Below, one piece after another: positions 1-32,953 of a stretch of DNA of 32,953 nt. This stretch comes from a virus. The position numbers and the translations under genes are program-made. The stretch lies in the IMG/VR virus record IMGVR_UViG_3300010392_000700, positions 1-32,953 of that record. One strand, given 5' to 3'. Numbering within the stretch: position 1 is the first letter of the stretch; each line of letters starts with the position of its first letter. The notes below the pieces were generated by a model that searched no databases, was not told where the DNA came from, and saw only the letters and a program-made list of their open reading frames with translations.

Positions 1-1009
1 AACCTTTGTATAAATATAGTTCATCATTGATAGATCTAGTTGCAGAAGCATAATCTCCTAATGTAACTACATGCTCAGGATGCTTATTTAAAACACTATA
101 ATCAACATCATCTGAACCTGTTGTATCATATTGACTTTCTTTATCTGCCAGTAAAATTATATCATGTTGAGCTTCATATTTATTTGTACCTAATGTTTTA
201 AAGTAATTATTAACAGCATCAGAGATTACTTTTGCATCGGTTTCATTTAATCCAGCACCACCAAATACACAGCCTTGTCTTCTTGTTGATTTTTCAGAAT
301 TTGTGCCTAAAAAACTCATTTCTGCATTTGGCAGTCCTGTGCTAGGAGTTATGCCATCAAATATTAATACTCCATTTTTATAATAATCTTTTTTATTTAT
401 AGCCGGTCTTGAAATTATTACCATTCCACTTGAATCTGTAATTGCGGCATTTGCATTTGTATTGTCATTTAATCTAGCCGCTGAATTGTTAGTTGGATAT
501 CTAGATCGCAAATAAGAGTCGTGCGCTCCGCTATATCCGAAATCGGCATTCCCAGAAGCCTCGATGTTATCCATTATGTAAATACCAAGGCAAGCATCAT
601 CTTGTTTGTATTTTCCGTTACCATCTAATATATAATTATTTTTCAGTAAATCAGCTATTCCATCTCCTTTAAATCCATTACTTGCTAAGAAATTTGGAGA
701 GCCTGAATGTATATATAAATCATTAGTGCTGGGAGTAATCCAATTTAAAAACGATTCTCCATTATCATTTATGTGCCCACCTTCTAAATGAAAGAAATCT
801 AATTTTGCCCATGTTCCATAATCAACAATGGGTTTTACTAATACAGCATTTTGATCAGAAGCGACTTGTGCGCTAGGTTTTGTAATAAAGGCATCATAAA
901 CAGCTTGATATTCTTCTGTGAACCCAGCTTGTGCCGCCCCAATCACCCCATTCCTCACAGGGTTTTTAATTGGCGACATAGCAGGGCGTTGGTCGGTTAG
1001 AAGTTTCAT
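1..1009 (-). CDS. Tail or adhesion protein, 3' end cut by window
   Basis: Reading the minus strand from an ATG at 1009 gives an open frame of 336 codons with no stop before the window edge, so the C-terminus is missing. The protein begins MKLLTDQRPAMSPIKNPVRNG. It is rich in G, N, D and S, with aromatic residues in short beta-like stretches (DYGTWAKLDFFHLEGG, ESFLNWITP), as in phage tail-tip or host-recognition proteins with a concanavalin-like fold. No catalytic motif is visible. It is the last gene of the tail block, after the tape measure and the GH16 gene, which supports a tail-fibre or receptor-binding role. The family assignment is an inference. Confidence 0.65.
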   Translation of the reverse strand, partial: MKLLTDQRPAMSPIKNPVRNGVIGAAQAGFTEEYQAVYDAFITKPSAQVASDQNAVLVKPIVDYGTWAKLDFFHLEGGHINDNGESFLNWITPSTNDLYIHSGSPNFLASNGFKGDGIADLLKNNYILDGNGKYKQDDACLGIYIMDNIEASGNADFGYSGAHDSYLRSRYPTNNSAARLNDNTNANAAITDSSGMVIISRPAINKKDYYKNGVLIFDGITPSTGLPNAEMSFLGTNSEKSTRRQGCVFGGAGLNETDAKVISDAVNNYFKTLGTNKYEAQHDIILLADKESQYDTTGSDDVDYSVLNKHPEHVVTLGDYASATRSINDELYLYKG

Positions 1010-1032
1010 AATTTAGCTTTTAGTTGCAAGGA

Positions 1033-1248
1033 TTACGAATTTGGTTTTAGATCCTTTACGCTTATACCTGGCTCTTCGTCGGAATAATCAGGAATATAGG
1101 TGTAGTTCCATTCGAATACAGGATCGCCATCGAAATCCTCTTCAGGATAAAAGCTGCGTTTTGTTATTCTACCGGTTCCGTCTTTTTCGGTTGGTTGTGA
1201 ACTCTTCCACTTATGTGGATGTAAGTTTCTATCTTGGGTTAGTGCCAT
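1033..1248 (-). CDS. Small hypothetical protein, first gene of the tail-end operon
   Basis: This is a 71-aa acidic protein (MALTQDRNLHPHKWKSSQP...) with an aromatic stretch, FEWNYTYIPDYSDEEPG, near residues 45-60. No domain was recognised. It starts about 28 nt downstream of a copy of the phage promoter motif and ends 23 nt before the tail protein starts, so the two are probably co-transcribed. Its position suggests a small virion or tail-fibre accessory protein, but nothing in the sequence proves this. Confidence 0.6.
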   Translation of the reverse strand: MALTQDRNLHPHKWKSSQPTEKDGTGRITKRSFYPEEDFDGDPVFEWNYTYIPDYSDEEPGISVKDLKPNS

Positions 1249-1276
1249 AACATTCTACTTTTAATTATTAATACTG

Positions 1277-1311
1277 CTAAATAAGCCAATATATATAGGT
1301 GTTTAAAGGAC
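1277..1311 (-). promoter_or_regulatory. Putative phage late promoter, copy A
   Basis: The minus strand reads GTCCTTTA (1311-1304), 19 nt, then TTATTTAG (1284-1277). The 8-mer resembles the Bacteroidota -7 box TAnnTTTG. The ATG of the 71-aa gene lies 28 nt downstream. It is one of five copies with identical spacing in this window. Confidence 0.65.
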
Positions 1312-1335
1312 AAAAATAAGCGGGAAAACCCGCTT
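1311..1335 (-). terminator. Rho-independent terminator after the GH16 gene
   Basis: A perfect 7-bp stem (AAGCGGG/CCCGCTT, 1318-1324 and 1329-1335) with an AAAA loop is followed on the minus strand by TATTTTTG. It lies 17 nt past the GH16 stop. Its U-tract runs straight into promoter copy A. Confidence 0.8.
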
Positions 1336-1352
1336 TAATTAAAAATTAAGAA

Positions 1353-2018
1353 TTACGAATTAAGAATGCCTGTTGCTTCGACTTGTTTTACATTCATGGT
1401 TAATCGTGTTTGATGTGGGAGTGGATCTTCTGCCCAACCGCCAATGGCAAGGTTTATTAATAAGTAATACTTTTGCTTTCGGTAGCGGTTAAAGATTATT
1501 TTTCGTGTACGGCCGTCGACTTTCCACCACATAAATACTTTATTCCATTTTAAGCCGTAAGTGTGATAACCGGTCCAATCACCTTTTATTTTTTTATTTC
1601 TTTTCTTATGCTTTTTACTTCCGTAATCTTCACCCCAATGGTGAGTCGTTTGCAGGGTGTTTGATTCCTGGGATATCCATTCAAAAATATCTATCTCATA
1701 AATTGAACCTTTTGGTGCGTTTACTGGAAGCAACCAGGCGGCAGGAAAAGCACTACGGAAGTTATCGAATCGGCAACGTAATGAGATCTCACCTTTTGCA
1801 CCATTAAAAATAATTCCTTCGGTTCTGGCTTTGTTGATACTTGATAAACATCCGGAGTTAAAAGGTTTTAATCCCTCGGTGTTTATCCTGAGTGCTGTAA
1901 TAGACCATTCCTTGTTCACCGGATTGAATACGCAATTCTCAGGGCGATAAATCTGCAGTTCGTCGCACCAATAGCGATCCCATAGTATTGGAAATAATTT
2001 TTTGGTAATATCTATCAT
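1353..2018 (-). CDS. GH16-family glycoside hydrolase (beta-glucanase-like)
   Basis: This 221-aa protein probably hydrolyses beta-1,3/1,4-linked or marine polysaccharide. The key evidence is YEIDIFEW near residue 107. It matches the GH16 signature E-x-D-x-x-E, with candidate nucleophile E108, D110 and acid/base E113. PAAWLLP (92-98), HHWG, and the late WTGYHTYGLKW and NLAIGGWAED segments also fit the jelly-roll fold. There is no signal peptide. The ATG at 2018 is preceded by GGAGG at good spacing; a TTG 15 nt upstream overlaps that site and is unlikely. It lies 21 nt after the tape measure gene, so it may be a tail-borne depolymerase for capsule or exopolysaccharide. Substrate cannot be read from the sequence. 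Confidence 0.85.
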   Translation of the reverse strand: MIDITKKLFPILWDRYWCDELQIYRPENCVFNPVNKEWSITALRINTEGLKPFNSGCLSSINKARTEGIIFNGAKGEISLRCRFDNFRSAFPAAWLLPVNAPKGSIYEIDIFEWISQESNTLQTTHHWGEDYGSKKHKKRNKKIKGDWTGYHTYGLKWNKVFMWWKVDGRTRKIIFNRYRKQKYYLLINLAIGGWAEDPLPHQTRLTMNVKQVEATGILNS

Positions 2019-2039
2019 AATATAGTCCTCCAATAATAT

Positions 2040-4907
2040 TTAATTTCTCGAAGCTCCATTTTCAATTGAATCGAGTTTTCGGGTTTCGGTTCTTATTTTA
2101 TGAACCTGTTCGTTGTTATAAAATGCTTCGGCTTTTATTCCTTCGGCAAGTTGAGCACTAAGCATGGCATTTACTTCGGTGCTTTTCTGAATTAGAGCTT
2201 CTATTTGGCCCATATCTAAACCTTGTGAACTTCCTGCATTGGAATAATCACCTTCGGCAAACTGTGGTACTCTGTGAGCCATTATGCTATCTATTAGGCT
2301 CGGAGTATTCATCTGAATATTTCGAAAAGTTTTACCATCGATAACCATTTCCGGATCGGCAGTTTCACCAAACAATCCGAAGCCTGGTGTAAAAGTTGGT
2401 TCGCTGTAAACGCCTGTTGTACCTTTACTTACTGTGCTGTTATATACTTTACCATCATCGGCACCACGCACATTATATTTACCTTTAGCATACTGAGCAG
2501 AGTTAATTGTTCCTATTTCAACGGCTCCTGCAGCACCAACCAGTGCAGCCATAATAAATGATAATGGAGGGGGCGAGCCTCCTAATGCTTGAGTAACACC
2601 CATGGCTGTATTAATGATAGCTTGGGTTAATGCAATATTCTTTTGTTTCTTGGCATATTTCTTTTCAATACGATCCTTTTCTTTTGCATTATCTCCGGCA
2701 GCTTTTAATTCACGTTGTTTAGATTGTTCGTATCGGTTGCTTATAGCACCTGTAAGATTCATTATTGCACCGCCCCATTTTGCTGTTTCGGTTGCAATCT
2801 TACTCCACATTTGTTGAGTAGAGTCAACCTGCGCTTGATTATACTTATCAACAATCGCTTTCTTCTGCCTTTGGTATTCTTCTTCACGAATAAGACCGTT
2901 GGCATACTCTTCTTCTAATGCAACAAGTTTTAAATTCTTCTCTTCTTCGTCTGTTTCGGCATCGGCAATATCTTGTTCTAATTGTGCAATTTTGTACCGA
3001 TCTTTTATATCTTTTTTTGCAGCTTCATACTCTTCGTAAGATAATAGACCATCGACATAAGCCTGTCCAACAAACTCAAGTTCCTTGCGCTTTTCTTCTT
3101 CAAGAGTTACTAAACCATACTGTCGGCGAATATTCTGTTTACGCTGCTCAATTTCTTCCATAAGAGCGATTTCTTCGTCGCCCTGGACTTCTAACCAATC
3201 AAGGTTTAGTTCGCCTAAGTTTGCTGTTAATTTTCTAAGTTCAGATTCAGTAATCTTTACTTTTTTATCAAGAACTGCAGCATCAATTTTTTTAACTTTC
3301 TCAAGTGTCTCTTGAAGCTTTTTATACTGAGCTTCTTCGTCCTTAATCGTATTTAAATAAACTTGCCGCTTATCAATCAATTCCTGAATCTGTTCGTTTG
3401 AAAGTTTATTTAAATCAATCTCAATACCTATATTTTGAGCAGTCTTGATTAATTCCGTATTAAATTGTTTGTATGCTTCTTCTTCTGCATTTAATATTTC
3501 TTTTGCTTGTATTCCTGTTGCAATACCTTCTCTCTTAGTTTTATTACCAAGTAGAGCCATCTTTTGAAATAATGATAATTCTTTATTATTTATAACTGTG
3601 GCTAAATCATTTAACTCGGTACCAGTTTGTTTTTTTATACTCGACCATAATTTACTTACTGCAGATCCTTGTCCCAACATTTTAAGATAAGCTTCGTTTA
3701 GTTCCTTACTGGCCACTAAATTATTTTGTTGGGAGATCGTTAAATCATCAGTATTATCGACCATACTTTCAAGACCCTCGTTTACTTCCGAAAGAGTTGA
3801 AATAAATTGTATTCCGGCATCTTCTCCGGGACCTCCAAAAATGTCGGCAAGAGCTTGTCCTACTTCCTGACTTTGAGGTGGCATTTCCGCTAATTTTTTA
3901 GAAACCATACTAATGGCTTCAGACATTTTCATCTCACCACTCTGAAGTTTCTCAGACATTTCCTTGCTGCTTATTCCAATGTTTTCAAGAGCTTCCTTCG
4001 TTGCAGGAGTAAGTTCTCTTAAACGAATGTTTGCTTCTTTAATGGCATCAACTCCTTTATCTGAGAAAATACCATCTTTAGTTTGTTTTGATATTGCAAC
4101 AATAAACTGTTCGGCATTATACCCTGCCTCACGGAAATATGCGGGATACTCGCGAAGATTATCAAGAAATTCTCCATTAACATCGGCACCGGCTTGAAAT
4201 CCTTTTTCAATCAAATCGAACGATTCGGAAAAGGAAATATTCATTTGTTTAGAAAGGTTATTGGTAGCTTCTAAAACTTTATTAAAATCTTTGTCGTAAA
4301 CTTCTGCAATAGACATGGCTCTCGCTGTGGTGGTATTAAGCGAAGCTCCTGTCATGTCAGTAAGTGATTTAACTTCTTTTCTTAAACCTCGAAGTTTAGT
4401 TGTAAAATCAACAACTCGTTTAGCTCCCAATAATATAGTCCCTAATCCAAGAGCAGGCATTAAACTTTTTATTCCGCTCATTGCTTTACCCCAAAGGCTT
4501 GTTTGCTTGGTAGTTCCAAACATTTCACCTTTCACCTTTTTCAATTGACCGGTTACTTTTTGCAGATCATTGGATTTTTGAATGTACTCAGCTGTTCCCT
4601 GATTTAACTTCTTTATATCTTTAATAAGAACTTTCTTTGCTCTGGATAAATCATTAAAGTTTGTACCGTTCAGGTTCTTTAACACTTTGGCTGTATCGAA
4701 CGAAGATTTCTTTAGGTTGTTTATATCCTGATTTACCTTCTTAAGTGCTTCGTCGTTTTTCTTCCAGGCATTCAGATCTCCTGCTTTCTGAGCTTCTTTT
4801 ATGGCATCGCGATATTTCTTCGCACTCTTTGCAAGCTTCTGAATCATTTCATCGGCATTCTTGCCGTTTACATCAACCGTGGTGGTTGCCTTTTCGTTAA
4901 TAGCCAT
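2040..4907 (-). CDS. Phage tail tape measure protein
   Basis: This 955-aa protein sets tail length and helps DNA passage. Residues 1-140 are charged and helical. A hydrophobic stretch lies near 150 (LMPALGLGTILLGAK). Residues 160-420 form a TP901-type tape measure core, with segments such as KQMNISFSESFDLIEKG and IFGGPGEDAG. Long charged coiled-coil segments cover about 480-690. A hydrophobic stretch near 775-800 (LSFIMAALVGAAGAVEIG) could insert in the host membrane. The ATG overlaps the stop of the upstream gene in a TAATG joint, which implies coupled translation. The assignment is firm from length, architecture and position. Siphovirus versus myovirus cannot be decided here, because sheath and baseplate genes lie outside the window or are absent. 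Confidence 0.93.
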   Translation of the reverse strand: MAINEKATTTVDVNGKNADEMIQKLAKSAKKYRDAIKEAQKAGDLNAWKKNDEALKKVNQDINNLKKSSFDTAKVLKNLNGTNFNDLSRAKKVLIKDIKKLNQGTAEYIQKSNDLQKVTGQLKKVKGEMFGTTKQTSLWGKAMSGIKSLMPALGLGTILLGAKRVVDFTTKLRGLRKEVKSLTDMTGASLNTTTARAMSIAEVYDKDFNKVLEATNNLSKQMNISFSESFDLIEKGFQAGADVNGEFLDNLREYPAYFREAGYNAEQFIVAISKQTKDGIFSDKGVDAIKEANIRLRELTPATKEALENIGISSKEMSEKLQSGEMKMSEAISMVSKKLAEMPPQSQEVGQALADIFGGPGEDAGIQFISTLSEVNEGLESMVDNTDDLTISQQNNLVASKELNEAYLKMLGQGSAVSKLWSSIKKQTGTELNDLATVINNKELSLFQKMALLGNKTKREGIATGIQAKEILNAEEEAYKQFNTELIKTAQNIGIEIDLNKLSNEQIQELIDKRQVYLNTIKDEEAQYKKLQETLEKVKKIDAAVLDKKVKITESELRKLTANLGELNLDWLEVQGDEEIALMEEIEQRKQNIRRQYGLVTLEEEKRKELEFVGQAYVDGLLSYEEYEAAKKDIKDRYKIAQLEQDIADAETDEEEKNLKLVALEEEYANGLIREEEYQRQKKAIVDKYNQAQVDSTQQMWSKIATETAKWGGAIMNLTGAISNRYEQSKQRELKAAGDNAKEKDRIEKKYAKKQKNIALTQAIINTAMGVTQALGGSPPPLSFIMAALVGAAGAVEIGTINSAQYAKGKYNVRGADDGKVYNSTVSKGTTGVYSEPTFTPGFGLFGETADPEMVIDGKTFRNIQMNTPSLIDSIMAHRVPQFAEGDYSNAGSSQGLDMGQIEALIQKSTEVNAMLSAQLAEGIKAEAFYNNEQVHKIRTETRKLDSIENGASRN

Positions 4908-5293
4908 TAGTCTAGTGTTTCGATATTTTCAATAATTGCCACTTGTGCTTTTTGTCCATACTTCTCGGTAAGGATCTCTCCCAGGCGTTTTACATGTCGG
5001 TAAAAAACAGGAGTGTACCATAATCGTTTTTTTCGAGTGTTGGATGTAATTCCAACATCGTCCATAGTCACTCCTTTACCAACTGCCATTTCAATGTACT
5101 TACCGTAATAGTTATATATAAATTCTATTCTATTAATATTGCCTCCTGTTTCCATAAACACATGCGCTGCAAAACTTTCCGATAAAGCGAATGTGTCGTT
5201 TATCTTTAAATCATAAACCTTTTTTTCAAAAGCAGTAATCAATATATCTGCCCACGCTTCGGCAGTAAGTTGTAAATCAACATTCTTAGCCAT
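4907..5293 (-). CDS. Tail completion or minor tail protein (hypothetical)
   Basis: This 128-aa protein (MAKNVDLQLTAEAWADILITAF...) has a helical N-terminus and a basic C-terminal part (TRKKRLWYTPVFYRHVKRLGEI). I recognise it only as the kind of protein found just before the tape measure gene in Bacteroidota phages. The start overlaps the end of the preceding gene by 8 nt, and its stop overlaps the tape measure start, so three genes are tightly coupled. A tail-completion or tail-chaperone role is inferred from position alone. Confidence 0.65.
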   Translation of the reverse strand: MAKNVDLQLTAEAWADILITAFEKKVYDLKINDTFALSESFAAHVFMETGGNINRIEFIYNYYGKYIEMAVGKGVTMDDVGITSNTRKKRLWYTPVFYRHVKRLGEILTEKYGQKAQVAIIENIETLD

Positions 5294-5798
5294 TTATCCA
5301 ATCGTTAGCATTGTATCGTATATTTAAAATAGGCTCGTTGCTGAATGTTACCATCAAACCTAAATAGCCTGTGTGTATTAAAGTCATTTCTTCGGCTTGG
5401 AAACTACCTAAATCAAGTTTCTCTAAACCGAAAAGAATATCTTCGTGAATATCATTGTTGTAATCCTTTTTAAACTTCGAGAAGATCTTGCGTTCCGTAT
5501 CGCGCAACTCTCGTTTAATGGTTTCGTTCTCATCGTAATCTTTCCCTTTATACTTAAGTAAGAAATAAGTATAAAACTGTCGTTCGGTTGTGCGCCCTTC
5601 GTTGTAACCTTTTCTAAAGCTGAACACATCTTTTATCAATAAGTGAATGCCAGGTGGCCGAGAAGTTCTTATAAACTCATCTAAACCAAACAAGCTGCTT
5701 ACGCGATGAAACTTTTTATTTGTGTCATCAATATGAGCGATCTCTTTTAACCTGGTCGCTACATCTTTCATGTAATTTATGTGATCGTATTCAGCCAT
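5286..5798 (-). CDS. Hypothetical head-tail or tail assembly protein
   Basis: This 170-aa protein begins MAEYDHINYMKDVATRLKEI. The frame stays open further upstream, but the ATG at 5798 is preferred. It falls one base after the stop of the previous gene (TAA-G-ATG), and a longer form would run 48 nt into that gene. The protein is mixed alpha/beta, charged, and lacks membrane segments or a recognisable motif. Its place between head-tail connectors and tape measure suggests a neck or tail-terminator component. Confidence applies to the gene rather than to that role. Confidence 0.6.
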   Translation of the reverse strand: MAEYDHINYMKDVATRLKEIAHIDDTNKKFHRVSSLFGLDEFIRTSRPPGIHLLIKDVFSFRKGYNEGRTTERQFYTYFLLKYKGKDYDENETIKRELRDTERKIFSKFKKDYNNDIHEDILFGLEKLDLGSFQAEEMTLIHTGYLGLMVTFSNEPILNIRYNANDWING

Positions 5799-5799
5799 C

Positions 5800-6750
5800 T
5801 TATTTATCCTTTTTTCGTGCAGCCGCTCGCTCTTCCATACTTTCAAGCATTCCTAAAATATCATATAATAAGGTTGCTCTGATTTTATCAACATCGTGGC
5901 CCGTTTCGTTTTGTATAATAATAGTAAGTTTGTTCATTGCTTTAAAAACATCTGTTCCTATTCCTTCGCCTGGCTTAAATGTTAAAGGAAATTTCTGAGC
6001 TATATAGTTTCGGGATCCCTCATAAAATAGTAAAGCGGCATTCTTATATTTTATTGGAAGATTAGAAAACTGAATAGCAATTCGTTCGATCTGTGCCGCA
6101 TTAAAATGAATGCGTTTATCACCATCAAAATCGTTTGAGTTAATTTCAAGTTCTGTTTTTGACGGACGATACAATACAGCAAAGAACATACTCAACCACC
6201 AAGGATCTTTTGTTTCGTTGTAGCGTGTAAAATATGTTTCGGCAAAGATGTATTCGGCAAAAACAAAATTGGTTAATGCATCTGCAGGTCCGCAATAAGT
6301 CTGATTATCAAAAGTAAACTCAGGAATAAGATTTTTGGTGAGGCGAGATTGCAATACAAAGGTGTTTTCGATTTTATCCTGCCCGTCGTATTTTTCAGTA
6401 AACATCCAACGCAAGTGCGAAGCGGCAAACTGTAAATCTGTAATAGATATTAAATAAGATTTATCTTTAATAGTTGTTGCATAATAATAAGCAACTTCGG
6501 GTTTAAAACACGGAATAGTAGTTTTTGTGGTTTTCTTCCACAAGTAAAAATAAAGCTCATTATCGATGTATTCTTCTTCCTTTTTAAGAACTTTAAAATC
6601 GAGCACTTCCAACCATAGTTTTATTAAAAACTCGTTCAGGTTGGTAACATCCTGCATCAACTCAGCAACTCGTAAAAGTTGCATTTCAGTTAACTCATTC
6701 CATCGCGAGGCAGTTTTATAAATATCATTATTTAAGGTGATCGTATCCAC
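5800..6750 (-). CDS. Hypothetical structural or assembly protein, GTG start
   Basis: This 316-aa protein starts at GTG (6750). The sequence GGGAGG lies 8 nt upstream, and only two bases separate it from the previous stop, so this unusual start is well supported; the next in-frame ATG would lose 22 residues. The protein is rich in aromatic residues and alpha-helical, with segments such as DPWWLSMFFAVLYRPSK near residue 180 and a basic tail (EERAAARKKDK). No domain was recognised. It sits in the connector region, between the DUF6712-like gene and the tail completion genes. A virion assembly role is likely from context but unproven. Confidence 0.6.
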   Translation of the reverse strand: MDTITLNNDIYKTASRWNELTEMQLLRVAELMQDVTNLNEFLIKLWLEVLDFKVLKKEEEYIDNELYFYLWKKTTKTTIPCFKPEVAYYYATTIKDKSYLISITDLQFAASHLRWMFTEKYDGQDKIENTFVLQSRLTKNLIPEFTFDNQTYCGPADALTNFVFAEYIFAETYFTRYNETKDPWWLSMFFAVLYRPSKTELEINSNDFDGDKRIHFNAAQIERIAIQFSNLPIKYKNAALLFYEGSRNYIAQKFPLTFKPGEGIGTDVFKAMNKLTIIIQNETGHDVDKIRATLLYDILGMLESMEERAAARKKDK

Positions 6751-6752
6751 GA

Positions 6753-7703
6753 TTAACCTCCCGCTTTAAAGAAGTTATAATCGGCAGAGTTCTCGAACGA
6801 CTCCGAATTTTCATCGTACAAATCGCTATTCTTATAATCCGGATAATCATCCACATTATTAAGAATTGTATTCAACGCTTTATTGAGATAAAACACGCCC
6901 ATACGCTCAATCTTTTCGCGATCGGCTTCGAGTACCACTTGCAGATCCACTGTAGGTTTATAATCGAGTTCGTCGTTGGTATATTTATTAGCAACCAAAT
7001 CTCTTGCCTTGGTAATGTAGGCAATGGCATATTTTAAATTTGAAAGAATTGCTTTGTTGGCCACTGAAACAGATCCCGAATTAATCTCAGATAAAAGAGT
7101 GGCGTAAAGATCCTCGCTAATCTTCGATTTAATTTCCGAATCATCAACATTTCGCATTATTCCTTTGGCACTATAGAACCATAAACGACTTTCATTAATA
7201 GGGTAATGATTGTGAAAATCGGAAGCACTTTGAATTAAAGTTGATTTTTGTAAGGTATATGCATCACTTCCCGACCATAACGGAAACGAATCCACGTTAT
7301 CTTCCATATATTTTAAAATGATTTCTATAGAATCCCATCCTTGCGAAACGGTTGCTTTAATTAAATTGGCCACGCGGGTAACCGAAGCAGGAGCAGCGGT
7401 TTGTGTACTGTTAACAGTAAAGCCACCTTCCGAAACTTCCAAATCCATAAAGCGAGCAGCTGCGGCCATAACAAATTTACTTAAGGCTCGTTGTGTATGC
7501 TCAAGTAATTTGTTTAAGGTTTCAACATTGTTAAGCTCAGCATCATAATAAACCTGCAGCTCATCATATTGCGCCTGACCTAAGTATTTAATAATATACT
7601 TTTGTTCAGTTTCTTCAATAAAAGGAGCAAAGGATTGCTCGAACGTTACTTCGTTAGAAATCCTAATGTGTTGTTGTATTTCAGTAAGGGTTTTTAGTAA
7701 CAT
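6753..7703 (-). CDS. Head-tail connector-like protein (DUF6712-like)
   Basis: This 316-aa protein begins MLLKTLTEIQQHIRISNEV. The opening, with a helix followed by FAPFIEETEQKYIIKYLGQAQYDEL, resembles the DUF6712 family that follows the portal gene in many Bacteroidota phages and is thought to act as a head-tail adaptor. The ATG lies just after the portal stop with a 3-nt gap. The rest is helical, with an acidic C-terminal tail (residues 285-310). The family call is from memory of sequence patterns and should be checked by profile search. Confidence 0.6.
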   Translation of the reverse strand: MLLKTLTEIQQHIRISNEVTFEQSFAPFIEETEQKYIIKYLGQAQYDELQVYYDAELNNVETLNKLLEHTQRALSKFVMAAAARFMDLEVSEGGFTVNSTQTAAPASVTRVANLIKATVSQGWDSIEIILKYMEDNVDSFPLWSGSDAYTLQKSTLIQSASDFHNHYPINESRLWFYSAKGIMRNVDDSEIKSKISEDLYATLLSEINSGSVSVANKAILSNLKYAIAYITKARDLVANKYTNDELDYKPTVDLQVVLEADREKIERMGVFYLNKALNTILNNVDDYPDYKNSDLYDENSESFENSADYNFFKAGG

Positions 7704-7706
7704 AGC

Positions 7707-9131
7707 TTACATATTTTCTTGTCCAACAGATTTAGTTGCACCCGTTCCCTGGTCAAGTGTGGTTAAGGATAAATTCATTATCTCAAAATGAATATCAGGA
7801 TCCCATCCGTTAAAATCACGAATTAAATAAAGAGGTCGGAGCAAGCGATCACGATAAGGTTTCATTAAAGCTTGCTTAATTATGAAAAGCTCGCGAGCTT
7901 CGGTTCCATTAATACTTTTGTTTGAACCGGGAGCCGATCCAATTAAAGAAGGATGCACACCCATTGCAAATGAAATCATATTCGAACCCTGCTCAATGTC
8001 TTTAATATATTCGCCACCGGTGAACTTATTATCGATGGCTTCCACCTGCATCCATACAATTTCTTTACCGTCGGGTGTGGTTTTATATGTTGTTATAATT
8101 GCTTTACCTGCATTCTCAGGTCCCGACAAAAATTTATTGATATTCTCATATTCCTTTAGTTTTCGTTCTGCTTGTTTCTTTTCATCGGTAATTTTCTCAG
8201 TTGCAAATATTGATGGGAAATAATCTGCATGAAGCTTAACCACATACTTAATGGTCATCATGGTTTTTACCAAAGATTTTTTCATTTCCGGAATGGAGCG
8301 AACAAAATCGTACCAATGTTCAAAGATCGAATACCAATAAGGTTTTTGGTAGTAACTTTTTCCCGGAGTTGGAAACTGTACCGGAACAATGTATCGGAAA
8401 ACATTTTTGTCGGTTTCTTTTTTCTTACCATCGTCGAGCCATTCAAGCTTACCCAATCGGCGCATTAAATCGGCATATGGTCGTTTACCATCGAGCACCT
8501 TAGTAACTTCGGGTGGGAGAATATCTTTATCTTCGTCGCCCTCAATAGACGAGTCGTTTTGTCCCCAATGCGACCAGTAAAAATGGTTTTCAATCTTTCC
8601 CGTTTTGGGATTCATAACTTCCCAACGGCTATATGCAGCTTCTTTATGGTTAATCTCCACAATCTTATCACGCTTACCGTTCAGAATTACTTCAGGAAAA
8701 CAATTAAAGAAAGTTCTCATATCGTTTACCTGCTCCAAGAAAAAACCCGAAATATCGTTGTGTTTAAAAAACTCGTTTATTTCATCATTTTTATAATCAG
8801 GAATAAAAGTTCGCTTTCCTGTTTTATCATCAACTTGGTATTTGCCATAAACAATTCCATCACCATAGGTTAAATCAATATTAAACCCTAAAGGGGCAGA
8901 AACATCGGGTACTTTATAAATTTTATCAAGTACTTGCATTGGAAGATCGTTATCTTCGCCCCAATAAGCAACACCACGGTATTTCGTTTTATTAATTTCA
9001 ACCTCTTCCGGATCTTTATCCGAAGATTTTAGAATTTTATCGCTATCGGTTTCGGTAATTACCAATGCTGCGGTGTTTTTCAAATAAGCAATATCGCCTG
9101 CACCTGAAAATATAATTTCGTTTGTTTCCAT
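7707..9131 (-). CDS. Phage portal protein
   Basis: This 474-aa protein forms the dodecameric DNA entry channel at one capsid vertex. Size and position (after terminase, before connectors) fit. The sequence has the look of portals from Bacteroidota phages: an N-terminal wing (YWGEDNDLPMQVLDKIY, about residues 57-73), a central helical region with alternating lysines (325-345), and the C-terminal GVHPSLIGSAPGSNKSINGT (about 405-424), where portals often have GIPP-type turns. The start overlaps the preceding stop in a TAATG joint. The C-terminus is short and acidic. I am confident of the function although no catalytic motif exists to confirm it. Confidence 0.82.
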   Translation of the reverse strand: METNEIIFSGAGDIAYLKNTAALVITETDSDKILKSSDKDPEEVEINKTKYRGVAYWGEDNDLPMQVLDKIYKVPDVSAPLGFNIDLTYGDGIVYGKYQVDDKTGKRTFIPDYKNDEINEFFKHNDISGFFLEQVNDMRTFFNCFPEVILNGKRDKIVEINHKEAAYSRWEVMNPKTGKIENHFYWSHWGQNDSSIEGDEDKDILPPEVTKVLDGKRPYADLMRRLGKLEWLDDGKKKETDKNVFRYIVPVQFPTPGKSYYQKPYWYSIFEHWYDFVRSIPEMKKSLVKTMMTIKYVVKLHADYFPSIFATEKITDEKKQAERKLKEYENINKFLSGPENAGKAIITTYKTTPDGKEIVWMQVEAIDNKFTGGEYIKDIEQGSNMISFAMGVHPSLIGSAPGSNKSINGTEARELFIIKQALMKPYRDRLLRPLYLIRDFNGWDPDIHFEIMNLSLTTLDQGTGATKSVGQENM

Positions 9132-9361
9132 TATATGTACACTTCCATGCTTTTAAATTCAACAATAAGAATATGTCGCACCGTTCGCACTTCTCCCGAA
9201 ACTTTATGCCGAAGGTTTACCGTTTTATTTTTATGGTTAATGCTTGTAGAAACAACATCGTCGGCATGGATCAGCTCACCGCTTTTCGTTCTGTATTTTA
9301 ATGAGAACGGCTGCGGATCTTCCATCTGCTTAAGCATTTGTTTTCGGCTAATTAATCCCAT
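9131..9361 (-). CDS. Small conserved phage protein preceding the portal gene
   Basis: This 76-aa basic protein (MGLISRKQMLKQMEDPQPF...) consists of a short helix followed by beta-strand-like segments (GELIHADDVVSTSINHKNKTVNLRH, residues 29-53). The composition suggests a small SH3- or Tudor-like barrel, but that is a guess. It is the first gene after promoter copy B, only 13 nt past the -7 box, so its mRNA leader must be very short. Its stop overlaps the portal start, so it probably aids portal translation or assembly. No function is assigned. Confidence 0.6.
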   Translation of the reverse strand: MGLISRKQMLKQMEDPQPFSLKYRTKSGELIHADDVVSTSINHKNKTVNLRHKVSGEVRTVRHILIVEFKSMEVYI

Positions 9362-9374
9362 ATTCTTTTTTATG

Positions 9375-9409
9375 CTAATTAACCCTATAAATACAGGTGT
9401 TTAAAGGAC
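9375..9409 (-). promoter_or_regulatory. Putative phage late promoter, copy B
   Basis: The minus strand shows GTCCTTTA (9409-9402), 19 nt, then TTAATTAG (9382-9375). It shares AACACCT after the upstream box with copy A, and CATAAAAAAG after the -7 box with copy C. It would drive the portal-connector-tape measure operon. The expected leader is under 10 nt. Confidence 0.65.
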
Positions 9410-9412
9410 AAA

Positions 9413-9639
9413 ATCTAAGTGAGAATTTGCAGGAAACCTGTTCTGTGAAATTAATTTTAATAACTTTCAATAAATCAAGCAATTGCCACCTTAATTTCAA
9501 AACTTTGTGTGAAAAGTCAAAGAAAGAACTCCGCGCCCGCACTGACAAAAAACGCAGCTGCGAGAAAACAGTTTTACGTTATATGCTGTACCAGTCGTGG
9601 GTTACACGATGATGAACAAAGACAAAGAATGATTAAGTA
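9413..9639. other. Non-coding gap between terminase large subunit and portal operon
   Basis: No convincing gene was found in these 227 bases. A self-complementary CGCAGCTGCG at 9553-9562 is followed on the minus strand by TTTTTTG. This could end terminase transcription, but the stem is only 3 bp if a loop is allowed, so it is weak. A packaging signal is conceivable, but nothing in the sequence demonstrates one. Confidence 0.35.
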
Positions 9640-11256
9640 TTAGCTTGGATAGTAGGTTGCTGCACCACCTGATACACCGGCATGAACGGGAGTCTCCTCG
9701 GCTCCTCGCTTGAGTGTATCCATAGCATCGGTAAGGTGTGGCTGCTCTTGTTCAGTTTCGAAATGTTTATGCTCACCACTCTTGTCCTTACCCCATCCAC
9801 GCTTACCAGTATATGAAACTCCTGTTTGTTCCATTGCAGTAATAAGGTCGTAACAATTGTATTTATTATAGCGTGGGTATAATCCTGCCTCTCCTTTAAA
9901 GGATAAGGACCACTTATTGAATCGAATATCGTGATACTCCTGTTTACCCAGGTATATATCTTTAACAGTCCACCCGGCTTTAGATAGTACCTGCATGACC
10001 AAATCCTTATTCGTGTTATTGGATAGCTCACTGCGACGAATAGATGTGGCATCATAGTAATAGATAACCTGGTTATTCTTATTCTTATGTGGCTCGTAGT
10101 ACTGTGCCCACTTACGCAACATATCAATAAACTTAAGGGGAGCCTTAACATACATTGATTTAAGGAACCACAGCTCTTTATCTTCATAGTGTGCCTGACC
10201 GGTTACTAATGAGTTAATGTCGGCATTATGGTCCTCGGCTATAATAAGGGGTACACTCTCATCTATATCGGTATCCTGCCGGCAATCGAGGTTGTTGTTT
10301 ATCTCTTCGAAGTTGTATTCAAACTTATCCAGGAACTCATTATTGAATGATATAGGTAGTATATGGTGTTTATCAGAGAATAGATCATAATAGCCGTGTT
10401 CTACCTTGCCAGGCTTAATGTTCAGTATCGATGTACGAAACTCGAAAGGAGGGAGGGTGCGCTTTTGATCTCGAATATACTTCTCTCCAAGCACCCTTAT
10501 ATTGTCCAATGCCGATGCTTCTGAGTAAAACACCGCATCTTTTCGTAAGAAATTAAGCTCCTTAAGTAAATGGGCCTTTGTTTTAGGATTTCGAGCTGCA
10601 ATATACTTCTTATAAGTGTATAGAATAAGCTCAATTAAACCCTGGTCCACATCTTTGCTTTTATCGAGTATCCATTGTTCAGGTTTACGCACTGGCATAT
10701 CGGTGCAAAATAGCTGACTTTTAAAGCGTGGATTATCAGAAAATTGCTTTATAGTGTAATAAGATCCGGATATTGCCGGTAATGTTTCTGATAATAGGCG
10801 TTGATAGTTCAAAAAGCGAGCTTCATCGCCCACAATCCAATCTAAAGAGTATGAATTTGATGTTCCCAGACGATCTTGTGATATAAGCACCTGAATAGAG
10901 CCATTAAACCATGAAATTGTATGTTGATAATCGCGGGGCTTGATATAAGGTTCATCCCAACCCCATTTTTTAAGCGGTTTTTTACCGATTACAAAATGAA
11001 CATCTTCGACATATCCGAGTAATTTCCACGTATTAATGGTGTTTGGCAATATTTGAGCCAATCCCATTTTATAAGTAGGAAAAACAAAGGCTCCCATTGC
11101 TTTGGGCATTGAAAATATATTATCAATGGTTCGAGGACCTGTTAAACCGTGAGATTTACCCGTTCGACGAGCCCAAACATGATATTCACGATTGGCTTTT
11201 ATATATGCGGCCATTCGCTGCGGTTTATTGAAATATATCTTACGCTTATCGCTCAT
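9640..11256 (-). CDS. terL: Terminase large subunit
   Basis: This 538-aa ATPase-nuclease packages phage DNA into the prohead. The Walker A motif is ARRTGKS (about residues 29-35) and Walker B is DWIVGDE with acidic residues near 144-145. The C-terminal RNase H-like nuclease has candidate metal ligands in IIAEDHN (about D342), YYYDATS (about D402) and HLTDAMD (about D511). The ATG at 11256 is chosen; an upstream TTG would add three residues. The start lies inside the end of the small subunit gene, with an 11-nt overlap, as in many terminase pairs. The motifs make this a firm call. Confidence 0.95.
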   Translation of the reverse strand: MSDKRKIYFNKPQRMAAYIKANREYHVWARRTGKSHGLTGPRTIDNIFSMPKAMGAFVFPTYKMGLAQILPNTINTWKLLGYVEDVHFVIGKKPLKKWGWDEPYIKPRDYQHTISWFNGSIQVLISQDRLGTSNSYSLDWIVGDEARFLNYQRLLSETLPAISGSYYTIKQFSDNPRFKSQLFCTDMPVRKPEQWILDKSKDVDQGLIELILYTYKKYIAARNPKTKAHLLKELNFLRKDAVFYSEASALDNIRVLGEKYIRDQKRTLPPFEFRTSILNIKPGKVEHGYYDLFSDKHHILPISFNNEFLDKFEYNFEEINNNLDCRQDTDIDESVPLIIAEDHNADINSLVTGQAHYEDKELWFLKSMYVKAPLKFIDMLRKWAQYYEPHKNKNNQVIYYYDATSIRRSELSNNTNKDLVMQVLSKAGWTVKDIYLGKQEYHDIRFNKWSLSFKGEAGLYPRYNKYNCYDLITAMEQTGVSYTGKRGWGKDKSGEHKHFETEQEQPHLTDAMDTLKRGAEETPVHAGVSGGAATYYPS

Positions 11257-11857
11257 CTTCGACAATTTCGGCTTCTTCGATGTTGTTTTTCATGTACTTT
11301 TTCTTAAGCTGTTGGGCTTTTTCTTCGCCAATATCTTCAATATCGAGTGTGGTTACATCGGCTGTAAATTCCATTTCCGGCTGTTGGTAATTTGAAGGAT
11401 CCACACCCGTATCTTCTTTATCCAAATTATTGACCTCACCAAGCACTTTCGAAGCATATGAAAGGTTTTTGGTGTCGAAATACTCATTTTTTGTTTCAGA
11501 TTCTTCAAGAAACTTGGTTTCGTGTGATAGTGCTTTTTTTTGCGCTTCGGTAACCATAAAACGAACATATTCTTTGTTCGCTTTCATAAAACTGCCCAGG
11601 AAGAAATGCTCAACGGCTCGAATATCGTTGTAGGCAGTCCAATATTCCACTTCGAACAGTTCTTTTAGCTTATCGGCAAGTACTTTATCGGCAATTAATG
11701 GATCTTCAATTTTATTGGAATAAATCACCATGCACCGCTTTTTAATATCGAGCTGTGCAGGTGTAAATCCGTTGGGATTACTATCAGAACGTAAAAGGCT
11801 CTCATCACTATCAAATAAGTGCTTGAGAACCTTTTCATGTGATTTCAGTACTTTCAT
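11246..11857 (-). CDS. terS: Terminase small subunit (putative)
   Basis: This 203-aa protein should recognise the packaging site and load the large subunit. It has a charged N-terminus, a helical middle (IYSNKIEDPLIADKVLADKL, about residues 46-65) and an acidic C-terminal part ending in EEAEIVEDER. A helical oligomerisation segment and acidic tail fit a small terminase, although a classical HTH was not identified. The main evidence is position: it directly precedes and overlaps the large subunit gene. Its own start overlaps the upstream coiled-coil gene by 4 nt (ATGA). Confidence 0.7.
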   Translation of the reverse strand: MKVLKSHEKVLKHLFDSDESLLRSDSNPNGFTPAQLDIKKRCMVIYSNKIEDPLIADKVLADKLKELFEVEYWTAYNDIRAVEHFFLGSFMKANKEYVRFMVTEAQKKALSHETKFLEESETKNEYFDTKNLSYASKVLGEVNNLDKEDTGVDPSNYQQPEMEFTADVTTLDIEDIGEEKAQQLKKKYMKNNIEEAEIVEDER

Positions 11858-12657
11858 TCAGAGTCTTTTATTTCGGCTTGTCGTTTTGCAAGGTCTGTGA
11901 GCTCTTTTTCCCACTCAGGAATATTTTTTTCACGTCGCTTAATTTTGTTTTTAAGGCTTCTGAGATCTTTGGTGGTAATATCCTTATCCTTAAGCTGCTT
12001 ATTAAACTGATCAATCTCCTTCTTTGCTCTCGGAATGTTGATCTTGACTGTTTCAATTCTCCGTTTGTTTTCTTCGAATTCGTGGAAAACGGAACGTCCA
12101 TCGTCTTTTTTTTTATCAGGATCCAAGTTCTTTGCCCATGCATCAATTTTACCCCATTCGATGTAATTCTCATCTTCCAAATTGGTAATTTCCTGAGTTA
12201 AATCGGAGATATCATCGCCATCTTTGGCCTGTTTAATCTTATTATGCAGCTCTTTCATCTTTCCGAATCGCTCTTTTATTGCAAAAAACACGATTTGAAG
12301 ATCTTCCGGAAGATCCTTTGGATTTAACAATTCGAATTGCTCAACAATTTTAATATGCTTTTGATCGCGTTCGGTAACAACAGGATTTTTGGTTTCTTTC
12401 GTGTCTTTTCCTGTAATAACAACAGGTGCGACTTTAATATCTTTGGCTTCAACTGTTACTTCGGCAGCTTTTTGGCCTTGGATTCGTGCAAGTCGGGCTA
12501 ATTGCTTATGAAGCATATCAAAATGAGCTTCACCAGGCTCGGAAGTTTGTACTTGTTCAAAATATTGAACATAATTATCGTTTTTAAACTGTTTGTACAG
12601 CTTAACACCTTCTAAATATTTGTTTTTAGGTGATTTTAACCAATCGAATATATTCAT
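11854..12657 (-). CDS. Coiled-coil protein coupled to terminase
   Basis: This 267-aa, highly charged protein has an N-terminus MNIFDWLKSPKNKYLEGVKL and long K/E-rich helices from about residue 120 to the end, typical of a coiled coil. No known domain was recognised. It is the first gene after promoter copy C and overlaps the small terminase gene by 4 nt, so it is made together with the packaging proteins. It could be a packaging accessory or terminase partner. This is an inference from context. Confidence 0.65.
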   Translation of the reverse strand: MNIFDWLKSPKNKYLEGVKLYKQFKNDNYVQYFEQVQTSEPGEAHFDMLHKQLARLARIQGQKAAEVTVEAKDIKVAPVVITGKDTKETKNPVVTERDQKHIKIVEQFELLNPKDLPEDLQIVFFAIKERFGKMKELHNKIKQAKDGDDISDLTQEITNLEDENYIEWGKIDAWAKNLDPDKKKDDGRSVFHEFEENKRRIETVKINIPRAKKEIDQFNKQLKDKDITTKDLRSLKNKIKRREKNIPEWEKELTDLAKRQAEIKDSE

Positions 12658-12674
12658 AACGTAACTTTTTTATG

Positions 12675-12709
12675 CTAAGTAAAAGTTTGCAGCTACGTTT
12701 TTAAAGGAC
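12675..12709 (-). promoter_or_regulatory. Putative phage late promoter, copy C
   Basis: GTCCTTTA (12709-12702 on the minus strand), 19 nt, then TTACTTAG (12682-12675). The terminase operon starts 17 nt downstream. The upstream T-run is shared with the preceding terminator. Confidence 0.65.
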
Positions 12710-12710
12710 A

Positions 12711-12736
12711 AAAAAAGCTCCCGAAGTGGGAGCTTT
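12711..12736 (-). terminator. Rho-independent terminator after the secreted 151-aa gene
   Basis: A 9-bp perfect stem (AAAGCTCCC/GGGAGCTTT, 12714-12722 and 12728-12736) with loop GAAGT is followed on the minus strand by a T-run that merges directly into promoter copy C. Confidence 0.85.
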
Positions 12737-12744
12737 AACAGAAA

Positions 12745-13200
12745 CTATACCATGAACCTAAAATTAGGTAAAGGGCATAAGCCCATCACCTCCTTACTAT
12801 TTATTATTTGCATCGAAGCGTGTTTATAATTTTTAGTGGTCAGAGTTGTATTACTTTTCAAGTTTTGTCTAAAGTAATTGGTTCCGTACCATCTTAGTTT
12901 TTCCTTATTGTCAGAAATAGCATAAAGGGCATTTAAACCATCATATTGGCTGTTATTATCCTTACTAAACTCGGGATAATAAACGCCCCATTGTATATCG
13001 CCGGGTGATAAATCCGCCTCTATAATTTGTACAATTAATAAATCCTGATCGGCAACATCAAAAACAACATCGATCGTGCTGTTTACATTGTCGCAAACCA
13101 ATTCGCAATCTTCCGAAATCGGAATACTGTAAACCGGATTATCCGGTAAGAACACCAGAGTAATTACGGCTAATGATAAAAGATAAATGATTTTCTTCAT
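12745..13200 (-). CDS. Secreted hypothetical protein, probable cargo (moron) gene
   Basis: This 151-aa protein has a clear Sec signal peptide: MKK, a hydrophobic core (IIYLLSLAVITLVFL), and a likely cleavage near residue 25 (VYS-IP). The mature part has cysteines near 33, 37 and 143 that could pair in the periplasm. No domain was recognised. It is a single-gene unit: promoter copy D lies upstream and a strong terminator follows 9 nt after the stop. Self-contained units like this between virion operons are typical of morons, cargo genes that often alter the host. A role at the host envelope is inferred. Confidence 0.7.
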   Translation of the reverse strand: MKKIIYLLSLAVITLVFLPDNPVYSIPISEDCELVCDNVNSTIDVVFDVADQDLLIVQIIEADLSPGDIQWGVYYPEFSKDNNSQYDGLNALYAISDNKEKLRWYGTNYFRQNLKSNTTLTTKNYKHASMQIINSKEVMGLCPLPNFRFMV

Positions 13201-13249
13201 TGTCCTTCTTTTTTTTGGTTAAACATTGTTTTTAGTAGTAAATGAATAC

Positions 13250-13284
13250 CAAAGCAAAAACATATATTACGTTAACTAAAGGAC
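13250..13284 (-). promoter_or_regulatory. Putative phage late promoter, copy D
   Basis: GTCCTTTA (13284-13277), 19 nt, then TTGCTTTG (13257-13250). The -7 box is close to the Bacteroidota consensus TAnnTTTG. The leader to the secreted gene is about 42 nt. Confidence 0.65.
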
Positions 13285-13315
13285 AAAAGAAAAGCTCCAC
13301 AAATTGCAGAGCTTT
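13285..13315 (-). terminator. Rho-independent terminator after the DUF4468-type gene
   Basis: A stem AAAGCTC/GAGCTTT (13291-13297 and 13309-13315), extended inward by imperfect G-U pairs, is followed on the minus strand by TCTTTTG, which runs into promoter copy D. Confidence 0.7.
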
Positions 13316-13336
13316 AGATTTATTGTAAGGTTTTAA

Positions 13337-13855
13337 TTACCATTCTTCATTTTGCTTAAAATTATTTTCGATAGTCTCAGTTAAGCGTGTTATTGAGTTA
13401 TAACAAGAAACTTCGGTAATTTCCTTTATCTGTCGCCATGCTTTTTTTGTCATATACATACCACTACAATCTGCTTTCTCTTGATTTATATCGCCACCAT
13501 CGTAACTTTTTCCATGAGCAGAAGTATGATAAAGATCGGTAAACGAATATTTAAAACGACCATCTTTCATCATTATTGTTAAGGTAAAATTTACCCAACA
13601 TTCACCAATCATAAGCGTTGGCGATATATGATAAGCTCCTTTGGCAATTATTTTACCTGTTTCTTTATCGTTTAGTTGAATTACATCTTTAGCAGAGCTA
13701 AAATCTTTTACAAACCATTCACTTGTTGAATTATAAATATCATTTTTTGATATGGTACTATCTTTTAAATACACAACGTCTGTATATTCAAGTGGCTCTT
13801 GAGCATAAGCAAAAACAGCATTTAGAATAAAAATAATTAATAAAATCTTTTTCAT
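13337..13855 (-). CDS. Secreted DUF4468-type protein, probable cargo gene
   Basis: This 172-aa protein has an N-terminal signal peptide (MKKILLIIFILNAVFAYA, cleavage likely before QE). The mature part resembles the Bacteroidota DUF4468 domain, with segments SEWFVKDFSSAKDVIQLND and GKIIAKGAYHI, then WVNFTLTIMMKDGRFKY. The function of this family is unknown and members are exported. A longer reading frame upstream lacks a signal peptide at its start and would run through the promoter, so the ATG at 13855 is preferred. It has its own host-type promoter and a terminator, so it can be expressed separately from virion genes. It may be active in the lysogen. Confidence 0.75.
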   Translation of the reverse strand: MKKILLIIFILNAVFAYAQEPLEYTDVVYLKDSTISKNDIYNSTSEWFVKDFSSAKDVIQLNDKETGKIIAKGAYHISPTLMIGECWVNFTLTIMMKDGRFKYSFTDLYHTSAHGKSYDGGDINQEKADCSGMYMTKKAWRQIKEITEVSCYNSITRLTETIENNFKQNEEW

Positions 13856-13884
13856 ATCATCTATTTTTTTGGGATTAATGCCAT

Positions 13885-13915
13885 CTAAATTAGTAAAAAC
13901 CAAAGAGAACCGCAA
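13885..13915 (-). promoter_or_regulatory. Host-type promoter TTGC-N19-TAATTTAG
   Basis: The minus strand shows TTGC (13915-13912), 19 nt, then TAATTTAG (13892-13885), close to the Bacteroidota -33/-7 pattern. It lacks the GTCC extension of the late class. It would serve the DUF4468-type gene. Confidence 0.5.
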
Positions 13916-13917
13916 GC

Positions 13918-13934
13918 GCACGAGTTTAACGTGC
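13918..13934. other. Inverted repeat next to the cargo-gene promoter
   Basis: GCACG/CGTGC (13918-13922 and 13930-13934) with a 7-nt spacer lies two bases upstream of the -33 element. A second near-palindrome (ATACCC-TG-GGGTAT, 13935-13948) adjoins it. No U-tract follows, so a binding site is as likely as a weak terminator. Confidence 0.3.
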
Positions 13935-13967
13935 ATACCCTGGGGTATTCTTTTCTGAACCTGCGGA

Positions 13968-14177
13968 TCATTCTTCTTTATCTAAATCAGAACCATCATA
14001 GGATTTATTTAGGATTCGTAATTCACGGATTATTGTATTCAACATACCAAGATAGAAACCTATAATAATAGAAACGGAGATCATTGGTACATATAATTTA
14101 AGTGGGAGCAGAACAATATAACAGAACACTGTATAAATTACCCAGGCTTGTAAGTTAAATTTTAATCTTTTATCCAT
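13968..14177 (-). CDS. Small two-helix membrane protein, holin candidate
   Basis: This 69-aa protein has two hydrophobic segments, at about residues 10-28 (AWVIYTVFCYIVLLPLKLY) and 31-48 (MISVSIIIGFYLGML), with a basic N-terminus and a charged C-terminal tail (SYDGSDLDKEE). Small size, two membrane spans and a charged tail fit a class II holin. However, no endolysin gene is adjacent, and many small phage membrane proteins look alike. It follows the glycosyltransferase gene by 5 nt and is likely co-transcribed with it, so a membrane helper for that enzyme is an alternative. Confidence 0.6.
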   Translation of the reverse strand: MDKRLKFNLQAWVIYTVFCYIVLLPLKLYVPMISVSIIIGFYLGMLNTIIRELRILNKSYDGSDLDKEE

Positions 14178-14182
14178 AATTC

Positions 14183-15613
14183 CTAATTATTTAACTCATT
14201 CCACTCCACCGAATTAACCACCTCGGTCTGAATTTCATCCTTAGAATGGCAATTATGGTAAATGGTTTGAGTACGATTGTATTTTTGTGATTCTTTAATC
14301 CATCCTTTCGAATGTTTTAGTAAGAGAATAGGCACGTTTTCGTTATTTGCTTTGCGTGAGAACCAAATATCGGCCATATTAATGGTATCGAAATCCATAA
14401 CGCCAATTCGAAAAGTATCGGTGTGGTATGCTGTTACACCTGTTCCGGATACATGCACAAAAACATCCTGGTTAAGATCTCCTAAACAGGTAAATCCGGC
14501 AGTATGTCCATTGTAATAACTATTTACTGGCATATTGTCAAAAATACGACCGTGCAATCCAACAATATACTTCCGATCGTGCTTCTCGATTTGCTCAATT
14601 AGCTTATTCACATAATCGGATGGGTAAATAAGATCATCATCAACCGTAAAATGGTAGCCTTTAATTTTATCTGCAGTGTAAAATTTTCCCACATCACCCA
14701 AATCGCCCACTTCTTTGGCACTTTCGAACACGCTTATCTTATCATTGTTCAGGAATTCGGGTATATGCGTGAAGTTATTCAGGTAAACATGCAGCTCATC
14801 AACCTGCGGAAGTAAGCTTTTTACTGTTTCTTCCAATGATAATTCACGACTTGGCATTGTTGCAAGCGAAGCTGTAACCTTATCTTTTCGATGGTTCGAT
14901 ATTAAAGGGTGTTTTTTACGCTCGTGAGGGTGCATTACACTTTCGTGTAAACCATGAATAAGCAAGGAATGGCTTACCTGATAAATAGAAGCTCCGGCAG
15001 CAAACAACCTCTCAGAGATCTGTTTACCAACGCCGGAGCTTCGTCCCGGTTTGCCTGACCAGTTTTTATCCACCACGTTAATTTTAAAATCTAAAAACTC
15101 AAAATATTTACGGCCGCAGATATATGCCATATCTACCCATCCGCTTAATATAAAGGTGTAAGAATCGAATTGTATCTTTTTAGGATCTACAGGCACCCAA
15201 ACCGCATGCCCATTTCGTCCGTAATCGTTCAGGATATTTAAACATGCTTTTTTTTCGTCCCGGATAGAATCAAACTTTTGTATGGCACGATCGAAGAAAC
15301 GATCCACCAACTGAATATCATCGGGAATTTGAATAAAATAATCAAATGATTCCGACCTTACCAATTGATAAAACTCATGAATAATGTGATAATAATAGGC
15401 TTTGCCTCGGTGGATATTATCTTCGTAATAGTAAAAATCCTTAAAATATCGCTTTAAATATGCAATAACCTTCGCATAGTTAGCACTTGAACAGTCGTTA
15501 TTAATTAGTAGCTTAATTTGGAAGTTTTTGCCCTGTTTTTTGATTTCTTTTAACAGGTTAAGCAACATTTCGGGTCGCTCATAAGTGGTAATGAATACTA
15601 TAATTTTTTTCAT
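14183..15613 (-). CDS. Tandem GT-A glycosyltransferase
   Basis: This 476-aa protein appears to contain two GT-A-like halves. The first begins MKKIIVFITTYERPEML, a GT2-type nucleotide-sugar binding start, with an acidic pair in IQIPDDIQL near residues 98-99. The second begins around 246 (VTASLATMPSREL) and carries a DDD triad at about 325-327 (FTVDDDLIY), the usual metal-binding position. The frame runs on upstream to a TTG, but that stretch is a palindromic repeat, so the ATG at 15613 is chosen. It lies between capsid and terminase genes. Likely roles are glycosylation of virion proteins or modification of host surface sugars. Donor and acceptor are unknown. Confidence 0.82.
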   Translation of the reverse strand: MKKIIVFITTYERPEMLLNLLKEIKKQGKNFQIKLLINNDCSSANYAKVIAYLKRYFKDFYYYEDNIHRGKAYYYHIIHEFYQLVRSESFDYFIQIPDDIQLVDRFFDRAIQKFDSIRDEKKACLNILNDYGRNGHAVWVPVDPKKIQFDSYTFILSGWVDMAYICGRKYFEFLDFKINVVDKNWSGKPGRSSGVGKQISERLFAAGASIYQVSHSLLIHGLHESVMHPHERKKHPLISNHRKDKVTASLATMPSRELSLEETVKSLLPQVDELHVYLNNFTHIPEFLNNDKISVFESAKEVGDLGDVGKFYTADKIKGYHFTVDDDLIYPSDYVNKLIEQIEKHDRKYIVGLHGRIFDNMPVNSYYNGHTAGFTCLGDLNQDVFVHVSGTGVTAYHTDTFRIGVMDFDTINMADIWFSRKANNENVPILLLKHSKGWIKESQKYNRTQTIYHNCHSKDEIQTEVVNSVEWNELNN

Positions 15614-15649
15614 ACGATCAGGCAAATTAAAAAGCTCTTCAAAAGCTTC

Positions 15650-15719
15650 TGTCATCTCCAACTTGATTGGAGATCTTGATTTAATTAATTTTGAGATTCC
15701 CTTTTTCAAGGGAATGACA
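15650..15719. repeat. Inverted pair of REP-like palindromes
   Basis: Two hairpins face each other: ATCTCCAA/TTGGAGAT (15654-15661 and 15667-15674), preceded by TGTC, and ATTCCCTT/AAGGGAAT (15696-15703 and 15708-15715), followed by GACA. The outer TGTCAT...ATGACA ends are inverted. This layout matches dispersed REP/BIME-type repeats (TGTCATTCC...GGGAAT) common in bacterial chromosomes. It fills the gap upstream of the glycosyltransferase start. Confidence 0.65.
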
Positions 15720-15760
15720 AGAAAAAAGCTTCGATCTAAGCCGTGACTTAGATCGAAGCT
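15720..15760 (-). terminator. Strong rho-independent terminator after the capsid operon
   Basis: A 14-bp perfect stem (AGCTTCGATCTAAG and its complement, 15727-15740 and 15747-15760) with loop CCGTGA is followed on the minus strand by TTTTTTC. It ends the operon a few bases after the 79-aa gene, so the glycosyltransferase needs its own promoter or readthrough. Confidence 0.9.
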
Positions 15761-15766
15761 GAATGG

Positions 15767-16006
15767 TTATTTTTTATCATCACCTTTAGGCTCTTTCAAA
15801 CCAGGCTTTTCGATTTGTGGTTTTTCAACCTGAATAGTTTTCTCCGGCTTCGATCGAATGGTCTTACCTTCTTCTAAAATAATATAAGGACAACCTTCTT
15901 TTGCCAGTTCCTGAGCGAGTTTTTCTGATATATTATCTAACTGAATTACTCCACGACCTTTAAAGTCGGCTCGTTTAGGTGCATTTGGTGCTAATTTAAA
16001 AGGCAT
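15767..16006 (-). CDS. Small basic protein of the capsid operon
   Basis: This 79-aa protein (MPFKLAPNAPKRADFKG...) has a folded N-terminal half containing ISEKLAQELAKEGCPYIILEEG (about residues 26-47). The tail is rich in K, P, E and Q with PEKTIQVEKPQIEKP-type repeats, probably disordered. The middle segment resembles small proteins encoded next to capsid genes in Bacteroidota phages. It follows the membrane-segment virion protein by 7 nt and ends just before a strong terminator. A head completion or decoration role is possible but not shown. Confidence 0.6.
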   Translation of the reverse strand: MPFKLAPNAPKRADFKGRGVIQLDNISEKLAQELAKEGCPYIILEEGKTIRSKPEKTIQVEKPQIEKPGLKEPKGDDKK

Positions 16007-16013
16007 GCTTCAA

Positions 16014-16700
16014 TTAGCTTAAAGGTGCAACTTGTCCAGCACTTAAAGGAATAGCACCATCGTAACGTAATCCTGCAGCTGAGCTTTCGGCTTCGAACGA
16101 AAGGGTTAAACCTTTCTTCTCGGATCCCGAATACTTAGGATTCAAATAACAAGGGAATCCATCGGTACCGATTAACTCACGCTCACCATTCTCTTCCACT
16201 ATAATTAAATATCCACGTGCATTGTTAAACTTACGCGCCATAGCTTTAACCTGATCCGAAGATCCTGGTAAGAAAATCTCACCTTTATTACTATGAGCCT
16301 TACTATCTCGTTCGCCAATAGGCTCAGGTGAGAAAGTAACCGAAGTACAATACATTTGAATAAAGAATTTAGCATCTTCCATAACAAAAGTGCCTGTGGC
16401 ATGACTTGCTTCTTCGGCAGTTGTAGGAGCAAGGTTCATTTGTGGAGCTGTAGCAACATGACTCGCAGGCGCCCAATACACTTTCTTTTTATAGTCGGCC
16501 ATATTATCGGGCTCATCGGCATACAGAATATCACCATAAGTAAATCCCACTGCCAAAACACCTACAGGTGTGGTGGCAACCATTCCCATTACAAAAAAGC
16601 TAGCTACAATCCCAAACTGCGTTAATGTGTTTACTTCAAATTCGAAGCCAACGGCTGTTCCTAAGAAGATGGACAATATTAAAATTCGAATTATTTTCAT
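16014..16700 (-). CDS. Virion structural protein with N-terminal membrane segments
   Basis: This 228-aa protein starts at the ATG at 16700; a TTG three codons upstream is less likely. Residues 1-57 hold two hydrophobic segments (KIIRILILSIFLGTAVGF and FGIVASFFVMGMVATTPVG). From about residue 68 (MADYKKKVYWAPASHVATAP) the sequence resembles a soluble head or tail-tube protein of Bacteroidota phages. It continues with FFIQMYCTSVTFSPEP and NNARGYLIIVEENGERELIG, and ends in an S/A-rich tail. The gene follows the major capsid gene after a hairpin. The membrane part is unexpected for a virion protein. It may be removed by proteolysis, or initiation at the internal ATG may bypass it. Confidence 0.65.
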   Translation of the reverse strand: MKIIRILILSIFLGTAVGFEFEVNTLTQFGIVASFFVMGMVATTPVGVLAVGFTYGDILYADEPDNMADYKKKVYWAPASHVATAPQMNLAPTTAEEASHATGTFVMEDAKFFIQMYCTSVTFSPEPIGERDSKAHSNKGEIFLPGSSDQVKAMARKFNNARGYLIIVEENGERELIGTDGFPCYLNPKYSGSEKKGLTLSFEAESSAAGLRYDGAIPLSAGQVAPLS

Positions 16701-16721
16701 GATTTTCAATTTAAAGATGAA

Positions 16722-16741
16722 GCGGGGTATCGCTACCCCGC
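16722..16741 (-). other. Intercistronic hairpin after the major capsid gene
   Basis: A perfect 8-bp stem (GCGGGGTA/TACCCCGC) with loop TCGC lies just past the capsid stop. The minus strand after it reads TTCATCTTTAAA, without a proper U-tract. It is more likely an attenuator or mRNA-stabilising hairpin that favours capsid expression than a full terminator. Confidence 0.6.
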
Positions 16742-16746
16742 AAAAA

Positions 16747-17775
16747 CTAACTTATATAATCACCGGAAAGGGCGTTTACAGAACCTTCAGACTGATTGTT
16801 GATAAACAATTCTTTCTTATTAAAAGAACGAATACGAGTACCATACTGAGACTGAATCCAAAACTGAACTACATTTGGATCTTCTTCACGATCGCGAACT
16901 TGTACAAAGTTTGCATCGTTCATCTTATCCATTCCGAATTGTAAGTTTCCAGGTGTTGTCAATATCATTCTCTGACCATCACCAATCTCAGAAGAACGAA
17001 CAATTGTACATTTCTTTTGTGATCCGTGTAAAACAGTTCTACCATATTCGTCATACTCAGGCTTAAACCTTGTCATATTACGATAAGCATCATCATAAAT
17101 ATCTGCAAGTTCATGCGACATTAATAATATACTTGGACGATCTTTTAAGAATCGATTAGATTTTCGGTAAAAACCAAGAATCTGATCCGCAGCATCGTGA
17201 TCGGCTTCATCTGTTGGTGCAGTAATAGCACCAATTGAAGTATCGTAGTTACCTTGAGCAACTGCAATTTTTTCAGCTGTAATAAGATTATCAAGTACTG
17301 TATGATAACCATTAAAGATTCCTAATGGAGATCTGTCGGCTTCGTCACGAGTTGCATGGAAAAGAGAGTTAAACAGAATGTCTTCACCAAATGTTTTAAT
17401 AATTGATGTTAACATTATCATTTGCCAAGGATGTTTTTTGCCTTTATTTTTACCTAAAAGCACATCCGGACCAACTGCAACTTTCTTATAATTTTGGATG
17501 TTATCCTTAACATTTGCATATGCTAAGAAAACTTCAAGAACAGACTCAACCGCTTTTCCAACTTCAGCATTTTCAACCGTACCTGCAACGTAAGGTTTTG
17601 CGATTCCTGCTTTTCGTTCAAAATTGGTTAAAACATCTTTATTCTGAATATCTTCGATAACAGAAATTCCCATAGCTCCTAATCTTGGAGCCATAACAGC
17701 AAAAGCTAGAGTCTTAAGATCCTTAGCATATTTAATTGCTGTTTCTTGTAATAAACTAATATCAACTGTTGACAT
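16747..17775 (-). CDS. Major capsid protein
   Basis: This 342-aa protein would build the icosahedral shell. Features consistent with an HK97-type fold are a helical N-terminus (IKYAKDLKTLAFAVMAPRLG), a long middle domain, and a beta-rich C-terminal part (FVQVRDREEDPNVVQFWIQSQ, about residues 289-309, then GTRIRSFNKKELF). The length is typical. It lies 18 nt downstream of the prohead protease-scaffold gene, the standard pairing. No catalytic motif exists to test; the call rests on size, composition and gene order. Confidence 0.85.
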   Translation of the reverse strand: MSTVDISLLQETAIKYAKDLKTLAFAVMAPRLGAMGISVIEDIQNKDVLTNFERKAGIAKPYVAGTVENAEVGKAVESVLEVFLAYANVKDNIQNYKKVAVGPDVLLGKNKGKKHPWQMIMLTSIIKTFGEDILFNSLFHATRDEADRSPLGIFNGYHTVLDNLITAEKIAVAQGNYDTSIGAITAPTDEADHDAADQILGFYRKSNRFLKDRPSILLMSHELADIYDDAYRNMTRFKPEYDEYGRTVLHGSQKKCTIVRSSEIGDGQRMILTTPGNLQFGMDKMNDANFVQVRDREEDPNVVQFWIQSQYGTRIRSFNKKELFINNQSEGSVNALSGDYIS

Positions 17776-17793
17776 TTTTTTAGAGTTTTATAT

Positions 17794-19164
17794 TTATAAA
17801 TATGCTTCAGTTACACTTTGAATATTTGCATTCAAATCGTCTCCCTTAGTTACTGGACCTTCTTCACCTTCCGATGCATCAGGATCGCTTTTCACAACTA
17901 CTTTAGCACCAGGAGCTCCTGCACCTTCGCCTAAAGCTGTAATCTGATCATCCTTTTCCTGCAATGCAGTGGCATGTTCAGATTTTAGAGTATTGGTTGC
18001 TTCTTCGTTCGAAGCTTTCAAAGCTGTAATTTCTTCGCTATGCGCGGTAACAGCTTCTTCTAACTCGGTTGTTTTAGCAGCCAAGTCGTTCTGAGCCGTT
18101 TGTAAGGTCGCTGCAGTTGTTTCGTTCGCTGCCAATGTAGCATCGATCTTCTCAAGCTGCTCCTTACTTAAGCTTGCCATATTATCTCCATCGAGTTCGA
18201 TTGAAGCAATCGCAAGCAAAGCGGCAACGTGTTTGAATTTTTCCATGTTTTTCGCTGAATTTTTATTTGGTTTACTAACTATTGTGCGTTTTTTTGCCAT
18301 GTCGGCAACTTGTTCGAGGGCCTGATCAAAAGTTCCTATCTCATCAATCATAATTCCTTTTAAATCTTTAGCCATATAAACTTCACCTGTCATCATATCG
18401 TCGGTAACATTCGGTAAGTTCTTTTTAATGGTGTTCTGAAATTCGATGGCAATAGGATCTAATACCTTTTTCTTATATTCTTCGTATTTTCCTTTGCGTA
18501 AATCGTCGAACATTTTTGTTTTATCGGGCGATAGGTTACTAACTACCTGGTGGAATTTTATTCCTTGAGCTTCGTAATGTGGTATAAAATCAAAAAACGA
18601 CATTAATACACCGATGCTTCCAATCTGATCTAAGCCGGTTGAAGCCATTCGATATTTGGCATTAGAACCTAGCCAAACACCTGCCGATGCTTCTAGTCCA
18701 TCAATAAAATCAAGAGTTGGTTTTTCGGCATTTAATATTTCATTACCAAACACCTCGGTGCCATCGACAGATCCTCCGGGAGTATCGGAGTGGAATAAAT
18801 GCCCCACTATATTATCGTTTTGCTCAGCTGCCTTTAATATTCGTCGTAAACTTGCTGTACCCATAGGACCACACATTTGGTCATTTTTCATTAATGTGCC
18901 CATAATAGGAATTACAGCCACCGAACCTTCGGGTGCATCTTTAAATCCATCATACCAATTATATCTAACTGGATTTGCAGATTTAGGATTTATAGCAAAT
19001 GGAATGTTCGATTTAGGATCGTTAATATCTTGCGAAAAGGTATTTTCGAACTTAGTATCAATTCCATTAAGCATCTGAAAAATAAAAGGAGCGTAAGCCT
19101 CGGCAACATCTTTATGTATTGCCCAGGCTCCACGAACTATTGAAGATATTAATGCATAATTCAT
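17794..19164 (-). CDS. Prohead protease (S49/SppA type) fused to scaffold-like domain
   Basis: This 456-aa protein matures the capsid. Residues about 78-290 are S49-like: VAVIPIMGTLMK (83-93), the oxyanion segment DTPGGS (127-132), candidate nucleophile S160 in GLEASAGVWL, and QIGSIGVLMSFFDF (180-193). From about 305 it becomes a scaffold-like region rich in A, E, T and Q (340-410, coiled coil). An acidic tail follows. An internal ATG at 18246 (MEKFKHVAALLAIAS) could yield the scaffold alone, as in the lambda C/Nu3 pair. The major capsid gene follows at once. The N-terminal location and intact protease motifs make the call firm. Confidence 0.9.
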   Translation of the reverse strand: MNYALISSIVRGAWAIHKDVAEAYAPFIFQMLNGIDTKFENTFSQDINDPKSNIPFAINPKSANPVRYNWYDGFKDAPEGSVAVIPIMGTLMKNDQMCGPMGTASLRRILKAAEQNDNIVGHLFHSDTPGGSVDGTEVFGNEILNAEKPTLDFIDGLEASAGVWLGSNAKYRMASTGLDQIGSIGVLMSFFDFIPHYEAQGIKFHQVVSNLSPDKTKMFDDLRKGKYEEYKKKVLDPIAIEFQNTIKKNLPNVTDDMMTGEVYMAKDLKGIMIDEIGTFDQALEQVADMAKKRTIVSKPNKNSAKNMEKFKHVAALLAIASIELDGDNMASLSKEQLEKIDATLAANETTAATLQTAQNDLAAKTTELEEAVTAHSEEITALKASNEEATNTLKSEHATALQEKDDQITALGEGAGAPGAKVVVKSDPDASEGEEGPVTKGDDLNANIQSVTEAYL

Positions 19165-19199
19165 TTTATTATTGTATTAGATTTAATCTAAAATCAATA

Positions 19200-19234
19200 C
19201 AATAATATGGATGTAATACAGTGTAATAAAGGAC
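19200..19234 (-). promoter_or_regulatory. Putative phage late promoter, copy E
   Basis: GTCCTTTA (19234-19227 on the minus strand), 19 nt, then TATTATTG (19207-19200), which matches TAnnTTTG in seven of eight positions by pattern. It would drive the protease-capsid operon with a leader of about 28 nt. Its upstream flank (AAGA) differs from the T-runs of copies A, C and D. Confidence 0.6.
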
Positions 19235-19238
19235 TCTT

Positions 19239-19712
19239 TTAAGCTCCGTACAGTGGTGCGCGCGTATAATCTCCCTTAACAACAATGGAATACCCATCGT
19301 AGCCATCGGCTTTATCGTTGAGTGGTTCAACGCTCATAGTACCAAACTCTTCGTGTGTTCCTATTAGTCTGTAAATACCATTACCGGTTTTATATCTAAC
19401 AATTACCTGGTGCCGTGCCATTTCAAAAAGTTTTTCGGCAGCCAAAGCACGATCTTTAGGATGAAAAACAGTAATTGATATATTATAATAGGGGTTTCCA
19501 CCTTTTCTTTTCGGTTTGATTTTCACTTTCGATTTGCCCGGAGTAACATATATATTCAGAAATTCTTTACCAATGGTAAAATTCACCGAATTAAAAGTCC
19601 GTTTTGTTTCGTCGAAATCTACAAATTCAACTTCATCGGCTAAGCCAATTTCGAATCCGAGAATCGAAGCCATGTTATTTTCGTCTTGCGATATGTAATA
19701 ATCTTCTGCCAT
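19239..19712 (-). CDS. Putative virion protein
   Basis: This 157-aa beta-rich protein contains FLNIYVTPGKSKVKIKPKRKG, then VIVRYKTGNGIYRLIGTHEEFG (about residues 104-125) and YDGYSIVVKGDYTRAPLYG at the C-terminus. The pattern YRLIGT...G resembles parts of phage tube or decoration proteins, including the neighbouring protein encoded at 16014-16700 (ERELIGTDGFP). It sits at the end of the GT9 operon, five bases before promoter copy E. A head or tail structural role is inferred. Confidence 0.6.
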   Translation of the reverse strand: MAEDYYISQDENNMASILGFEIGLADEVEFVDFDETKRTFNSVNFTIGKEFLNIYVTPGKSKVKIKPKRKGGNPYYNISITVFHPKDRALAAEKLFEMARHQVIVRYKTGNGIYRLIGTHEEFGTMSVEPLNDKADGYDGYSIVVKGDYTRAPLYGA

Positions 19713-19751
19713 GATGCTTATTTTTACAATATTCTTGTTTAATAATTTAAT

Positions 19752-20327
19752 TTACAGACTAATACGTGCTGTTTCAAACTTTTTTTTAGATGGGGGACAT
19801 AGGGGGACGTTCTTTTCTGTTGATTTTCTTGATTTTCTCATCGATTTTAATAGTTTTTTTTCGTCGGATCGATCCCACGATTTTTTTAAAGTGTCGAATA
19901 AGATCTCATCCATATTAATTTCGTATGTTAAACAGAAATCATAAATCCCTTCTTTCTGATTTTCTTCCATATTTTTATTGATATTGCTTCGGCAGTATCC
20001 TAAAATATAATTATGCATTACACTTTTGAATAGCTTTTTAAATTCGGAAGCAATAAATTTCTGTCGGCGATCGTCCAGGTTACATCGGTAGAAATTGTCG
20101 ATACGTTTATTTAGGATCCTGAATCGTGGAATAAATACCGTAATCACATGATCGCCACTTATGGGTTTCTTATAAGTTTTAGGCGTAAGCTGCAGCACAT
20201 ATTTAATACGCTCGAACAGGGCATCTTGCTGACCAACATCAACCACATCGGAACCATAAGTTTTAATAATAAACTGCTTTACAAAAGCATCTACCTTTAT
20301 ATAGAGTGGTATTTTTGTTGTGCTCAT
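19752..20327 (-). CDS. Hypothetical protein coupled to the GT9 gene
   Basis: This 191-aa basic protein (MSTTKIPLYIKVDAFVKQFI...) contains VITVFIPRFRILNKRIDNFYR near residues 61-81. A helical, charged C-terminal half follows, with SWDRSDEKKLLKSMRKSRKS, which could be part of a helix-turn-helix. I did not recognise a family. The start overlaps the end of the glycosyltransferase by 4 nt (ATGA), so the two are translated together. Any functional call would be a guess. Confidence 0.6.
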   Translation of the reverse strand: MSTTKIPLYIKVDAFVKQFIIKTYGSDVVDVGQQDALFERIKYVLQLTPKTYKKPISGDHVITVFIPRFRILNKRIDNFYRCNLDDRRQKFIASEFKKLFKSVMHNYILGYCRSNINKNMEENQKEGIYDFCLTYEINMDEILFDTLKKSWDRSDEKKLLKSMRKSRKSTEKNVPLCPPSKKKFETARISL

Positions 20328-21046
20328 ATGCTAAATAATGGAAAGGTTAACCACTCATCTTTAAAAATATAGATAGTCTCCTTACCAGGATTACTATTCT
20401 TAGGGAACTTAGTATCTTTCCATAATAAAAACAATGATTTATTCATTGCAGCTGCCGCATGTGCCAGTCCGGTATCGTTCGCGATAATAAAATCGGCATC
20501 GTATATTAAGCGCAAACTCCTGCGAATATCATTACAATATGCAGGAGCACCATTCAGGTAGCTTTGTGCTCGTTGGTAATCTTCCTCGCTACCAGTAAAT
20601 ACTACATTATTATTTAAAGAATCGAGGATATGTTTAAAAACTTTTATTCCCGGATCCTTACTTGCGATATAATCTTTATCCTGGTTTCCGGTACCATTCA
20701 TTAAAAGAATAAAATTTTTATGTGTTGATTCGAGTTCTTTACCTGTATCGATATAGGTATGTGGCATTTCGCCCAATTTAAAACGTGCTTTAAAACTTTC
20801 GAATACAAATTCGTAATCGGGCATAATGTTGGCTTTACAAACAAATCCCGAATCGAACAGAGGTTTGTGCTTTTGTGGCCCGATATGCTCGATAAAATCG
20901 CAATCGATAAAGCATTGTTTTACGTAATTGGTTTCGAAATGGACTGGAATCTTGTGCCCTAATGTTTCAGCAAGGGCGCGAATGGTGGGTGTTAGGTTAA
21001 TAAAATTACCTAAACGAAACCCATCAACTTGTTTGATGTATAACAT
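20324..21046 (-). CDS. GT9-family (heptosyltransferase-like) glycosyltransferase
   Basis: This 240-aa protein has the GT-B pattern of GT9 enzymes, which add sugars to lipopolysaccharide cores. The N-terminal RLGNFINLTPTIRALAETLG (residues 11-30) matches the GD-x-TPxLRAL motif, although the usual GD is GN here. The C-terminal FIIANDTGLAHAAAAMNKS (186-204) matches the conserved D-x-G-x-HxAAA motif. The protein is short for GT9 (commonly near 320-350 aa), so the N-domain may be reduced. It is the first gene of its operon with a TTGC-N19 promoter upstream. Likely roles are altering host LPS or glycosylating virion parts. Confidence 0.8.
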   Translation of the reverse strand: MLYIKQVDGFRLGNFINLTPTIRALAETLGHKIPVHFETNYVKQCFIDCDFIEHIGPQKHKPLFDSGFVCKANIMPDYEFVFESFKARFKLGEMPHTYIDTGKELESTHKNFILLMNGTGNQDKDYIASKDPGIKVFKHILDSLNNNVVFTGSEEDYQRAQSYLNGAPAYCNDIRRSLRLIYDADFIIANDTGLAHAAAAMNKSLFLLWKDTKFPKNSNPGKETIYIFKDEWLTFPLFSI

Positions 21047-21054
21047 GGCAATGC

Positions 21055-21065
21055 GGTGTTTGGTG
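21055..21065. repeat. ACACCAAACACC-type repeat, copy 1
   Basis: GGTGTTTGGTG on the plus strand, starting 9 nt upstream of the GT9 start codon. Confidence 0.7.
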
Positions 21066-21079
21066 TTAATTTTAGCTTA

Positions 21080-21105
21080 CATCCTTCGATAAACTCAGGA
21101 TGACA
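21080..21105. repeat. REP-like palindrome, copy 1
   Basis: CATCCT (21080-21085) and AGGATG (21097-21102) enclose an 11-nt loop TCGATAAACTC, followed by ACA. The stem and loop sizes match the copy at 28661-28686. This is the dispersed repeat often written TGTCATCCTGAG...CGAAGGATG in Bacteroidota. Confidence 0.65.
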
Positions 21106-21117
21106 AGCATGGCAATA

Positions 21118-21148
21118 CAATAATACTAAATTGCTTAGTATCTTGCAA
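21118..21148 (-). promoter_or_regulatory. Host-type promoter TTGC-N19-TATTATTG before the GT9 operon
   Basis: Minus strand: TTGC (21148-21145), 19 nt, then TATTATTG (21125-21118). The -7 box is identical to that of late copy E. The leader to the GT9 start is about 65 nt and contains the REP-like palindrome and repeat copy 1. A 7-bp inverted repeat (ATACTAA/TTAGTAT, 21123-21141) lies across the spacer and -7 box and could be an operator. Confidence 0.5.
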
Positions 21149-21199
21149 ATACAAACATCAATTTGTTTTCAGGAGATATTAACAATTGCAGCTGCGAGA

Positions 21200-21391
21200 T
21201 TATGATGTAAGGAATGATTCCAGCTTGGGGAAGTGAGCACCATATATAAGGAGTACTTCGTCGGAAGATTTGTGTGTGCGAGTTTTTTTATACTTATCGC
21301 CATCGTATATGCGAACAACAAAAGAGCCATCGTCTTCTTTAAAAAAACGATAGCTATAGTTTTCGTATTGTTGGGCGGTGATGAAAATCAT
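21200..21391 (-). CDS. Small hypothetical protein
   Basis: This 63-aa protein (MIFITAQQYENYSYRFF...) has a beta-strand pattern YSYRFFKEDDGSFVVRIYDG. The ATG at 21391 is preferred over a TTG six bases upstream. No family was recognised. It is divergent from the plus-strand membrane gene, with a 61-nt gap between the start codons. It is short, so confidence is modest. Confidence 0.45.
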   Translation of the reverse strand: MIFITAQQYENYSYRFFKEDDGSFVVRIYDGDKYKKTRTHKSSDEVLLIYGAHFPKLESFLTS

Positions 21392-21452
21392 GCTCAAAAT
21401 TACGGAGAATTTTCACTAACTTTAAGCTTGTTATTAACCAAAATAAAATAAT

Positions 21453-22049
21453 ATGAATTTTATTGAATGGATTTCGTTTATTGGAGTAATTGTTGGAATA
21501 CCTGCAGGGATATGGAGTATAATTGTTCTGTTTAAAAAGGATGCAGAGAGAGAGAGAGAAATAAAAAGCTTTGAAAAAATTGCAACTGAAAGCGCAAAGC
21601 AAGCAAAGCATCTCTCTGAGCAAGTTAAGGAAATGCAAGAAAGCAATAAGTTTACTGCTGATCAGGCGAAGAAAATAGAAGATAAAGAAAAAAGAGAAAA
21701 AGAAGCCATTAAACCAAATTTTATAGTTGGAAATATTGGATTGGATAACAGACTTCAATTAGCTAGTATTGCTCTTATTAATGAAGGTGAACTCGCAAAT
21801 TTTAAAGATATAATTGTAGATGAAATCAACACTGTAAAAGTTAATTATTATAATTTAAGAACGATACATCATGGAGGAAAAATAGATTTACAATTAAATC
21901 CTACTAATACAGATATAAAAATAGAACAATGTGTAGTTTCTTTTAGTGTGATATATCTTGATGAAAATCTAAATAAGTATTCTCAAAAAGTTGAAGGAAC
22001 TATAAAAAAAGGAAAGATTAAAATTCTTCCACCAATAGAAATTTTGTAA
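21453..22049 (+). CDS. Membrane-anchored hypothetical protein on the plus strand
   Basis: This 198-aa protein has an N-terminal membrane anchor (residues 5-27, EWISFIGVIVGIPAGIWSIIVLF). A charged helical stalk follows (28-80, likely coiled coil), then a beta-rich C-terminal domain (85-198) without a recognised family. It is one of only two plus-strand genes in the window, set against the surrounding operons, and its codons are markedly A/T rich. A -7-like TAACTTTA at 21417-21424 may serve it, but a matching -33 box was not found. The position and orientation suggest a lysogen-expressed cargo gene, for instance for superinfection exclusion. That is speculation. Confidence 0.7.
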   Translation: MNFIEWISFIGVIVGIPAGIWSIIVLFKKDAEREREIKSFEKIATESAKQAKHLSEQVKEMQESNKFTADQAKKIEDKEKREKEAIKPNFIVGNIGLDNRLQLASIALINEGELANFKDIIVDEINTVKVNYYNLRTIHHGGKIDLQLNPTNTDIKIEQCVVSFSVIYLDENLNKYSQKVEGTIKKGKIKILPPIEIL

Positions 22050-22112
22050 GATTTTCAAACGCTCACTAACAACAAATCACCACGAATGCTGCGCACTCCT
22101 GGTATTTGCACA

Positions 22113-22343
22113 TTAGCCACAATGATGAATCCTAAACGGGTTTGAGTAGAATTTATGACCATCGCAACTAAGTAAGTACTCGCCAGTATCTTTATTCCAA
22201 CTTTCAACTTTATGCTCACCGTATGAAGGTTTGCTATAATATACTTTCTTGCCAACCAAATCACTGTGGTTAACAATAGATAAACGCAATAAATTTTCTG
22301 CGTATTCATCTTTTGTGAAATTATTGAAGTTTGTAATATCCAT
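22113..22343 (-). CDS. Small hypothetical early protein
   Basis: This 76-aa protein (MDITNFNNFTKDEYAENLLR...) ends in a beta-rich section: VGKKVYYSKPSYGEHKVESW, then EYLLSCDGHKFYSNPFRIHHCG. The second part, with a cysteine and two histidines near the end, could bind a metal, although spacing is not typical. Similar small proteins occur in Bacteroidota phages, but I know no function. It lies downstream of the DnaA-domain gene. Confidence 0.55.
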   Translation of the reverse strand: MDITNFNNFTKDEYAENLLRLSIVNHSDLVGKKVYYSKPSYGEHKVESWNKDTGEYLLSCDGHKFYSNPFRIHHCG

Positions 22344-22411
22344 AATCTTTAGTTGTTATTTGTTAGTAATTTACTGCGCTTATCAGAGCCGTTAATGAGC
22401 ATTTATCCGTG

Positions 22412-22849
22412 CTATCCATTAGGTGTAATTTTAAATTTACGTTTAATTATTGCTGTTAATAAATTAATCTCTCTGCAGTATTTCTTTTCGGTATCGCAAA
22501 GATTATTAACTGTTTTTATAGCATGTAAAACAGTGGCATGATCTTTCCCACCATATTCTGCACCAATGCTGGCTAAACTTTCTTTTGTAAAATGCTTGGC
22601 AAAATACATTGAAACTTGTCGTACTTTTATAACTTCTTTTTTACGTGTTGGCTCAACAGCTTTTACCATCGACATACCAAAGTAATTACATACTGTTAAT
22701 AAGATGTTCTTTAAATCTGGTGGAAGGAGTATTATGATTATTGCTTTGAAATTAAAAAACTCCGGATCTGGTATTTCTAAAACTGGTGGAACAGTTCCTA
22801 TTAATGCCGTTAAGTTGACACTCTTTTTTTCTCTTACTTCTGCTTCCAT
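22412..22849 (-). CDS. Free-standing DnaA domain IV (DnaA-box-binding) protein
   Basis: This 145-aa protein lacks the AAA+ ATPase part of DnaA but carries its C-terminal DNA-binding domain. After an unrelated 45-residue N-terminus, residues 68-135 read TRKKEVIKVRQVSMYFAKHF, then SLASIGAEYGGKDHATVLHAIKTV. The stretch around GGKDHATVLHA (100-110) is the DnaA signature that contacts the DnaA box. The gene sits beside the primase-helicase gene and directly downstream of a repeat-rich, AT-rich segment. It may act as the phage origin-binding initiator, or compete with host DnaA. The domain call is firm and the role is inferred. Confidence 0.88.
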   Translation of the reverse strand: MEAEVREKKSVNLTALIGTVPPVLEIPDPEFFNFKAIIIILLPPDLKNILLTVCNYFGMSMVKAVEPTRKKEVIKVRQVSMYFAKHFTKESLASIGAEYGGKDHATVLHAIKTVNNLCDTEKKYCREINLLTAIIKRKFKITPNG

Positions 22850-22890
22850 ATCGTTAAAAAAAATTAAGTTTTACATTCTGTTACATAAAA

Positions 22891-23104
22891 AACGCAACTA
22901 CAGCGACTACCATCAACTACACGGTAATAATCAGTGAGTTAAATAAGAAAAACACGTAACTACACCGACTATTGTTAACTACATTTCTTTTTTTGTAGTT
23001 AGTTGTAGTTAGTTGTAGTTGTATTATTATATTATTTATTTTCATTGTTTATTAGCTTTTATAGTCTTTTCCTTTTATGTAGTTAGTGGTAGTTGGTGGT
23101 GGTT
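22891..23104. repeat. AACTACA/TGTAGTT iteron-like arrays, candidate origin
   Basis: Four AACTACA units (22896, 22915, 22958, 22977) form two pairs, each with 19-nt spacing and GACTA between the members. They are followed in inverted orientation by TGTAGTT units at 22994, 23004, 23014 and 23079 and a near-match at 23088. The two central arrays face each other across about 10 nt. The remaining stretch (23021-23070) is very AT-rich. No gene lies between 22850 and 23148. This layout, next to replication genes, resembles an iteron origin. Confidence 0.55.
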
Positions 23105-23148
23105 GGGGTTATAAATTATATTTTTGCTATTCAGCGGAAAAAATGAAA

Positions 23149-23454
23149 TTAAGTTCCATTTGTACACATCAGTACTTGAACCTTAAATTTTTCATATAAA
23201 TAATATTTAGTATTAATAACATCAACAGAGCTTGGTTGTATTAAATTTAAAATACAGCATAATGATTTTATCTTATTCATTGTATCTGTTCTTATTGTGC
23301 AAATATCATTTGTGCCGTTTGTTAGTATACTAGTATGTTTCATGTTCCCTATATAAAACGTTTCAATTATGTAATAGCCATTCATAGCCATTTCAAACAA
23401 TAAAGCTCTTTGGTGGTGAGTTAAATTTTCACAAATATTATCACAGTTCATCAT
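23149..23454 (-). CDS. Small hypothetical early protein
   Basis: This 101-aa protein (MMNCDNICENLTHHQRALLF...) is cysteine-rich for its size (about six Cys), which might mean metal binding. No known domain was recognised. It lies between the primase-helicase gene and the candidate origin on the same strand. Two adjacent ATG codons could both serve as start. Low coding confidence reflects short length and lack of recognisable homology. Confidence 0.45.
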   Translation of the reverse strand: MMNCDNICENLTHHQRALLFEMAMNGYYIIETFYIGNMKHTSILTNGTNDICTIRTDTMNKIKSLCCILNLIQPSSVDVINTKYYLYEKFKVQVLMCTNGT

Positions 23455-23512
23455 TCTTAATTTTAAATTATTAATTCTTAGTTACTTATATTAACTATAG
23501 TTTTTAGTTGTT

Positions 23513-26500
23513 TCAAAAAAGAACTTTTTCTTTTTTTTCAGGCTCTAATCGATGCACCGGAACATTGTTTGCTTCGAGTGCCGGTTCTTCTTCAAAATTG
23601 GTTTCGAGATCTACATTCAATAAATCGTACTTAAAACAATAGGCTGTTGTTATTTGGCGTGGATGCCGTAATGTTCCACCTATATGCTCAGGAGCAGCAA
23701 TTTGATTTGTTGCCGGATCTATCTTCTGAAAGCTTACCGATTTCTTTTTGCCCAGGAATGCGGAGTGTGATTTCAAATAAAATTCTAGTGATTTTGTTGG
23801 CAATGTTGCTTCACCTGCTTGTTTACCCTGCTTTCGGTATTGGGTAAATACACGACTATGATTTAGCATAAGCACTTTGGTAGGTTCGTCCCATTCCCAT
23901 TTTTTATTTTCATCGATCTTAAAATCGGGAACGATATCGATCTTAAAATCCACTGTATCGCGAATATATCCTTCCGAAACCAATGTAAGAACAGCATCCC
24001 AAAAGCTTGAAACTTCGTCGCCTTTTTCTGTTTCTTTGTTCTGTTCACGGATTAAATCAGCGGAAGCTTTGGCAATATCCTCGTAAGAGAAAGAGAGTTT
24101 TAGCTTATTTTCCAATACCCGATACGATGATAATATCACCATCCAGTTATTAAAAATACGATCCTGGACCTGATCTTCTGATTTATCGAATACCTGCAGC
24201 ATTTCTTTTGATGTAAGCTTATATGCTTCGGTCCAATACTCTTCGAAATGGGCACGGTGCTGAATAATAGCATGTATCAGGTGATTAATTCCCTGCTCTT
24301 CGATTTTCTTTAACTGATTAAACTCGGCTTTTTCGTGCTCGGTATGTACGCCTTGGGCAAAAGTGATGTATACCAATCGGGTGTATAAGGCAATATCGAT
24401 GGTTGGCATTTCCTGACCGGTTAAAACCACGCCTGTATCCACGGCCGAGGTTTCTTTTTTACGATCGCGTTCCATATTCATAACCGTTCGACCTGTTCCG
24501 TCCCACAATCCTTTTAGGAATTCGTACTTATCGATATCGTTCATGTTATTTTTATACTCTTCTAAATGCACCAATCCGTTGGAGATATGCCCAACATATT
24601 GTGCCAGGGCAGGTTTACTGGTATTGGTAATATTCGGACCTCCTTTATGATTCCCGAAAAACCGTAGCAGCGATTTTGCCATAGCCGATTTACCTGTATT
24701 TTTTGGCCCGAAAATATTGAGTATTGGAAAGAATCCGGTGGTACGTACTACGATATCACGAAATAACGATGCCATAAGGTAACACATTCCCACCATTGCG
24801 TTGGTTCCAAACACACTCACAAAACGCTGCGTGTAATCATACAGTGAGATCTGATCGTCTTTTATCTCGAACTTATACTTACGCTCTTCGGTGAACAGAT
24901 CGTCGTCCATTTCGAAGGTTTTGGCGAATGCCGGCAGGTAATAATTCTTTTCTTTATGATTTACGATTCCATATTTATTGATATCCTTAAAGGTATCGCC
25001 ATTATATATTCCGTTGGCCCATGCCCAAAACTTATCCTTCTGCCATCCGAGTTGAGATACTTCTTTGGCGGTGTCGGTTTTTTCGTACAGATACATTTTT
25101 AACTTAATGAGCTCCGCTTCGCTTGCCATCCAAAGGAAATTACCTAGTGATTCGAGCTTTAAACGAAATTGTGATAATGATATCAGGTCCTTTTGTGCAA
25201 ACTCGATGGGCATGGAGTACCCAAATTCGTTGGTTATCTCGAATAATCGCTTAGCATTCTGCGAACTTTCCAGGTGGAACAATGGGCGCAGCGTGAAATT
25301 ACTTCCCTGCACATTGCTTCCGTATCGGGTTTGAAAAAAGTAACAGTGGTTATCTTCGTAAAAACCATATTTTTCGTAGTTACTTAATGATGCTGTTTTG
25401 GGAAGGTCCACCTTGCGATCGGCTTTGTTATCGCTCTGCAGCTGCTTAATTTTCGAATTCCATTTTTGCTTTGGTCCGTACGATTTATTGGCCGAGATTA
25501 TACCATCGATGTATAAATCTCGCTTGGTAGTATCGTCGATGGTGAGTAGTAAGGTGCATACTTCGGTCATAACGTCGGCTTTTTCGCCTACCGAAGTCGA
25601 TTTTTCTAGTTGTAGAATAGCATACCATACAATATAATCGGCTTTGTTTTCTTGTTGGTATAGGTTAAAGCTTATTTCGCTGTTTAAAAAACTGTCGGGA
25701 TCTTCTTTCTCCGGAAGTGGCAGATACGAAACATTAAATCCTTGTTGCATAAATAGCTTGCCATCTTTTATGGCTGCTTTCATTCCTGCAGCATCGCCAT
25801 CGGTAAACAATACCACGTTGTTTGTAAATTTCTTTAACAGGATAACGTGTTCTTTGGTTAATGCTGTGCCCAATGGAGCCACTGTATTTTCGTGCTCGTG
25901 TGCATGCATAGAAATAACATCGGTTTGCCCTTCCACGAGGTAAGCAAATCCATGTTTTTGGATGGCTTCTTTTGCCTGGAATAATCCGTAAAGAATCTGT
26001 GCTTTTTTAAAGATCTTACTCTCGGGTGAGTTTATGTATTTGGGTTTTGAATTGTCGAATACACGGCCTGAGAATCCACATACTTTGCCACGGTGATCGT
26101 GAACAGGGAAAATCATTCTATGTCGGAACATATCGAATATTCGCTCTTTACTTTTGCTGAGTAATCCGAGCTCCAATAATTTATCCTGGCTAACGGCTGC
26201 TTTTTTCATGGCTTTATCGAGGTAATGCCAGTCGTTTGGAGCATATCCAACCATAAACTTATGTTCTAAATCCATGGGAACACGATCCAGGATATAATCC
26301 ATATCCTTGCGCGGAACCAGGGCATCAAGAAACGCATCTAGAGCTTTTTGATTTACCAGGTATAATGATTGTTTGTGTTTGTACAGCTTATCGGCTTTAT
26401 CCTGCTCTTCCTTATTTTTATATTCCGGCAGCTGAATATTATATTTCTGAGCGATGTCTTTAACAGCTTCGGTAAAGCTCAGGTTTTGATGATCCATAAC

Positions 26501-26710
26501 AAATGCAATGGCATCGCCACCTTTACCACATCCAAAACACTTGAAATAATCGGAGCTTTCTTTAACCGTGAAGCTCGGTGTTTTTTCGCCATGAAAAGGG
26601 CAGCAGGCAACATGGTTAACTCCCTTTTTGGTGAATGCTATTCCGTATGATTTTATAAGTTCGACTAAATTAAGGTCGTGAATGCGGTCGGTTATATCGT
26701 TTAAATTCAT
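23513..26710 (-). CDS. DnaG-type primase fused to helicase ATPase
   Basis: This 1065-aa protein should prime and unwind phage DNA. Residues 37-61 form the CHC2 zinc finger (CPFH at 37-40; CFGC at 58-61). Residues 190-310 are the catalytic core, with FKKAQILYGL, TOPRIM glutamate E260 in YLVEGQTDV, and FTDGDAAG (302-309). The C-terminal half has a P-loop GPKNTGKS (668-675) and resembles DUF927/virulence-type helicases rather than DnaB. The host DnaG has no such helicase. The fusion pattern is common in satellites and phages. It sits beside the DnaA-domain gene and the candidate origin, forming a compact replication module. Confidence 0.93.
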   Translation of the reverse strand: MNLNDITDRIHDLNLVELIKSYGIAFTKKGVNHVACCPFHGEKTPSFTVKESSDYFKCFGCGKGGDAIAFVMDHQNLSFTEAVKDIAQKYNIQLPEYKNKEEQDKADKLYKHKQSLYLVNQKALDAFLDALVPRKDMDYILDRVPMDLEHKFMVGYAPNDWHYLDKAMKKAAVSQDKLLELGLLSKSKERIFDMFRHRMIFPVHDHRGKVCGFSGRVFDNSKPKYINSPESKIFKKAQILYGLFQAKEAIQKHGFAYLVEGQTDVISMHAHEHENTVAPLGTALTKEHVILLKKFTNNVVLFTDGDAAGMKAAIKDGKLFMQQGFNVSYLPLPEKEDPDSFLNSEISFNLYQQENKADYIVWYAILQLEKSTSVGEKADVMTEVCTLLLTIDDTTKRDLYIDGIISANKSYGPKQKWNSKIKQLQSDNKADRKVDLPKTASLSNYEKYGFYEDNHCYFFQTRYGSNVQGSNFTLRPLFHLESSQNAKRLFEITNEFGYSMPIEFAQKDLISLSQFRLKLESLGNFLWMASEAELIKLKMYLYEKTDTAKEVSQLGWQKDKFWAWANGIYNGDTFKDINKYGIVNHKEKNYYLPAFAKTFEMDDDLFTEERKYKFEIKDDQISLYDYTQRFVSVFGTNAMVGMCYLMASLFRDIVVRTTGFFPILNIFGPKNTGKSAMAKSLLRFFGNHKGGPNITNTSKPALAQYVGHISNGLVHLEEYKNNMNDIDKYEFLKGLWDGTGRTVMNMERDRKKETSAVDTGVVLTGQEMPTIDIALYTRLVYITFAQGVHTEHEKAEFNQLKKIEEQGINHLIHAIIQHRAHFEEYWTEAYKLTSKEMLQVFDKSEDQVQDRIFNNWMVILSSYRVLENKLKLSFSYEDIAKASADLIREQNKETEKGDEVSSFWDAVLTLVSEGYIRDTVDFKIDIVPDFKIDENKKWEWDEPTKVLMLNHSRVFTQYRKQGKQAGEATLPTKSLEFYLKSHSAFLGKKKSVSFQKIDPATNQIAAPEHIGGTLRHPRQITTAYCFKYDLLNVDLETNFEEEPALEANNVPVHRLEPEKKEKVLF

Positions 26711-26737
26711 TTGATTTTAGATTTTAGTATCGAGATA

Positions 26738-26953
26738 TTAGATGTTAGATTTGGGCTTCTCAATAAATTCTCTTAATTCATTATTGCATTCTGTTAAAGA
26801 AGATTGATGGGTTTCTTTAGGGAAAATCGATTCAAGTTCGTTCCACTTGTTTTGAATTCCCCTTTTATTTAAGTCCGAAACATTTACTTGAGCAACTGTT
26901 TCTCCCATATTATATGGTTTCTCTCTAAATATTAAATACTTGTTTTTCTTCAT
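26738..26953 (-). CDS. Small hypothetical early protein
   Basis: This 71-aa charged protein (MKKNKYLIFREKPYNMGETV...) has a short beta start followed by a helix-rich tail ending in EFIEKPKSNI. No family was recognised. Its ATG follows directly on a copy of the ACACCAAACACC repeat, with no gap, so the repeat occupies the ribosome-binding position. It ends 28 nt before the primase gene. Confidence 0.5.
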   Translation of the reverse strand: MKKNKYLIFREKPYNMGETVAQVNVSDLNKRGIQNKWNELESIFPKETHQSSLTECNNELREFIEKPKSNI

Positions 26954-26964
26954 GGTGTTTGGTG
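26954..26964. repeat. ACACCAAACACC-type repeat, copy 2
   Basis: GGTGTTTGGTG on the plus strand. The minus-strand ACACCAAACACC is joined directly to the ATG of the 71-aa gene. Confidence 0.7.
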
Positions 26965-26970
26965 TTTTTA

Positions 26971-27165
26971 CTATCTACTGAATACTGACTTCTGATTACT
27001 CAATTCTTTTTTCATTTTATCTTTTATTCCTACAAAAACCCAATCGCTGTGCAAAACGGGAAAGCTTTCCCATGTTTCTTGAGCATCTTCAATGGATTGT
27101 GCTTTGAGCATTCGTTCGCAGCCCCATTCCAATACTCGGCGATATGTAGTTCTTTCGTCGCGCAT
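26971..27165 (-). CDS. Small hypothetical early protein
   Basis: This 64-aa helical protein (MRDERTTYRRVLEWGCERML...) contains HSDWVFVGIKDKMKKEL near residues 39-55. Similar short proteins occur in early regions of Bacteroidota phages, but I know no function. Its stop falls in an oligomeric repeat tract (CTACTGAATACTGACTTCTG), and its last residues (SVFSR) may be encoded by it. The 119-aa gene ends 3 nt upstream of this gene's start. Confidence 0.5.
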   Translation of the reverse strand: MRDERTTYRRVLEWGCERMLKAQSIEDAQETWESFPVLHSDWVFVGIKDKMKKELSNQKSVFSR

Positions 27166-27168
27166 GGT

Positions 27169-27528
27169 TTAACTAAGACATGCAACGCGTTGTGTACTTC
27201 GTGCTGCTATATTTGTACAATATATCAAAGCTCTTTCGCGTAACTCTACAAATCGCTGTCTGATTTTGGCATGTGCACGGCTTCCTGTTCCCGGAAGAAT
27301 CATTTCTATTTCGTCGCTATGTCGAATAAAGAAGCTTGACATCTTGTTATTGTTATCGTAGCGATTTGCTGTGATAAGTTTTTCAAGGGTATTCACGTGA
27401 TGCCACATAAGCAATTTATTGCGCCGTGAGATCCCGTCTTTCAATAGCCTTTTTCGAATAGCTATTACCTTGACTACAAATTTTCGTAGTTCCTGGTGTA
27501 ATGGGGTGGTGGTGTTTGGTGTTTTCAT
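27169..27528 (-). CDS. Hypothetical early protein
   Basis: This 119-aa basic, helical protein (MKTPNTTTPLHQELRKFV...) has a C-terminal half with ARAHAKIRQRFVELRERAL-like helices. No domain was recognised. Its N-terminal residues PNT are encoded by a copy of the ACACCAAACACC repeat, and related TPNT/PNTT starts appear in the genes at 28749 and 31802. Nucleic-acid binding is possible from charge alone. It belongs to the leftward early operon. Confidence 0.5.
   Translation of the reverse strand: MKTPNTTTPLHQELRKFVVKVIAIRKRLLKDGISRRNKLLMWHHVNTLEKLITANRYDNNNKMSSFFIRHSDEIEMILPGTGSRAHAKIRQRFVELRERALIYCTNIAARSTQRVACLS
27511..27521. repeat. ACACCAAACACC-type repeat, copy 3
   Basis: GGTGTTTGGTG on the plus strand, inside the 5' end of the 119-aa gene (codons 3-6). 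Confidence 0.7.
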
Positions 27529-27538
27529 AGTGGTGCTT

Positions 27539-28435
27539 TTAAAATGCTTCCATTGGTTCGTAAAACTTTTTTGTTACTTGCTTTGGTTTAGCTGTCAATT
27601 TACTTTCGATATATTCTTTAATCGATGTTAGTCGGGCAATCTCCTTCATAATATCCAGGCGATCTTGTCTTTGACTTACATTATTCCAAATTTTTTCAGC
27701 TTTACGCTGTTCTTTTCGCAATCGGATATCAATTAATGGGAGAGCTCTTTTGTAGTTCTGCAAGGATATCCTTGTAAAAGGTCTTAATTCGAGATTATCG
27801 GCTTCGTCGTTGAGTGGATCCAAATCTATATGATATATTTTTCTATCTGCAGGAACGGGAGCAATAAACTTATTGTAAAACCAACGGGTGTATGGTATAA
27901 ATTTGCCATTGATTTTAATCCATCTGCGACCGCCCCAAATTCGAGTATCTTCTTCGTTGGCAATTTCACGATAACCGCGAATCCAGGGATTATTATTTTT
28001 TGTGTATTTATACATATCGCCACACAGTCGGTTATCTGCAACAATTCTTTTTATTTGCTCATCGGTCCGATTTAATCCGAGTAAACTTCTTTTTTTCTCA
28101 ACATGTTTTTTCTTGAATACTCGTTTAATTCTAACACCATCTCGCACTGCAGAAGTTTTGCTGTAGATATTTAGCAACTCAGATATTTGCTTATCGCCCA
28201 TAATTGTGTACCAGGCTTTAAGTTTTTTTACATCGGCTTTGCTCCAACGAATCTGAAAGCCACGTGTTAATCCTAATAGCATGCATTTATTTCGTAATCC
28301 TGAAATAGTATATTGATTATGCTTTGCTCTGAACGTATTGATATGCTCGGCAAGTTGAGAGTTGGTCAACACAAAAAAGTTTTCTCTTAAAAACTTAATC
28401 TCGTCGGGTTGGAGTGGTAATTTTGGAGCTCCCAT
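27539..28435 (-). CDS. HNH endonuclease-like protein with helix-turn-helix N-terminus
   Basis: This 298-aa protein has two parts. The N-terminal part (1-100) includes HTH-like segments FFVLTNSQLAEHINTFRAKH and MGDKQISELLNIYSKTSAVRDG. The C-terminal part (about 165-220) has WIKINGKFIPYTRWFYNKF followed by IYHIDLDPLNDEADNLELR, the pattern of HNH_3 homing-type nucleases (H-x-D...N-x-L). The first catalytic His of the HNH motif was not identified with certainty, so the enzyme may be impaired. It lies in the early operon next to small unknown genes. Packaging-linked cleavage, homing or host-DNA attack are all possible. The domain call is moderately firm. Confidence 0.72.
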   Translation of the reverse strand: MGAPKLPLQPDEIKFLRENFFVLTNSQLAEHINTFRAKHNQYTISGLRNKCMLLGLTRGFQIRWSKADVKKLKAWYTIMGDKQISELLNIYSKTSAVRDGVRIKRVFKKKHVEKKRSLLGLNRTDEQIKRIVADNRLCGDMYKYTKNNNPWIRGYREIANEEDTRIWGGRRWIKINGKFIPYTRWFYNKFIAPVPADRKIYHIDLDPLNDEADNLELRPFTRISLQNYKRALPLIDIRLRKEQRKAEKIWNNVSQRQDRLDIMKEIARLTSIKEYIESKLTAKPKQVTKKFYEPMEAF

Positions 28436-28437
28436 AA

Positions 28438-28749
28438 TTAATGCTCTTTTGCGATTTCGTTTAAATTTTTTTTCAGATCTTCGATATCGGCATCGAGTAC
28501 TTCGGTAGCTGAATGTTTATCAAGTGCTAATCGGAGAGCAGTTTCCATGCATATTCGTGCATCGTTTTTAGAGTCGGGTTTTGGCATAAGCACATACAAC
28601 TTGCCTTTGTAAGTGAACATTAGTTCGATGTTTTCAATCTCGCTTAGATTTATAGCGTTGCATGCTTCGACAGGCTCAGCATGACAAGGTTTTTTACTTG
28701 TAGCTTTTGCCTTGCGGTTTTTGGCTTTTTTGGTGGTGTTTGGCTTCAT
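28438..28749 (-). CDS. Hypothetical protein with an in-frame REP insertion
   Basis: This 103-aa protein starts MKPNTTKKAKNRKAKATSKK, a very basic stretch, followed by PCHAEPVEAC (residues 21-30), the typical translation of a dispersed REP-like repeat. The part from about residue 31 (NAINLSEIENIELMFTYKG) is ordinary and helical near the end. So the repeat appears inserted into the N-terminal region without breaking the frame. No function is recognised. The gene overlaps no neighbour and sits 3 nt before the HNH gene. Confidence 0.55.
   Translation of the reverse strand: MKPNTTKKAKNRKAKATSKKPCHAEPVEACNAINLSEIENIELMFTYKGKLYVLMPKPDSKNDARICMETALRLALDKHSATEVLDADIEDLKKNLNEIAKEH
28661..28686. repeat. 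REP-like palindrome, copy 2 (inside a gene)
   Basis: CATGCT (28661-28666) and AGCATG (28678-28683) flank an 11-nt loop TCGACAGGCTC, followed by ACA. Stem and loop sizes match copy 1 at 21080. In the reading frame on the minus strand it gives CHAEPVEAC. Confidence 0.75.
28735..28744. repeat. ACACCAAACACC-type repeat, copy 4
   Basis: GGTGTTTGGC on the plus strand, a one-base variant of the repeat, encoding part of the first codons of the REP-bearing gene (MKPNTT). Confidence 0.6.
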
Positions 28750-28751
28750 AA

Positions 28752-29102
28752 TTAGTTTAAAGTTTCAAGTTCCAGGTTTAAAGTTTTTGTCCAGGGAACA
28801 ATCGTTCCGCAAAAGATTTTGTAATCGCCCGAACCTGCTCTTACAATTAATCCGTTTGAGTAGCTATGTGTTTCGGGATCTGTAAGTTTCTCGAATCCTT
28901 TAAACTCACACAGAAATACTGGGCGTTTATGTCCGTATCCATTACGAAATTCAATATAATCGTACTCCCGTTTGGATCCATCTTTATTATACAATCTGGA
29001 TTCAATCCACGCACCAGGCTTTCGAAACTCGTCGGTTTTTTCGCCTGTTTCCATCACCTGGTATGGTGGAAAATTGAGAGGGAGTTTTAGGATGCGTAAC
29101 AT
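28752..29102 (-). CDS. ASCH/PUA-like domain protein (DUF3850-like)
   Basis: This 116-aa protein begins MLRILKLPLNFPPYQVMETG, then GEKTDEFRKPGAW. A motif GxKTxExR after the first strand, followed later by VFLCEFKGFEKL, fits ASCH-type domains, small PUA-like folds that bind RNA or modified nucleotides. The last residues (TLNLELETLN) look like translated low-complexity tract, because the gene end runs into a TTTAAAGTTTCAAGTT-like repeat. The early operon context suggests a nucleic-acid function. The family call is moderate. Confidence 0.6.
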   Translation of the reverse strand: MLRILKLPLNFPPYQVMETGEKTDEFRKPGAWIESRLYNKDGSKREYDYIEFRNGYGHKRPVFLCEFKGFEKLTDPETHSYSNGLIVRAGSGDYKIFCGTIVPWTKTLNLELETLN

Positions 29103-29107
29103 AATTA

Positions 29108-29299
29108 TTAAGCTTTTTTTCGATCGTTTAACTCATTAATTACATATTGGTAAACCGCATCGTTAGTTTTTTCTTTTAACTTTAATGCAATTAGTTTACC
29201 CACTTCTAACTTATCATTTATTGGTAAGTCAATACCTAACAAGTGAACATCTTGCATAATTTCATTTGCTATTCTTCTAGCTTCTTCTTTTATCATCAT
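29108..29299 (-). CDS. Small hypothetical early protein
   Basis: This 63-aa helical protein (MMIKEEARRIANEIMQDVHL...) ends in VINELNDRKKA. Two adjacent ATG codons could start it. No domain was recognised. It lies between the ASCH-like gene (5 nt away) and the Gp37/Gp68 gene. Short length keeps confidence low. Confidence 0.45.
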   Translation of the reverse strand: MMIKEEARRIANEIMQDVHLLGIDLPINDKLEVGKLIALKLKEKTNDAVYQYVINELNDRKKA

Positions 29300-29322
29300 T
29301 CGTAATTTTTAATTGATTATTG

Positions 29323-30336
29323 TTAATTGACTACTGGGAATTGATGATACTCTTCTCCATCGAGTAGGTGGCCGGCTTTCTTTTTGCCGACTTTAAAAAC
29401 TAACTCTTTATTTAATTCACCTCCTGATTCAAAAATTTGAGCAGGTTCATTTTTATCTACCCAACCAAACGTTGAATATGGGCTCTCTATATGCATTGAA
29501 TCAACCCACTCGCCCCATTGTTTAAAGAAGAAAGGAGTATTTGCAGTTTTACACTGGTCGCGTAATGAGCGCACCCAATCGGGATGCATTGGTCGTGCTT
29601 TGGATCCTGATTCACCACCGCAGATTACCCAATCGAGTTTTGGTCCTTTTCCTCCTTCTTCATCTCTCGGCGATGTCCAATATTCTCCTGTTAAATAATT
29701 AATTGCTATTTCATCCCCATAATCAAATCCTTTATCAAGCTTAATATTCCCTAGCATCGGTTCAATAGAAACAAATTTTACAGCTGCAGGAATTTGTAAT
29801 AAAATAGGGATGCGTTTGTCGGCTTGTTCCTGGTTCTCGGCTGTAACTCCTAGCCAAAGGTTTTTGAGGGGCCATTCAATTGGTTTGCCGTCAATTTCTT
29901 GTAACACTAATTCCTGTTCATTATAGTGATCTTCTGTAAAGTATTGTAACATTCGTTCGGGTCTCTTTGTAAGAATTTGGAATGTATGTTGCGGACTAAA
30001 AGCAATAGCATTAAATACCTTATTAATATTTGTGAATGAATTGTTCTCATGAAACAAATCTCCCATGCTAACTAGAAATACCATTCTCGGTTTTCTCCAA
30101 CTGAGGGGTTTGTAAAGAGCAGATTCAATAAATGCAGTTTTACCATTCCATTGCCATTTATCGTTGACCTTTGTTATAACTGAAAGGTAGGCTTCTCTAA
30201 CTTCGTTGGGTAACTTGTGGTTGTGTGCGTTTCGAACTGCCATAGGTAATGCGTAACAATTTTGGCATCCTTGAGAGACTTTCGTACAACCCACGAAGGG
30301 GTTTTGTGTTTCGTTGGTCCATTCTATTTTGCTCAT
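29323..30336 (-). CDS. Phage Gp37/Gp68 family (DUF5131) protein
   Basis: This 337-aa protein has an N-terminal cysteine motif C-x6-C-x2-C (C17, C24, C27, in VGCTKVSQGCQNCYAL), as in the phage Gp37/Gp68 family, which is related to radical SAM enzymes. Further conserved segments are PRMVFLVSMGDLFH, FQILTKRPERM, LWLGVTAENQEQADKRI, VSIEPMLG and WVICGGESGSKARPMHPDW. The reaction of the family is not established; nucleic-acid modification has been suggested for relatives. It belongs to the early operon and its start is overlapped by a second ORF. The family call is firm. Confidence 0.9.
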   Translation of the reverse strand: MSKIEWTNETQNPFVGCTKVSQGCQNCYALPMAVRNAHNHKLPNEVREAYLSVITKVNDKWQWNGKTAFIESALYKPLSWRKPRMVFLVSMGDLFHENNSFTNINKVFNAIAFSPQHTFQILTKRPERMLQYFTEDHYNEQELVLQEIDGKPIEWPLKNLWLGVTAENQEQADKRIPILLQIPAAVKFVSIEPMLGNIKLDKGFDYGDEIAINYLTGEYWTSPRDEEGGKGPKLDWVICGGESGSKARPMHPDWVRSLRDQCKTANTPFFFKQWGEWVDSMHIESPYSTFGWVDKNEPAQIFESGGELNKELVFKVGKKKAGHLLDGEEYHQFPVVN

Positions 30337-30538
30337 TTTCTTTCTGTTTTATTATTAAATCAATTAATTCTATATCGTCGCTTAACTTAGTAAGTTCTCT
30401 TTCGAGTTTGAGATATTCGTTTTGTTTCTCCGGTATAAGGAGAAGCGGCTTCTGTTCTAGAGTTTTCTGGCAGTATATACTTAGGTGTTCTTTCTTGAAT
30501 TCTATCAGTTCCGTAGTCGATAAGTTTAATGGTATCAT
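30197..30538 (-). CDS. Possible overlapping helical protein
   Basis: This 113-aa reading frame (MIPLNLSTTELIEFKKEHLS...) overlaps the 102-aa membrane protein by 152 nt and the Gp37/Gp68 gene by 140 nt. Its middle section is a convincing charged helix (LKLERELTKLSDDIELIDL) with codon use typical of the window. However, the last 37 residues fall over the next gene, and the overlap is extreme. It may be a genuine nested gene, a frameshift product of the upstream one, or chance. Kept as uncertain. Confidence 0.35.
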   Translation of the reverse strand: MIPLNLSTTELIEFKKEHLSIYCQKTLEQKPLLLIPEKQNEYLKLERELTKLSDDIELIDLIIKQKENEQNRMDQRNTKPLRGLYESLSRMPKLLRITYGSSKRTQPQVTQRS

Positions 30539-30695
30539 TTGGCAGTGAGTTTTTATATGATTGTGCCGCAGCTTCTAGAGCTAATTCCCCGGCATTTTCT
30601 GATAATCGTATTCCTTTTTGTACTCCCGTTCGGTAAATAAAAGCGGTGTACATAAGGATTATTACTAGGATTAGTGCTAATTGACCTTTTTTCAT
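30387..30695 (-). CDS. Small protein with N-terminal membrane anchor
   Basis: This 102-aa protein has one hydrophobic segment at residues 3-21 (KGQLALILVIILMYTAFIY), followed by a polar, presumably periplasmic, part ending in KRISQTRKRTY. It lies 17 nt after the DUF4406 gene. Its 3' half is overlapped in another frame by the 113-aa ORF. The single-anchor layout with a nested second frame recalls Rz/Rz1 spanin pairs, but the nested frame lacks a lipoprotein signal. Function unknown. Confidence 0.55.
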   Translation of the reverse strand: MKKGQLALILVIILMYTAFIYRTGVQKGIRLSENAGELALEAAAQSYKNSLPNDTIKLIDYGTDRIQERTPKYILPENSRTEAASPYTGETKRISQTRKRTY

Positions 30696-30712
30696 GGCTG
30701 TTTAGTTTTTAA

Positions 30713-31138
30713 TTAAATTATGGCTTCGCATGGTTCGTGATCGAGAACAGAGCGTGTAATCCAATCGTCTTTTGATCGTTGGTTTACATCATTTTTGAGG
30801 GTAGAAGAGAACTCCAATTTAATATCGGTATGAACTTCATAAATAGGTATATTGTAATCTTTTGCAAATCGAATTTCTAGATTACAACCTTTGGAGTTTT
30901 TCCATTGAGGAAATAGTATCATAGCATCGCACTGACCAAGTTCCATAAGATCAGCACCCATTATTTCGGGTTCGGTCGGGATCCTTCCAAGTATTTCAAA
31001 CATATCCTGTTTTACCTGGTGTGGATTTATTACTATAAATCCCACTTTCTCGTAATAGATTTGTGCCTTTTGGGCAATCTCTTTGCTTGGTGCTTCTTGT
31101 CCTGTAATCGGCAAGCTTAAATAAATCTTTTTTTGCAT
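30713..31138 (-). CDS. DUF4406 nucleoside deoxyribosyltransferase-like protein
   Basis: This 141-aa protein begins MQKKIYLSLPITGQEAPSKE and contains VINPHQVKQDMFEIL, MGADLMELGQCDAMILFPQW and SKGCNLEIRFAKDYNIPIYE. The order YLSxPI...NP...D-x-L-x-CDxxxxxPxW-x-S-x-G-x-x-E is that of DUF4406, related to nucleoside 2-deoxyribosyltransferases, which exchange nucleobases or cleave N-glycosidic bonds. Residue E in the NLEIRFA segment is the likely catalytic position. It lies in the early operon beside the LuxR-type gene. Substrate unknown. Confidence 0.78.
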   Translation of the reverse strand: MQKKIYLSLPITGQEAPSKEIAQKAQIYYEKVGFIVINPHQVKQDMFEILGRIPTEPEIMGADLMELGQCDAMILFPQWKNSKGCNLEIRFAKDYNIPIYEVHTDIKLEFSSTLKNDVNQRSKDDWITRSVLDHEPCEAII

Positions 31139-31144
31139 ATACGT

Positions 31145-31155
31145 GGTGTTTGGTG
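31145..31155. repeat. ACACCAAACACC-type repeat, copy 5
   Basis: GGTGTTTGGTG on the plus strand, 7 nt upstream of the DUF4406 start and next to a GC-rich hairpin. Confidence 0.7.
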
Positions 31156-31156
31156 T

Positions 31157-31169
31157 GCGGCGAGGCCGC
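31157..31169. other. GC hairpin between LuxR-type and DUF4406 genes
   Basis: GCGGC/GCCGC (31157-31161 and 31165-31169) with loop GAG. No U-tract follows on the minus strand. It adjoins repeat copy 5. Confidence 0.5.
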
Positions 31170-31175
31170 GGTTAT

Positions 31176-31802
31176 TTAAAAGGTTATATGATTTGTTAAT
31201 CCAAAAATGGCAATTTCAGTTCTGTGATTAATATTAAGTTTTCGTCTGATATTTTGCTCGTGAGTCCGAGCCGTGTGGAGAGTAATATTTAGATAATCGG
31301 CAGTTTCCTGGTCGGTTTTGCCCGAAGCAATACATTTTATTATATCAACTTCTCGCAGTGATAGATTGTTATTTACAATACAATCGGGTCGGCAAACGCA
31401 CAATTCGGCTTTACATTTGCCTCGCAATCCACAATTCCAATATTCCTTTTGTGGATCTCCCTTTTCATGATAATCGGGTTTGTTATCAAAACCGCCATAA
31501 TTACACAATACAAATTGTTTTACTTGATCTTCGTAAGACTTACATTGGAAATGATCCTTAAGCATTTTTATGCATTCGGGATTAAGTTTATTAGCCTTAT
31601 CGAATAAGTTAGAGAAATAGGCTTGTATTATTTTAGGTAGTTCGTTAAATAGTTTTGTTTGCCCCTGAAAGGTTGCTTTTAGATCTCCTTCATGAGAAAA
31701 AATTTCGGCGTTTTGATCTGTTAAACCCGATGGAGCATTAGCATCTTGAAATCCCGTTGTGGATTCATGATCTTTTTTGTGGTGATCGGTGTTTGGTGTC
31801 AT
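31176..31802 (-). CDS. LuxR-type transcription regulator with cysteine cluster
   Basis: This 208-aa protein has a C-terminal LuxR/GerE helix-turn-helix (residues 148-205: LSLREVDIIKCIASGKTDQE, then TLHTARTHEQNIRRKLNI). Upstream it has a cysteine cluster with Cys at 124, 130, 135, 137 and 141 (NCGLRGKC, then ELCVCRPDC), likely binding metal or an iron-sulphur centre. Residues 1-45 look disordered. It lacks a receiver domain. As the regulator encoded near the beginning of the early operon, it is the best candidate activator of the GTCCTTTA late promoters, but this is an inference. A perfect 10-bp inverted repeat lies 20 nt upstream of its start. Confidence 0.85.
   Translation of the reverse strand: MTPNTDHHKKDHESTTGFQDANAPSGLTDQNAEIFSHEGDLKATFQGQTKLFNELPKIIQAYFSNLFDKANKLNPECIKMLKDHFQCKSYEDQVKQFVLCNYGGFDNKPDYHEKGDPQKEYWNCGLRGKCKAELCVCRPDCIVNNNLSLREVDIIKCIASGKTDQETADYLNITLHTARTHEQNIRRKLNINHRTEIAIFGLTNHITF
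31789..31799. repeat. ACACCAAACACC-type repeat, copy 6
   Basis: GGTGTTTGGTG on the plus strand, encoding codons 2-5 (TPNT) of the LuxR-type gene. Confidence 0.7.
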
Positions 31803-31822
31803 AATTTAAAAGTTAGTGGTGT

Positions 31823-31850
31823 ATGCTGTCCGCATTATTACGGACAGCAT
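31823..31850. other. Perfect inverted repeat upstream of the LuxR-type gene
   Basis: ATGCTGTCCG (31823-31832) and CGGACAGCAT (31841-31850) with an 8-nt spacer CATTATTA. No U-tract follows. A dimeric regulator site or an mRNA hairpin in the leader are both possible. Confidence 0.65.
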
Positions 31851-31858
31851 TAATAGTG

Positions 31859-31869
31859 GTGTTTGGTGC
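31859..31869. repeat. ACACCAAACACC-type repeat, copy 7
   Basis: GGTGTTTGGTG on the plus strand, in the gap between the 82-aa gene and the LuxR-type gene, followed by GGGGTGGTGTCCC, which can form a short hairpin. Confidence 0.7.
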
Positions 31870-31887
31870 GGGGTGGTGTCCCTTCGA

Positions 31888-32136
31888 TTATGCTTTTGCT
31901 TCTTCCAAAATCTTGGAATAATTTTCTTCTATTTCTTTGGCCCATGTTAGAGCAGTATCAATAATATTATGATAGTCATTTTTATGACCTTTCATAACAG
32001 CACTTACTAAGGCTTCACTAACCGTTTTTCCATCGGTTATTTTTTCGTTTACTTTTCGGGTTAATTCTTCTACATATCTGTGTGGAAGTCTTTCTCTTAT
32101 AGCTTCGATGTGGTGTTTGGTTACTTTAGTACTCAT
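31888..32136 (-). CDS. Small hypothetical protein, first gene of the early operon
   Basis: This 82-aa helical protein (MSTKVTKHHIEAIRERLPHR...) contains EELTRKVNEKITDGKTVSEALVSAVMKG. No family was recognised. It lies right after the operator-promoter region and is expected to be the first early product. Residues TKHH are encoded by a copy of the 11-bp repeat in a different frame from the TPNT copies. A role in early control or host takeover is likely from position but unproven. Confidence 0.6.
   Translation of the reverse strand: MSTKVTKHHIEAIRERLPHRYVEELTRKVNEKITDGKTVSEALVSAVMKGHKNDYHNIIDTALTWAKEIEENYSKILEEAKA
32112..32120. repeat. ACACCAAACACC-type repeat, copy 8
   Basis: GGTGTTTGG on the plus strand, the first nine bases of the repeat, inside the first early gene (codons 6-8), in a different reading frame from copies 3, 4 and 6. 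Confidence 0.6.
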
Positions 32137-32150
32137 AATTCAGTATTGAT

Positions 32151-32247
32151 TTTGTAATGTGTTTGTAATATCTTTGTAATGTGAATGTATAGTCAAAGTA
32201 AAGACATTATTACATAAAAAGCAAGAAAACGCGACATAAAATGTAAT
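32151..32247. promoter_or_regulatory. Immunity operator region with phased TGTAAT boxes
   Basis: Three direct TTTGTAATRT boxes start at 32151, 32162 and 32173, spaced exactly 11 bp, so they lie on one helix face. A reversed ATTACA lies at 32209-32214, in the spacer of the leftward promoter, and another TGTAAT at 32242-32247 near the repressor start. This is the expected position for operator sites of the divergent repressor. Confidence 0.65.
32194..32224 (-). promoter_or_regulatory. Leftward early promoter TTGC-N19-TTACTTTG
   Basis: Minus strand: TTGC (32224-32221), 19 nt, then TTACTTTG (32201-32194). The start site would fall near 32187. The three phased boxes lie just downstream and one reversed box lies in the spacer, so a bound repressor would block it. 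Confidence 0.6.
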
Positions 32248-32281
32248 AAATGTTTGCATTAATTTATAAAAACAATCGTAA

Positions 32282-32647
32282 GTGTCTATAAATAAACGTC
32301 TAATAGAGTTTAGAAAAAATAGAAAAATGTCGCAACAAAATGTTGCGGATTTACTAGGTGTTGCTCGTCAAACAATTTCGAATATCGAAAACGAGAAACA
32401 TTCGCCTAGTAGTGAAATTCTTATTGGATTGTTTAAGGTTTTCCCTGAACTTAATCATAGATGGTTAATGTTTGGTGAAAATGGCATGGAGAATGAACTC
32501 AATAGTGTTTCTGAACCAATCGCAAGTTATGGCGAAGATATTAAAGATAAGTATATCAGGAGTTTAGAGAGTGAAAATAAGCTTCTTAAAAAGGAGTTGG
32601 ATCGGCATAAAGACTGTGATATAAATCAAAAATCAAATGTTGGTTGA
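32282..32647 (+). CDS. XRE-family phage repressor
   Basis: This 121-aa protein has an XRE/Cro helix-turn-helix at about residues 4-60 (LIEFRKNRKMSQQNVADLLG, then ARQTISNIENEKHSPSSEIL). A short linker and C-terminal helix (86-110, KYIRSLESENKLLKKELDR) follow, a likely leucine-zipper dimerisation segment. It begins at GTG (32282); the first in-frame ATG would remove the first helix of the HTH. It faces the early operon across the boxed operator region, as expected for a lysogeny repressor. No protease-sensitive C-terminal domain exists, so induction probably does not use RecA-type self-cleavage. Confidence 0.88.
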   Translation: MSINKRLIEFRKNRKMSQQNVADLLGVARQTISNIENEKHSPSSEILIGLFKVFPELNHRWLMFGENGMENELNSVSEPIASYGEDIKDKYIRSLESENKLLKKELDRHKDCDINQKSNVG

Positions 32648-32761
32648 CAATTGCATATAATTCGGCAATGGACAATAAATGTAGTAACGATAATCGAGAC
32701 ACAAAAGGTGTTATTTAACATATAGATTTACTCCGTTGTGGCAACTTCTGTTGTTCGCAGT

Positions 32762-32772
32762 GGTGTTTGGTG
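32762..32772. repeat. ACACCAAACACC-type repeat, copy 9
   Basis: GGTGTTTGGTG on the plus strand, one base before the stem of the terminator downstream of the repressor. Confidence 0.7.
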
Positions 32773-32773
32773 T

Positions 32774-32804
32774 GGGAGCGGGGTGGTGCTCGCTCCCTAT
32801 TTTT
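32774..32804 (+). terminator. Rho-independent terminator downstream of the repressor
   Basis: GGGAGCG (32774-32780) pairs with CGCTCCC (32791-32797) across a 10-nt loop, followed on the plus strand by TATTTTT. It suits the plus-strand repressor gene, 127 nt upstream. Confidence 0.7.
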
Positions 32805-32953
32805 CGCTTGTAGACTTAAAAATGTAGCGCCATCAAAGCGCCTGCTATGCGCCGTAAGATGTTCGTTTTGAGCAAATTGGAAAAATATAAAAGATTGATA
32901 AACAATGAGATCACTTTTTAAAAATATTAATTGTGGAGTCCGCCTCTCGCTAC
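32805..32953. other. Non-coding right end of the window
   Basis: No gene is complete here. Three GCGCC boxes start at 32827, 32838 and 32849, exactly 11 bp apart. An ATG at 32905 opens a frame to the window edge (17 codons), too short to judge. The last bases (GGAGTCCGCCTCTCGCTAC) look a little like the 3' end of a tRNA, but no cloverleaf can be completed. Confidence 0.3.

Follow-up and report, generated by a model that had tools for sequence, protein, structure and literature searches.

Members of the Bacteroidota are dominant in the gut and in many marine communities. In phages P2, Mu and lambda, a dedicated phage protein that is made before the late phase (viz. Ogr, C, and cII acting at PRE, respectively) activates several phage operons, and the usual activators of this kind are helix-turn-helix (HTH) proteins. 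The middle promoters of phage T4 present a related arrangement, in which a MotA box replaces the -35 box and the host -10 box is kept at a near-fixed spacing; the MotA box (wwwTGCTTtA) is both short and asymmetric (PMC2988021). The primary sigma-A promoters of Bacteroidota are composed of a -33 TTTG and a -7 TAnnTTTG box, the latter occupying positions -12 to -5 in the mapped promoters of F. psychrophilum (PMC9723704). LuxR-type regulators have been reported in the Helgolandviridae and Duneviridae as quorum-sensing-type genes with no promoter motif, and the work describing Leef_1 and Ingeline mentions only the LuxR genes (PMC8776804). Our search of the open-access literature found no description of the element reported below or of a late activator from a phage of the Bacteroidota.

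In the present work, we have analyzed a complete IMG/VR virus record of 32,953 bases (referred to here as the window), whose gene content is that of a siphophage of the Bacteroidota. The window has no host flanks, and hence the comparison with host DNA was made on other genomes. Its genes are arranged in the order repressor (+ strand), LuxR-like and other early genes, primase, a DnaA-C-like protein and a small basic protein (REG, for the candidate regulator discussed below), followed by the head protease, capsid, packaging, portal, and tail genes. The sequence comparisons presented here strongly support the view that a repeated element in this genome represents a set of phage-specific promoters of the virion genes, which combine a -7 box of the host type with a -33 region that is not of the host type.

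Repeated elements upstream of the virion operons

The window contains exactly five copies of the octamer GTCCTTTA, all of them on the minus strand (Table 1), against an expectation of 1.2 occurrences, and five copies were reached in none of 100 shuffled sequences. An 8-nt box follows each of the five copies at a distance of exactly 19 nt (viz. TTATTTAG, TTAATTAG, TTACTTAG, TTGCTTTG, and TATTATTG for copies 1–5). The pattern GTCCTTTA-N19-TWNNTWNG has four exact matches in the window, with the fifth copy at one mismatch, and no exact match was obtained in 200 first-order simulations of the window. All five copies stand 5' of virion operons, and every group of virion genes begins behind one of them; the distances from the end of the box to the start codon (28, 13, 17, 49, and 35 nt for copies 1–5) agree with the range of 13–49 nt that a first-pass annotation of this DNA had given. 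The five minus-strand positions and the exact 19-nt gap described in that annotation were likewise confirmed, these copies being the only ones in the window, and a scan of the window bore out its statement that the early block lacks GTCCTTTA. The restriction of the element to late operons is thus directly observed.

Table 1. Features of the window: putative late promoters, neighboring elements and genes.
Feature	Coordinates	Strand	Evidence
GTCCTTTA occurrences	1304-1311, 9402-9409, 12702-12709, 13277-13284, 19227-19234	-	
Putative late promoter copy 1, TGTCCTTT-N20-TTATTTAG, before ORF 1033-1248 and a large ORF that extends beyond the window end	1277..1311	-	
Putative late promoter copy 2, TGTCCTTT-N20-TTAATTAG, before ORF 9131-9361 and the portal operon	9375..9409	-	
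Putative late promoter copy 3, TGTCCTTT-N20-TTACTTAG, before the packaging block	12675..12709	-	
Putative late promoter copy 4, TGTCCTTT-N20-TTGCTTTG, before ORF 12745-13200	13250..13284	-	
Putative late promoter copy 5, A-subtype, AGTCCTTT-N20-TATTATTG, before the head maturation protease and major capsid protein	19200..19234	-	
Intrinsic terminator GCTCCCACTTCGGGAGCTTTTTTT, directly abutting copy 3	12710..12733	-	Sequence
Portal protein, encoded in the operon that copy 2 precedes and used to anchor the comparative set	7707..9131	-	Homologous to Leef_1 portal protein
Packaging block behind copy 3	ORFs 11854-12657, 11246-11857, terminase 9640-11265	-	
Head maturation protease, first gene behind copy 5	17794..19164	-	phrog_53, E 2.3e-41
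REG, 191-aa basic protein, candidate late activator, early/late junction	19752..20327	-	HMM family, 26/29 records
DnaA C-terminal-domain-like early protein, disfavored as binder	22412..22849	-	PF08299, E 5.5e-22
LuxR/GerE-type early regulator, disfavored as binder	31176..31802	-	PF00196, E 1.7e-12
Host-type promoter TTG-N20-TATCTTTG, 5' of repressor gene 32282-32647	32146..32176	+	

The boxes in the window are degenerate forms of TAnnTTTG (viz. TTAnTTAG, TTGCTTTG, and TATTATTG). The element upstream of the portal operon (copy 2) is found at the same position in G003, G415, G421, and other relatives. The apparently aberrant fifth copy is explained by its belonging to a regular A-subtype, in which AGTCCTTT is combined with a TA(A/G/T)(C/T)ATTG-like (TAnCATTG-like) box and which recurs 5' of the head protease in other phages (viz. 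G412, G418, G419, G427, G430-G433, G436, and Porphyromonas phage030a).

An intrinsic terminator abuts three of the five copies: in addition to that at copy 3, copy 1 is preceded by the hairpin AAGCGGG-TTTT-CCCGCTT and a T-run, and copy 4 by the hairpin AGCTC..GAGCT and a T-run. A hairpin with a T-run lies directly 5' of 51 of 199 sites in the comparative set described below, in comparison to 28 of 1000 random positions. Late operons in these phages are therefore often divided by a terminator-promoter junction, which accounts for the T-run in front of the element. The reading of this T-run as a canonical -33 TTTG (TTTTTG-TCC) was considered and rejected, since the -7 box would then lie 26 nt away, in place of the 19-21 nt or so of sigma-A promoters, and the run is only partly conserved (45–60% T), as fits abutting terminators. 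The window also contains a promoter of the host type, located before the repressor gene, which forms a contrast to its putative late promoters.

Consensus, spacing, and phage specificity of the element

Single-sequence searches with the large terminase subunit (TerL) and the portal protein gave close relatives only, and alignments were therefore used to find more distant ones. The resulting comparative set consists of 145 loci that encode relatives of the portal protein, from viral and bacterial contigs representing phages and prophages of the Bacteroidota. When 8-mers in the intergenic DNA of these loci were ranked by their bias toward the portal strand, with no motif supplied, TGTCCTTT was the most biased of all (228 vs. 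8) and its shifted neighbors took the next ranks. An alignment of 199 non-redundant intergenic copies of TGTCCTTT brought out, unprompted, a downstream box at a distance of 20 nt with the composition T67 A80 n n T87 T99 T60 G72, which is the Bacteroidota sigma-A -7 consensus TAnnTTTG, and little conservation in between. On the evidence of this alignment, the full element is WGTCCTTT-N20-TAnnTTTG. The identification of the second box as the Bacteroidota -7 element in the first-pass annotation was upheld at this fixed offset, as was its view that the -33 region departs from that of the host; the final A that it had included in the motif is not part of the core, the ninth base being A, T, or C and rarely G (8%). 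Its description of a five-copy family holds for the window and understates the distribution of the motif, which is common to phages whose terminases are only 26–35% identical; the search of related prophages that it had proposed shows the N20 geometry recurring among the 145 portal loci.

The spacing of the two boxes is fixed. On the portal strand, TGTCCTTT-Nk-TAnnTTTG is found at 39 sites for k=20, at one for N19, and at none for any other k from 10 to 33, and with a looser box 136 sites are found for TGTCCTTT against a mean of 0.6 for permuted control words. In the IMG/VR contig L006, whose terminase is 79% identical to that of the window, both GTCCTTTA-N19-TTATTTAG and GTCCTTTA-N19-TTACTTAG are present with spacers that have diverged from those of the window; constancy of boxes and distance while the spacer changes is as would be expected of a promoter. 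The first base of WGTCCTTT lies 28 nt 5' of the -7 box, and given the mapped location of the latter at -12 to -5, TGTCCTTT would extend from about -40 to -33, in the place of the host -33 TTTG. In the consensus of the 199 aligned sites, TTTG is absent from this place, with G at only 8% at the ninth base, and the spacer contains no conserved TTG.

This geometry bears on two alternative readings, both of which accommodate the features of the element less well than does activation by a phage protein. For a phage-encoded or phage-altered sigma factor, TGTCCTTT might serve as the -35 element and the TAnnTTTG-like box as the -10; a spacing fixed at 20 nt is expected when one protein complex reads two elements, and the LuxR-like protein of the window has a weak match to a sigma family (phrog_3282; PF04545, E 0.2). 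We nonetheless regard a dedicated sigma factor as unlikely, because the downstream box matches the sigma-A -7 consensus, because the only sigma-family match in the window comes through the generic HTH of its LuxR-like protein, and because REG resembles no sigma factor. The element could also be an operator through which a repressor or immunity system silences the virion genes in the lysogen, as these are temperate phages with integrase and repressor genes and the element overlaps the -33 region. Such an operator is very improbable in view of the short, asymmetric form of the element, the absence of a host-type -33 TTTG beneath it, and its constant distance to the -7 box, which in the case of a repressor site could be expected to vary. 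The intact sigma-A -7 box together with the rigid spacing favors instead an activator acting with sigma-A.

Rather than being equally frequent in hosts, the exact element has 28 matches in 395 Bacteroidota genomes against approximately 69 for its reversed control; three of these 28 matches cluster in the G003 prophage, and many of the others fall within coding sequence. As judged from these counts, the element is not part of any host regulon. The first-pass annotation had named an equal frequency upstream of host genes as grounds for rejecting its reading, and this is not what the counts show. They also speak to the suggestion that host-type promoters of the ordinary kind, showing the base preference of the phage, would work here without any phage factor. 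The host-type -7 box, the A+T-rich leader, and the normal, short distance to the start codon would agree with that suggestion, which we nevertheless consider scarcely credible: the -33 consensus is absent, the WGTCCTTT combination is not enriched in the 395 host genomes, and the same phage has a promoter of the host type before its repressor gene.

The carriers of the element are dozens of distantly related viruses of Bacteroidota. Copies are located at late operons in the cultured phages Leef_1 (Polaribacter), Ingeline_1 (Cellulophaga), and BT-TP2 (Bacteroides), as well as in Porphyromonas phage030a, the gut phage MT835542, and Mea-Yong924-1. Variants that retain the 20-nt distance are found in laban6-1 (TGTCACAA-N20 to the -7 box), in 6H (TGTCTTAA-N20 to the -7 box), and in one subclade of REG (NGTCTTTT, followed after 20 nt by TAnnTTTG). 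Crass001 (first 50 kb), B40-8, and Hankyphage contain neither an intergenic element with the N20 geometry nor a REG match. Another word, TGTAGGAA, which has a strand bias in loci L281-L297, was evaluated as a further late element and rejected, because every one of its 35 sites is located upstream of REG and lacks a box at N20; it resembles a repeat of a replication origin.

A candidate activator at the early/late junction

Clustering of the proteins of 29 records, by BLAST and then by HMM, identified one uncharacterized family, REG, which apart from virion proteins is present in 26 of the 29 and is missing only from fragments or partly retrieved records (G414, G437, and G438). Records that lack a LuxR-type gene are among its carriers. 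Structural genes are equally universal in this lineage, and universality alone does not therefore single out REG. In almost every record it lies between the early genes and the protease block, and in Mea-Yong924-1 it follows the primase directly. The pI of REG is 8.6–9.7 in all 26 members, whereas a pI above 8 is found for 47% of ORF products of similar size in the same records. The REG HMM has matches in all eight phages searched in the annotated collection, among them gp8 of BT-TP2, which was labeled a transcriptional regulator by its depositors.

REG and the element co-occur. In 98 loci found with REG (overlapping in part with the earlier records), 87 late elements are located downstream of REG (905 kb) and none upstream (706 kb), corresponding to a binomial p of ~3e-22 when sites are treated as independent, though the loci are related. 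Ingeline_1 has one site ~10 kb before REG on its linear record. The motif variants tested are absent from 36 of 142 REG loci, and among these variants none was found in G410 and G429, both of which carry REG. Mapped by parsimony on the REG tree, the variants require 11 changes, compared to a mean of 14.6 and a minimum of 12 in 500 shuffles, a clustering that is suggestive only.

Confident AlphaFold2 models of REG (pLDDT 86 and 90, pTM 0.77 and 0.82; pLDDT 86 for the protein of the window) predict a fold in which a small N-terminal part of the alpha/beta type is followed by a long helix and by a C-terminal part that is helical and rich in arginine. No relative was found in Pfam, NCBIfam, or PDB, and no PDB fold matched at E<=0.001; searches of PDB and viral folds returned nothing beyond a weak similarity of the ribbon-helix-helix type and the Leef_1 homologue, and two of 25 members touched unnamed PHROGs. 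REG contains no recognized DNA-binding domain. Its charge, position, and co-occurrence with the element suggest that it may bind DNA, and of the proteins compared it is the best candidate for the late activator.

The same promoters and mechanism could be served by another activator, viz. a LuxR/GerE-type regulator, the DnaA-C-like protein, or another small protein. LuxR-type genes stand first in the early block of many of these phages, and HTH proteins are the activators customarily found in such a role. We consider another activator possible but doubtful. No GerE match is present in the whole records G411, G412, G413, G425, and G430, all of which bear late elements, and laban6-1 and G410 carry GerE without TGTCCTTT; the DnaA-C domain (PF08299) was matched in only seven of 28 records at E<=1, only four of them over the cut-off. 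Both the LuxR-like and the DnaA-C-like protein were rejected as binders on the basis of these phylogenetic profiles.

Proposed mechanism and comparison with known systems

The five elements of the window are probably the late promoters of one regulon, at which a phage activator, most likely REG, would occupy WGTCCTTT and work with host sigma-A. The presence of a host -7 box, the lack of a -33 box, the exact spacing, the late-only placement, and the asymmetry of the element all fit an activator that replaces the contact of sigma region 4. In the proposed sequence of events, the RNA polymerase of the host, carrying the primary sigma factor of the Bacteroidota, would read TAnnTTTG as usual, and the phage element would stand in for the -33 box that sigma region 4 otherwise contacts. 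Because the -33 box is replaced, little or no transcription is expected from these promoters unaided. As the early phase closes, a newly made phage protein would then bind WGTCCTTT beside sigma and, as T4 MotA does at middle promoters, switch on the packaging, head, and tail operons. The element is observed directly, as are its constant spacing, phage specificity, restriction to late operons, conservation in divergent phages, and co-occurrence with REG; activation, use of sigma-A, and binding by REG are inferred.

We lean, by a modest degree, toward a still broader reading, according to which this would be a late switch common to an entire lineage of Bacteroidota siphophages, with an unnamed activator family of a fold not represented in PDB, WGTCCTTT in place of the -33 box, and takeover of sigma-A; the motif (TGTCCTTT, NGTCTTTT, TGTCACAA, and TGTCTTAA) and the protein would diversify together while the geometry remains rigid. 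The recurrence of one signal at one fixed distance points to a shared on-switch for the production of virus particles, probably worked by a small, unnamed viral protein. If true, this would be the first late-transcription system described for phages of Bacteroidota, independent of MotA/AsiA, and if REG is the activator, it would represent a new protein fold that acts on a primary sigma factor of an unusual kind, and possibly an inducible expression part for Bacteroides and Flavobacterium genetics. The rigid motif provides a useful tool for annotation, as it marks late operons, orients phage genomes, and singles out a candidate for a universal regulator gene at the early/late junction, a region that lacks annotation. 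A single promoter, protein, and laboratory host would suffice for a direct test.

Of the systems described earlier, the T4 middle promoters share with the present ones a phage box in place of the -35 and a retained host box of the -10 type, here with 39 sites at N20. They differ in host phylum, sigma factor, box, and spacing, and the promoters described here serve virion genes; REG resembles no PDB entry in sequence or fold. With the sigma-A promoters of Bacteroidota they have the -7 box in common, whereas WGTCCTTT is found where the -33 box would be, with a scarcity of G at the last position of the expected TTTG. The LuxR regulators of the Helgolandviridae and Duneviridae belong to the same phage families, and the window has one too, but they are missing from several motif-bearing phages. 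The likeness to P2 Ogr, Mu C, and lambda cII lies in a dedicated, pre-late phage activator of several operons, for which REG is the candidate here; no homologue of these protein families was found in the window, and REG has no match to a named Pfam, PHROG, or NCBIfam family.

REG and late elements in other phages

REG, a basic 191-aa protein that is a candidate late activator, is present together with the same virion genes in L086, L200 and L201 (record G410) and in L197 (record G429), and none of the tested late-element variants was found in these phages. A distinct late element may be represented in G410 by TTAACTGATT, which recurs close to gene starts. Four copies of the Bacteroidota late promoter (WGTCCTTT-N20-TAnnTTTG) have been identified in L010 (MZ447863.1), the "Microcystis phage" Mea-Yong924-1, which also carries homologues of REG, the portal and the terminase; the assignment of a cyanobacterial host to this phage may be erroneous.

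Repeats and other genes

The window has numerous GTAGTTG/ACTACAA repeats that may be iterons of a replication origin. Immediately 5' of REG in L281-L297 lies a TGTAGGAA/TCCTACAA array (35 sites upstream vs. 0 downstream). The operator-like ATTACAAA triplet overlaps the host-type promoter of the repressor gene. Late elements in G413 and G414 are preceded by repeat fragments, GAGCCTGTCGAAG, that resemble the REP-like repeat of the window.

Repeats and other genes of the window
Feature	Position	Strand	Remarks
Glycosyltransferase-like ORF	14183-15709		One of two within or beside virion block
Glycosyltransferase-like ORF	20324-21046		The other of the two
REP-like repeat GTCATCCTGAGTTTATCGAAGGATG	21080-21115		
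Solitary gene	21453-22049	+	Between early and late blocks (opposite strand); weakly similar to Rz-like spanins (phrog_739, E 1.3e-5)
GTAGTTG/ACTACAA repeats	22870-23080		Between primase and DnaA-C-like genes
ORF	28438-28749		Peptide HAEPVEACN looks like REP in translation
ATTACAAA, three copies	32150-32190		11-bp period; between repressor gene and early operon
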